Shown in pieces: positions 1-64,000 of a stretch of DNA of 64,000 bases. The first letter of the stretch is position 1, and every line of letters starts with the position of its first letter. The DNA comes from Massospora cicadina (taxonomy: Eukaryota; Entomophthoromycota; Entomophthoromycetes; Entomophthorales; Entomophthoraceae). The notes beneath the pieces are model-generated. The model was not told the origin of the DNA and did no database searches. It worked only from the letters and a program-made list of their open reading frames with translations. The DNA lies in contig JAKSZP010013532.1 of assembly GCA_022478985.1 (NCBI GenBank), forward strand, positions 1-64,000. Reading direction: 5' to 3'. Made by a program: the position numbers and the translations under genes.

Positions 1-399
1 CTTGTTATTTGAATAATTAATACTCAATGGTTTTAGTAAGCAGTTGATGATTGCTGAATCGATAGGTCTAATTAGTTTTGGTCGAGTGGTTGGTGGTTTT
101 TGGTTGATTTGATAGGTTTAGTGACTTTCATAAACTTATCAATAGTCCGTTTATTAATATAAACGCTAATCGATTAAAAAGCACCTGGGAAATTATGAAC
201 TCTTGTAACCGCTGTTAACCAGCTTGTAATAAATTCCAATTTAGCCAGCCAAGAGCAAGATTTCAAAGGGCCATTTGATTTAAGCCAACCTTTTAACCAA
301 TCTGTTCCATGGCAAACGATCTCGAGGCTGAGCAGGTTTCTAAACCTGAAGGTTTGGGTCCAGTTGAACCCCAAGGTTTAGGTAACTTCTATCAATTTT
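1..399. other. 5' flank, nothing recognised
   Basis: AT-rich sequence upstream of the PPWD1 gene. Short open frames on the minus strand have no recognisable protein character. It may hold the promoter of the downstream gene, but I see no clear TATA box or other motif. Confidence 0.5.
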
Positions 400-2877
400 A
401 TGACTAGTTTGGACTTGCTGTTGAACCGTTTCAAAGTGTATTAAAAGTATCGTGGACTATTTAACAGGTTTGACTTCTCACGGTTGTTTAGAAAAAAGAG
501 CCCAGGGGCCGATGAAGCTGAGGACTTTGACATTGGGCCCATGCCTTCCGTAGAGACTAAGGATGAAACCAGAGAAGCCAAGCGAAGAAAAGGTATCTAC
601 ATTATTTGGAACTTTTATGTGTTATTAGTTGCTATTGCATCCACCTTAGCTTTCTTCTGGTATAATGCTTTACCTTCTTGTTGTTTTATAGCCTTTATAC
701 GGTTTTATATCTAACGAATAATTAGTACTGCCTCATGAACGGCTTTACCTTGATCAGCTTCCAACCTGTCCGGTTTACGAACGTAGTTACATGCATAGGG
801 AGGTCTTGAGTAGCGTACAAGTTGCATCGTAAGTTTCCTATGTTCATGTGTTCGCTTTGTTTCATCTGTTCCTTTTTTTTCTGAGCTAGGGTACGGCATT
901 TTTGGGAGCCGGGTTTGTTATTTTAGCTTTATGAAGCCGGTCCTTCATCTATTTTATCTGCAATTTTTCTTATAAAAACCACACGTGCTAAGCCTTTAAA
1001 TAAAAACCCTTTGCACACTAAAGCTGCGCCGTTTCTACTTGAGCCGGGGTTTATTTTAACAAGCTTTATTTTTATGCAGACATGATTTCCTAGTGACCTC
1101 GAGCCTTGATGGCCATCTAAAATTTTGGAAGAAGACGAAAGCTGGAATTGAGTTTGTGAAGACTTTCAAAGCCCATTTGGGCGCAGTGGTTGGGCTTTCC
1201 ATCTCCGCAGATGGACAGAATTTGGCGTCAATCTCTCAGGATCGCACTCTCAAGGTGTTTGATATTATCAATTTTGGTAAGTTTACACGAGTCGTTGTTA
1301 CTAAGGGGGTAAGATATGATCAATATAATCCGCCTCGAATATGTCCCCGGGACAGTTGCCTTCATTTATCCTCCCGGGAACGCGCAAGCCTTAGTAGCTT
1401 GGTAATTTAAGGCTCTATTGCGAGGTTACTGATAGATACAGTTCTCATCTAGATGAACCTTTTATCTCCGTCTACGACGGCAGAGGCGGCAACCAGCCAG
1501 TTTTTCAGCTAAAGGAACTGCACACTACACCCGTCACTTGCATGGCCTACAATGCTAGATATAGCGTAGTGGTTTCTGGAGACAAGGGCGGAATGGTGGA
1601 ATGCTGGGCCCCGCAGCCCCCTCACCAACTACCGGCGAGCCTTGGCTTTGCTTATAAGTCCGAAACGGATCTGTACGAGTTTAAAAAGAGCAAGGCGTAC
1701 CCAGCATCGATGACGTTTTCGCCTAACGGGCAACTGATGGCGTTTACGTCGTTCACCTCCGACCGCATGGTCAGGGTTTTTAGGGTGAAGACAGGAAGGA
1801 TGATCCGCAAGTATGATGAGGGCCTTGACGTTTACAATGAGATTCAGCAGGCCGGGAGCGACATGTACAAACTAGATGCGATGGAGTTTGGCCGGAGGCT
1901 GGCGGTGGAGCGGGAGTGGGTGGCGTCACCTCAGGCTGCCACTGCCAACGCAGGTAACGGTTTAGGTTTATAGCTCCTGACTCCAGTAGTGTTTGATGAT
2001 AGTGGGCATTTCTTGATCTATGCCACAATGTTGGGCATCAAAGTGGTCAACGTGATTACCAACAAGGTTGTGGCGCTCCTGGGAAAATCCGAACCTCATC
2101 GCTTTTTGAACTTGGGCCTTTACCAGGGTGCGCCTGAGAAGAAACGGGGCGTGACTTTGCAGATGGTGGCTGCTAATAATCCCCTGCTGCAGGAGAGCGA
2201 GCAAATCGACCCCTCGCTGTTCTGTACCTCCTACAAACGCAACCGCTTTTACATCTTTACCCAAAGAGACCCCAACAGGTATTCAATGATATATTTTCTA
2301 ACCCAGCAGTTCTGAGGACCACAAGACCGATCGTGACATTTTCAATGAGAAACCCACCCGCGAAGAGGTCACCATTGCTGCGCAGGGAAGCAAGAAGGGT
2401 AACGGCCTTGGCCGCTCAGCTGTTATCCATACCACGGAGGGAGACATCCACCTCCAGCTATTCCCCGATGAAGCTCCTAAAGCCGTCGAAAACTTCTGCA
2501 CCCATGCCCTCAATGGCTACTATGACAACGTCATCTTCCATAGAGTTATCAAAAGCTTTATGCTGCAAACTGGCGACCCCTTGGGGGATGGAACTGGCGG
2601 GGAGTCCATATGGAAAGCTGAGTTTGAGGACGAATTCTCGTCTCACCTTAAGCACGACCGCCCCTATACCCTCTCTATGGCTAACGCAGGCCCTTCCACC
2701 AACGGGTCGCAGTTTTTCATCACCACCGTCCCTACTCCCTGGCTGGATCGGAAGCACACCATCTTCGGGAGGGCTACTTCAGGCATGGATGTCATTCACC
2801 GGATTGAAAATGTTCCCACCGACAAGCTCGATAAGCCGATAGATGACGTCAGCATCGTCTCAATCGATATCAAATGA
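400..2877 (+). CDS. PPWD1: PPWD1-like WD40-repeat/cyclophilin peptidyl-prolyl isomerase, spliceosome-associated
   Basis: A nuclear WD40 protein fused to a C-terminal cyclophilin; the family associates with the spliceosome and isomerises X-Pro bonds. Exons read from homology and phase: (400-437, 468-)592, 726-828, 1080-1276, 1314-1393, 1425-1953, 1987-2278, 2310-2877. From position 484 the exons total 1878 nt, an exact multiple of three (625 aa); the tentative first exon adds 18 codons, giving 643 aa, close to the roughly 646 aa of animal PPWD1. Visible blocks are [51 protein letters not shown] and [10 protein letters not shown] (WD40 part), then [18 protein letters not shown] and [15 protein letters not shown], with Arg, Phe and Gln catalytic positions, NGSQFFIT and [13 protein letters not shown] (cyclophilin). 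Introns are 133 and 251 nt plus four of 31-37 nt. The 1394-1424 intron has a weak donor. The start codon is uncertain: no ATG lies in frame between the stop at 442 and 484, so ATG 400 with a 30-nt intron (438-467) is my best guess. No disabling mutation is seen. Confidence 0.9.
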
Positions 2878-4459
2878 AAATTCATAGCGTACAGAGTTTT
2901 GTATAACTTTATTGCAACTGCCTATCCCGTGAAAAGGGGGCAACTACAAGGAAAAATATTTTATCATAAGCATCAGAGAATCAATTCTTCTACTTTTTTA
3001 TCTAAGAGTTTCTTTGACAGCCTTTTTGCACACCATAAATGAATTTTAAAGATGATCTGATACTCTGTGACGCGTTAAAGACATAACAAACTTCAATAAA
3101 TCCCATTTTAATAGATTTACGTTAAAAACATCTGTAAAGGATAGATTATTTGGGACCATTCATATTAAAGATATACATTTACTCTTTATCCAGTAACTTT
3201 CTTGCAGATTTGCATAAATGAACTGCCTAAGCTCATAAACAAATCAAAGCTTAAAAAAATGGCTGCGCCAGACTTAAATAGAGAGTTTAGTATATTTTTC
3301 CAAAAAAAGTTGAAGTGCTATTACCTGCTGACAAATTGAAGGTAAGCACCCTCAAATCTTTTACTCGACTCAACCTTTCATGTCTATTTAGCTAAGTTTA
3401 ATTAGAAAGGGTTGTTGCTTTATATCATAAATGAGTTCTATACTAGATTGGTGAAACAATTTTTGTTGGCAATCATCTTTGCTTTTTAGGTCAATTGCCC
3501 AAACCTATTTAGATTGATAATTAAACTACAATCATTATCTAAAGCATTAACTGATTATACTAGTGCCAGACATAAATCACTTCTATTTTACAGATTCCAT
3601 CTAGGCTCAACTTTGTTACCGGATCTAAACCATTCTTCCCAATAATAAATTGTGATAGTTTTTATATACCAAAGACATATCACTTTTTGTATAACAGCTA
3701 TCTAAAAGCTGAAAAATTATTAAAAATCAAGTCTAGATTCACACATCTGTTACTTTAAGTCATTATAATTAGGTATGTAGGCTTCATAATTATGATATGC
3801 TTTAAAAAATTTATATCTGATATAAGGATACCTATAGCTTATTTATAAGCCTGCATTTTGGTAAGTACTTAAGCACTACCAAATTTACTAAAGGTTCAAT
3901 TTTTTAGAGTGCCAAGATGGTGGGCAGCAATCCATTCTCATAATCAGAACAAAAACATTTTATGATAGAACCAAAATTTAGATAGAGATTAAGCTAAAAG
4001 TTAGATCAAAGTGTGATAATATGTCAGGAAATAATGATCAGAACAAAGTTAACCATATATCGTGTTAAGCTAAATAAGAAAATTTGTTGAAAGCATATAA
4101 AACCAGCTGCTGTTCCAACTAGTGACTCAGCTAGAGTTGGCTGCATCCAACAATTATGTCTTTTAGATATTTGCTTATGTAATATTGGTAGACAATATCC
4201 CAAAGTTCAGCAATAATGGTGTTCAAAAAATGCTCACAGTAAAGCTCCTTGCAAATTAAAAATTCAAAAAGGCTTTGTAACATGTAGAAATATAAAAAGA
4301 TGATTAGTGTTATGTAATTGGCTGATAAAGAAAAGACTGGGCTCCAGTCTGGGTGAGTTGGGACCCAAAGAATAGCTCAGAAGGCAAGGGCACTATTGTT
4401 TAAAGAATGCTAAAAATTTAATCGGAGTGTATTGTGAAAAAAATAGTTTAAAGTATACC
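2878..4459. other. AT-rich intergenic region, no gene seen
   Basis: About 1.6 kb of AT-rich sequence between the PPWD1 stop codon and the first LINE remnant. I found no long open frame, RNA gene or repeat family shared with the rest of the window. Its first part should hold the PPWD1 3' UTR and polyadenylation site. Confidence 0.5.
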
Positions 4460-5017
4460 AAATGCCTCTTTTTTCTGATTATTATCACTTTTTAGTAAAT
4501 TATTTGATTTAAACCAAACAATTTGATAATCAATGCCAGGTGAGATGAGCAAATTAATAAACAAGGACAGGATTTGGCAAACATGGTAAAAGGTAGTAGA
4601 CCTGGATCTGACCACCCAAAGGCACCAAGCACACAGGAGTTAACAAAACCCAAGTTAAAATTAAAAAACCTGAGGTAGTGCACCATATAGATTTCATAGA
4701 TTTTCTAGTAAAGTACTGCAGTTACATGTGTCTCACTCTCAGATGTTGTCATCAGTTGAACATGGGATCTAATTATTTTTGGGCACAGAGGCACTGGCAA
4801 TGTGGGAAAAGTTTGGCAATGACCAACAAAATTATTCCCATATGCTGTATACATGATAACCCACATAATCTGCCATATCTGGGTGAACCTTAGATTTGAG
4901 AAGGTGAAAGAAGCAAATGAAGCCACAAAGGTCAGAGTAGTGATTGACCTCCCTGATGGTTAACATTTAGTATTGACCAAATGTACACGTTGGACAGAAT
5001 CTAAAGATATTTATTAT
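4460..5017 (+). mobile_element. Type II LINE copy E, 5' part (ORF1 start), interrupted
   Basis: This stretch is clearly similar to the start of LINE D at 53180-53700: shared blocks include the ATAATTTGATAATCAA-type leader, the CACCCAAAGG.GCCAAGC run and the coding stretch for TKCT.WTESKD near 4978-5008. It holds the degenerate first half of the gag-like ORF1. The copy is split at 5017 by LINE A and resumes at 10262. Many stops and frameshifts make it a pseudogene. Confidence 0.8.
5002..5017. repeat. Left target-site duplication of LINE A
   Basis: TAAAGATATTTATTAT here matches TAAGATATATTTATTAT at 10263-10279 apart from a short indel. The two flank LINE A, and the D-family sequence on either side is continuous across them. 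Confidence 0.7.
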
Positions 5018-5084
5018 TTAATTTAATTTAATTTGTGCAAGGCCAATCATGGGATGACACTTCCAAAAGTCAAACTAAAAGAAC

Positions 5085-5830
5085 TCATATCAGCAAGAGG
5101 CACCCCAGAGAAGAAAATGCTATCTCCTGTTGCCAGTGGGAATGCCAAAAAATGGAAGGGGGGTTTACATGTGTAGGGGCTTGCACCACTATTGAGCACA
5201 TATGCAGGAAAGGGTCTGAAGTGATGAACCAAACTGGAAACCAGGATGAGACCAACTGATGGCGATGGGATGGGAGGTACCAAAACAACCAAGCTTGAAA
5301 GTGGTCTATGAGGTGCAACTGGAACCAGCGTACAGCTTCCTGGAGGGTGGTAGTAGAGCCTGAGATAGTGTCCAAGACAACTGTGTGGATAGTCCACATA
5401 GCAATTGCAACCACTAAGGCTCAGAGGGAAGGTTGTATAGGGGAATTCAAGGACATGGCAAAGATGTCCTTAGATAGGATGAAGGGCCATGTTTGATCCT
5501 GTAAAAAGAGATGCTGAAACTCATGCCAGACCGCTTTTGATGGAGGTCACTCTTCCAGGTGGTGAACCAAAGTTCCATACTGGTCACACATGACACAAGA
5601 TGAGTGCAAAGCATTAGAGCGCTCAGCAGTATGGTATACCCATTTCAAGCAGTGCCACACATGGGAACAAATATGTGGCTGCAGAAGAGGGTGGTAGGTG
5701 TACTTTCAAATGGCTTTCTGGGTATCAAGGGAGTAGGGGATGTCCGTCAAGTCCAGGTAGTCCACCCTGGCCATGGTAGGGGGTCGCATGGGTATTACTC
5801 CATTCAGAATGAATTGTCCTTGTACTTCCT
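5085..5830 (-). pseudogene. LINE A ORF2 C-terminal domain
   Basis: This is the C-terminal part of the LINE polyprotein, homologous to 25384-26333 of copy B. In B and C the region carries a C-x2-C-x7-H-x4-C finger (CVVCGQYGTLFHRLEKC). Here the frame is broken repeatedly. It belongs with the RT frame immediately upstream at 5829-7385. Confidence 0.7.
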
Positions 5831-7385
5831 AGGTGAACCGAGGAGAGGGGCGCCCCATCTGGGCAGTGTGCCCACAGATGCAAATCCTCCATTCAGTGCT
5901 CCACATGGAGAGGAGGATCCGTTTGAAATGTGGTGTTGTCCCATGTGGACCTGCTGCCAAAGGATGGGAAACCAGATATTTCAACAGAGAGTGTGGGTGG
6001 GATGGGTTGATGAGGCCCAGGGTGCGGGAGAAGTTGGAGCGGGCTGCGCAGGACCAGTGTTGGGCTGAAACTGTAGGGTTGGTAATGGCAGCGATCCAGG
6101 TGCCAAGGATTTTGGCGGCATGGGCCTCAAAGATGAGCAGGCCCATACCACCACTATGGCGAGGGCCAAACATGACATCCAGGCGCACTGGTGGTGTGCG
6201 GCCTAACCAAAGCCACCCTTTCAGAAGGGCGTATAATGACGTGAAGAAAGATGGGGAAAAGGTGATAGCATGGGCCCCAAACCAAACTTTAGAAAGGAGC
6301 ATAGAGTTGGCTAGCACTACCCTGCCTGTAAGGGAGGTTTGGCGGGCTCTGAGGGAAGCTATGCATTTTGTAATGTTGTCCAGGATATGGTGCTCCATCA
6401 TTGTAGAGGCGCACCCTCCCACCTCCAGCCACACCCCCATATGGCGGACTGGACCAGCGGTGGGTCTTGGCACAAAGGGGAGCATGAGTGGGGCAGTTTG
6501 GGGTGGACGGGGCAAGCAAACCCTTGAGCTAGCTGCTGAAGCAGGAAGAATACGGGGCGCTGGTGACCAGTGGGCTTGGTACTGAACAAGGAGAATGATT
6601 TTGGTTTTAGAGGCATTAAGTGCCGCATTACTTACCCTGGAGTAAACCTGGATAGTAGCTTCAAGCGCATGTGCATTATGATTGTTAGACATCCCAACCA
6701 AACAATTCTTAGAAAATGCCAACATATAGACTGGTGCTTGACCTTGCACATGGACACCAGTAAGGCGAGCATTTACATTACATAAAAGTGGGTCAAGGCT
6801 GAAGTTATACAAGAGTGGGCTTAAAGGGTCCCCTTGGCGTAGGCCCCTATGAGGTTGAACTATATCAGTTAGGAAGCCTGGGCCACGCACAGCCATTATG
6901 GCAGATTCTGTGAGCAACATTACCCAATTAATGAAACGGTGGAGGAGGTGGAACTTGTGGAGGCAGGCTTTGAGGTAATCCCAGTTGGCTCTATCATAAG
7001 CCTTCTGCTGGTCTAAAAAAACAAGTGCTCCAGAAGCTGTGGATTGGCAGACGTTGGCTACAGTATGTATGTTGTCCCAAATAGACCTTTTGGTAATGAA
7101 AACAAATTGCTCAGGGGAAATTAGAGCGGAGGCAACTACCCCTAGGCGGTTGGCCATAATTTTAGTACAAATTTTAGTATCTGTGTTAGTAAGAGATATG
7201 GGACGCCAGTTGGCCAGATCCAGCTTATCTCCTTTCCTATACAGCGTTATCATGTAGGTCTCTTGGCCCCCAGGGAGGAGGCGCATTTCCATTAAGCACT
7301 GGTTCATTGAGGCAAGCATCAAGGAGGAAAAATAATTGAAGTAATTCTTATAGAACTCAAAGGAATTCCATCTGGACCCGTGCAT
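5829..7385 (-). pseudogene. LINE A reverse transcriptase domain
   Basis: An open 518-aa stretch covering the RT fingers, palm and part of the thumb of an L1-like ORF2. Visible motifs are LANWRPISLTNTDTK, PEQFVFITKRS, FLDQQKAYDRANW (palm motif A) and GLRQGDPLSPLLYNFS (motif B). The catalytic FADD box of copies B, C and D (MMAFADDCVVG) reads MLAFSKNCLVG here, so both catalytic aspartates are lost. The frame is long despite this loss, so the copy is dead but not heavily interrupted. Confidence 0.88.
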
Positions 7386-7714
7386 TTCCTGTACAGTGCA
7401 CCACGAATGGCAGACCAGAGTTCATCCCCAGGAAATTAAATTTATCAACTTTGGATAACAGGAAACAGTGCAGATATACGCACTTTCAAGAAAATTATCA
7501 ACTTCAGCCATTTTGACTGGATTGGAGCAATACAATTTGGAGTAATAATTTTTATTTCAATTGCCACTTTGGCTGGAGTATCTGCACCGGAGTGGTCTGG
7601 CTGCCTCACCTGTGTGCAGGCCAAGCTCTGTTGTGGTGTGAAAAATTTTCAGAAAAAGTAAGTGGAGCACGTGTTGCCCACAGTTATATTCTTTACCTTA
7701 TACTGCACACAAAC

Positions 7715-8800
7715 TCAATGTTTGTGTTGCCTCACCAGTGCGTTGAGGCGAGCAGTCACTTCTTCCCACTTGCAACCCCAAGCTGGGCTGTAGCCTGCAG
7801 CAGGGACATTAGATTCCAGGTGGTCCACTTCTGCAAGTGTGCACAAAATGACTGCTGAGGCAGCCCAAGAGCGACGTGATGAGATGTGGCATGCCTGGCG
7901 GATGGTGTTTGCTTTGAATTCTAACCAGGTAGAAAGTGGGTCTGCACATAACGGTGTGGTAAATTCTGGAGCTGAGGTTTCAGTGTCCACCCATGAGGAA
8001 AACCTGGGCGATGTGATCTCAACTGGATGGAGTTTGCACCACTTTGGCGCCTGTGCTGATGGGCGTGACAACTTGAAGTAAATTGATAACATCCTGTGGT
8101 CATATAAATTGAGTTTTGTCATTGTGAAGTGTGCAACCTGAGACTGAAATTTCAACGGTGCAAGAATAAGGTCAATGCAGGACATAGACTTCAGTTGACT
8201 TTTGTGCACATGGGGATGAGACATGTTTGTGAGCAGTGGTGCATGATGAGGCAGAGTATCAAATAACCCCAAAGTGGCCTTGAGAACGTGAAGTTCTATG
8301 TGCTCCTGTGGTGGTGTAGGCAACAAGAACCAGCGGTCAGCGGCTGGGTTGTTCCAGCAGTTCATATCGCCCACCACAAATGGGTCAGGGGGAAGTGGGA
8401 GTGAAGTAACAGATGAAAAGGATTTCTGATAAGCTCATGCACAGGTCATGGCATATATGTTAATGACAGCATGCAATTTGTCATCCCACAAAAAGGATAT
8501 CACAAGGATATGGCCGTAGAGGTATGAAGAGGACAAAATAAATTTAAAATTATGGGTCAATCATATATGCACCCCACACTGCAGTGACCAAAAGAAAAGG
8601 GAAGGGAGGAGCATGGTTGCCCATGTGTTCTCAGCACCACGTGAACAGTGGGTTTCCTGAATGGCCAGGATGTCCACAGGTAAATTATTTTTTAAAAACT
8701 CAGTTTCCTAGCCTGGGGGTGGCGAGGTCTTGAGTCCAGCGATGTTCAACATCCCTATTGTAAAGGCTCCCCCCATCACACCTTAGGTTCAAAGGGAAGG
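7715..8800 (-). pseudogene. LINE A endonuclease domain and linker
   Basis: Fragments of an apurinic-type endonuclease. VVGDMNCWNN, IDLILAPLKFQSQ and the YDHRMLSIYF block (a decayed S-D-H) match the better-preserved endonuclease of copy C at 58009-59037. The upstream part, around 8400-8800, corresponds to the first strands of the fold and is broken by stops. Copy A cannot make an active nuclease. Confidence 0.78.
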
Positions 8801-9096
8801 GCACCCATGCCCTTCAGCCTTCTGTTTTTCAGCATGTCGCTGTATGGCAGCATGGTTATCCTGTACTATGGAGTAAGTGTCAGTATGTGATGCTTTTGTG
8901 GTAAATTGGCATTGGCTTTTGCCTTTTGCTTATTTCCCCTTGGTACGAATCTTTGGCGTGGTGTGCACCTGCAGTGCACCATTGCATGTAGTGAAAGTTT
9001 GGTAGTTAGGTTGATGAGCAACTCAGTTTTGATTGAGGCTTGGTAACATTGGTCAGGTGAATCTGAATCACCCATTGGGTCCTCAGGTTGAGTGGC

Positions 9097-10190
9097 CTAA
9101 TCTGATTGGTGGATGAATTTGTGAGCCGCTTCTGCAGCAAATGACTCAATGTCTTCCTGGAGCTGGGCGGGTGGGATCATGGATGCGGCTGTGGCTGCTG
9201 CCTTGGCCACTGCTCTGCTGGCCTGCTTGGCCTTCTTACGCTCCTGTGGGGACACAGGCTTTATTTGAATGTAGCACCCTGGCGCGCCCCACAAGAAGGT
9301 GGCGTCAGTGTCTATAGCCAGTTCATAATGGGCGTCTGCACCACTCATTGCATCTGGGATGATTTCAGTTTGAGTAGTGCCCTCCTTGGTGGGGAAGGTA
9401 TGGGCCTTGTGGCCAAAAGCACGACAGAAGGTGAAGATAGGAGGCGCACTATCCATGGTGACCCAGAATGGGCAGGATTCTTGCTCATCAATTTCCACAA
9501 AAGTGATGTGGGAGATTTAGGTCAAATCTTCTGCAACCCCTGCAGACAGGATAAGTACAGAAATTGCTTTGCCCGTGCACAGGTCTGGCATGAGCGTAAA
9601 GCGCTGCATCTTGAAGGATTGGATTTCCCCATATTCATTGAGCCCAGCCATTAGGTGGTGCTCCAGAATGAAGTGCTTAATTGTTGTAGCTAGGAAGTCA
9701 AACGTTACAAAAATTTGATTTGATTTAGTCCAACGAGTGACTTTGTTTCAACTACCCATTGACCATCTGGGAGGTCCACTACTATCTGCACCTTTTCAGC
9801 TTTGTTTGCTGCATTTTTGTTTTTGAACCCAAGATCCAGCCAACCTCAGGACATGGAGTGTTGTGCGATGTACACTGCATTCAGAAAATAGGTGTGTACA
9901 TCTCCATAAAGCTTCTCCCAAAGCGCCGTTTGTTGTATCTTCAGGAAAGCTTGCATCCCATGTTCCACTGATGACAGGGGCTGGGATTGCAGCATATCAA
10001 TAAACTGGTTACAGCTCGCTGCCAGGCCAAAATTTCCAGGGAAATGCTAACCACCAGTTTTTTAATGTTTTTATCAAGGCTGCTGGTGTCACTGATGTGT
10101 TTACAAAACTTAAATGGTGTGGGGCAAACTCCTGTGACCTTAACTTTGCTCTCCCAAAACTACCTGACATTGGGTGCAAACTAATCTCCT
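9097..10190 (-). pseudogene. LINE A ORF1 (gag-like, CCHC knuckle decayed)
   Basis: A nucleic-acid-binding ORF1 remnant. The PIFTFCRAFGHKAHTFPTKEG segment aligns with the CTHCDAFSHKAHAC knuckle of copy B, but two of the cysteines have become phenylalanine. The Ala/Lys-rich region after it (ERKKAKQASRAVAKAAATAA) is also shared with B and C. Upstream sequence to about 10190 contains the broken N-terminal half. Confidence 0.75.
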
Positions 10191-10262
10191 CATGAGATTA
10201 TCAAACTTACCTAGACTTGAATCAAATATGTTGTAAAAGTGTTTGTAACGATAAAGAAAAGG

Positions 10263-10279
10263 TAAGATATATTTATTAT
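10263..10279. repeat. Right target-site duplication of LINE A
   Basis: TAAGATATATTTATTAT, the partner of 5002-5017, lies directly outside the 5' end of LINE A. Confidence 0.7.
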
Positions 10280-10477
10280 CTTCAACTATCTTCTCACAAC
10301 ATTGGTGCGCACAGTAGTCAAATACCATCTCCAGGAGGGCTTAGAATCCTACAGAGAGATTAAGGAAGTTTGAGATGTAAAGATTCCAGCTAATGCTAAC
10401 CCTTAGTGCAGGGAAGGCAATTGCAAATATTTCTCTGAACCCAGAGGTAGTAGGAAATCTCATGAAAATCCCCCACA

Positions 10478-10906
10478 TTGCATCCATTATTATTGGTTAG
10501 AAAATCCCAATTATACCATGCAACAGTGGAGAGTGTATCACCCATATGCAACCGCTGTCAGGCCTTTGAGCACAAGATTCAGGCCTGTCCCATAAAAGAA
10601 GGCCTAAGAGAATCCAAATTCTATGAGGAGGAAATGGGTGAAAATGACTCAGAGTGTGCCAAAATCACAGATACCACACAAGCATTTAACAGGGGAGAAT
10701 TTGAACAATATAAAATTAATGACCCAAATTTCCAAAGGAGCAGAAAATGGCCAAACAGGCTCACAAGTTGGCCAAGGCAAAGGCCTCAGCGGAATCATCA
10801 ATCTCACCTGAAAAAATGTAAGAAGACAAAAACTTGCAACTTTGAGCAATCAAATGCCACAGAAAACCAAGCAGCCAATCCAAACCAACAGGATTTAGCG
10901 AAATGA
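10478..10906 (+). pseudogene. LINE E ORF1, CCHC-knuckle part
   Basis: A 142-aa open stretch of the type II gag-like protein. It holds an intact C-x2-C-x4-H-x4-C knuckle (CNRCQAFEHKIQAC) followed by an acidic segment (EEEMGEND) and a basic tail. The homologous protein in copy D is at 53941-54204. There is no usable upstream start, because ORF1 is split by LINE A. Confidence 0.75.
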
Positions 10907-11189
10907 CATTTGGGGACAAATCAATAATCACAGGGGTTAGGCACAACCACCAATATTACCAATTACTATTTAAATGGGGTTAAAATCAACAAAGAATTTG
11001 TCAGACACAACTGTGCCCAAATGGGAACACACAAGTGCACCGCAGTGAAAAATTTAAAGTTAAAGAGGTAAAAAGGGAACCAAAACAGCAGTAGTGAAAT
11101 GGTCAGAATACACTCAGTTCCTATGCATAATTATGCACTTGTAGCAGGATGCAAAGGTGAGCAAAGAGGGTGAGGAAGTAGGGCCAGGG

Positions 11190-11837
11190 TCCTGCTAACC
11201 GCTCCTGAGGCGCACTAGGCATCTTAGTAGAGATAGGAACGCTGAACATAGTGGTAATCAAGGCGTTAACTTCCTGGGTTAAGAAGTTGAGTGTCCTGCG
11301 CAACCCCCTGTGGGCACCTGGCAGTTCAGAAAACCCACTGTCTACAGGGAAGAAGGAGGCATAAAAAATATGCTCATCCCAACAATATCCTTTTGGTTGC
11401 AACACTGTGGGGTGATAGTACATGAAAAATAAAATTTTGAATTTATAAAAAAATTCATTTTAGATGACCGTGTACTAGCCATTATCTTTTCATGGCACAA
11501 AGAGGTGCACACAATAGCCAGCGTGTACACACCAAACTGTGCAATGGAGCATCGTGAGTTTCTCTCAGCTTTAACACACCTCCATCTTTCAGCAAACTCA
11601 TTAGTCATGAAAGAAATGAACTGCTGGATTAACCCAGACACTAACCAATGGACACGCACAATGGAAATACCACAAGGGCAAGTGGACCTTCACATGACAA
11701 AAGCCACCTTGGGATTATATGATCCTTTACCTAAACAATTGCCTCTCCTGAAGAACATGACATGCCCTCATGTTTACAATGGTAAAGTTATCTCTATGCT
11801 GAGCATAGACCAAATACTTGCAACATTAATTTTCTGA
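11190..11837 (+). pseudogene. LINE E endonuclease domain
   Basis: Degenerate first half of the AP-type endonuclease of type II LINEs. HTIASVYTPN, NCWINPDTNQW and KATLGLYDPLPKQLPLLKN match copy D at 54960-55320. The aspartate in the GDMNCW motif of other copies is changed (KEMNCW), so the nuclease would be inactive even if joined. The C-terminal part with the SDH motif is lost. Confidence 0.75.
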
Positions 11838-11939
11838 CACAAAATTTATAAATTATAACTACAAAAATAAAATTCTCTTATTACCAGCTAGTTTCAGTGT
11901 CCTCCACACCATCAAAAACAATTAGCAAAGCACCCAGGT

Positions 11940-12678
11940 TTTCAGGGACTGGTACTACTTTATCTCAGTTTGTGATAGCAAACCGTGAACTTGCTAACCC
12001 TGAGCTAAAGGTCCAGTATAACAAAGGGGCATGCATACCATATAGAGAATGGCAAGGGCAATTGGGCGGTTTAGCACTAAAGAAGGAAGGATTGATTCAA
12101 CTACTCTCATTCCTGTTAATACCAGTACACCAGCTATGTTTGGACGTGGAAGTAATGGAAGAGGAATTTGTTCATGCATAGGTGTTTCTGCACCCATGGT
12201 TATAGGTTTTGTGGAATAATTGGTTAGACTGTATAGCTTGTTTACTATACGGTATATGGAACTGTTATAAAGAAAATATGTACTTAAAGGGTTTAGCATA
12301 TGATAATATTTTATTGACCGCAAATACTAACCATTTGAATCATCTAGGTTTATATCCCATCCAACTTTCTGGACTTTCCTAAGCTTAATTGATTATTGAA
12401 TGGAGCACTATAATTCTTTGAGCTTATGGGATTGCGCCTTGCATGTGATTTTGAAAGCAGTGGGAATCGTCTCAGTCTCATTGTAAATTCGTTTTGGTGC
12501 GATTAATTGGCTCAATATCATTGCAATTAAGGTAATTTAAGTGATTAATTGAACAAAACTCTTTACAATTATGATTTGATATGCAAATAATTGATCTAAC
12601 TTCAGCACAAATCCTCTCATCTGATGAATCATATCTGAAATCTCAGGAATTCCTCTAATGTCAGGCTTTACCCTGACA
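11940..12678 (-). repeat. Chromovirus F, left (3') LTR, 739 bp
   Basis: A direct repeat of 16926-17665. It ends in TACCCTGACA; the paired LTR starts TGTCAGG, so the ends form the inverted repeat TGTCAGG/CCTGACA. The first bases here have decayed (TTTTCAGG). It encodes on the minus strand a partly frameshifted version of the same N-terminal Gag segment as the right LTR. Confidence 0.85.
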
Positions 12679-12699
12679 TCATCCCTCACCAGGGCTGAA

Positions 12700-12900
12700 G
12701 CTATTGCGAGGCCTTCTTCTTCCATTTCTTTAACAGATTGCCTTCATTCTTTAAGTTCTCCTCAGGCTCCCAAGTGCTCTCTTCTGCAGGATATCCAGCC
12801 TACTTGACCAGGAATTGCATTGTCCCACAATGCTTACATCTTTCAATGATAACCTCTACCTCATACTCTGGATATGTACTATCAATCAGAGGGGGGCAGC
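12700..12900 (-). pseudogene. Chromovirus F chromodomain
   Basis: Minus-strand translation gives a C-terminal chromodomain block with YEVEVI, AGYPAEESTWEPEENL and a stop before the aromatic-cage region. It aligns with the cleaner copy in J (39498-39782). Such a domain at the integrase C-terminus defines chromoviruses and can direct integration to modified histones. It is frameshifted and not expressible as it stands. Confidence 0.75.
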
Positions 12901-12963
12901 GCTTTTAAATTTCTGATGAGGTAATAAACTACCATCCTACTTGTACAAGATGGATCAATGAAA

Positions 12964-13012
12964 GACATCATGAATTTTTTTTTTAGTACTAGATGGTGAC
13001 ATCATGAATTTT
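12964..13012 (-). repeat. Micro-retroposon copy 1 with 15-bp target duplication
   Basis: GACATCATGAATTTT occurs at 12964-12978 and again at 12998-13012. Between them lie 19 nt (12979-12997), which on the minus strand read ACCATCTAGTACTAAAAAA. The equivalent place in element J (about 39733-39760) has a single AT..TGTGAATTTTCCA with no insert, so J is the empty site. The same 13-nt core plus A-run recurs at 32270 and 53043, each with its own target duplication. Confidence 0.85.
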
Positions 13013-13113
13013 CCATTCTTCAGGTAGAGCAACTCGGTAGGCAACCTTCCCAATGACCTCCTTTACCTTATTTGGTCCTACATGCCGATGGGCTAATTTA
13101 TGGCATGGTACAT

Positions 13114-14300
13114 TTAATGGAACATTGCGAGCATCCAAATAAACTTCAATCTCAACTTCCAACATCTTCCCAGGAACTCTTTTTTATCTGCAAAATCCTT
13201 GTAGGTCTGCACTGCTCGAGTTAAATTTTCTTGACATAATTCATAGGTCTGATGAAAATCCTTTGGAAATTCTCTTCCTGATGGATTGTTCACTTCAGTA
13301 GTTGGCAGTGGTTCCCAACTCACGTCATAGCCATATTTAGCCTTAAAGGGTGACATTCCAATGGAGGCATGGCTATATTGTTGTAACAAAACTGGGCCAT
13401 TTGTAACAGCTCAACCCAATTATCCTGTTCAGCATTCACATAACATTTCAAGTACTGCTCCAGCACCTGATTGACCCGTTCAGTTTGACCATCTGTTTGG
13501 GTATGATATGCAGTAGACAGGCATCTCTTAATTCCAGGATCTGACATAACCTGCTTCCAAAAGCGTGAAGTGAACTGTGGGCCTCTGTCAGAGATAACCT
13601 CCTTGGGTATTCCATGATATAAAAAGACCTTCTTTATAAATAGTTGGGCTGTTTCTTTGACTGTGACATTTGTGATCATAGAAATGAAGTGAGCCATTTT
13701 TGTGAAGCGGTCAACTAACAATAAAACTGAATTATACCCCTGAAAATGGGTTAGCTCAACGATGAAATCTAGGGTAACTGATTACCAAGACTTATGAGAA
13801 AACTTCAACGGTTCCAACTGACCTTCAGGATGGCCCCTCCTAGCCTTAGTACGCCCACAAATATCACAAACAGCCAGGTACTTACTAACATCTCTAACCA
13901 GCCCAGGCCAGCGGTAAGTTCTCTGGATGAGAGTTACCATCTTATATCGTCCAGGATGTCCAGCCATTCCTGAGTCATGGTATTCACGTAATATTTCCAT
14001 TCGTTGGGACCCTTTAGGCACATAAAGGTATTTCTTCCAACAGACCAAACGTCCTTTCAGAGAGTATTCCTTGAGGTACCATCCATTATATAAATCCTGA
14101 CTCTGGTCAGCCTTCACACCTTGACAAAACGCATCTTCTTTTTGGGCTTTCAAAATATTATCTTCCCGTCCCACCAAAATCATGTGAGAGAGCTGATTCA
14201 CTGGGTTCCGTGTTTTTAGTAAAACCTGTGTGTTATATTCTGTGATCTCCCCTTCTGCAGGCATTAAGTAAGGGCGACGACTTAGGGAATATGGGACCAC
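13114..14300 (-). pseudogene. Chromovirus F integrase
   Basis: Zinc-binding HHCC part (REYHDSGMAGHPG ... CDICGRTKARRG) at about 13830-14050, then the catalytic core: VDRFTKMAHFI, EVISDRGPQFTSRFWKQ and YHTQTDGQTERVNQVLEQ, giving the D, D and E positions. A C-terminal region with MSPFKAKYGYD follows. The frame changes near 13320-13389 and 13721-13782. The order and sequence match J and other gypsy integrases. Confidence 0.88.
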
Positions 14301-14416
14301 ATTAACCTTCCCAGGCTTGTATCCAATTTCCAGGTCATAATAAGCAAGGGTAAGGGCCCATCTAGCCTGCCGCTGATTTAGCTGGCGCGGAGTAAAAGTA
14401 TGTCAGGTTCTTATGA

Positions 14417-15420
14417 TCAGTCATGATCTTCATGGGGTGTTTTGCCACAAAAGTACCGTCGCCAGTGTTTAAAGGTCTGAACAATTGCCAGAATCTCTTT
14501 GTCATAGATCAGGTAGTTACATTCAGCAGGGATAAACTTTTTGGAATAGTAGGCTATGGGATGAAGTCTACTACCATCCCCCTTTTGAAACAAACCCTCA
14601 AGTGCATATCCAGAAGTGTCAGTCTCAATCACAAAGGGCTTATCATAGTTGGGCATGGACAACACTGGTGAAGAAACAAAGGCAGACTTTAAGTCAGCAA
14701 AAATTTTCTGCCGCTTGGGACCATTTAAAAGGAACACCATCTGATGTGAGCCGTGTCAAGGGTAATGCAATAAAAAAGCCTTTGATAAAATCCCTACAAA
14801 AGTTTGCCAAACCCAAGAAACTGAGAACTTCCTTCCAGCTATTAGGTGTAGGCAAAGATGTGATAGCATTTTTTTCTAAATGCCATGGTAAACCCACTCC
14901 TTCCCACAACATAACCAAGAAATTCAACTTTTCCTGAGCAAACTCACACTTTGAAGCTTGACATGAATGTTATACTCCTGGAAATTCTTAAAGATCAAGT
15001 GCAGATGTCGAAGATGTTCCTATTGAGACTTGATATACACCAAAATATTATCCAGGTAAGCCACGCAGAACTGGTCCATGTACCCACCCAAAACTGTATT
15101 GATCATTTATTGAAATGTACTTGGTGCGTTGCAAAGGCCAAACGGCATGACAAGATACTCAAACAACCCAAACCGCGTCTTAAGCCGTTTTCATTCAACA
15201 CCTTCCTTAATCATGATCTGGTTAAATGCATCCCTCAGATCCACCTTTGAAAAGATAGTAGCCCCAGAAAACTGATCGCTCAAGTAGTCAGCATCAGGTA
15301 AAGGGCATCAGTTCTTTATGGTGATATCATTCAACTTTTGATAGTTTATGCAGGGTCACAAACCTCCATCTTTCTTGCTTACAGATAAAAGTGGAGATGA
15401 ACATGGAGACCAAGGCACTC
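14417..15420 (-). pseudogene. Chromovirus F reverse transcriptase and RNase H
   Basis: RT motifs read on the minus strand: SKVDLRDAFNQI, FGLFEYLVMPFGLCNAPSTFQ and the catalytic box, which is YLDN instead of YLDD (about 15030-15065). RNase H follows: VIETDTSGYALEGLFQKGDG, IAYYSKKFIPAECNY, YDKEILAIVQTFKHWRRY. Several stops and frameshifts interrupt it. Both the lost aspartate and the frames show it is dead. Confidence 0.85.
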
Positions 15421-15859
15421 AAATGGAACCTTTTCCCAACAGTATCCAAGTACTCACATAATGCCACTTGTTTCCGTTCGTTGTAGTTATATATTGGTCC
15501 ATGAGTAGGCTGCTTCCCTTCTACAAAGTCTATTGAATGATCAAAAGGCTATGAGATGGCAGAATCCTCGCCTCTTATTTGTTAAACACTTAAGACCATG
15601 CTTTAAGATATGCTGGAATCATTCCTTTACATGCCTCCAATAGAACCTTGGGAGATTCCGCAGCATACAACCCTGGAAACATACCTTTACTCAACGCCCA
15701 ATCTTCTCTCTTTCCATTCACTTTGGCTGTGACAGTGTTTCTGCCATAGTCAAGTTGGAGCTCCATCTGGCCTAACCATGGAAAGCCAAGGATTACATTC
15801 TAGGAGTACACTTTAGAATCCAAATTTAAATCTATTTTCAGCGAACTGACTATTAGACT

Positions 15860-16060
15860 TATAGTAAGTGTACAACAGTAGGCAATGGACTGATCCACAT
15901 TTCTCAGGGTTATGGTCAGTGTTCTAGTCCCAATTGGAACTCCTAACTTTTTTACCATTTTATCTGATATAAAGTTCCAGGAGGCCCCACTATCCAGTAA
16001 AGCCTCAGTATGGAATATAGTATCTCCAATTATCTAACGTATAGGAAAAACAGGGTAAGA
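15860..16060 (-). pseudogene. Chromovirus F aspartic protease
   Basis: Retropepsin-like segment with the active-site motif ALLDSGASWNFIS on the minus strand near 15970-16010, followed by KLGVPIGTRTLT. It lies between the gag zinc knuckle and the RT, as expected for the gag-pol order of Ty3/gypsy. It is broken by stops downstream. Confidence 0.75.
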
Positions 16061-16125
16061 TTGAGTTTCATTTTTTATTGCAAAGGCAATTAATGAAGCT
16101 TAACCTTTCTTTGAACATTGGTAAG

Positions 16126-17184
16126 CTAAATGACCAGCTCATTGCAAGAATAGCACAATCCTTCCTTGTAATGACGTTGATATTCTTCAAGGCTCATGTT
16201 GGTAATTTGTCTTTTATAAGCAGACTCTTTCCATATGAAAGTTCTACCCATAAACAGATTTGAAGTGATTCCAAGCAATTCTTTTAAAAGCAGGGTGATG
16301 GGGTGGTGTCTGATCAAATCTGACATATGACTTTCTAACCCTTGTCTGAAGTAAAGTGCTCCCATTTCTTCATCTAATTCAGTCTTCTGGAAGATCTCCA
16401 GAAACTTCTGCTTATAACTCTCAACAGTTTGACCTTCCTGCCGAAGGTTCATCAAGGCAAAGCGTGCCTGTAATCTGGTACTAGCAGGAGTTGCTGAGCC
16501 AGCAACTGGCTTTTAAACTCTTCATAATTCATTCAAAAATTCTCATTTTCTTCCAACGCTTTAATAAACCAACCCAAAGCATCTATAGAGAGCTGAGAAA
16601 CCACCGCCATTACCTTCCATGAATAATCTGGGTATTATAAGAATATGCTTTAAAATGCGCCCCAACAATGTAAGTCCTCCTTTTACATCAGCTAATATTA
16701 ATTTTTAGGCAATGGAACCATAGGATAGTTCACGAGCGCATGGTTAGCCACAGTCACTTTTTGAAATTGACTTGGTCCTATTGCTTCTTTATAAGTCATA
16801 TCATCTTGTTTTATGGAGAAAAACATCCATGCTAATGTCTGGTAACCTTTCATCAATAGCAAATGATAAAGCTCCAAGTAATAAAAACGTGGAAGGATAT
16901 ACTTTGTAAAACTCGGCGGTCAGATTGTCAGGAACTGGTACTACTTTATCCCTGTTTGTGATAGCAAGCCGTGAACTTGCTAACCCTGAGCTAAAGGTCC
17001 AGTATAACAAAGGGGCAGTGCATACCATATAGAGAATGGCAAGGGCAATTGGGTGGTTTAGCACTATAGAAGGATAGATTGATTCAACCACTATCATTCC
17101 GGTTAATACCAGTACACCAGCTATGTTTGGACATGGAAGTAATGGAAGAGGAATTTGTTCATGTATAGGTGTTTCTGCACCCAT
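16126..17184 (-). pseudogene. Chromovirus F gag, starting inside the 5' LTR
   Basis: The open frame begins at 17184 inside the LTR (LTR ends at 16926) and runs through the LTR/internal junction (VPVPDNLT) into a hydrophobic segment (YPSTFLLLGALSFA). After breaks it resumes with the capsid-like part QEGQTVESYKQKFLEIFQKTELDE and a CCHC knuckle whose CYSCNE and GHLAYQC halves lie in different frames near 16100-16150. The LTR part is itself hydrophobic (IAGVLVLTGMIVVE, PIALAILYMV). Expected role: nucleocapsid/capsid protein. The start in the LTR is inferred from frame continuity. Confidence 0.7.
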
Positions 17185-17665
17185 GGTTATAGGCTTTGTG
17201 GATTAATTGGTTAGACTGTATAGCTTGTTTACTATACGGTATATGGAAAAGTTATAAAGAAAATATGTACTTAAAGGGTTTAGCATATGATAATATTTTA
17301 TTGACCGCAAATACTAACCATTTGAATCATCTAGGTTTATATCCCATCCAACTTCCTGGATTTTCCTAAGCTTATTTGTTTTTGAACGGAGCACTATAAT
17401 TCTTTGAGCTTATGGGATTGCGCCTTGCATGTGATTTTGAAAGCAGTGGGAATCATCTCAGTCTCATTGTAAATTCATTTTGGTGCGATTAATTGGCTCA
17501 ATATCATTGCAATTAAGGTAATTTAAGCGATTAATTGAACAAAACTCTTTACAATTATGATTTGATATGCAAATAATTGATCTAACTTCAGCACAAATCC
17601 TCTTGATCTGATGAATTGTATCTGAGATCTCAAGAATTCCTCTAATGTCAGGCTTTACCCTGATA
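16926..17665 (-). repeat. Chromovirus F, right (5') LTR, 740 bp
   Basis: It starts TGTCAGG (16926) and ends CCTGATA (17665; one base off CCTGACA). On the minus strand a TATA-like GATATAAACC lies at 17335-17344, and about 30 nt downstream lies ATTTGCGGTCAA (17301-17312), a probable transcript start that is complementary to the primer-site region next to the LTR (16915-16925). Confidence 0.85.
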
Positions 17666-19050
17666 AGGATGAATGCAAACGTTTAGATATTGTAAGTGGG
17701 ACACTGATTATAAGGTGACACCATGCTAAGGCTTGTCAAAGAGACGATCATTGTATTATAAGGCCAAGACTCTTAAGATATCATAGGGAACTTGAGCTAA
17801 AAATGTATACCATTGTCACTCAACTTACTGTATTGGAAGGTATATGTTGGGTTCCAGATGGGAAATGAATTAACTCCAATCTATGGAATTGAGTTTTCAT
17901 AAATTAGCAACATATCATCCCCCTATATCTTATGGGACTAATAATGGAGAAGACGAAATTATTTTAATCAGGAATTGTCATGAGGTAGCAATTGGTCTAT
18001 GATACACCAAGATAGATTGACTGAATCAGTTTACTAATTTTTAATAAAAAGATCTAGAAGATCTATAAAGATTTACATGTTGCCAAGTGTATGCGACTAA
18101 AAGGCCAAATGTCAACCTTCATTATAGAAAAAATGGAAAATCCCGATAATAAAAGTTCCTTAAACTTATTGCCATCTAGCTTCCACACGATATATATATT
18201 GATTGATTTCTATCTAATAAGGTTTTTATAGATTATTCACCTATTATACTTTTAGTTTTGTTGAAATCCTAGTTTAGGATATTGAAGTGCAAAGCTATTC
18301 CATAGCCATAGAGATTGAATCTTCTGAACACTTCCCATTACAAAAGTGCACTACATTATCATATTTTTGGGGAAGTTATTTTTTAACTGCCATTCCAATA
18401 AAAGCTAAGGTTCTCAAAATCAATTTTCTATAGGATCTAAAAAATTAATTGTTGGCTCAAAATGTTAACAGAACAAAGATCTGGTGCTCATTGCAGGGTG
18501 TTTAAGTTGTCAAAGCAAAACAGTCAATCACATGATGACTAAATTTCAACCAAGACACATCTTGATTGAAAAAAGAAAGTATTGTAACTAGGTGGACCAA
18601 TACTGCACAATATGAGGTTCCTCAAATGCAGCCTGAGAGCATGACTTTCTGGGATTCCTTCAAATTCAATTGACAACCATAAATCAGGAATGATATAATG
18701 TTCACTACAAGATATTTCTACCAAGCAATAAACTTTTAAATAAAATCTGTCAAACTGGAAAACAATCCAGAAAACCAATCTACGACTGTACCTGTAAAAC
18801 ATCACCTTATAATGGTTGCTGAGCGTTGTTTTTTAAATGGGCTATTGTCATAGCCCCAAAAAGAATACAGCACCATATATAAAATTATATTTCCATTGGA
18901 TACACTGGCATCTTAGAGAACAACATTATTAAAAAGAGTCTTATGCTGTTTATACACAGTTGGACTTTGTCCTTAAGGAATGGAAGCATGTAAGTAATAC
19001 ACTGTTTTAGCTCTGGAGTAATCTTCCTAACATCCATGACGCCAGATATC
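17666..19050. other. AT-rich region with faint retroelement traces
   Basis: No open frame of note. Around 17960-18120 the plus-strand translation has a weak resemblance to an integrase zinc-binding region (NCHEVAIG ... CQVYATK), and near 18190 a YILIDFYLIRF-like stretch could be a decayed integrase core. These are single weak matches by eye and I do not assign a family. The missing half of LINE E was expected here but is not recognisable. Confidence 0.3.
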
Positions 19051-19399
19051 CATGTTTTTAAAATAAAGTTATTTTTACTATCTTGATTAAATATTTCAGA
19101 TTTTTATACTTTATTATGGTATTATTATTAAACCAAGTCGCTTTAAGCACCTTTACCAGCTTGTTTAAAATCAATAGGAAGGAAAACTCAAGGAAAATGA
19201 TTGAGGAAATTCCCTCAGAGTCCACAAACAGCTTGGCCTTTGGTGGGCCTAAACCATTTTTTAGCACTAATGGTGCACAACTCAAAAAGGGGAGCCGCCA
19301 TGCATCTTTATTTGCAAATGGGCCAAACAAAGAGAGTATTAGTAATAAAAAGTTTCCTAATATGGCATTTCAGCTAACAGCCTAGGAAGCCATATCAGA

Positions 19400-21060
19400 A
19401 GGTGAAAAGGCCTTTGGGGAAACTTTTTCTAGCGCGAATTTAGGTGGTGGACCACGGCAGACAGCATTGGGGGAGCATCAGCAACATGGGGCATAAGGAG
19501 GTGTAGTTGTGGGTTTACTTCATTTATGAGGCCAGCGGTAATCATCAACTCAACATATTGAGCAGGTTGATGCTCAGTGAAAGTAATGAGAGCAGGAACA
19601 CAAGTGAATGCCTTGATGCACCAGCAGGTTTAAGGATACTTGGGATTAAAAAGAGAAGTTTTTGCCATGTTGATGCAAGTGTGGCTTGCACTGAAAGCGA
19701 GCTCTTAAAATCGTATTTTGCATCTTCCTCAAAATCATGGGGAAAATTATGGATGGAATACCCTCAACTAGGGGCTTCATCACCCCATGAAGTTGCTGAA
19801 AAGTAGGGTGTTGGAAAGGGCAACTGCAGCCTCAACTGCTATTTTGTTAATATTTTTATAAATTTTTAAACCATGTTGATGGTGAAAATGGCGGGGAAGT
19901 GAATCAGGATGGTCAATGAAGAACTCCTCCAAAGAAAAATCCAATTTTACATGGTACAACTGTTCCTCCTCATCAATCCATTTGAGAGCCTCAAATGGAT
20001 TGGATTCAGCCAGCACTGGGCCAGTCATCAGAATTGGGGCAGTGGCAGGAACTGATTGACCACATGCTGTCTACCATGGAAGCTCAGTTGAAACTGGTTC
20101 AGCCATTGACTCAGGATTCTATAATCTGGTCAAATCTGTATTAAAATTATTAAAATTTTGTTTTTTATTGGCTGCCGCTTTTGGAGCAGCACCAAATTGC
20201 CCTGAAGTTGGGTGCAGGAGGATCAAGCCCATTCAAAAATTGGAGTAAAATGGCTGCAGGATTAAAGCCTGAGGGATGAGCGGCGAAAGTGGTGGAAGTG
20301 GAAACCATGGGGCACTTGTGCTTCAAGTGGTCAAGCTCAAAGCACAAGGGGCAAATGGCGCGGCCATTTTTAATGCAACCAGAATGGGTGGTCAGGGGTG
20401 TTTCTGATCATGGTGCGGGGGGACCATGAGGTGGGAATCATGATTAAATGGGTGGATCATTGCAAAGGCGTGAGGCCCTGCCAACTGATCTGCCCCATTG
20501 GAAACCACAAACTGCAACATGGGTCTGTGCCATAAACAGCTAAACCCTATGTGAGATCATGGTGGAGGCGTTCAGGGGAGAGATGGGAGGGCAATCCAGC
20601 AAACTGGACCACTAAAGTGGTTTCATCTAGGAGCTGGATTCAAATGGTGGGACTGGGAATTTTTTTAAAAATAATTTTCCAGCTTGGCTGCTGCTACTGC
20701 ATCAGCTTTCTAAACAGAAGCTGTAGTTCAAAGTACCCCTTAAAGGGGTGGAAGTCAATAAATCTGGCGTTTTAAAAACTGCTATGGCCATCTCAATGAT
20801 GGCCATACTTTCATATGGAAAGAGATTCCCATATTCAACCTGGAGGCTGAAATGCAAATTTCTCCGTGGGAGCACCAAAGGGCTCCAGAGCACCGCCTGG
20901 GAGCTTATGAGGTGGTGGACCAAGTCCCAATGGGGGACATAACGCCTGGTAGCCTTGGGAGGTCTAACAGAGCCAGCCTAAGCATGCTTCAGTGGCAGAT
21001 GAAAGATGCTAGATGGCAGCACACCACCACCTCAAGCTAGGGCAGCAGGCGTCAATTGCA
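19400..21060 (-). mobile_element. Type III LINE copy N (ORF1 only seen)
   Basis: Minus-strand remnant of a third LINE family. It shows the block LVLPRRNLHFSLQVEYGNLFPYE near 20840-20900, LQFVVSNGADQLAGP near 20480-20520, a CCHC knuckle (CPLCFELDHLKHKC, about 20310-20360) and a C-terminal segment to about 19780. Homologous blocks in the same order occur in copy I (50650-51805) and copy M (33195-33708 plus 52190-52595). No endonuclease or RT is seen with it. Frames are broken by stops. The left boundary is uncertain. Confidence 0.7.
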
Positions 21061-22100
21061 TTGACATTAGTAAGTTTTGGCTCAATTGAGCGGTCATTTT
21101 TTTGTATTTTTTGAAAAATCTGAATTTAGCTTCTAGCTAGTTATTGAAGCAAAAGAAAGATTGGTGGGCCTATTCCAAGAAAATTGAACTTAAAATTTTC
21201 TAAACCCAATTTAAGAGTATCTGACAGGCAACTGGGCCATAACAAAAACTTTTAACAAAATTTTTATATAAATTATTTTTTATAATTTGATAAGTTCTAG
21301 AATCTACTAATTTTTTTCAAATATTACTGTAATTGGAATAATGTCAATTATGCTTTCTACTCTATACAATTTAAGTTTTCTACCAATCTTCAAGTGTCAT
21401 TTGTAACTCATCTGGTTGGTCTTAATATTCCGCTTGATGCAAACTAAGGCTATGTGGTGGCCAGGCATAGCCTTAATTGTCACAGTACCCTCCACTATGA
21501 GGGCTCTATATGGCAACTCTTGACTATCTGCATAAAGTATTTTATAAGGCAAATTAATATCACTATCATTTTTTTACTTAGCAATTTACCACATTCCACA
21601 ATTTCTTAGGGATGCATCATCAGAAGGTGGATCAACAAATTAGATTGATAAAGAATTTAATTTTTTTTGCAATTACCATGACGCCGCCTTTACCTTCATT
21701 TTTTACAATCAAGAGGTATATTGGACTACTGGCGCTTGATAAAGGAAGATCAAAAAAGATCATCTTGTTTGAATCTAAAATTTAGATATCTGGAATATCA
21801 GTTGAACCATCGCCTTCAAGATGTTATGGTCATTGCAGAGGCACTTCCAGAAAGTCTCTTCTAATTCAGAAAGCTAGCTCTACCCTCTCAAGTCCACTTG
21901 GTAACATGGATTATTACAACTCATGACCCTGATCCACAAGTTGTAACAGCACAGACAGGTTTCTCCTTGCTTGAGGGTAACCAAGGACCTGTCATTCCTG
22001 AAGGGCCCTCAGGATCTCATGGACCACTAGGCCCCCAGTCCCATAATTTCAGTTTTAGGAGATGTAAAGAATTCTGGAAGAAGGAAATGCTAATTATAAA
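21061..22100. other. AT-rich region, possible old retroelement debris
   Basis: Nothing firm. Minus-strand translation around 21430-21560 (SQELPYRALIVEGTVTIKA) is vaguely like a protease-to-RT spacer of gypsy elements, but it is short and broken. A short Gly/Pro-rich frame at 21898-22104 has no supporting context. Confidence 0.3.
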
Positions 22101-25100
22101 TTAAAGCTTATGTGCGGGTGGAAAAAGCAGCTTGGGGTGTAGTGTTTATTTTAATGGAAGAAACATCAACCCAAATTCAGCGTTTGTACTCCAGAAAATC
22201 CCAAATCATCTCAGGATTGAATGATAAAATGTTCATGCATCATCCAAAGGGTTTGAGCCTTCCACAATTAAATGAATCTTCTACAAATAAGCTTTTGCCT
22301 ATAACCAGGCAAGAACTAATAAAAGAGATTCAGTATCATCACAAGATGAGGCTTTGTCTCAACGCCAGTGGTCACCATCTGGATGCCCTAATATAATAGG
22401 AGGTCAGAAATCCCAAAGCCAATCCAAGAGAAAGGTCACAGCTTGACCCTCATATTGGAATAGAGGTAAAGATCCTAAATAAAGGAGACTAGAGAGCCTC
22501 ATCCGCCACAAGGCCCCTACTCATCTATAAATAATGAAGGCCTTTAACAATAAAGATTATCAGTTATTCCATTAATGAGTTTATAACTATTTTATTTGCA
22601 TAGTTATGATAATCAGTATCATTAACCAGGGCAGTGCAGAATACTGGACCTTGAAGAAGAAAAAGTTCTATGGCATTGCCTCTCTCCAGCCAATCCAAAA
22701 ACCAAGCTATCCCAAAGATCAATTAAACATTTCATTCCCATGGTCTGGGAACACACTTTTTAACATTAGTTTTATTTCAAAAAGGTGAAGCCAAGTCTTA
22801 CATTAGAAGGGCTTACAGAAAATATGGACAACTTATAAGCAATTGTTAATGTTATAGCTGATTGACTCACCCATTAAAGACAGATGTGTGGAAATTTTAG
22901 TCCCAAGTTTGCAATTACAAAAGTCAGATACATAGCAAATACATTGAGAATTTGGGCTTATTAGAAAAACTAAATTAAATGTCCTTATTCAATTACCTCA
23001 ATTGATATTGAGGAGAGTTTTAAAACGACATAAAAAGAGTGCACCAATGATTTATTTAACAATTCCATCTAGATATGCAAAAACAGAATTTTCTATACCT
23101 TACTCTAATGTCACGCCAGCCATCAGCACCCTTTTTGCTCATCTTGACTCTAACTTTAAACCTAGATTTGAATAAAGGTTAAACCCCTGAAAAAGAAACA
23201 TATTTGTTCTTGTATATTTCAAAAGGCAAAATTAGAAGTCACTAACTGAGAAAGTGAAAATCTTATATGTACCTCAACTGCAAGGAATATTAGACTAAGG
23301 TTTTACACTTGCAAGACTACCACTCCTTGAAGAACATTAAAACAGACTTAATCCAGGAGTTTTTCAGCAACCATACCCTCTTGAATCTGAAATAAGCATA
23401 AAGAAATACATCTTCAAAAAGGGGAATTCTTAGAAAATTTTAAGCCTTCTATGCTAGTTCACAATCCTTGGGTCACTACTAATAAAACCACCCTAGATGA
23501 CATGACCACCAATGTAGTATCCACTCTTGAGCTAAGACCTAATATTCAGCTATATATGATTGGGCATAAAAGTACCTTAACTTTTATTGAGAAAGAATGA
23601 AACTCTGAATGAAACTCTCCCAGCTTTGATTAACAAGGCTTCTGATTTCAGTCATTGCTAACCTTAAGTGCATGTCAAGTAATGAGAGTTAAAGTTGATA
23701 CAAAATGTAACTATTTCCAAGGACAACGCCGCACCACTAAGGAATACTGACACCAATGTGATAAAGGGGCGTAAAAATGATATATAACATGAAGAAAGAG
23801 GGTCCTCAAGTTTCCAATCCTGAAGACAAAAAAATTTAATTCATAACTCAAAGAACTTGCTTTCATGCCTCTGAAGTAAAGCTGTGACTGTTAATCTCTT
23901 TTATTAAAATAAAATGGATTTATTTACAATTCTTCTGGTCAATTCATATGCTCCTCACACTAACCCACAACCTAGAAACTTGATAACTTGTCCCACAGTC
24001 AAAGTTTAATTATAATCAGTTTTTGCATCTATTGATAGTGGATCTCCAGTAACATTATCTCACAAACTTCATGAAGTGCATCATGCTTAATATCAGTAAA
24101 CTCATTATATGAAGTTTGGAATCTCTGAGATCAGTTCAATCAGTCCATTAGGGTGTAACCTTGATTTCCATATGATTTGGTAAACTATCCTTGGATAGTT
24201 TAGCCATGGCCTCAATAACCCTAGTTATAACTTCTTATTAAAAACTCTAACTTTTGTAATTATACTGCTGTTATACAGTATGCTGAAGGGTTAAAAAACC
24301 TATTGGACAACAAGTTTCCTTGGTAAATAAGACCTAAAAACTGTAAATAAGATTTTAATGCCTGTACTTGCCTATTAAGAAAGACCAGATTTATTATATT
24401 AAATATGATATGCAGGCACCTTGGTACATTTATTGTCGCTTTGTTGATGGCAAAAGAAGGGATGTCACTGTACTCTCCAAAAAATGATACTATTTAAATG
24501 TCAAGTAATTAAGGACTTGGGTCCATTTGAACAACTTCTATAATCTGTTGAAGATATGGCAGTAGAATCATAAGAAAAAGAATATATGACATTATGAATA
24601 TTTGACCTTGCCTATGTAGATTTAATCTCAGTATCACTGATTATCTCACTGTTGACCATCAAAAAATATACAAAAGTATTTTTGGTAGTCTATATAAAAA
24701 TTCTGACTATTGACAAAATTAATGGAGTTTGTGATTTTAAAAGTCTATGCAATCATGGCCTAGAGCAACCCCCTTGATTTCCCTAGTTAATGCCTTAATT
24801 GGGAAGGATTTTAACAATTAATAACAAAAAAAGATTAAAGAATTGTTGGAGATCACTTCAAACTTTTCTTTATTTAACGCTAAAAATTTGTTAATTAAAA
24901 GTGTCATGCATCTTGTAAATATGGGTGATATACCACCTATCCAGGCCTAGCTTCAATGGAAGATTAAAGTGGAATTATTAAGTTGACTACTGAACTCAAG
25001 AAAAGCTGGAATCCAGATTACTGATACTATCTTGTAGCCCTTATGCATCACTTTTACTGCTGGACCACAAGAAGGATGGCAGACACCAGGTAGTTATATA

Positions 25101-25335
25101 CTACTGCAAACTCAACTCTTTGATCAGTATGTACAATTATACACCGCCATAAATTGACAACTTGTTTCTACCATTTCTAGGAACACAGTATTTATTGGCT
25201 ATGTATACTATTAATGGACACTGACAGAATGAGCTAGCGCCTAAGGTATGACCCAAGTACGCTTTACTAGCTAATGAAGGGTGCTAAACTGACCTGGATG
25301 TTAAAGGGTCTGCAACCCCTATTGTAACTTTTAAA
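22101..25335 (+). mobile_element. Old gypsy-like remnant G1, 5' half
   Basis: A heavily decayed LTR-element coding region on the plus strand. At about 24025-24070 it has a retropepsin-like ASIDSGSPVTLSHK. At about 25050-25120 it has the start of an RT (LLDHKKDGR ... VVIYYCKLNSL, resembling K-K-D-G and Y-R-K-L-N). The order protease then RT fits Ty3/gypsy. The region is cut at 25335 by LINE B, and RNase H and integrase traces follow on the other side (30623 onward). LTRs were not identified, so the left edge is a guess. Confidence 0.55.
25316..25335. repeat. Left 20-bp target-site duplication of LINE B
   Basis: CCCCTATTGTAACTTTTAAA, identical to 30603-30622. Confidence 0.95.
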
Positions 25336-25383
25336 TTTATTGCGGGGAAGGCTGACCATGGGATGGACACTTCCAAATATGAC

Positions 25384-26333
25384 TCAGACGAGACAAAACT
25401 CAGTACCAGGTGAGGCACCCCAGAGAAGCGATGCTATCTCTTGTTGCCAGCGGGAACGCCACTTATGGGAAGGGGAGGGAACGTGTGTAGGGGGCGTAGC
25501 CACTATTGAGCACGTGTGGAGGAAGGGGTCTGATTTGATGAACCAGACTGGGAACCAGGAGGAGACCAGCTGCCGGCGACGTGGTGGGAGATATCTAAAC
25601 ATCCACGCTTGAAAGTGATCCACCAAATGAGACCGGAATCTGTGGACAGCTTCAGGGAGGGTGGGGATGGATCCGGCGATGGCATCCAAGACAATCGTGT
25701 GGATAGTCCACATGGCGATTGCAACCACCAGAGCACGAAGGGAGGGTGGGAGGGGGAGGCCATTGATGAAGCAAACATATCTCTTGACAGACTGAAGGGA
25801 TGTGTTTGATCCTGGCCTAGCAGACGTTGGACTTCGCGCCATATTACTTTAGAGGTGGGGCACTTCTCCAGGCGGTGAAACAGCGTTCCATACTGGCCAC
25901 ACACGACACAGGATGAGTGTAAAGCGTTAGAGCGCTCAGCTGTACGATACACCCGCCTCAGGCAGCGCCACACATGGGAACGGACTTGAGGCTGCAACAG
26001 AGGATGGTGTGCGTATTTCCAGATATTCTTTTGGGTCTCAGTGGAATAAGGGATGTCCATCATGTCCAGGTAGTCCACCCTGGATAGGACTTGGGGTTGA
26101 ATGGGGATCACGCCATCATGGATGGGTAGCCCCTGTACCTCTTGTGTGAACTGAGGAGAGGGGCGGCCTCTTTGGGTTGTATGTCCCCTAATATGAATTC
26201 TCCACTCTGCGCTTCGCATGGAGAGTAGGATTCGTTTGTAGTGGGTTTTTGTCCCGTGAGGACCTGTGGCTGATGTGTGTGATGCAAGGTATTTCATCAG
26301 GGAGTGGGGGTTTGATGGGTTGTTGAGGCCCAA
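25384..26333 (-). pseudogene. LINE B ORF2 C-terminal domain with CCHC finger
   Basis: A 276-aa open stretch. It contains SALHSSCVVCGQYGTLFHRL with EKC next, i.e. C-x2-C-x7-H-x4-C, the C-terminal finger typical of L1-like ORF2 proteins, which helps the RT engage its RNA or target. The end of the protein continues in another frame at 25384-25842, so there is one frameshift near 25500. The copy C equivalent is 60719-61368. Confidence 0.85.
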
Positions 26334-26336
26334 GGC

Positions 26337-27700
26337 TCAGGAGAAGTTGGAGCGGGCCGCGCGGGACCAGTGTTGGGATGGGAGTGTAGGAGCAGTGACG
26401 GCCGCAATCCAGGTGCCTAGGATCTTGGCGGCATGGGCTTTGAAGTCAAGTAGGCCCATGCCACCATGATGATGAGGGCCAAACATGACCTCTAGCCATA
26501 CTGGTGGAGGGCGGCCTGACCAAAGCCAACCTTGCAGCAAAGCATACAGGGATTTGAAGAAGCTTGGGGAGAAGGGGATGGCGTGGGCTCCAAACCAGAC
26601 TTTGGATAGGAGCATAGAGTTGGCAAGAACAACCTGCCAGTGAGGGTAGTAGGGTGGGCTCTGAGAGAGGCGATTCGCTTCGTCACGTTGTCCAGTATAT
26701 GGCCCTCCATTACTGCTGACGCGTATCCTCCTGCCTCCAACCACACGCCCAGATGGCGTACCGGTCCTATGGTAGGTCGTGGCACAAATGGGAGCACCAG
26801 TGGAGCGGTGTGTTTTGAGTTAGTAAGGCGTGGACTTGGGCGAGCAGCTGGGCTGGGTTGGGAACTACTTGCTGGGGCCCAGCAGTTCTGAAACCGACCA
26901 AGGAGGATGATTTCAGTTTTGGAGGCGTTCAGTGCCGCGTTGCTTACCCGGGAATATTCCTGGATGAGGGCTTCAAGCGCGCGTGCATCTTTATTATTAG
27001 ACACCCCCACCACGCAATCATCTGCAAATGCCATCATCTTGACTGGGGTTTGGCCTGGCACATGGACCCCAGTGAGTTGGGCATTCACATTTCGCAGTAG
27101 TGGGTCAAGGCTGAAGTTGTATAAGAGTGGGCTCAGGGGGTCCCCTTGTCACAGGCCCCTTTGAGGATGGACTACATCCGTTAGGAAACCTGGGCCGCGC
27201 ACAGCCATTGTTGCAGATTCCGTGAGCAGCATCACCCAGTTAATGAAGCGGGGAGGTAGGCGGAATTGTTGGAGGCAGGCCCTAAGGTATTCCCAGTTTA
27301 CTCTATCATAGGCCTTTTGTTGGTCCAAGAATACAAGTGCCCCAGAGGCTGTGGACTGACACACATTAGCCACAGAGTGCACGTTATCCCAAATCGACCT
27401 TCTGGGGATGAAACCAAATTGTTCTGGAGAGATGGTGGCAGATGCTACAGTCCCTAAACGGTTAGCCATGATTTTTGTTAAAATTTTGGTGTCTGTGTTT
27501 GTTAGAGAAATGGGGCGCCAGTTGGCTAAGTCTAGCCTATCCCCTTTCTTGAAGAGTGTGACTGTAAAAGCCTCATGTCCTCCTGGTAGGAGGCGCGTTT
27601 CCAACAGGCTTTGGTTGAGTGAGGCTAGCAGCAATGGGGATATGTATTTAAAATATTTTTTGTAGAACTCATATGGAATGCCATCTGGGCCTGGGCATTT
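26337..27700 (-). pseudogene. LINE B reverse transcriptase
   Basis: RT domain in three open pieces (27634-27149, 27088-26492, 26744-26337). Motifs: LANWRPISLTNTDTK, SPEQFGFIPRRSIWDN, VFLDQQKAYDRVNWEYL (motif A), the GLRQGDP region (interrupted near 27149) and MMAFADDCVVGVSN (intact catalytic FADD). The breaks between pieces are a nonsense change near 27149 and a frameshift near 26640. The expected product copies LINE RNA at the nicked target. Confidence 0.9.
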
Positions 27701-28177
27701 TCAGTTTGGCGCACCACGAATGGTAGTCCATAATTCATTCGGAGTAATTAAATTCATTATTTCTGGGTATCAGAAAATGGTGCGGATATGAGCTCTGTCG
27801 AGAAATTCCGCCATTTCGGCCAGCTGAATTGGTTCGGCTCGGTATAACTCGGAGTAATATCTTTGCATTTTGATTGCCACTTCAGCCGGTGTGTCCACGA
27901 TAGAATTATCTGATCTTCACACCTGTGTGCAGGCCACACTCTGGCATGGTGCAAAATTTTTTTTGAAGAAGTATGCAGTGCACTTGTCACCTTTAGTGAT
28001 GCGTGTGGCCCTATATTGGACACAAACCCGATGTTTGTGTTGCCTTTCAAGTGCGTTGAGGTGTGCTGCTGCCTCCGCCCACTTCTGGCCCCATGCAGGG
28101 CTATATCCTGAGGCTGGAATGTTGGACTCCAAGTGGGCCAATTCCACCAGCGCGCGCGATATAACCGCCGATGTGGC

Positions 28178-28822
28178 TCATGAGCGTCTGGATGAGAGAT
28201 GGCGATAGTGGCGGATGGTGTCTTTTTTGAAAGTTGCCCATGTGGAAATGGGGTCCGTGCAAAACGGTGCAACAAATAATTTTGCCAAAGTTGCCTCTTC
28301 CACCCACATGGAAAATCCTGGTGACGCAAGCTCTGGGGGGCGGATTTTGCACCAATGTGGGGCCTTTGCAACTGTGATGGGTAAGTGGTATGTTATTGAG
28401 ACCAGTCGGTGGTCAGAGAATTCCATTTTTGTTGTTTTGAAGTGGGAGATGTGGGGTTGGAATTTTGCCAGCACTAGAATAAGGTCAATGCGGGTCATGG
28501 ACCTTAATTAGCCATTGTGGATGTGGGGATGCGTCATGTTTTTGAGCAGTGGGGCATGTCATGGCAGCGCATCCATTAACCCAAGGGTGGCTTTTAGAAT
28601 GCGTAGTTCTATGTGACCCTGTGGGGCGTGGGGTGAGGGCGGCCACCGGTCCGTTGGTGAGGTTAGCCAACAGTTCATGTTGCCAATTAGGAAAGAATCA
28701 GGGGGTAGCGGGAGGGATTTGAACAATGAGAAAAATTCCTGATGCTCTTGTGCACCATTTGGGGCGTAAATGTTGACAATTGTGTGTGCAACATCAGCCC
28801 AAGAGAAGGTGACAACGAGCAC
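28178..28822 (-). pseudogene. LINE B endonuclease, C-terminal part
   Basis: Continuation of the AP-type endonuclease after a TGA at 28823-28825. It reads TFSWADVAHTIVNIYAPNGA, FLIGNMNCWLTS (usual GDMNCW motif has D changed to N), IDLILVLAKFQPHISH and EFSDHRLVSITY (catalytic S-D-H). Frameshift near 28500-28560. The equivalent in copy C is one 342-aa open frame, which shows that the stops here are secondary. Confidence 0.85.
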
Positions 28823-30509
28823 TCAGTCATTTAGGAATGTTTCTGAAGATATAAATTTGAAAAAATTGTTTTTCCAAATTAGCACCCCACAGTGCTTTGA
28901 CCAAAAGGATAGGGATGGTAGGAGCATTGTTTTCCAAGCATCCTCGGAACCTCGTGGACAGTGGGTTTCCTGGATGGCCAGGATATCCACGGGTAAATTA
29001 TTTTGTAAAAAACTCAGCTTCCTAGCCCGGGATGGGGAGGCCTTGAGTCCGGCGATATTCAGCATCCCTAGAGTGAAGGTTTCCCCATCGCACCTTAGGT
29101 GCGAGGGGTGGGCCCCTGGCCCACCAGCCTCTTCCAGGTCCCCACGGGCTTTCACAGCAGTGCGGGTATTAGCAGCAACGCTATCAGGGTTTTTATTAAT
29201 TTTTGCGGAAAGAGTCACATTGGCTTTGGCCTTCACTTTTTGTTTTCCTGACATCGGACGAATTTTTTGCGGTGCGGATAAGTTTGGTGCACCGTCGAGT
29301 GGGGCAAAAAATTTTTTTTCGGTTGGGATAGGTCCCAAGTCAGTTTCAACTGGGGCTTGGGTGCAGCGATTGGGTGAGATTGAATCTCCCATCGGATCCT
29401 TGGATTGAGTGGCCCATTTGGCTTGGGCCTCCCAATCTGATTGGGTGATGGATTCCCAAGTTGCTTCCGCCGTGAAGGTCTCCATGTCCTCCTGGCGTTG
29501 TGAGTGTGGGATGGTGGTGGTGACCTTGGCCGCTTCCTTGGCTGCAGTCCTATGGGCTTGCTTAGCCTTCTTCCGCTCCTGCGGGGAGATGGGCTTTACC
29601 AATAGGTAGCAGCCTTGTGCTCCCCACGGGAAGGCCTCTTTGGTGCTTGCGGTTGGTTCATAGTGCGCCTCTCCGCTGGCCATGGCCGCCGAGGGGTGCT
29701 CTTGGAATGTAACGCCCTCTTTAATGGGGCATGCATGTGCCTTATGGCTGAACGCGTCACAGTGGGTGCAAATGGGGGGCGCGCTGTCCACGGTTACCTG
29801 GAATGGGTGGGTGGTGTGCCCTGCGATGTCAATAAAGGTGGAGTGCGGGATCTGGGTTAGGTCCTTCGCGATCTCCTCAGATGGGGTCAGAACTGCGATG
29901 GCTTTGCCGGTACACAGGTGTGGCATCAGCATGAAACGTTGCATTTCAAAAGATTGTATTTTGCCATATATGGTGAGACCATCTTTCAGGTGTTGCTCCA
30001 AAATGTCACGTTTTACTGTAGTAGGCAAAAAGTCAAACGTGAGGAAAATTTGGTTCAATTTTATCCATCTGGTGCATTTAGTTTTGATGACCCATTGCCC
30101 TTCGGGGAGGTTGACCACTACGTGCACCGCTGCAGCCTCGTCTGCTGCTATTTTTCTTTCAAAACCTAGGTCCAGCCAACCATGTGACATGGAGTGAGGT
30201 GCAACGTACACCGCAGTCAGGAAAATTTTGTGTACATCTTCACAAAATTTTTCCCATAGGGCCGTTTTTTGGATGTCCAGATACACACAGACTCCAAATT
30301 CCACCGATGAAAGTGGCTGGGAATGTGGCGTATTGATGTACTGGTTGCATCGTGCTTGCCACGCGAGTATCTCTGGGGAAATTGTGACCACCAGTTTTTT
30401 TTAAATTTTTTTCTATTCCGCCAGATTCTCCGGGGCGTTTTTGAACGTTAGAGGCCGCGGGCCTTCCGCCTGCTCCTCTTGCTTTGCTTGCCCAACTGCT
30501 CCCAGACAT
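28823..30509 (-). pseudogene. LINE B ORF1 fused in frame to the endonuclease start
   Basis: A 522-aa open frame (30391-28823), preceded by an ATG at 30509 in another frame (MSGSSWASKARGAGG); a single-base change in an A-run near 30400 separates them. It contains the gag-like domain (VCVYLDIQKTALWEKF, TFDFLPTTVKRDILEQHL), the CCHC knuckle CTHCDAFSHKAHAC, a Lys/Ala-rich linker, then LGMLNIAGLKAS and VDILAIQETHC, the first endonuclease strands. ORF1 and ORF2 therefore share one frame in this copy. Confidence 0.88.
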
Positions 30510-30602
30510 GGGCGCAGACTAATCCCCTCTATGAGATTATCAAACCGGATTTAGTCTTGAATTGAATGGGTTGCAAAAGTGTTTGCAACGAGAAAGAAAA
30601 GT

Positions 30603-30622
30603 CCCCTATTGTAACTTTTAAA
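30603..30622. repeat. Right 20-bp target-site duplication of LINE B
   Basis: CCCCTATTGTAACTTTTAAA, identical to 25316-25335. Confidence 0.95.
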
Positions 30623-33170
30623 GAGCTACATAAAGGCTTTTAGGGGACCTCAAGCTATCATATAAATTGGTATATCTTGATAACATTACAAACTCATAAC
30701 CTTTAACAGCCTTCCTTAAATTCTTCAAGAGTTACTAATCAGATGTGACAGGCTTCCCTTAAACTTAAAACATTCAAATGCTCCTTTAAGCAATCTAAAA
30801 TAGAATCTATAGGGCATAAGGTTACACAACAAATGATCCAGCTCATATACAGCAATATTGCCATAATTTTAGAGATTTTCCCCTTCTAGTCATTAGTATA
30901 TTCAAAAACCAGTGATTGTGTGATACTATAAGAAGTTTATTCCTAATATAATGATCTTGAGGAACCCCTAGTGTACCTTCTTCTGGAAAGGCTCCTATTA
31001 AGTAAAACTTTTAACAGAAAAAAACCTGCATCCTTTTGAGGACTTCTTTGGTTTCAAAGCCTATCCTCATCCCTCCACAATTTGGTTATATTTTACTACT
31101 GTTTACTAATACCAGCAACGAGGCTGTGGGCGTTATACTGGAACAACCTGACGACTACCAAGTAGATCACCATGTGGCCTAATTTCAAAGCCTTATACAA
31201 AGCTGAGCAAACTAAAGCATTAATGAGCTAAATTTTCTAAAAGTCACTTTCAGCTAAGCACTTCTGCACATATCTATACAGGGTACACTTTGATGTAATA
31301 TAAATACATCTCCATCCAATGGTTAAAGTAAATGAAGGATCCTGATAGGAGATTGGAGAAATGGGCGCTTATTTTCAGAGTTACAATTACAAGGTTGTAA
31401 TGCACTGGTGCAGTCCATCAAAATGCTGAAGGGCTATAAATATGCCGTTACTAACTAGGATAACTACAACGGAAGACCATCTATATAGCCTAATTAGATG
31501 CAGAAAGTTGGTAGACGTAGGTCTCTGAGACACAGGCTAAGTTGGGAAGGACAAGCAAATTTCAAAGATTTAAATGCATATTCTAAATATCTCAAGTAAT
31601 TGATGGCTTTCATATGTGTAGCCCTCTTCTTAGACCAATATCATACTTGATGAACCCTTGAAAGTAGGATTTGTAGAGCTAAAGAAAACGTATGAATGGT
31701 TAAGAAAGCAATGCTATTAGATCAAATACAAAACCATATACAGTGAGTCAGAGGCATACTTACCTTATAAATTTATACACTTACCAAGATCAACACCAAG
31801 TGTTGACACCCTCAGGTCTATTCAGGTGACTAGCATCGATATTGTAGGACCCTAGCTCACCAGATTTAATCTTTATCAAATTATCCTTGTAGCAATAGAT
31901 TACTTAACAAAGTGGTTTGAGGCTATGCCTTTTACTAAGCAACAAAAAATATTATCAAAATTAATTCCTTTTGTCCCATTTCATACAACACACATCTCAT
32001 ATACTGCTCTCAAAAAAACAGCTTTAATTTACTTCCAAGATAATACAACTGACAACTTTTTTGGAACCAGTTAAACTTTATCATTCATTATAGCCCTTTG
32101 ATTGATGAGGTATTTTTGTTTGGGCAAATAAAACGTTAGTTTCAACTCTATTCAATATGCTAGCAATTGACCCAAATTAATAGAACCAATACTATAAAAT
32201 TCTTTACTAGCATATAGAGTAAGTTACTATAAAAAATCAATATGTCGCCCTTTAAGGCTCTCTATTAAACCATCTAGTACTAAAAAAAGGCTCTCTATTA
32301 AAGTCAACCTCGTCAATAATTTAACATTCAATAACAGTTAAAGGAAGCTGCACCAGTTAACTCCAATTTACAATGATAGTACTGGCTGAATGAAATTACC
32401 TGATTGCAGGCATTTGTTACAAACAGCACTATTTTGACTATTTCTATAAAGACAGAAAAGTTTAACTTTCAATTAATAACACTCTTATCTTTCCAGGTAG
32501 GAGACCTAGTTTTGTTCTACCATCACTGACATGTCAGTCATCCAAACAAACTTGACAACTCCTAGTTGAGACCCTATTGCGCTATCCTCAAAGGATTATT
32601 CAATAGTATATAGCAGACACCAACCTTGGTATTTTGGTTAATCAAGTCCACGGTAGATTTCTTTGAGCTTCTTTCTCCCTATATACAGTATATTGTAGGG
32701 GAACGGTCAGAGTTTGAGAAGAGTAATAAATCACTCCAGACTTTAAAATTAAGTCCCCCTCAAATTGCCATTGATAAGCCTCCTCTGACTAATATAACCT
32801 TGAGTGAAATAGGGTTATAAAGTTTTAACTAAGAATCTACATTAGGGGTTGATAAATCTTTGCTATAAATCGACACAAAACTGAAACGGATTCATAATTT
32901 CCAACAAAAATATATGTAAGCTTTAATATTTTATGGAGTCAAGAGTCACCAGATGTTATAATTAAAAGATATTGTTTGACGTTTAATTAGAAAAGACAAG
33001 GAAGATCCTGATCAAGAAGGGCCTAGACGTTCCTATTGCCACAAACTTCCCACACGCTTTTTAAGTAACAATTAAAGTAAATAAAGTAAAGAAATAGCTC
33101 TTTCACTTCAATAAAACTACTCGTTGAATTTGATATTGCAAGTTTATTATTATGTTAACCCTTGTTGTTC
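30623..33170 (+). mobile_element. Old gypsy-like remnant G1, 3' half
   Basis: Continues the broken plus-strand element across LINE B. RNase H traces at about 31090-31160 (NTSNEAVGVILEQ) and 31340-31400 (RRLEKWALIF.SYNYKVV-like after frame changes). An integrase core at about 31830-31960: SIDIVGP, then ILVAIDYLTKWFEAMPFTKQ, resembling the VDYFTKW.EA block of Ty3/gypsy. Every frame is full of stops. The right limit is arbitrary; LTRs were not found. Confidence 0.6.
32254..32302 (+). repeat. Micro-retroposon copy 2 with target duplication
   Basis: GGCTCTCTATTAAA (up to 16 bp if flanking A's are counted) occurs at 32256-32269 and 32289-32302. Between them is CCATCTAGTACTAAAAAAA (32270-32288). 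The leading A of the ACCATC core is shared with the end of the target duplication. Same core as copies 1 and 3. Confidence 0.85.
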
Positions 33171-33194
33171 CATAAAAATATTTTTAAATGTTGA

Positions 33195-33708
33195 TGCGGT
33201 CAAAGCCTGGTGCCTCTGCACAGGGTGGTGGTGCACCGCCACCTGGCATTTTTTGACTGCTGCCAAAGTGTGCCCAGGCTGGACCAACTAGCCCCCAAGC
33301 CCAACTAGTCACTTTGTCCCCCTCAGGACATAACCCACCACTTTGAGCGCTCTAAGGCGGTGTTTAAAGCCCATGGTGCTCCCTCAGAACAATTCACACT
33401 TTGGCCTTTGGGTCAAATACAGAAACCTCTTTACCATGTGAGTTCAACCATCAGGATGGCTCAGGCAGTGTACAGGCCCACCTGTTATTAGTTTCGTCCA
33501 TTTGCGAGTTACTTTGGCCTTGCTTCTCCTGTGAAGACCAAAATGCAGTGACATCTACGCTACCTTTAATTTATAAAACACTCCATTACACTACTCACAT
33601 TTGGCTTGTAGAAAAAGCCTTTAAGATGGTTTAGTTTATTAGATTACCCAACATATTTACCCCAAGCAACTCCACTATAAACTCCTGGAGGTTTGGCTGC
33701 TTACACAC
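33195..33708 (+). mobile_element. Type III LINE copy M, first part
   Basis: Plus-strand relative of copy N. The GGTGGTGGTGCACCGCCACC-type leader and the block NSHFGLWVKYRNLFTM match the N copy (NLHFSLQVEYGNLFPYE). It is split at 33708 by LTR element H and resumes at 52190 with YILQFVVSKGGR, the next conserved block. Frames are broken. No RT is seen. Confidence 0.65.
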
Positions 33709-34831
33709 TGTAAAAATTTATAGGTCTTGATTATTATCGTCCAATAACCCCTATAAACTTATTACTTGCACAGATTCAGTTCTTATGCTATTCATCCGCG
33801 TTGTACTGTTGTTGATATAACCAGCTGATAATAGTATGACAACTATTATCTGTAGTTGAACGGAATTCTTAGATCTCGGCCCAATGCTTGGCCAGTATTT
33901 CCACTCAATATACTTGAGATGTCTCAATATAGGAATTTGTTAACTCGTACTGTACAACCTGATCTTCTCTGAGATTCCCTGGTGACAGTTTCTCCAGTTT
34001 GATACTCTTTGGCAGCAATCCCCAATTTGTTTCCTCTTCTTCTCTGGATCTCCGCTCAGATCTTTACTCTTTTCCTTAAAGAGTCTCATAAATTAATGCA
34101 CACAGCAATAATATCCCTGAGAAAGAATAGAACAAATGAAAGCTGATAAAATTTACTACTTAAACTATATACTGGATAAAGACTTCTTTTTATTACAAGT
34201 AAATTCTATGGAATTTTTAGTGGGGATTCAGTAGTATAACCCTCAGTTGACACCCCTTCAACGAAATGACAGTGTTGCCATTGAATCACCCATCCTCATC
34301 TCAGCAGCAATGGTCTTCACCATCCTGGCTAGTATTCTGTCATTGGACATACTCAATACCTAAACAGAAAGAGTCAAAAATGTGTCCCTTAACGTTTTCC
34401 TCTCAATATAAGCAAACCAACTATATTTGGCTAGCGACCTGCTTAGGTAATAGGACTTGTTACCCATTAAGGCAGGTCACAAACTAACCGATTGATTCAC
34501 TAGTTGCAAGCAGCATCACTCACCTTGCAACTTACTACTTAAATTCCCAATCAGTTGGTGATAAAACCTGACTGATCCCAATCAGTACACCTGATAGTTA
34601 ATCACTATCAGATGCCGCTATTTCGTCAGCAACTCCACCCAACGAGATCTTAAGCATTTGTCCAGATTGATCACCAATGGATATGACCAAGAGAATATCC
34701 TAAAATCCCCCAAACATAGTTACTCTGAAATCAGGATCAACCGATTTCCAATTCACCTCACATTAGAAATTATTCTCTAGCGATTCCTGGTAATTTAGCA
34801 GGCTGGGAATATGGGCAAAAATCCCAACACA
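33709..34831 (-). repeat. Element H, left LTR, 1123 bp
   Basis: TGTAAAAA...CCAACACA. A direct repeat of 37758-38633 plus 51930-52189. The boundary is set by the loss of similarity on both sides. A purine tract (minus-strand AAGAGGGGGA, 34832-34841) abuts it internally, as expected for a 3' LTR of a minus-oriented element. Confidence 0.85.
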
Positions 34832-37757
34832 TCCCCCTCTTGCCTAGCTTTCCAGCGAGAAAAGGTCTGGGGTAGGAGAGCACCACTTTGGACACTTGGT
34901 CAAATACTTCATTTTTCAGGTGGAGTAAAATCATCAATACTCAACGCTACTCAGGACAACCTTTGGCATGCGGCTCTATTCCTCTTCCTCCTCATTACCA
35001 CCTACTCAGAGAGCAGTCCCCACAATCTACTGTCATGCTAAGCTGATCGATTTACATGTGACAATATTAGTCCCAGGATCCAGTTTTCCCCATCAGGGAA
35101 AATGACCCACTGTCATATTCAGAATTCTTGGTCCAGCATTCTCAATTTCCTGATTTTCTCCTTATCCTAGATAGGAGACTCTTGCCGTCAATGTTTATTT
35201 TGTGGCCCAATTAAGAATGCTTATTTATGTTCGCCCTTGTTATTTTTCTCTCATAACCTCTTGGCTCATGTCATTCTTAATTCTTCTCTGGAGAGCTTAT
35301 TCCATTAATTTTGAGATTAATTTCTCCAAAGTAGGAGCTTAATGGATTGTAGAGTGCATAATGTCAACTTCCAAATAAGTCTAACATCCCCCACTCTCAT
35401 CCAGCTCATATGTCAAATTCCAACTTATGGTACCAACAGCTACTCAACAGTTTGTCTGATCAAGATCTTTGGCTCTTCCAGCAGATGAGTTGGGATGCAT
35501 AATGGAACCTCATCTATGGTCCTTCCAGGACTCATAAGCCTAATCTGGCGTCAGCGGCTAGTCCTTCCGTGAATTACCAGAAACAGTAACCCTCTGGAAA
35601 TTAGGCTAGCGATCATTTCAAATGACTTGCGGCTAATTCTACCTCTGTCATTGATTCCAAAATTGGATTTTGAAACTCTCCTGGATTCAGCTCCGTTTGC
35701 AGATGCACCAAACATCATCGTGGATGCTCCTGAAATTATGCCCTTCACTCTTGATTGCTCCTTTCTTTCTGGGTCAGACCAGCTTCCTGAGTTCCTCTTC
35801 CAACTTGGACGATACTACAAGCCAGCTGTCTTAGCCACTGAACTCATCATTGGCAACAGCATTCATTTTGAACTCCCCTACTCAGAATTAAGGGCCCAAT
35901 CACTGAGGCTTTATCCATAGTGCTGAATTCTTTCAGTCTTGAGAACATCCTAGATTGGGATATCACCACTTATGCTCTTCACTTTGCCAGCCAAGTTCTT
36001 CAAAGTTGGGCCATGAAGCTTCCAGCCTCCCCTGGCTTCCATCGCTCCTTCTTCAGCTTCCAAGAAGCTAATAGTCATCGCTTGCAGGATGCCATTCACT
36101 CATTGCATGACTATCTCATTTATGGTGCTTCCCATCAGTATCTTCTGCTGATGGCTTTAATAGGGGGCATGATTTGGCAACCCCCATCTAGTTCCCATAT
36201 TTGCTGCCAGACCATTTGTCTGGTGTTCTTGACAAAGCCCATTGGCAAGCGCTCAAGACTAATCTTCCAGCTCCAGTACCATATCAGGATTAAATGGTGT
36301 TATTTACGACTGCCTCTTCCTGTATTGCTGCTTCCCTCCCCACTATAGGGTATTGCGTTTGGCTTCTTCTGACATCTCAATTTCCCTTCCCCTAGTCGCT
36401 TTCTTGCAGGGATCTGCATCCGTTCAAAGAGCTTGGTTTTTTGTAGGTCTAGCCCTCACTAGCATCTTATTTTACATAGATTTCAACGGGCTATTCATTC
36501 CTGCTGCAATCCATCCTCCCTCCCCCAAGAGGCGGCATAGGTGAAATCATCCCTGAATCAAGGATAATCAATAAAAATAAAAAGTATACAAATATATTGG
36601 TTTTTTCTATGTGGTATATATATATTTCCAATATTTTTTATCAATCTTTTATTTTTTACTCCTTTTTTTCCATGGGACTTGACCTTGTTTTAGTTCAGCG
36701 GTCCATCTTTCTTTATTTTCCCCCTTCATCCAAACTGGGTCCTAGGTAACTCTGACCTACCAGTTATCATAGTTCAAAACCTTATCCTCTTAAGATTTAA
36801 ACATCCATTTGGTTCAGTGGTCCTCTTCTAGGACTTAAACAAAAATCTCAAGACATAACCATTTAATGGTTCAGAGGTCCGTTAGGAACATTGCAAATAT
36901 TTTCTTTTAGGCTCAATAATTCTGATTAGTATTGCCCTTCTTTACTATATGACCAGCAGCGCTGTTTCTTCACGTATAGGCCATTCTTGCCAACTCTGGC
37001 AGTACTATTAAATATTAGGCTTTTAATCTTGACTGATTATCCGTCCAACAGGTCCTAATTTCATCTCATCTTTTGGCAACTGATGTTTTGAATCTTCATA
37101 TCTCAACAGTTCACTTCAATTGTTAAGATCTGTTTTCTCCTGAAAACGATTTTTGGCATTCATTGCCATCTTTAATTACACATGTCGTTCTGGACTCATT
37201 AGCTTCATCCAATATCTCCTGAATCGATGAACTTGTCTCCAGCAACTTCTGATCATTGGTTGAGTGTTATTGAGTTAAACGATTTTCACCACTATCTTAG
37301 ATCAACTTTTTCCTGTTTTGCCTTCATATCTTCATTGATATAGCAATCCAATTCTCCTGATTGATTGCTTCCTATTTCATCCAATGCCTCATCTAAACAC
37401 TCACTCCTCAGGACTACTTAAAGAGGACCCAATTTCAACCTGAGTTGATCCTGTTGTTCCTCAGGAATTTTTAAAAGGACCCAATTTTAACCCAAGTTGG
37501 CCCTTCTGATACTCTTCATCTCAAGTAGATGACCGGTGGAACAGGTTTCTTTGCAGCATTAGATAGTTCCATATCTAGGCTGCAAGTCCTTTTCTTAGGT
37601 AATGAGTATCTTCAATTTGCTTCACTTAGAGCTCCACTTCTGAGATGGGTGAACACCAATGAACGTGATCCACTTCATGTTCAGATTTAAGACATCTTCA
37701 GAGGACATTATGCTCTAAGTTCTTCTACCCAACTACACCCCTGTTGTGATCACCAAT
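34832..37757. other. Internal region of element H, no recognised protein
   Basis: 2.9 kb between the H LTRs. The only longer open frames are on the plus strand, opposite to the orientation set by the primer site and purine tract: 35627-35920, 35920-36348 and 36353-36544, in neighbouring frames. Their products have no motif I recognise, and I do not call them genes. Repeated GGTTCAGNGGTCC-like phrases occur around 36690-36890. Confidence 0.45.
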
Positions 37758-38633
37758 TGTAAAAAGTTAAAGGTCTTGATTATTATTGGCCAATAACCCC
37801 TATAAACTTATTACTTGCACAGGTTTGGTTCTTGTGAAATTTGTCCACGTTGTACTGTTGTTGATATAATTGACTGATAATAGTGACGACTATTATCTGT
37901 AATTGAATGGAATTCTTAAATCTTTGGTTCAAAGCTTAGTCAGTATTTCCACTCAAAATACTTGAGATGTCTCAATATAGGGATTTGTTCCCTCGTACTG
38001 TACAACCTGATCTTCTCTGAGATTCCCTGGTGACAGTTTCTCCAGTTTGATACTCTTTGGCAGCAATCCCCAATTTGTTTCCTCTTCTTCTCTATATCCC
38101 CACTCAGATCCTTACTATTTTCCTTAAAGAGTCTCCCAATTATTGCACACAGCAATGATATTCCTGAGAAAGAATAGATCAAATGAAAGCTGGTAAACTT
38201 TACTACTTAAACTATATACTGGCTAAAGACTTATTTTTATTATAAGTGAATTCTAGTGAAATTATAGTGAGGATTTGGTTATCTAACCCTCAGTTGACAC
38301 CTATTTAATGAAACGGCAGCTGTTGCCATTGAATCACCCATCCTCGTCTTGGTAGCAATGGTCTTCCCCATCCTGGCTTTGATTCATTCATTGGACATCC
38401 TTGAGACCTAAATGGAAAGAGTAGAAACGTGTCCCTAACGTTTTCCTCTTGAGTCAAGTGAACCAACCATATTTGGCTAGCGACTCGCTTAGGTAATGGG
38501 ACTTATTACCCATTAAGGAAGGTCACTCACCAGCTGATTGATTCACTAGTTGCAGGCAGCATCACTCGCTTTGCAACTTACTACTTACATTACCAATCAG
38601 TTGATGATAAAACCTGACTGATCCCAATTGGTA
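37758..38633 (-). repeat. Element H, right LTR, first part
   Basis: Matches 33709-34577 of the left LTR. It is interrupted after CTGATCCCAATTGGTA (38618-38633) by LINE I; the rest of this LTR is at 51930-52189. Confidence 0.85.
38618..38633. repeat. Left target-site duplication of LINE I
   Basis: CTGATCCCAATTGGTA, matching 14 of 16 bases of CTGATCCCATTTGGCA at 51930-51945. Both copies align to one place in the H LTR. Confidence 0.8.
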
Positions 38634-38819
38634 TATTTATTTAGGGCAAGCCAACCAAGGGACAGACATTACCAAAACTAAAATTATACTAAAAACTAAC
38701 GTGACTACTTGGTTCAAACAAAACGCCACAATGAGTGGATAGAGTGAAATGCTTCAAAAACTGACCAACCAGGTGGGCAGTAAAAACCGCTTATCCCTCC
38801 ATGGCGGAAGGGGAGGGGG
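38634..38819 (-). mobile_element. Type III LINE copy I, 3' end
   Basis: The 3' terminus of LINE I. On the minus strand it reads GTCTGTCCCTTGGTTGGC, CTTGCCC, AATAAA, resembling the 3' ends of type I (25336-25375) and type II (63690-63735) LINEs. It is separated from the rest of LINE I by chromovirus J. No RT sequence lies between ORF1 and this end once J and K are removed. Confidence 0.75.
38815..38819. repeat. Left target-site duplication of chromovirus J
   Basis: GGGGG directly outside the TGTCAGG LTR start; partner at 44222-44226. Confidence 0.75.
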
Positions 38820-39449
38820 TGTCAGGAGCTGATTTACTACTGACCTGGTTGGGGATAGCTATCCATGAGTTAGCATAACCAAGGGGTTTAGCCCAGTATG
38901 ACAAGGACACTAGAGGTGTCCAGGTATAAGAAATGGTGGGTAAGCTGGTATGGGAGTTGCTTAAAGACATGGCTTTAAAAGGAGAAAATTGGAAGGGAGT
39001 TTATTGTAGGCTGGGGTGGTAGATTGGTAATGATAACACTTTAGTAAATAAACTTGATAGTGTTTGCATTATAAGAATAATTTTATTGACCGCAAAGATT
39101 AACCAAATGAATGCCTTGGTTTTATATACCATATAAATTTTTAGACTTACTTAAGTTTAATTGATTTTAAACATTGCATTATTCTTCTCTGGAGCTTATG
39201 GGATTGCAACTTGAATGTGATTTTGAAAGGCAGTGGGAATCGTCTCAATCTCATCATAAATTCGTTTTGGTGCGATTAATTGACTGAATACTATTGCAAA
39301 TGAAGTGATTTAAACGATTAATAGAATATTTTCACTACAATCATCAATTTGATATGCAATTATTTGATCTAACTTCATCACATCATATTGATCTGACTGA
39401 CAATATCTATAATCTCAGGATTTTACTAATGTCACGATTTACCCTGACA
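38820..39449 (-). repeat. Chromovirus J, left (3') LTR, 630 bp
   Basis: TGTCAGG...CCTGACA, a direct repeat of 43592-44221 with equal length. A purine tract (minus-strand GGTGGGGGATGA, 39450-39461) borders it. Confidence 0.93.
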
Positions 39450-39497
39450 TCATCCCCCACCAAGGCTGAAGCTACCTGTGAGGCCTTCTTCTTCCAT

Positions 39498-39782
39498 TTA
39501 TAATAGCTTGCCTGCATTCTTTAAGTTCTCCTCAGGCTCCCAAGTGCTCTCTTCTGCAGGATATCCAGCCCACTTAACCAGATATTGCACTTTACCATGG
39601 TGTGTTCTTCTCCCTTTGATAGCCTCCACCTCATACTCAGGACAGGGACCTTTAATCAGTGGTGGTGCTAGCTCTTTGACTTTCTGGTGTGGTAGAGAGA
39701 TTCCTTCTTTTTTGTGCAAGAGGGAACGATGGAATACATTGTGAATTTTCCAACCTTCAGGCAATTCAAGACGGTAAGCCAC
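39498..39782 (-). pseudogene. Chromovirus J chromodomain and integrase C-terminus
   Basis: 94-aa open frame: LPEGWKIHNVFHRSLL (the conserved integrase C-terminal/GPY-adjacent segment), then the chromodomain with YEVEAIKGRRTHHGKVQYLV and KWAGYPAEESTWEPEENL. This is the best-preserved chromodomain of the F/J group. It is joined to the integrase core upstream through frameshifts near 39800-39950. Expected role: targeting integration to chromatin marks. Confidence 0.88.
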
Positions 39783-39957
39783 CTTTCCAATAACCTCTGT
39801 GACCTTTTATGGCCCTACGTGCTGATGGGCAAGTTTCTGACATGGTACATCCAAAGGAATATTTCGAGCATCCAGTTAAACTTGGCTACCTACTTCCAAC
39901 ACCTTACCAGGCACACGCTTCTTATCTGCAAAGTTTTTTAAGTATGTACTGCTCAGT

Positions 39958-40758
39958 TCAGATTAGCCAAGCAAAGTGCATGAGTTTGATGAATGTTCCG
40001 TAAAAATCCCTCCCAGGGGGGTTATCCGCTTCAACATATGGTAATGATTCCCAGTTCACATCATACCAATAGTTAGCTTTGAACGGTGACATTCCAGTTG
40101 AAGAGTGATCTAGAGTGTTATAACAGAACTGGGCCATAGGCAACAACTCAACCCAGTTGTCCTTCTCTGCATTAACATAGCATCTCAGTTACTGCTCCAT
40201 CACCTGATTAACTCTCTCAGTCTGTCCATCAATCTGCGGATGGTATGAAGTGGATAAACATCTCTTGATTCCAAGGTCTACAAGGAGCTGTTTCCAAAAA
40301 TTTGATGTGAATTGAGGCCCTCTGTCTGAGATCACCTCCTTGGGAGTATCATGATGCAGGAATACATTTATCAAAAACAGATGAGCTATTTCTTTAGCCG
40401 TGACATTGGTAGTAGTTGGGATAAAATAAGCCATTTTAGTAAATCTATCTACCACCACCAACACTGCATTGAATCCTTTGGAACGGGGTAGCTCTACTAT
40501 AAAATCCATGGATATTGACTCCCATGGCTTTTATGCGATTGACAATGGCTGTAATTGTCCTTTAGGAAGTCCTCTACGAACCTTGGTGCGCCCACAGACC
40601 TCACAATCTGCCACATATTTTAAGACATCCCCTCTAAGACCAGGCCATCGGTAAGTTCTTTGAATCAGTTGGATCATTTTATTCTTCCCAGGGTGTCCTG
40701 CCATGCCTACATAATGGTGCTCGCGCATGACATCCAATCTTAAAGGTCCTTCTGGCAC
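39958..40758 (-). pseudogene. Chromovirus J integrase
   Basis: HHCC zinc-binding part (REHHYVGMAGHPG, CEVCGRTKVRRG) at 40531-40758. Catalytic core at 40189-40509: DFIVELPRSKGFNAVLVVVD, EVISDRGPQFTSNFWKQ, YHPQIDGQTERVNQV, giving the D-D-E set. Then MSPFKANYWYDVNWE at 39958-40146. Frameshifts separate the three pieces. The function would be to insert the cDNA, and the 5-bp duplication fits this enzyme class. Confidence 0.9.
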
Positions 40759-41038
40759 ATAAAAACAACCTTTCCAGAATACTAACTGACCCTTTAACTA
40801 GTAACCCTTTTTGTACTACACACTGTCTAAGTTTTTAATGAGATCATTCTTCACATTCTGACAGAAAGCATCATCATTTTGAACATCCAAAATCTCATCT
40901 CCAAGGCCCACTAGCACAAGATGAGATAATAATGCAGCGGGATCCTTGGTCTTCAGAAGCACCTGTGTATTAAACTTAATAATTTCACCCTCTTCAGGGA
41001 TCATGTCAGGACGCCAGCTTAAGGAATCTGGAACCAAA

Positions 41039-42404
41039 TTAATTTTCCCAGGTTTGTAACCAATGTCTAAGTATAATCCACCAGAGTAAGTGCCATCGTG
41101 CCTGACGCTGGTTCAATTGCCGTGGGGTGAAAAAGTAAGTCAATTTTTTATGGTCTGTCAAAATTTTCACTGGGTACTTTGCTCCACACAGGTACTGGCG
41201 CCAGTGTTTGAGACATTGAACAACAGCCAACATTTTCTTGTCATAGATAGGATAGTTTCATTCCGCTGGGATGAATTTCTCGGAATAGTAGGCTACAGGA
41301 TGCAGCCTACTACCATCCCCCTCCTGCAACAAAACCCCCCTAAGAGAGTATCCTGAAGCATCAGTCTAAACCACAAAGGGCTTTTCATCATTGGGCATTG
41401 CCAACACAGGTGCAGAAACAAAGGCAGCCTTCAAGTCAGAAAAAGATTTTTCCGCTGCCTGAGACCATTTATATGGAACACTTTCTGATGTAAGCCGTGT
41501 TAAGGGTAACGCAATAGAAGAAAAGACTTTGATAAAATCCCTAAAAAAATTTTCCAAGCCTAAGAAACTACGAACATCCTTCCAGCTATTAGGTGTAGGC
41601 TAAGATGTGTTGGCATCCACTTTGCTAGGTGCCATGGTGAACCCATTCCTGCCCACAACATAACCAAGAAATTCAACTTCCTCCTGTGCAAACTCACATT
41701 TTGATAGCTTCACATGCAAGTTGTACCTTCCAAATTGTTCAAAGACCAAATTCAAGTGCAGTAAGTGTTCCTTCTGAGTCTTATTGTAGATCAAAATGTC
41801 ATCAAGGTAGGCTACGCAGAAGTGGTCCAGATAGCCACCCAGCACCGTATTAATCATTTGTTGAAATGTACTAGGTGCATTGCACAACCCAAATGGCATC
41901 ACTAGATACTCAAATAGCCCAAATCGTGTCTTAAACGCTGTTTTCCACTCATCACCTTCTTTTATCCGTATCTGGTTGAATGCATCCCTCAAGTCAACTT
42001 TGGAAAAGATTCTAGCTCCAGATAATTGGTCACTCAAGTGATCAGCATCAGGTAAGGGATACCAGTTCTTTACGGTTATATCATTGAGCTTCTGGTAGTT
42101 TATAAATGGCCGTAGTCCACCATCCTTCTTACTAACAAACAACAAGGGTGATGAACAGGGAGAGAGAAACCCGTATGAACCCCTTCTCAAGCATTGTATC
42201 CAGATATTCTCTCAGGGCAATTTGTTCCCTCTTATTGCAACTATAAATAGGTCCATGGGTGGGCTGCTTCCCTTCTAGTAAATCAGTCGCGTGATCAAAG
42301 GGATCCATGAGCTGGTAGTTGCTTAGCCTCCTCCTCTCTAAAAGGTGAAGCCCATTTTGAGAGATACTCAGGGATCTTTCCTTTGCAAGGCTCCAATGGA
42401 CCAA
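41039..42404 (-). pseudogene. Chromovirus J reverse transcriptase and RNase H
   Basis: RT: SPLLFVSKKDGGLRPFINYQ, IFSKVDLRDAFNQIRI, MPFGLCNAPSTFQQMIN and an intact CVAYLDDILIY catalytic box (41600-42190). RNase H: APVLAMPNDEKPFVV, then a stop, then DASGYS, VAYYSEKFIPAE, KMLAVVQCLKHWRQYLCGA and ILTDHKKLTYF (41039-41557). Stops and shifts near 41366, 41560-41600 and 42132-42190 break the frame. The catalytic residues are retained, unlike in F. Confidence 0.9.
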
Positions 42405-42548
42405 CCTGATTTACAGTTGCGGACATGTCCAAACCTTTATGCTCTTCTAACACACACTCAAGGAGCTTATCCTTTAGCTTAATTGTGATAGAGTTCCGTC
42501 CATAATTGTGCTGGAGTTCAACCTGTGTCCACCAAGGATACCCAAGAA

Positions 42549-42890
42549 CTACAAAATGGTGTGAACTACGCAGGACCCAAACTCAACTTTCATTTTACTT
42601 ACCCCAAACTTTAAGTCAATGTGACGTGCGCAGCGGTAAGCTAAAGACTGTTCATCATTTCCCAAGGTTACTTTCATCAAAGGGTTCTTTGCATGCAAGC
42701 CCAGCATTTTCACTGAATGCTCTGAGATGAAGTTTCGTGAGGCCCCACTGTCCAGCAAAGCCATAGTTTTCAAACACTTCTTTCCAACATGTAAGTTCAC
42801 ACTTAAAAATGGATAAGACTGAGTATCATTCTTTAATGAGGAATGATGGTCTGGGGGTTTCTCTTCTTGTAATTCCCTTGAATAAAGCAT
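42549..42890 (-). pseudogene. Chromovirus J aspartic protease
   Basis: 113-aa frame with MALLDSGASRNFISEHSVKM, the retropepsin active-site motif, followed by GLHAKNPLMKVTLGN. It follows gag directly. The segment with the CCHC knuckle found in F at 16100-16150 is absent here, so J appears to have an internal deletion between capsid and protease. Confidence 0.82.
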
Positions 42891-43682
42891 TCTTCTGGTC
42901 CGCCAACACTCACCATAAGAATCTGTGTGATATCAATAACTTTTCTTAATGGCAGCGTGTTGGGATGATGTCCGATTAATTCTGCTAAGCGGCTTCCTAA
43001 CCCTGGTCTAAAGTAAAGTGCTCCCATTTCTTCATCTAACTCTGTCTTCTGAAAGATATCCAGGAACATCTTTATATATATATCAACAGTTTTCCCTTCT
43101 TGCTGAAAATTCATCAAGGCTATCCTTGAATCTAATCTGGTGTTAGTGTGGGTTGCTGCTGATAACAATTGATTTTTTTCCCTCATATTTAGTGCGCACA
43201 TTATCATTCTCTTCTAGGTTACTTATAAACCAACTCAGCGCATCACCAGTGAGTTGTGAACCCACTTCCATAATTTTCCATGCATCATCTGGATAGGTCT
43301 CAGGATAAGCTTTAAAATATGCCCCCAACAACGTAAGACCTTCTTTCACTTCAGATAAAGATAATTTCTTTTGAAAGGGAACTTTAAGGTAAGTCATAGG
43401 TGTATGGTTGGCCACACTAACTGTCTGCACTTGACTGGGTCCTACTGCTCCTTTATAAGTTCTTTTATCTTTCTTTACTGGGGAAAACATCCGCACCAGC
43501 AATTGGTAACTTCCCATCAATAAGGCATATATCAAAGCCCCCAACAATAAAAACGCGGTGGGGTATTTATTGAAAATTTTGTCGGTCAAATTGTCAGGAA
43601 CTGGTGTACTACTGATCTGGTTGGGGGTAGCTAACCATGAGTTAGCATAAACAAGGGGTTTAGCCCAGTATGACAAGGACAC
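42833..43682 (-). pseudogene. Chromovirus J gag, initiating inside the 5' LTR
   Basis: Open from an ATG at 43682, which is 91 nt inside the LTR, across the LTR boundary (43592) without a stop. The product has an LTR-coded stretch (SLSYWAKPLVYANSWLATPN), a hydrophobic segment (YPTAFLLLGALIYALLMGSY) followed by a basic patch (KKDKR), and the capsid-like region (GAYFKAYPETYPDDAWKIME, TGDALSWFISNLEENDN). A frameshift near 43143-43207 leads to KTVDIYIKMFLDIFQKTELD. Function: Gag; membrane contact is inferred from the hydrophobic segment. Confidence 0.8.
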
Positions 43683-44221
43683 TAGAGGTGTCCAAGTATA
43701 GAATGGTGGGTAAGCTGATATGGGAGTTGCTTAAAGACATGGCTTTAAAAGGAGAAAGTTGTAAAGGGAGTTTCTTGTAGGCTGGGGTGGTAGATCGGTA
43801 ATGATAACACTTTAGTAAATAAACTTAATAGTGTTTGCATTATAAGAATAAAATATTGACCGCAAAGATTAACCAAAATGAATGCCTTGGTTTTATATAC
43901 CATCCAACTTTTTGGACTTACCTAAGATTAATTGATTTTAAACAAAGCACTATTCTTCTCTGGAGCTTATGGGATTGCAACTTGCATGTGATTTTAAAAG
44001 GAAGTGGGAATAGCCTCAGTCTCATTATAAATTCGTTTTGGTGCGATTAATTGACTGAATACTATTGCAAATGAAGTGATTTAAACGATTAATAGAATAT
44101 TTTCACTACAATCATCAATTTGATATGCAATTATTTGATCTAACTTCATCACATCATATTGATCTGACTGACAATATCTATAATCTCAGGAATTCCACTA
44201 ATATCAGGATTTACCCTGACA
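43592..44221 (-). repeat. Chromovirus J, right (5') LTR, 630 bp
   Basis: TGTCAGG...CCTGACA. On the minus strand TATATAAAA lies at 43891-43899 and CTTTGCGGTCAA at 43856-43867, about 30 nt downstream, which marks the likely transcript start. The adjacent internal sequence ATTTGACCGACAAAA (43577-43591) is complementary to it with one bulged base. Confidence 0.93.
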
Positions 44222-44226
44222 GGGGG
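44222..44226. repeat. Right target-site duplication of chromovirus J
   Basis: GGGGG, the partner of 38815-38819. A sixth G follows, so the exact frame of the duplication is ambiguous. Confidence 0.75.
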
Positions 44227-44691
44227 GCCAGGGGGATTGTCTTCGGCGGCCTCTTTGGAAGCATCTTCTTCCTCCCATAGTAGAGTGCATGTCATGCCTG
44301 TCAGTAATGGCGTTGGGGCATCTGCGGTATGTGGTTCAATATCTCTAATAATTGGAATTTCATGGAAGTTGCCAGCTAGGTATATGGCACTGAGATATTT
44401 GGGTAAAGCTTTTTAAGCTATAATTTGGGCATCTAGCAGTTGAACAAACTTGGCAATTTTGGTTCAAGTTACTTTTGCTTTTGGATTCCTTACTATAGTT
44501 GCCACATTCTGGATATCATAGTTTGCATTTTTGTAATACTTGTTCACCAATATTTTGCTTTTTGGAGTTAAGGTTGCAGTGATAACAAGAGGTGGAATTC
44601 CTCCTTTGAGTATTGCTACTAGTTTAGTAACAGCTTTACGCAGGGGACAACAATCTTGTGTTGCAGCTGCTGCAACTGCAAACTGGTGATC
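44227..44691 (-). mobile_element. Type III LINE copy I, middle part (ORF1 C-terminus)
   Basis: Lies between chromoviruses J and K. The minus-strand frame reads HQFAVAAAATQDCCPLRKAVTK, then LVAILKGGIPPLVITATLTP, VNKYYKNANYDIQNV and a stop near 44464. It resembles the INKIAVEAAVALSNTLL segment at the ORF1 end of copy N. The remainder to 44227 is non-coding 3' sequence. Confidence 0.65.
44687..44691. repeat. Left target-site duplication of chromovirus K
   Basis: TGATC; partner at 50643-50647. Confidence 0.8.
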
Positions 44692-45545
44692 TGTCAGGAG
44701 AGTATCTGTAACTCTCCGTTTCCCAGCATGTCGGTGCAGATAGCACAAGGCCAATACCAGGAAACCATCCAATATAAGGGCAGAAGCTAGTGCCCCACAG
44801 ATGGTGCTGGAGCTGGAGCAGCTAACCGCAAAAGTGGTTATCCACAGTGGGAAACCTTCAATGGAAATGACGGGGTGCTGGTTGGGAGCAGTAGGGAGTG
44901 GAACAGGTTGGAGGGAACCTGGGCGGCCCAACGGAGCACCAAAAGAAGGTCTTACTGTGGTTATGATCAATTGGTTAATATATTGTGAGACCTCCTTGAA
45001 GAGGTTCGTGCACAGGTTAACTGGAATTAACATAGAAATGTGCAAAAAATCGGGTTTAAATAAAAAATGGAAAGATGAAAAACAAGGAATGTTGGTCAGG
45101 GGAAAATGTATTTAAGCTTGGATGGGGAAATTGGGGTTATGCCACAGTGGGCCCAAGAAGCGACTCGCCAATAGGGTGATACTTCCATCCAAGTTAGTAA
45201 AATAGGCTGAAACTGACTTCACTCGAGTTAATAACTGAAATTGGATTTGACCTGAGCGCGTTATTTCATAGCAGGAACAGGTTTTGAACCCTTGTTCTGA
45301 AACTAAGCACACTGAACCATCCACCTTAATTTGGTAAATAGTTCATTTTAATGCGAATGCCTTGCTGCAAGGCTGGGCCCTAGGTTCCTCCTCCAGGCCA
45401 ACCTGAGCATATCTGGCCTGCACCCAGCGCTGGTCCACGGTATGCTTCAGGTCTGGAAGGGCCTGAAGTTTTACCTTTTGGGCTTTTTGGCGCCCAGCCT
45501 TATCTTTAGCATTTACCCCCACAATAATGTCATTGGTACATGACA
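44692..45545 (-). repeat. Chromovirus K, left (3') LTR, 854 bp
   Basis: Starts TGTC and ends TGACA. A direct repeat of 49781-50642, lacking about 10 nt (ATCTAATATT) just after its start. It encodes the same hydrophobic N-terminal Gag segment as the right LTR. Confidence 0.9.
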
Positions 45546-45636
45546 TTACCCTCTCCTCCCTGAGGGGCTCCACCCCCCTCCAGGGGCATGAGCAAGGGAG
45601 AAGTTCTTGTGAGCGGGGGCCAACTTCATAGCAGCA

Positions 45637-46435
45637 ATGATTGGAGGTGACTGTGAGATGGCGGCCTGGGGGAAACGCTGGTGGAAAGCCTCTATCAATC
45701 CTTGGGCATGGGCTCAATCCCACGCAGGAACCCAACTGTTCTCTGCCGCATCAAACCCCTTCCATGACACCAGGTACTCCAGTCTTCTCTTCACACGATG
45801 TGAGGCAACAATCTCCTCCACTTCCCACTCTGGCGCCCCATCCACGAGATATGCCTCGGGAATCTCTGGAGGGGAGCCCTCAAACAATGTAAGCTTGCTC
45901 TCGTGGAAGACAGAAAAGATATGAAACGAGGGGGAAGATCCAACTGGTATGAGGCATGACCCACCTTCTTAACAACACCATAAGGCCCAATCCTCTTAGG
46001 TCCCAGCTTCTTGCATGGCTGCTTGATTGGGATATTTTTCACATCCAGCATTACCAGATCTCCTTCTTTATATGCTGGTCCAACCCGTCTCTTACTATCT
46101 GCGTTCTCCTTATAAGCCTGCATGGCCGCATCTAAATTCGTGCTCACCCCTTTGTGGACCTTCTTGATCATTTTTGCAAAGTCCACCACTGCTTCCACCT
46201 TGGAACCACAAGCAGGCTCCATGTTGAAGGCGGGATTGAAGCCATAGTTAGCAAAGAAGGGGGAACAACCGATTGATGCATGTTGCAGGTTTTTATAACT
46301 AAATTGGGCCATAGTGAGATGAGAAACCCAATTCAAATGATCTGCGGTGGTGTAACACTGCAAGAACTGTTCAAGCACTGTTTCACTCATTCCGTCTGCC
46401 CATCCAATTGGGGGTGATAGGCAGTTGAACGGCAA
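45637..46435 (-). pseudogene. Chromovirus K integrase C-terminus and chromodomain
   Basis: 46435-45791: LEQFLQCYTTADHLNWVSHL, GCSPFFANYGFNPAF, EGDLVMLDVKNIP and LGPKRIGPYGVVKKVGHASY, the GPY/F-type integrase end. After a frameshift, about 45730-45880 holds the chromodomain: EWEVEEIVASHRVKRRLEYL, VSWKGFDAAENSWVP, with the expected aromatic and W positions. The rest to 45637 is a low-complexity tail. Confidence 0.85.
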
Positions 46436-47024
46436 GGGCGGATTTTCAGAGTCTTACACAACTCCTCCCAAAAGACAGAGGTAAACTGGGGGCCCTGATC
46501 ACTCACTATTTCCTGGGGGACCCCATGAAGGGCGAACACATGGGTAATGAACAGTCTAGCCATCTGCGCCGCGGTGACTGTGGTCTGGCAAGGGATAAAG
46601 TGGGTTAACTTCGTAAAACGGTCCACCACCACCATGATAGCATCATAGCCATCAGAATTAGGTAACTCCACAACGAAATCAACTGATAGGGAAGTCCAAG
46701 GGCCCTCAGCCTTTTGGACTGGTACCAAAACCCTGCGAGAGGCTGCCGATTTGGTTTCATTTGGTTGCAGACTAGGCACTCTTTACAGTACCGGCCTACC
46801 TGAGCGGATAATCCCTTCCAATTGTAAGTGCAGCGGATAAGCTTAAGGGTCTTCGCCTTTCCTGGATGACCAACAGTAATTCCATCATGATGGTCCCAGA
46901 TGATTTCCAGGCGAGGTGGTCCATCAGGAACCCATAAGCGCCCCTGGATCCACACCATCTCATCCTTCACGTGATAACCTCTGGCAATATCCTCCTGATT
47001 CAAGGCGCTCTTTGCAAGGACCAT
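46387..47024 (-). pseudogene. Chromovirus K integrase core
   Basis: HHCC part: DHHDGITVGHPGKAKTLKLI, YCKECLVCNQMKPN. Catalytic core: SVDFVVELPNSDGYDAIMVV, VDRFTKLTHFIPCQTTVTAA, EIVSDQGPQFTSVFWEEL and TAYHPQLDGQTE, i.e. D, D and E positions in place. A single shift near 46700-46780 divides the HHCC part from the core. Confidence 0.9.
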
Positions 47025-47167
47025 AGTATATTCAGCTGAAAATGGCTGAAAAAGACCTCTTTTCTGAACATACCATATTCCTCCGCATTTTCTAGAGAAG
47101 AAAGCGCTGGCTTCTTGGCCAAGGGAGTGGGAAGTGGGGATGCAATCTGACCTGGCGGAATCATCAA

Positions 47168-48611
47168 CTAGGTATTGTGCATCTCAACCTCCTTGGGATC
47201 AGTAGCTAGGGCAGGGTTGCGGCTTAAGGCGACCGCCAACCCATTCTCCTTGCCCTTGGTGAACTCATAAGAAAACACAAATTGGGCAAGGGTCTCATGC
47301 CACTGGGTTTGCCGTGGGGTCAGGAAATGAGGTGCGCGGTAGTACAGCAAGGCGCGGTGGTCTGTACGTACATGGAATGGTTGGGTAGAGCCATGCAAGT
47401 GGTGACGCCAATAAGTCAACGCCTCCACCACTGCTAGTAACTTGTCATAAACAGCGTAATTCAACTCTGGCAAAGACATCTTCCTAGAAAAATATCTCAC
47501 CGGATGCTCTATTCCATCTTCACCTACTTGTAAAAGGGCTGCTTCTATGGCAAAGTTGGAGGCATCTGAAGCAACAATAAACTCTTTCTTTGGGTCGACA
47601 TGGCGAAGAACAGTAGTGGACAGCAACGTACACTTTACTTCTTGGAAGGCGTCCTCCAAAACGGAAGACCACTGTAGTACTTTTGCCCCACTCGCCTTAT
47701 ACAAAGGCGTGGCAACTTCAGAAAGGTTTGGGGTGAACTTCTTAAGGAACGTACACGTCCCCAAAAAACTTCTCAACTCCTTTACTGACGTTGGAGTGGG
47801 CCACTCACGAATCGCCTTCTCCTTGTCTGGAGTTATCATGTGTCCTTGGTCGAACACAACGTTTCCCAGAAACGTGACCTGGGACTTAAAGAACTCGCAC
47901 TTTGATATTTTCAACGTAAGGCAGGCTGCCTTTAACCGCTCCACCACCTGCCGAAGGTGACCTGCATGGGATTCCTGATCAGGGGAAAACACCAGGATAT
48001 CATCCATGTAAGCAACCGCGCATACCCTAACAGGTCCCCCAACGCTGCATCAATGCGGCGTTGGAAGATAGCAGGAGCATTCTTAAGCCCAAAGGGCATG
48101 ATCCAAAACTGGAAGATCCCTTTTTGGGTACAGAACGTGGTCAACCACTCTTGTCCCTTTTTAATCCAAATCTGATTGAACGCATTGAGGCAATCCAACT
48201 TGGAGAAGACTTCTCTACATAACGTTCAATCTGCGAATCCAAAGGGATGGGATGGAGGTCTAGTACAGTAACGTTGTTAAGGTTACCATAGTCTACGCAG
48301 GGGCTTAAGGTACCATCAGACTTCTACACGAAGAGTAAGGTGGAGCATACAGGGGAGGTACGCTGAAAAATCGCACCCTTAGCTAACTGTTCTTTCACCC
48401 ACTCATCCAACGCCTCTTCCTCCCGGACAGTTAAAGGGTAAATAGGAGAAGAGATACGCACTAGATTCACTGTGAGCTTGAAGTCACAATCAAACTCAGA
48501 GTGATCAGGGAGTGCGTTGGCAGATGTTGCATCAAAAGAGGATTCCAAACCACCCAAGCAAAAAGTATAGGGATTTCCACTGAGGGCTTCTGCATTGAGG
48601 CAAGGATACAA
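47168..48611 (-). pseudogene. Chromovirus K reverse transcriptase and RNase H
   Basis: RT N-terminus at 48324-48611 (IYPLTVREEEALDEWVKEQL), palm region at 47932-48198 (DCLNAFNQIWIKKGQEWLTT, MPFGLKNAPAIFQRR), catalytic YMDDILVFSPDQ and connection at 47168-48007, then RNase H (VASDASNFAIEAALLQVGED, DKLLAVVEALTYWRHHLHG, VRTDHRALLYY). The 279-aa last piece is continuous from YMDD through RNase H. Frameshifts lie near 48000 and 48200-48320. Confidence 0.9.
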
Positions 48612-49237
48612 GGGATACGGTGGGGCCAGTTGGGCAAGTCGCCTGGGGCATTTTCTTTGGACAAAGGCACAACAAATGTGCGACCATTCTTCATGGTGAG
48701 AGACAAGGTATTCTCCTTCTGGTTAGTTCTTACGTCAAACTTCCGCCACCATTTTACACCCAAAATGATAGGGAACAGGAGGTTTTTGATCGCACTGAAG
48801 TGATCAGACAAGTGGTACTTGGCAACCTGATAATCCACTGTTCCAATGATCTTCAGAGTGGGAATACCCTGGGACGCCCCTCCTCTATCCACATCACCTG
48901 GCAAGTAACTCAGACCAAGGTAGTCGGCTAAGTACTGGTCCATATAGTTTCCAGTAGCGCCAGTATCCACCAAAATAGTAGTGGTAAGTTTCCATAAAGG
49001 CGAGGAGAGGGTAGCAGTCAATAGAAAATACCCAGAATGGTCTTTATTTATGGAAGATAATGACAACAATTCACCAAAGTTCTCATTATCTAGCTCAAGC
49101 CTGCACACAGAATGGGTTTGGGAATCAAAAAAGGGGGTGGGATATTTGGCCACTCTTAATACTGAGGCCACATACCCCACCATGCCTTCTGCAGGTGCAT
49201 ATACTTGATTATATCTGAAACGAAATTCCTTCTCCAC
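48467..49237 (-). pseudogene. Chromovirus K protease region
   Basis: 256-aa open frame. Contains TTILVDTGATGNYMDQYLAD, the aspartic protease active-site motif, then LKIIGTVDYQVAKYHLSDHF, and ILGVKWWRKFDVRTNQKENT, the usual stretch between protease and RT (resembling I-L-G-x-x-W). It opens directly after the gag frame (stop near 49241). Confidence 0.85.
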
Positions 49238-49240
49238 CTC

Positions 49241-49786
49241 CTAAGTGCCCCAGATCATGGTAGAGGTCAACCGTGGGTTCTCAGGGGTAATTTGATGCAC
49301 AGAAATAGAGTCCTCATCCAAGCCATATGACCAAACAAAAGAGTCAGAGATAGAGGCCAGGGTTTCATTATAAAACGCATTTTTAGACGCGAATGACCCT
49401 AACCCTGAAACTGTGATGGAATGCCCAACGTTATCCAAGGCCAACACCCCCAGGCCCATCTGCGCTGATTCCGCCGGCATTGTCTGAATGCGCTGGTGAT
49501 GAAAAATCTGTTTTTCAGAATGAAATTTAGTAATTTTGGTGGAAAGTTGGGGAATCACAACTTTCAGACATCGAAGTGTCTGACTCCACCAGGTATGAAC
49601 ATGAAGGGTGAATACTTTCCAGTTGGAGGCAACCAAAATAACGCCGAGTTGCTCCAACCTTCTGAAAAATGAGGAAACAGCGGTGCAGGTAATGAAAGCT
49701 GGAGCCCAAAGCTGATGGCCACTGTTTCCACTTTGGAAAATTTCCACGCGAAAAAGTTCTTGCACATAGGAAAAGGTGTTTGTCAT
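49241..49786 (-). CDS. Chromovirus K gag-like ORF starting at the LTR edge
   Basis: 181-aa open frame with ATG at 49786-49784, so the start codon overlaps the last six bases of the 5' LTR (ATGACA). Segments include FITCTAVSSFFRRLEQLGVI and WWSQTLRCLKVVIPQLS. Position between the LTR and protease makes it Gag by context, but no zinc knuckle or classic capsid motif is visible. It is offset from the LTR-coded frame 49527-50144 that runs through the same junction. Confidence 0.6.
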   Translation of the reverse strand: MTNTFSYVQELFRVEIFQSGNSGHQLWAPAFITCTAVSSFFRRLEQLGVILVASNWKVFTLHVHTWWSQTLRCLKVVIPQLSTKITKFHSEKQIFHHQRIQTMPAESAQMGLGVLALDNVGHSITVSGLGSFASKNAFYNETLASISDSFVWSYGLDEDSISVHQITPENPRLTSTMIWGT

Positions 49787-50144
49787 CTAATATTAGGAGA
49801 GTATCTGTAACTCTCCGTTTCCCAGCATGTCGGTGCAGATCGCACAAGGCCAATACCAGGAAACCAGCCAATATAAGGGCAGCAGCTAGTGCCCCACAGA
49901 TGGTGCTGGAGCTGGAGCAGCTAACTGCAAAAGTGGTTATCCACAGTGGGAAACCTTCAATGAAAATGACAGGGTGCTGGTTGGGAGCAGTAGGGAGTGG
50001 CACAGGTTGGATGAAACCTGGGTGGCTCAACGGAGCACCGAAAGAAGGTCTTACTGTGGTTATGATCAATTGGTTAATATATTGCGAGACCTCCTTGAAG
50101 AGGTTCGCGCACAGGTTAACTGGAAATAACATAGAAATGTGCAA
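49527..50144 (-). CDS. Chromovirus K LTR-started ORF with transmembrane-like segment
   Basis: 205-aa open frame starting at 50144 inside the right LTR and crossing its end at 49781. It has a Pro-rich stretch (PVPLPTAPNQHPV), then a strongly hydrophobic helix (ICGALAAALILAGFLVLALC) followed by a basic segment (HRHAGKRR), as in a type II membrane anchor. The left LTR (44464-45045) codes a near-identical N-terminal region. After the LTR it is out of frame with the gag ORF at 49241-49786, so either a recent indel or a frameshift links them. Confidence 0.6.
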   Translation of the reverse strand: MHISMLFPVNLCANLFKEVSQYINQLIITTVRPSFGAPLSHPGFIQPVPLPTAPNQHPVIFIEGFPLWITTFAVSCSSSSTICGALAAALILAGFLVLALCDLHRHAGKRRVTDTLLILDDKHLFLCARTFSRGNFPKWKQWPSALGSSFHYLHRCFLIFQKVGATRRYFGCLQLESIHPSCSYLVESDTSMSESCDSPTFHQNY

Positions 50145-50642
50145 AAAATCGGGTTTTATTAAAATGGAAAGATGAACAACAAGGAATGTTAGTCAGGGGA
50201 AAATGTATTTAAGCTTGGATGGGGAAATTGGGGTTATGCCACAGTGGGCCCAAGAAGCGACTCGCCAATAGGGTGATACTTCCATCCAAGTTAGTAAAAT
50301 AGGCTGAAACTGACTTCACTCGAGTTAATAACTGAAGTTGAATCTGACCTGAGCGCGTTATTTCATAGCAGGAACAGGTTTTGAACTCTTGTTCCGAAAC
50401 TAAGAACACCAAAATCATCCACCTTAATTTGGTAAATAGTTCGTTTTAATGCGAATGCCTTGCTGCAAGGCTGGGCCTTAGGTTCCTCCTCCAGGCCAAC
50501 CTGAGCATACCTGGCCTGCACCCAGCGCTGGTCCATGGTATGCTTCAGGTCCGGAAGGGCCTGAAGTTTCACCTTTTGGGCTTTTGGCGCCCAGCCTTAT
50601 CTTTAGCATTTACCCCCACAATAATGTCATTGGTGCATGAAA
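49781..50642 (-). repeat. Chromovirus K, right (5') LTR, 862 bp
   Basis: TGTCA start; end is TGAAA, with one base changed relative to the TGACA of the left LTR. Followed at once by the TGATC duplication. Confidence 0.9.
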
Positions 50643-50647
50643 TGATC
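50643..50647. repeat. Right target-site duplication of chromovirus K
   Basis: TGATC; partner at 44687-44691. Confidence 0.8.
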
Positions 50648-51929
50648 ACTGTGAAATGATTTGGCGTTTGGCTGTGGGGTATAAAGTCAAGGGGGGTATT
50701 TGGCGTCCCATTCTGCATTAATGAACCACTCAATTTGCAGAGATGGTTCTTCAATGAACTTACCTGATTTGTCATTTTCAGCCAATAATTCCCATGGGTT
50801 TTGGTTGAATTGGATTGGGGAATCAGCGTACAGTTGAGGTTTGTTCAATTCATTTGAGGAAGTATGGGATCAAACTGGGATCCAATCAGATGCTTAATAG
50901 GAGAATTGTTTATGGCATTGGGGTGAGGAGGAGGCTGATTGGTGGCTGCAGGTACATCTGCAGCAACAGGCTTTGGGGTGGAGGAGGTAGGATTGTGCCC
51001 CATGCTGGAAATTGTACAGGGTGGGCAGCAGTTTGGAGGTCGGTGGATGAATTGCCTGATCTTCCTGAAGTGGTTGAGAAGGGGCACTTGCGTTTTGAGT
51101 GGTTTAACTCAAAACATGATGGACAGATCGTCTGCCCACCCTTGACGTGGGCTCAAAACGGATAGTCAGGCGCTGAGGGAATAACGGTGCATGGCAGAAT
51201 CGCCACCGCAATTCTATTAAATTCAGGGCTTATCATGGCATATGCCTGAGGCCCAACAAATCATGTGGCCCCATTTGGGACCACAAATTGTAAGATGGGG
51301 TTGGAGCCATAGGCTGCTAAACAATCCATCAGCTCCTGATGGAGCACTTCAGGGGGAGGTGGGTGGGCAGGCCAGAAAACTGGACCACCAAAGTGGTGTC
51401 CGCTGGGAGCAGAGTCCAAGTTGTGGGAGAGGGTGCCCTGGAATACCAGGGGCACAGTTGCTGCAGTGGCAGCATCAGCTTCGCAGGTGAAGCCAAGGTC
51501 GAAATACCCCTTGTAGGGGTGGAAATCAATGAAGCCGGCAAGTGTCATCACCACCTGTGCCATTTCAATAATGGCTTGGTCGTGGTATAAAAATAGTTTC
51601 CCATATTCAACCCTTAGGCTATAGCATTTTGCTCCAGGGGGAGCACTAGGGGGCAGCATGGTACTGCTTGGGTATGAGCAAGGTGGGCGTCTAGGTCTTT
51701 GGGAAGAACGAATTGGCCCATAGGTTTGGAATAACTGGGTGAACCAGTCCTAGCGCGTTTTTCTGCCGGATGGAAAATGGTGGGGGAGTTTTGCTGCTGC
51801 CCCATGCTGGAGCAGCTGGCAGAGAATCCGAGGAAATTGGAGCAAAACTACTATAGGTAAATTCAATTTGTTTTCTAAGTTTGTGTAATTTTGCTCAGAA
51901 AGTTATGCCAAGGGGAAAGAGAGTATATC
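50648..51929 (-). mobile_element. Type III LINE copy I, 5' part with ORF1
   Basis: Minus strand. The leader from 51929 begins GATATACTCTCTTTCCCC-like. ORF1 starts near 51805 (MGQQQNSPTIFHPAEKRART), continues with CYSLRVEYGKLFLYHDQAII and LMDCLAAYGSNPILQFVVPN (51261-51659), a CCHC knuckle CPSCFELNHSKRKC near 51095-51140, and a Pro/Ala-rich region. With J and K removed, the whole element is only about 1.9 kb, and no endonuclease or RT is visible. Confidence 0.75.
51261..51659 (-). pseudogene. LINE I ORF1 gag-like domain
   Basis: 132-aa open frame. YSLRVEYGKLFLYHDQAIIE, FIDFHPYKGYFDLGFTCEAD and LMDCLAAYGSNPILQFVVPN are shared in order with copies N and M. The pattern (domain of beta-alpha type, then CCHC knuckle) is like ORF1 of type I and II, where VCVYLDIQKTALWEKF and GWLDLGF occupy similar places, so all three may be one ORF1 superfamily. 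It is broken before the knuckle. Confidence 0.7.
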
Positions 51930-52189
51930 CTGATCCCATTTGGCACACCTGATAGTTAATCACTACCAGATTCCCCTATTTCGTCAGCAACTCCACCTGA
52001 TGAGATCTTAAGCATTTGTCTGGATTGATCCCCAATGGATACAACCAAGCAAATATCTTAAAACCCCCAAACATAGTTACTCTAAAATTAGTGTCAACTG
52101 ATTTCAATCCACCATGCATTAGGAAATTATTCCCTAGCGATTCCTGGTAATCTAGCAGGCTGGGAATATGGGTAAAATTTTCCAACACA
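51930..52189 (-). repeat. Element H, right LTR, second part
   Basis: Resumes the H LTR after LINE I. CACCTGATAGTTAATCACTA and the sequence to CCAACACA match 34592-34831. Its first 16 bases (51930-51945) are the right-hand target duplication of LINE I. Confidence 0.85.
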
Positions 52190-52595
52190 CATGCTGACTA
52201 CATCCTGCAGTTTGTGGTTTCAAAAGGTGGCAGAAGCCTTGTAGGGACTCTCGCCTCTGTGACAATCCACCCCTACCACTGAGATAACCATATTACCATT
52301 ACCCCCACACTGTGATCTGATCTGCCGGACCATCCTTTCTTGCCCACATGGAGAATGTCTGCATTGTCTGACCTTTGTGCTTTGGACTTGTCATCTATAG
52401 TAAGGATGTCCTTCCATTGCCTCTGTCATAGCCTCCACCCCTCCTTCCTCCAGTGATCGCCCTCCTGCCACTATAGCGGAATTCTATAAGTGTGGATCCA
52501 TCCTCACTACTCCTCCTATCTCAAAAGATGCAGGCGTAGCCCTGCTGCAATTGGCGTTGTAGCATTAATACAGCTAGCACAGGTAATTTTTACAC
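52190..52595 (+). mobile_element. Type III LINE copy M, second part
   Basis: Plus-strand YILQFVVSKGGRSLVGTLAS matches the ILQFVV block of copies I and N, and near 52350-52400 the PLCFGL segment corresponds to the decayed CCHC knuckle. It continues M from 33708, showing that element H went into this LINE. The right edge is uncertain. Confidence 0.65.
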
Positions 52596-53023
52596 TAAAA
52601 TAACAAGTAATCCGTATGAGAACAGAACCCTGAGAAAAAAATTATAATCCTAAGCTTATTGTTATGCGTTTTTTAGGGAATCATAATGAACCACACTGTA
52701 GTATCTAGTACTGACAATGGTGGAGGGCACATAGGTGAGGATTTTCTTCATCTGTGCTGGCTTTAGCAACAAACAATTAAAAGTCAAAAAATCACTTGAC
52801 AATCATAATCCATTCTTTTTAATCCTATTCAAGTCCCAGGTTCCTATTGGCACCATTTTTAGGATATTGGATGCTTGCATGATTGGTTGAATAAAATGGA
52901 AATAATTAAACCAAATAGTGATTATTGTATGCCTTTGGGGGAAAAGGCCAAGTATATTAAGCTTGTATTTATGACACATCTCAGCGGAGTAACTGATATA
53001 GAGTAATAATAAATAATAAATAT

Positions 53024-53075
53024 AAAATGTGATTTGGATGGGACCATCTAGTACTAAAAAAAATGTGATTTGGAT
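53024..53075 (+). repeat. Micro-retroposon copy 3 with target duplication
   Basis: AAAATGTGATTTGGAT occurs at 53024-53039 and 53060-53075. Between them is GGGACCATCTAGTACTAAAA (53040-53059), or up to four more A's depending on how the A-run is shared. The 13-nt core is identical to copies 1 and 2; here it is preceded by GGG. Confidence 0.85.
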
Positions 53076-53158
53076 AGCACAGCCATGATGTGAGGTAAAT
53101 TGAAATATTAATGAATTAAAAGAAGCGCCAGTGAGGAGGCGAAATATTGATTGTAACC

Positions 53159-53170
53159 TTTAATACTGCC
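53159..53170. repeat. Left target-site duplication of LINE D
   Basis: TTTAATACTGCC, identical to 63739-63750; with one mismatch it extends to 16 bp (AACCTTTAATACTGCC against AACATTTAATACTGCC). Confidence 0.85.
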
Positions 53171-53205
53171 GGAGTTTCTTTCCAATTACTATCACTTTTA
53201 GTAAT

Positions 53206-54380
53206 ATGATTAAATTCAAACAGCATAATTTGATAATCAACACCAGGCGAATAAGTTTGAATAATAAGGTAAAGAGCTGGACGAACGCGGTAAAGGGCAG
53301 CGGACCCAGACCTGCACCACCCAAAGGTGCCAAGCGCACAGGTACAAATGAAAATCTCAGCAAAAATAAAAAACCCAAGGTGGCACCTCCCATGGGTTTT
53401 GTCAATTTTTTGGTAAAATACTGTAGCAATTTGGAAGTATCCCAATTGCAACCACTGTCATTGGTGGAACATGGGATACAAGTTTTTCTGGGCGTAGAAA
53501 CACTGACAATGTGGGAAAAGTTCAGCAAAGCACAACATAAATTTTTCCTGCATGCGGTGTACTTAACAACCCATACTATCTGCAGAGGTTGGGTAGATCT
53601 TGGGTTTAAAACCGCGGAAGAAGTAAAAAAAGCAGCAAAGGTCAGAGTGGTACTCGACCCTCCTGATGGACAGCATTTGGTCCTGACCAAATGCACCCAT
53701 TGGACTGAATCCAAGGACATTTTCATAATTCTTGACTATCTTCTGACCACACTGGCGCGCACAGTAGTTGAAAGACATCTCTGAGAAGGCTTGGAAGCCT
53801 ATGGAGAAATTAAACAATTTGAAATGCAATGGTTCCAGCTGATCTGACCCTTAGCATGGGGAAGGCAATAGCAATAATTTCACCAAACCAGGATTTAGTA
53901 GAGGATATTACAAAAATTTCCCACATCGCATCCTTCACAATTGATGGGAAAAAATCCCAGCTGTTCCATGCAACAGTGGAAAGTGCACCTCCCATTTGCA
54001 ACCACTGCCAGGCCTTTGGTTACAAGATTCATGCTTTCCCCCATAAAAGAAGGCCTGAGAGAAATGGAATTTTGTGAGGAGGAAATGGGTGAAGATGACC
54101 CAGAATATGCCAAAATCACAGAGACCACACAAGCCTTAAACTGGGGAGAACACGGGCAATATAAAATTATTAACCTTTTCCTCAAAAGAATGAAAAATGG
54201 TTAAACAAACTCACAAGCTGGCCACGGCCAAGGCAAAGGCCTCAGCGGAATCAACCATATTGCCAGAGCAGATCCAGAAAGACATGGAGGAATTTGAGTC
54301 CATGAACCAATCAGGTCCCATGGAAAACCATACACCCAATCTGACCAGTTTAAATTCAGTGGAACCCGATTTATAAATGA
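53206..54380 (+). pseudogene. LINE D ORF1 (gag-like)
   Basis: First frame 53206-53784, with GIQVFLGVETLTMWEKFSKA, GWVDLGFKTAEEVKKAAKVR, THWTESKDIFIILDYLL; then 53829-54077 and 53941-54204 in other frames, with SAPPICNHCQAFGYKIHAF (knuckle C-x2-C-x4-(K)...; final Cys replaced by Phe). Acidic and basic segments follow to about 54380. Domain order equals that of type I ORF1. ATG at 53206 depends on an ATT/ATG reading of the leader and is uncertain. Confidence 0.78.
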
Positions 54381-54689
54381 ATGCAGCAAAATTGGGGTTC
54401 AGTGCACCCCCAGAAATTGCAGAATTTAACCCAATTGGTAAGGAAAATTAACAATGGAATGTGCAAGAAAATAATGTGGTCAGTAAAAATCTATAAGTGC
54501 ACCGCAATAACATATTGAAACCAAGCAAAGCCAAGAGAGGAGCGAAAACTGTGGCGATAAAAGGGGAAGAATACACCCCAACTCCTACTCATGGTTATGC
54601 TCTAAGCAGAAGAGGTGCAGTGGAGAGCAATGTGAGCAAGGGAGTAGGGCTGGGGGCCCTGCTAACTGCTCCTGAGGCGCATCGGGTGT

Positions 54690-55664
54690 CTCATTAGAGA
54701 TAAGGACGCTGAATATAGTGGGACTCAAGGACTTAATGTACCAGGCCAAGAAGTTGAGTCTCCTACAAAGCCTACCTGTGGATATTCTGGCGGTGCAGGA
54801 AACCCACTGTCCACAGGGAGAGGAGGAGGCATGAGAAAAAATGCTCCTCCCAACAGTATTGTTTTGGTCACTCCACTGTGGGTGATAGTACGCACAAACC
54901 AAAACTTTAAATTTATTAATTTAAATTTGTTCCTGGATGGCCGCATACTCACCGTAACCTTCTCATGGCACACTGAAGTGCACACAATAGCCAGTGTGTA
55001 TGCCCCAAATGGTGCACATGACTAAAGAGAAAATCTAACATCACTAACACAACTAAATCTACCAGCAAATACTTTCATAATGGGAGACATGAACTGCTGG
55101 ATTAACCCAGAGATGGACTGATGGCCATACACAATGGAGATACCACAAGGGCAAGTGGAACACCGAGAACTAAAGGCCACCCTGGGAATATATGATCCAC
55201 TGTTAAAAAGGCAACCCCTGATACAAAACATAACACACCCACATGTACACAATGGTACACTTGTCTCTATGTCAAGGATAGACCTAATACTCGCACCAAT
55301 AATTTTCTGTCACCAAATTCAAAAATTTAAAACTGCAAAAATCAAATTCTCTAACCATTGGCTTGTTTTGGCGTCTTACAAACTGGCGGAACCAAGTACC
55401 CAAGCACCCAGATGGTGCAGAATATGCCCAGAATGTTTAGCTGACTCAGAATTTCAATCCTGGATGGAGGAAATATCCTCAACCCAGGATTTTCAAAAAC
55501 TTTTTTGCTCAGACTCACTAACCACCTGGGAAAACTTCAAAAAATCAACAACCCAACAAATTAAACATACATCATTTAGAAGACACAGGGCAGTTTCAGC
55601 CATTATCAAACACACATTGGCTGAAATTGACCATCTAGAAAACAATGTACCAAGAATGAGATAA
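54690..55664 (+). pseudogene. LINE D endonuclease
   Basis: AP-type endonuclease in pieces: the VLVTPLWVIVRTNQNFKF-like region and HTIASVYAPNGAHD (54831-55025), GDMNCWINPEMD (about 55085), then a 176-aa frame from 55134 with ATLGIYDPLLKRQPLIQNIT, MSRIDLILAPIIFCHQIQKF and IKFSNHWLVLASYKL, where the catalytic S-D-H reads S-N-H. It would nick the target DNA; the lost Asp suggests inactivity. Confidence 0.78.
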
Positions 55665-55919
55665 AGCCATGGATGGTGTTGTAAATGGGCGGAAGTTTCT
55701 GCTCAGCTAAACACCTTGATCCGTGATCACCAACACCAAGTTGGAGTCCAAAATAAAGGTAAAAACATAAGAGACAAAGAAACTTACTTGAGTTACTTTT
55801 TCCACCAATTCCACACCAGGAAAAATATGATAGCTTGTACACAGGTCCATCTACTGGAAAAATCCATAGCAGAAACACCTGAAGAAGTTTTGACCAAAGT
55901 GCACAGGTTTTAAATAAAA

Positions 55920-56229
55920 TTGTATAAATCAAAGCCGGTCAAACCAGAAAAAATCAAAAAATTCCTTAGAAGTGCACACATTGACACCGCGGTTCAAAAT
56001 AATAATTCAATTAAACTAATATTATGTGAGAAATTATGGGAAGTAGTACGCGGTGTACCAAGAGGGAAATGCCCTGGACCTGATGGGATTCCATATGAAT
56101 TTTATATAAAATATATTACTAACATCTCCAACATTCTTCTAACTTCAATGGACAAGCGTATTATGAAAACATGCCTCCTACCTGGAGGCAAAGAAGCCTA
56201 CACGGTCACTTTATTCAAGAAAGGAGACA
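55920..56229 (+). pseudogene. LINE D RT N-terminal part, cut by LINE C
   Basis: Reads CPGDPDGIPYEFY-type sequence (GKCPGPDGIPYEFYIKYI), then LLPGGKEAYTVTLFKKGD, and stops where LINE C enters. The rest of the RT starts at 61514 with KKGDRLDLSKW. The join across the target duplication AAGAAAGGAGACA restores the reading order. Confidence 0.88.
56217..56229. repeat. Left target-site duplication of LINE C
   Basis: AAGAAAGGAGACA, identical to 61514-61526. It lies in the RT coding sequence of LINE D. Confidence 0.93.
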
Positions 56230-56326
56230 TATTACTTTTCTTTCTCATTGCAAACACTTTTGCAACCTATTCAATTCAATACTGAATCTAGTTTGATAAT
56301 ATCACAGAGGAGATTAGTCTGCGCCC

Positions 56327-57765
56327 ATGTCAGGGAGCAGTTGGGCAAGCAAGGTAAGAGGAGCAGGTGGAAGGCCCGCGGCCTCCAACGTTCAAAAACG
56401 CCCTGGAGAATCCGGCGGAATAGACAAAAATCTTAAAAACTGGCAGTCACAATTTTCCCAGAGATACTCGCATGGCAAGCACGATGCAACCAGTACATCA
56501 ACACGCCACACTCCCAGTCACTTTTGTTGGTGGAATTCAGAGTCTGTGTGTATCTGGACATCCAAAAAACGGCCTTATGGGAAAAATTTTGTGAAGATGT
56601 ACACAAAGTTTTCCCAACCGTGGTGTACGTTGCACCTCATTCCATGTCATGCAGTTGGCTAGACCTAGGTTTCGAAAGCAAAAAAGCAGCAGATGAGGCT
56701 GCAGTGGTGCGCATAGTGATTGACCTCCCCAAAGGGCAATGGGTCGTCGAAATTAAATGCACCAGATGGACAAAATCAAACCAAATTTTCCTCACGTTTG
56801 ACTTTTTGCCTACTATGGTAAAACGTGACATTTTGGAACAACACCTGAAAGATGGTCTCGCTATATATGGCAAAATACAATCTTTTAAAATGCAACGCTT
56901 CCCGCTGATGCCACACCTGTGCACCGGCAAAGCCATCGCAGTTCTGACCCCAACTGAGGAGATCGCGAAGGACCTAACCCAGATCCCACACTCCACTTTT
57001 ATTGATATCGCAGGGCACACCACCCACCCATTCTGGGTGACCGTGGACAGCGCGCCCCCATTTGCACCCACTGTGATGCGTTTGGCCATAAGGCGCACGC
57101 GTGCCCCATCAAGGAGGGCGTCACATTCCAAGAGCACCCCTCAGTGGCCATGGCCAACGGAGAGGCGCACTACAAACCAACTGCAAGCACCAAGGAGGCT
57201 TTCCCGTGGGGAGCACAAGGCTGCTACCTATTGGTAAAGCCTATCTCCCTGAAGGAGTGGAAGAAGGCCAAGCAGGCCTGTAGGGCCGCAGCCAAGGAAG
57301 CGGCCAAGGCCACCACCACTATCCCACACTCACAACGCCAGGAGGACATGGAGACCTTCGCGGCAGAAGCAACTTGGGAATCCATCATCCAATCAGATTG
57401 GGAAGCCCATGCCAAGTGGGCCACTCAATCCGAGGATCTGATGGGAGATTCAATCTCACCCAATCATTGCACCCAAGCTCCGGTCAAAACCAACTTGGGA
57501 CCTATCCCAACTGAAAATTTTTTTTGACCCGCTCGACGGTGCACCAAGCTCATCCACACCACAAAAAATTCGTCCAATGTCAGGAAAACAAAAAGCGAAG
57601 GCCAAAGCCAACGCAACTCTTTCTGCAAAAATCAACAAAAACTCTGATAGCGTTGCTGCTAACACCCATGCTGCTGTGAAAGCCTGTGGGGATCTAGAAG
57701 AGGCTGGGGGCCTGGGGGCCCACCCCCTCACACCTAAGGTGCAATGGGGGAAACCTTCACTCTAG
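56327..57765 (+). pseudogene. LINE C ORF1 (gag-like, CCHC)
   Basis: ATG at 56327 (MSGSSWASKVRGAGGRPAAS). Frame changes by the loss of a base in an A-run near 56430, then 56524-57237 with VCVYLDIQKTALWEKFCEDV, TFDFLPTMVKRDILEQHL and GKAIAVLTPTEEIAKDL. The knuckle region near 57055-57110 is frameshifted. 57144-57527 holds the Lys/Ala-rich part, and 57577-57765 the linker towards the endonuclease. Equivalent to the single long frame of copy B. Confidence 0.82.
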
Positions 57766-59037
57766 GGATGTTGAATATCGCTGGACTCAAGGCCTCCCCA
57801 TCCTGGGCTAGGAAACTGAGTTTTTTACAATACAATTTATCCGTGGATATCCTGGCCATCCAGGAGTTCCACTGTCCATGAGGTTCTGAGGAAGCTTGGA
57901 AAACAATGCTCCTCACATCCCTATCCTTTTGTTGAAGCACTGTATAGTGCTAATTCAGAAAAATAATTTTTTAAACTCACATCCTCAGAAACATTTCTAA
58001 ATGGCCAAGTGCTCGTCATCACCTTCTCGTGGGCTGATGTAGCGCACGCAATCACCAACATCTACACCCCAAACAGTGCACACAAACATCAGGAATTTTT
58101 CTCATCGGTCAAATCCCTCCTGCTACCCCCCAATTCTTTCCTAGTTGGTGACATGAACTGTTGGCTAACCTCACCAACGGACCAGTGGCCACCCTCACCC
58201 CACGCCCCACAGGGTCACGTAGAACTATGCATTCTAAAAGCCACCCTTGGGTTAATGGATGTGCTGCTGCGACATATCCCACTGCTCAAAAAAATGATGC
58301 GTCCCCACATCCACAATGGCCAATTAAGGTCCATGACCCGCATCAACCTTATTCTAATGCTGGCAAAATTCCAACCCCACATCTCCCACTTCAAAACAAT
58401 GAAAATAGAATTCTCCGACCACAGACTGGTCTTGATAACATACCACTTACCTGTCACAGTTGCAAAGGCCCCACATTGGTACAAAATCCGCCCCCCCGAG
58501 CTCGCGTTGCCAGGATTTTCCATGTGGGTGGAAGAGGCAACTTTGGCAAAATTGTTTGTTGCACCATTTTGCGCGGACCCCATTTCCACATGGGCAACTT
58601 TCAAAGAGGACACCATCCGCCACTATCGCCATCTCTCCTCCAGATGCTCACGAGCCACATTGGCAGTTATCTTACGCACACTGGCGGAAATGGCCCACTT
58701 GGAGTCCAACATTCCAGCCACAGGATACAGCCCTGCATGGGGCTGGAAGTGGGCGGAGGCAGCTGCCCACCTCAACGCACTCAAAAGGCAACACAAACAT
58801 CGGGTTTGTGTCCAATACAGGGCCACATGCATCACAAAAGGCGACAAGTGCACCACATATTTCTTTAAAAAAAATTTTGCACCACACCAGAGCGTGGCCT
58901 GCACACAGGTACGAAGATTGGATAATTTTATTGCAGACACACTGGCCAAAGTGGCAATTGAAATGCAAAAATATTACTCCAAGTTATACCAAGCTGAACC
59001 AATTCAGCTGGCCAAAGTGGCAGAATTTCTCAACTGA
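57765..59037 (+). pseudogene. LINE C endonuclease domain
   Basis: First strands at 57765-57900 (LGMLNIAGLKASPS, VDILAIQE, broken). Then one 342-aa frame from 58009: FLVGDMNCWLTSPTDQWPPS, IEFSDHRLVLITYHL (S-D-H intact), FSMWVEEATLAKLFVAPFCA and the linker to the RT ending at 59037. It is the best-preserved endonuclease in the window. Expected role: first-strand nick at the target, priming reverse transcription. Confidence 0.88.
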
Positions 59038-59088
59038 GCTCATATCTGCACCATTTTCCAATACCCAGAAATAATAAATTTAATTACT

Positions 59089-60658
59089 TTGAACAAATTA
59101 TGGACAGCCATTTGCGGTGCGCCAAACCGAAAATGCCCAGGCCCAGATGGCATTCCATTTGAGTTCTACAACAAATATTTCAAATATATATCCCCACTGC
59201 TGCTCACCTCACTTAACCAAAGCCTGTTAGAAATGCGCCTCCTACCAGGAGGACATGAGGCCTTTACTGTCACACTCTTCAAGAAAGGGGATAAGCTTGA
59301 CTTAGCCAACATACGCCCCATTTCTCTAACAAACACAGACACCAAAATTTTAACAAAAATCATGGCTAACCATTTAGGGACTGTAGCATCTGCCACCATC
59401 TCCCCAGAACAATTCGGTTTCATCCCCAGAAGGTCAATTTGGAATAACATGCACTCCGTGGCTAATGCATGTCAGTCCACAGCCTCTGGGGCACTGGTAT
59501 TCTTGGACCAACAAAAGGCCTATGATAGAGTAAACTGGGAATACCTAAGGGCCTGCCTCCATCAATTCCGCCTACCCCCCGCTTCATCAACTGGGTGATG
59601 CTGCTCACGGAATCTGCGACAATGGTAGTGCGTGGCCCAGGCTTCCTAACGAAAGTAGTCCGCCCTCAAAGGGGCCTGCGACAAGGGGACCCCCTCAGCC
59701 CACTCTTATATAACTTCAGCCTTGACCCACTACTGCGAAATGTGAATGCCACCTCACTGGGGTCCATGTGCCAGGCCAAACCCCAGTCAAGATGATGGCA
59801 TTTGCAGATGATTGCGTGGTGGGGGTGTCTAATAACAAAGATGCACGCGCGCATAAAGCCCTCATCCAGGAATATTCCCGGGTAAGCAACGCGGCACTGA
59901 ACGCCTCCAAAACCGAAATCATCCTCCTTGGCCGGTTTCAGAACTGCTGAGCCCCAGCAAGTAGTTCCCAACCTGGCCCATCTGCTCGCCCACGTCCATG
60001 CCTTACTAACTCAACACACACCGCTCCACTGGTGCTCCCCTTCATGCCACGTCCTACCATAGGACTGATGCGCCATCTGGGCGTGTGGGTGGAGGCAGGC
60101 GGGTACACATTAGCAGTAATGGAGTGCCGTATACTGGACAACGTGACAAAGAGAATCGCCTCTCTCTGAGCCCACCCTACTACCCTTACTGGCAGGGTTG
60201 TTCTAGCCAACTCTATGCTCCTATCCAAAGTCTGGTTCGGAGCCCACGCCATCCCCTTCTCCCCAAGCTTCTTCAAATCCCTGTATGCCTTGCTGCAAGG
60301 ATGGCGTTGGTCAGGCCGCCCTCCACCAGTATGGCCAGAGGTCATGTTTGGCCCTCATCATCAAGGTGGCATGGGCCTGCTTGACTTCAAAGCCCATGCT
60401 GCCAAGATCCTGGGCACCTGGATCGCGGCAGTCACCACTCCTACACTCCCATCCCAACACTGGTCCCACGCAGCCCACTCCAACTTCTCCCGAGCCTTGG
60501 GCCTCAACAATCCATCAAACCCCCACTCCCTGATGAAATACTTCGCATCACACACATTGGCCACAGGTCCTCACGGGACTAAAACCTACTATAAACGAAT
60601 CCTACTCTCCATGAGAAGCGCAGAGTGGAGAATTCATATTAGCGGACATACAACCTGA
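59089..60658 (+). pseudogene. LINE C reverse transcriptase
   Basis: 59089-59598: CPGPDGIPFEFYNKYFKYIS, LANIRPISLTNTDTK, SPEQFGFIPRRSIWNN, VFLDQQKAYDRVNWEYL. 59595-59795: GLRQGDPLSPLLYNFSLDPL. 59768-59950: MMAFADDCVVGVSNNKDARA (FADD intact). 60215-60658: thumb/connection region (MLLSKVWFGAHAIPFSPSFF). Frameshifts near 59580 and 59750, TGA at 59949. Confidence 0.9.
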
Positions 60659-60718
60659 AGAGGCCGCCCCTCTCCTCAGTTCACACAAGAGGTACAGGGG
60701 CTGCCCATCCATGATGGC

Positions 60719-61368
60719 GTGATCCTCATTCGGCCCCATGTCCTATCCAGGGTGGACTACCTGGACATGATGGACATCCCTTATTCCATTGAGACCCAAA
60801 AAACTATCTGGAAATACGCACACCATTCTCTGTTGCAGCCTCAACTCTGCTCCCATGTGTGGCGCTGCCTGAGGCGGGTGTATCGTACAGCTGAGCGCTC
60901 TAATGCTTTACACTCATCCTGTGTCGTGTGTGGCCAGTATGGAACGCTGTTTCACCGCCTGGAGAAGTGCCTCAACTCTAAAGTGATATGGCGCGAAGTC
61001 CAACGTCTGCTAGGCCAGGATCAAACACATCCCTTCAGTCTGTCAAGAGATATGTTTGCTTCATCAATGGCCTCCCCCTCCCACCCTCCCTTCGTGCTCT
61101 GGTGGTTGCAATCGCCATGTGGACTATCCACACGATTGTCTTGGATGCCATCGCTGGATCCATCCCCACCCTCCCTGAAGCTGTCCACAGATTCCAGTCG
61201 CATTTGGTGGATCACTTTCAAGCGTGGATGTTTGGATATCTCCCACCGCATCGCCGACAGCTGGTCTCCTCCTGGTTCCCAGTCTGGTTCATCAAATCAG
61301 ACCCCTTCCTCCACACGTGCTCAATAGTGGCTACGTCCCCTACACACGTTCCCTCCCCCTTCCCATAA
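60719..61368 (+). pseudogene. LINE C ORF2 C-terminal domain with CCHC finger
   Basis: 202-aa frame, VLSRVDYLDMMDIPYSIETQ, SHVWRCLRRVYRTAERSNAL, then CVVCGQYGTLFHRLEKC (C-x2-C-x7-H-x4-C) and WREVQRLLGQDQTHPFSLSR; the end of the protein continues at 60988-61368 in another frame. Matches copy B 25384-26333. Confidence 0.85.
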
Positions 61369-61513
61369 GTGGCGTTCCCGCTGGCAACAAGAGTTAGCAT
61401 CGCTTCTCTGGGGTGCCTCCCCTGGTACTAAGTTTATCTGTCCTGAGTCATATTTGGAAGTGTCCGTCCCATGGTCGGCCTTCCCCACAATAAATTTAAA
61501 TTTAAAAATTTAA

Positions 61514-61526
61514 AAGAAAGGAGACA
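61514..61526. repeat. Right target-site duplication of LINE C
   Basis: AAGAAAGGAGACA, the partner of 56217-56229. Confidence 0.93.
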
Positions 61527-63574
61527 GATTAGACCTATCGAAATGGCGCCCAATTTTCCTAACCAACACAGATACAAAATTTCACAAAAATTATGGCTAA
61601 ACGACTAGGAGAAAAGAAACTGATGCGATGTCCCCATCACAATATGGATTTGTCCCAAGAAGATCCATATGGGATAATATCCCCACAGTTGCAAATGTCT
61701 GCCAGTCCAAAACCTCTGGAGCACTTGTCTTTTTAGACCAACAAAAGGCATATGACAGGGTGAACTGGACCTATCTTAGGGCTTGCCTTCAAAAATTCTA
61801 GCTTCCTAATAGATTTATAAACTGGCTAATGTTGTTTAAAGAGTCTGCAACCATGGCTGTGCAGGGAGCAGGCTTCTTAACTAACCCAGTTATCCAACAG
61901 AGAGGACTAAAACAAGGAGAACCTTTAAGCCCTCTACTCTACAACTTTAGCCTAGACCCCCTAATCTGAAATACAAACATACTGCTAAAAGGAATCAACG
62001 TCAAGGGCCAACCACCAGTCAAAATGATGGCCTTCGCTGATGATTGTGTGGTGGGCATATCCAACAATCAGGACACTTGCAGAATCGAGAATATAATACA
62101 AGACTATTCAGCCATAAGTAACGCATCACTTAACACTGAGAAAACGGAAATTATACTCCTGGGGAAATATCAGACCCAGTGGATGCCATCTACACAGGGC
62201 CAACAAGCTAGTATAACATCAAGACTCCTGACCATACATAGGATGCGAAAATCAGAAATGAACTCACTGAAACTTCTATTCATCACCAAGCCAACAGCTG
62301 GCCCAATTTGTCACTTGGGATTATGGTTGGAAGCAGGAGATTACGCTAGCTCCATGATGGAAAATCATTTATTGGACAAAATAACAAAACGCATTGCATC
62401 CTTACATGGACACCAAAAAGGTCTAACAGGAAGGATCACGGTAGCCAACTCTATGATTCTATCAATCATATGGTTCACGGCCCATGCAATTGCTTTCTCA
62501 ACACTTTTCTCCAACACAGTCCACGCCCTATTACAAGGATGGCTATGGTCCAACCACAACCCTCCTGTATGCCTTGAAACCCTATTTGGACCTAGAAGGA
62601 ATGGAGGCATGGGGCTTACTAATTACGTAGAGCAAGCAACCCATATACTGGGATCCTGGATAGCTCAGGTGACTAGCCCAGATCTTCCAGATACACACTG
62701 GGCCAGAACAGCAAGATATAACTTCACACGTGCACTACAATTAAGAAACCCAGATCACCCAAACACATTAATCAAGTATCTGGCATCCCATCCTACAGCT
62801 GCAGGACCACATGGCACTCCTGCACATTTCAAACGAATACTCCTAGCCATGAGAAGAGCGACATGGAGGATTCACATAAATGAACAAACCAGTCACCAAG
62901 GACGCCCAAGGCTAACTCACAGACAGGAGATCAATGATCAAATAGTCACAGACAATATAATAAGCAAAAGCCTAAATACCATAGCCAGGATAGATTACCT
63001 GGACCATATGAACATACCCTACAACCTGGAGACTCAAAGAAGAGTATGGAGATACACACATCACCCTCTACTCCAACCCAGGATAAGAGCACATGTATGG
63101 AGGTGCATGAGAAGATTATAACGAACAGCTGAACGGTCAAACGCCAATCACACCTCATGTGCAATATGTGGTCAGTATGGAAGCCTAGCCCACCGTTTAG
63201 AACAATGCCCAACATCAGTGGCGGTATGGAAAGAGGCCATGAGCCTTTTCCGCCAAGAAAACGGACATCCATTCAGCCTAGCAAGAAACATGTTCGGTAT
63301 AAACATGGACTCTCCTATCCACCCATCTCTCAGGGCGCTAATAGTAGCAATAGCACTATGGACGATGCATACAATAGTACTGGAATCGTTCACAGAAGCA
63401 GTGCCAACAATCCAAGAAGCCATTCATCGCTTCCACAGCCATATATTGGAACATTTCCAAGCATGGCTGTTTGGACATATGACCCCCCATAACAGAAGGA
63501 CAATCAACACATGGTTCCCTATATGGTTCCTAAAAGTTGATCCTTTCCTTCACACATGCTGCATCCAAGAATAA
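61527..63574 (+). pseudogene. LINE D RT (rest) and C-terminal finger domain
   Basis: 61527-62000: RT fingers and palm with several breaks, FLDQQKAYDRVNWTYLRAC. 62024-63121: 365-aa open frame starting at MMAFADDCVVGISNNQDTCR (catalytic FADD intact), through TAGPICHLGLWLEAGDYASS and LFGPRRNGGMGLTNY to WRCMRRL. A stop at 63118-63120, then CAICGQYGSLAHRLEQC (C-x2-C-x7-H-x4-C) and the end at 63574. Domain order and finger match type I, but the sequence is clearly diverged, hence a separate family. Confidence 0.9.
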
Positions 63575-63738
63575 GCCAGCATAACTCCCCTTCCCTACCG
63601 TCCTAATCTTGGTGATCCTGGAGACAACAAGAGGGGCCTTGAACCCTCTGGGGTGTCTTTATTTGTCAAATTACATTAGTTTTTTCACTATATCGGAAAT
63701 GCTTGTCCCCTGGTCAACCTTCCCTGAATAAATAAACA

Positions 63739-63750
63739 TTTAATACTGCC
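63739..63750. repeat. Right target-site duplication of LINE D
   Basis: TTTAATACTGCC, the partner of 53159-53170. Confidence 0.85.
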
Positions 63751-64000
63751 TATAACAGTGATGGTTTCTGATATACATATTTTACTAAGGCAGATCAAAA
63801 CCTTCAGCAAAAAAGCAACGGTGATCAAAACTTAATATAAAAAATACTTGGAATATAAAAATTAAATAGATATGTAATTCACTTAGATGGTTGGTCAGAC
63901 TAAATTGCAACACTTCACCCAATTGAACAAAAATGTCAGAATTAAATGACATAATAGGGACAGAATGTATTAATAAGCAGAGCGTGAAGAGGCCAAGGTG
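63751..64000. other. Right flank, nothing recognised
   Basis: AT-rich sequence after LINE D. It is the original neighbour of 53158 before LINE D inserted. No gene or repeat is seen. Confidence 0.5.

What the first reader, a model, noticed from the sequence alone, without database searches (positions are those of the whole stretch)
12964..53075. A micro-retroposon: three copies of a 13-nt core plus A-run, each with its own target duplication
ACCATCTAGTACT followed by A's occurs at 12979-12997 (minus), 32269-32288 and 53043-53059. Each copy is bounded by a different direct repeat of 14-16 bp, so these are three independent insertions and not copies of a larger repeat. The A-tail and duplication length are those of LINE-driven target-primed reverse transcription. 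All three share nearly the same 5' start, which random 5' truncation of a long RNA would not give. The source could be a very short RNA, a strong RT stop near the 3' end of a longer RNA, or the tail of an unseen SINE. I know of no described element this small.
Basis: seen in the sequence. Interest (0 to 1): 0.88.

Follow-up and report, generated by a model that had tools for sequence, protein, structure and literature searches.

The report
Jumping gene leaving thousands of stubs
The three tiny inserts are tail-end scraps of one jumping gene (a LINE retrotransposon) whose last 13 letters plus an A-run occur 30,390 times in this 1.47-billion-letter genome, likely that of the cicada fungus Massospora, and 90 of 100 copies examined hold less than about 45 letters of the gene, likely because its copying enzyme stalls almost as soon as it starts.

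Summary
In detail: three copies of ACCATCTAGTACT plus an A-run, each inside its own perfect 15-16 bp duplication. One has an empty counterpart in a related LTR element. They are not a stand-alone micro-element. The 13-mer plus A5 occurs 30,390 times in the host genome (reversed control 0). Longer copies run into a LINE; one copy was checked and has endonuclease and reverse-transcriptase domains ('LINE-X'). Of the first 100 genome copies, by my reading 65 start -1 to 11 nt upstream of the core, 4 at about 14-15 nt, 21 at about 23-30 nt (just after AATAA) and 10 run further. Genome-wide counts fall in the same order: 30,390, 12,051, 6,725, 2,207. In a second LINE family sampled the same way, 40 of 40 copies run at least 247 nt further. 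So LINE-X insertions mostly end within the last 45 nt of the RNA, at two preferred places. I infer RT arrest at the 3' stem-loop and next to AAUAAA. Very short 3' RNA templates are the main rival; weak junction microhomology keeps it alive.

The parts
12964..12978 (-). target duplication of copy 1, 15 bp (GACATCATGAATTTT on +)
12979..12997 (-). copy 1: ACCATCTAGTACT + A6 (minus strand), 19 nt, inside an LTR element (Ty3-like by my reading of its domains)
12998..13012 (-). second target duplication of copy 1
39733..39757 (.). empty site: the paralogous LTR element carries the target once and no insert (approximate coordinates)
32254..32269 (+). target duplication of copy 2, 16 bp (AAGGCTCTCTATTAAA); its last A doubles as the A of ACC
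32270..32286 (+). copy 2: CCATCTAGTACT + A5, 17 nt
32287..32302 (+). second target duplication of copy 2
53024..53039 (+). target duplication of copy 3, 16 bp (AAAATGTGATTTGGAT)
53040..53059 (+). copy 3: GGGACCATCTAGTACT + A4, 20 nt
53060..53075 (+). second target duplication of copy 3
25330..30602 (-). LINE-A, a different LINE family, used as control; 3' end ...CCTTCCCCGCAATAAATTTAAA; 20-bp flanking repeat TTTAAAAGTTACAATAGGGG
56234..61500 (+). LINE-B, 91% identical to LINE-A, 13-bp flanking repeat AAGAAAGGAGACA

Best explanation
Each micro-insert is a 3'-terminal fragment of one LINE retrotransposon (LINE-X), likely inserted by that LINE's own target-primed reverse transcription and likely cut short because the enzyme stalls at two roadblocks in the last 45 nt of the RNA. 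Shown: the inserts share their 3' terminus with long LINE-X copies, have A-tails and duplications mostly of 15-17 bp, sit where the target begins with A's (nick consensus YTT^A on the priming strand), and have 5' ends bunched at two places. Inferred: the nick is cut by the LINE endonuclease; the enzyme copies the A-tail and the unpaired CUAGUACU; it stalls in about two thirds of events on the 3' arm of a predicted stem-loop (GAUGAAUCCCCCCUUGGGUUGGGACCAUC). A second stall of most survivors lies just 3' of AAUAAA, cause unknown (a protein bound there is my guess). The aborted cDNA is then joined to the target as a normal insertion. Once past both places, copying mostly runs on: 8 of the 10 long copies match the LINE for at least 219 nt.
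For: Source: long copies L002, L004, L006, L013, L051 run from the same terminus into LINE coding sequence; pieces of L051, the one copy checked, match RVT_1 (E 8e-11) and Exo_endo_phos (9e-8). Number: 30,390 exact 18-mers, reversed control 0. Bunching: 65/4/21/10 of 100 by my reading; by script 62 start 12 nt or less upstream, 22 at 13-35, 16 neither. Counts 30,390 > 12,051 > 6,725 > 2,207, and 2,887 for an 18-mer about 42-61 nt upstream. TPRT marks: in 60 micro copies with TSD score 11 or more, TSD median 16 bp, IQR 15-17; in 80 short copies so chosen, 13 mismatches in 1,273 TSD bases, T at -1 of the priming strand in 74 and at -2 in 68, and 64 of the 80 targets begin with AA against 10.7% of positions in background. 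Stem-loop fit: of the 60, 21 end at the first base of the GGGA arm or the C beside it, the rest on the 3' arm or loop; arm pairing probability 0.82-0.96; few ends in the 5' arm (4 of 100 by my reading). Specificity: LINE-A control, 40 of 40 copies run at least 247 nt beyond the probe; of the 38 of 100 LINE-X copies that reach GGTTGGG, 28 start no more than about 30 nt upstream of the core.
Against: The stem-loop is weak (-8.9 kcal/mol for 48 nt) and no better than shuffles (z 0.14, -0.24 and 1.86 for three lengths). It does not explain the second stop. 5' junction microhomology is only slightly above chance: 21 of 60 against 15.3 expected, p 0.04 (18 of 60 by the other reckoning), and 19 of 60 carry extra bases. 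For human 5'-truncated L1, PMC2912911 (passages read) reports nearly 80% with microhomology, so these junctions look more like ends of finished templates than like aborted cDNAs. That LINE-X's own protein does the work is inferred; another LINE could act in trans. The sample of 100 is the first places listed on contigs C1-C8, not a random draw; the probe required A5 and an intact core; TSD figures leave out copies with a low TSD score.
Confidence: 0.68

Rival explanations
1. The templates themselves are short: LINE-X RNA is cut or trimmed, and its 3' tail fragments (about 13-24 nt and about 40 nt plus A-tail) are retroposed by LINE machinery, with RT running off a real RNA 5' end.
For: Microhomology near chance and extra junction bases, unlike truncated human L1 in cis as reported in PMC2912911 (passages). 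Normal TSD length. The second class starts within a few nt of one place, about 4 nt 5' of the stem-loop, where a 5' exonuclease stalled by structure might stop (inference).
Against: Micro-class ends spread over about 12 nt. Some inserts are shorter still: 9 nt (TCTAGTACT; 13 of 20 fetched BTCTAGTACTAAAAA loci have a TSD score of 12 or more with the insert starting at or within 2 nt of there) and 4 nt (TACT + A7 with a 16-bp TSD in L034), which looks like arrest at many points. The LINE-A sample gives no such products, within the reach of its probe.
Confidence: 0.24
2. The enzyme aborts at a fixed distance after priming (start-to-elongation transition), whatever the template.
For: Micro inserts average 21 nt with s.d. 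3.4 (n 60).
Against: Tail length and 5' position are not negatively correlated (Spearman -0.03, p 0.80), though tails vary little. The second sharp class at about 40 nt is unexplained. The LINE-A control shows no truncation within 247 nt, though its probe would miss copies under about 20 nt.
Confidence: 0.05
3. A discrete micro-retroposon with its own gene, unrelated to a LINE.
For: Most of the 100 copies hold only 13-24 nt.
Against: Longer copies share the terminus and continue into LINE coding sequence.
Confidence: 0.01
4. Length bias of survival: long LINE-X copies were deleted and short ones kept.
For: Short inserts should be less harmful (general expectation).
Against: LINE-A copies in the same genome are long in 40 of 40 sampled. 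Deletion would not leave perfect TSDs round stubs with ends at two places; TSD divergence is 1%.
Confidence: 0.02

Closest known systems
5'-truncated LINE insertions (human L1, zebrafish ZfL2-2)
   Same: A-rich 3' end (L1), TSD, T-rich nick site, missing 5' part; TSD peak 14-16 bp reported for full-length L1 (PMC2912911, passages)
   Different: Here 90 of 100 stop within about 45 nt of the 3' end and at two preferred places; microhomology at the 5' junction is near chance instead of nearly 80%
Position-specific template switching of the MGL LINE of Magnaporthe (MINE chimeras)
   Same: A fungal LINE RT that leaves its template at preferred sites, with hairpins predicted next to the sites (PMC2104539, parts 1-3 of 5 read)
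   Different: There the RT jumps to another RNA and the MGL parts are 230-5461 nt; here nothing is added and 13-45 nt of LINE are left
LINEs with a 3' stem-loop recognised by their RT (UnaL2 and ZfL2 type; recalled, no call)
   Same: A stem-loop near the 3' terminus of the RNA (here predicted)
   Different: Here the stem-loop coincides with where copying ends; recognition was not tested
L1 LINEs of Massospora cicadina
   Same: PMC11105155 (passages) reports L1 LINEs as 6.3% of that genome, unlike its relatives
   Different: The passages I saw do not mention stubs; whether LINE-X is in that annotation was not checked

Membership tests
LINE (non-LTR) retrotransposon insertion by TPRT | Flanking target duplication of about 10-20 bp | tested here: met
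   3 of 3 in window; 81 of 100 genome copies at score 11 or more with the 5' copy within 120 nt, control 11 of 1,638
LINE (non-LTR) retrotransposon insertion by TPRT | A-rich 3' tail abutting the duplication | tested here: met
   Window copies A4-A6; 80 sampled copies A3-A8 before the TSD. The probe itself asked for A5, and the script's lower limit was 3
LINE (non-LTR) retrotransposon insertion by TPRT | T-rich nick whose 3' end can pair with the A-tail | tested here: met
   T at -1 in 74 of 80 and at -2 in 68 of 80; 64 of 80 targets begin with AA, background 10.7%
LINE (non-LTR) retrotransposon insertion by TPRT | Same 3' terminus as longer copies that code for endonuclease and RT | tested here: met
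   (domains checked in one copy, L051)
SINE | Full-length unit with a tRNA-, 7SL- or 5S-derived pol III head | tested here: not met
   Long copies run into LINE coding sequence; no tRNA or Rfam hit in the window
Retrocopy of a host small RNA | A separate source gene ending in the core | tested here: inconclusive
   None noticed among 100 copies; no source gene was searched for beyond the pattern
Chimeric retrogene (MINE type) | A second RNA joined upstream | tested here: not met
   In 62 of 100 copies the TSD ends within 12 nt of the core, so no second RNA fits

The most novel reading that the evidence does not exclude
LINE-X is a self-limiting retrotransposon: its own RNA tail acts as a brake that turns about nine of ten insertions into harmless-sized stubs, or, in the bolder form, releases 13-40 nt tail RNAs that LINE machinery inserts in trans as the smallest retroposons known. 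Either way about 20,000 TE insertions sit in the genome below the size that repeat finders can see.
Probability: 0.3. Interest if true: 0.75.

Novelty: new variant of a known kind. Interest (0 to 1): 0.55.

Why it matters
LINE truncation is usually taken to be spread out and blamed on poor processivity or on host repair (general knowledge). Here one LINE family stops at two places near its start of copying, and another LINE in the same genome does not within the 247 nt seen, so the cause of truncation becomes testable in the RNA tail. If 65% of 30,390 hits are stubs, about 20,000 insertions of 13-24 nt plus tail lie below the reach of usual repeat masking (inference). They form a dense natural map of nick sites, junction joining and RT arrest, and could serve as presence/absence markers.

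Tried and rejected
Source ideas dropped: 5S rRNA, snRNA, tRNA or other known RNA (no Rfam or ARAGORN hit in the window; the long copies settled it). LINE-A to LINE-D of the window as source: their 3' ends differ. Fixed-distance abortion: no negative correlation. Dead ends: viral contigs pattern scan 0 hits; plasmid tblastn no match; LINE ORF protein search none at 1e-3 among 1,377 candidates; cyclophilin search uninformative on species. Literature: on very short or bimodal LINE insertions, returned no paper; others (20 of 24 listed; 10; 3; 12 of 26 listed) returned papers on fungal SINEs, retropseudogenes and truncation. Of all these I opened only PMC2104539 (parts 1-3 of 5) and passages of PMC2912911 and PMC2666801; the rest I saw as listings. 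No listing seen describes such stubs, but I do not claim that nothing is in print. A count about 380 nt upstream in LINE-X did not complete, nor a LINE-A count about 100 nt upstream.

Full report
Observation. A scan of the whole window for A-runs with an adjacent direct repeat gives these three as the strongest structures. Copy 1 interrupts an LTR element, Ty3-like by my reading of its domains; its paralogue at about 39.7 kb carries the target once and no insert. Reading the strand that primes, the nicks are TTTT^CC, TT^AAAG and TTTT^ATAT, as expected for LINE-type priming on an A-tail (sequence).

Genome. The held assembly has 1,469,884,898 bases in 16,968 contigs; contig C1 is 1,107,499 bases. 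PMC9584336 (part 1 of 3 read) gives for Massospora cicadina MCPNR19 1,488.88 Mb, 19,694 scaffolds, longest 1,107 kb, 41.13% GC. PMC11105155 (passages) reports mainly Ty3 elements, L1 LINEs and almost no DNA transposons for that species. I therefore take the host to be very likely M. cicadina; no tool named it, and the size and contig count differ somewhat.

Number and source. The 13-mer plus A5 occurs 30,390 times, the reversed control 0; by hand, chance would give about 0.04. Of the 30 first loci, five (L002, L004, L006, L013, L014) continue upstream through or into AGGCTCTTAGGAGCCCAGGCGTAATTCAATAAACATCGATGAATCCCCC..GGGTTGGG and LINE coding sequence (L014 with an internal deletion). L051 has pieces with endonuclease and RT domains over 5.4 kb. 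By blastn it shares only 50-59 bp stretches with the RT region of the window LINEs. I call it LINE-X.

Where insertions end. I fetched all 100 places listed (30 loci of 3,018 bases, 30 of 5,918, 40 of 318). The script placed 62 with 12 nt or less between TSD and core, 22 with 13-35 nt, and 16 neither. Reading all 100 by eye, and moving L008, L030 and L044 to micro and L036 and L062 to the second class, I count 65 micro (-1 to 11 nt), 4 at about 14-15 nt (L026, L029, L034, L052), 21 in the second class (about 23-30 nt; L024 is a diverged member) and 10 long (L002, L004, L006, L013, L014, L051, L063, L069, L082, L087). TSDs scored 9 or more in 87 of 100; three of these (L006, L026, L036) lie 488-1,274 nt apart and are doubtful as scored. 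Of the 10 long copies only L006 reached that score; four of them have 220 nt of flank and five have 1,500 nt, too little for a LINE of over 5 kb. Eight of the 10 match the LINE for at least 219 nt (three of them to the end of their flank), L069 for 79 and L014 for 45 before its deletion. The second class starts with (A)CATCGATG or CATTGATG, directly after AATAA.

Genome-wide counts agree: GGTTGGG + core + A5 12,051; CATCGATGAATCCCCC 6,725; AATAAACATCGATGAATCCCCC 2,207, so about one third of that exact subfamily passes the second place; GGCTCTTAGGAGCCCAGG, about 42-61 nt upstream, 2,887. Exact patterns miss mutated and variant copies, so these are lower bounds and their ratios are rough. BTCTAGTACTAAAAA, copies cut or mutated inside the core, occurs 1,157 times against 38 reversed. 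Of the first 20 fetched, 13 have a TSD score of 12 or more with the insert starting at or within 2 nt of TCTAG; of the other 7, five show a mutated or shortened core in a copy that starts further upstream (L101, L107, L110, L111, L118), one has a weak TSD (L115) and one none (L109).

Control family. LINE-A's 3' 18-mer occurs 5,752 times. The first 40 of the 100 listed places were fetched and 40 of 40 match LINE-A at least 247 nt further upstream, the limit of the fetch being 250. Fair comparison: of the 38 of 100 LINE-X copies that reach GGTTGGG, 28 start no more than about 30 nt upstream of the core. LINE-A copies shorter than about 20 nt would be missed by the probe; a scan of 332 kb with up to 3 mismatches found 5 LINE-A/B ends and no clear stub.

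Mechanism. Shown: TSD median 16 bp (n 60), TSD divergence 13 of 1,273 bases (n 80), YTT^A nick consensus, targets beginning with AA in 64 of 80, A-tails of 3-8. These are marks of target-primed reverse transcription. Inferred: which protein does it, and why it ends. The 3' end can fold as GAUG/CAUC plus UCCC/GGGA; 21 of 60 clear micro copies end at the first base of the GGGA arm or the C next to it, and the remainder on that arm or in the loop, with few ends in the 5' arm, which would be free once the 3' arm is copied. But the fold is no better than shuffled sequence, and the second stop needs another cause. Microhomology is only slightly above permuted expectation (21 against 15.3 of 60, p 0.04) and 19 of 60 have extra bases. 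In human L1 nearly 80% of truncated copies have microhomology (PMC2912911, passages). This keeps the short-template rival alive at about one in four. PMC2666801 (passages) reports that host end-joining can shorten LINE insertions; a host effect of that kind should hit LINE-A too, and within 247 nt it does not show.

Verdict. Not a new element, but an extreme and position-specific form of LINE truncation in one family, likely yielding about 20,000 stubs (65 of 100 times 30,390; sampling error about 10 points).

Noticed in passing
L034 (near its core): An even smaller insert: TACT + A7 (11 nt) inside a perfect 16-bp duplication AGAATATACAACTATA, so arrest may come after only 4 LINE bases.
   Followed up: partly
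L017 and L044: Another A-tailed, repeat-flanked element of about 278-288 nt in both loci (...GGTCAGCCCACCTCAAATAAAATTT); similar size in two places hints at a SINE or a second fixed truncation point.
   Followed up: no
L117: A 9-nt stub lies in GGTTGTGGGTTC|GATTCCCACCC, which looks like the B-box of a tRNA gene or tRNA-derived repeat (my reading).
   Followed up: no
L116 and L120: Two stubs sit within a base or two of the same place of what looks like one repeat (CACTTTGAGGGCTTCAACTTGATAT / CACTTTGAGGGTTTTAACTTGATAT), a possible hot spot or shared ancestry.
   Followed up: no
L014: Long LINE-X copy with an apparent internal deletion joining coding sequence to the last 45 nt upstream of the core.
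   Followed up: no
window 1398-2877 (+): Host gene pieces for a WD40 + cyclophilin protein (PPWD1-like; Pfam PF00400 and PF00160), the only clear host gene noticed in the window.
   Followed up: partly
window 11935-17663, 33709-38628, 38820-44221, 44696-50643: Four LTR-type repeats with paired ends 87-95% alike; retroelement domains (integrase zinc-binding, RT, RNase H) were seen in three of them, which I read as Ty3-like.
   Followed up: partly
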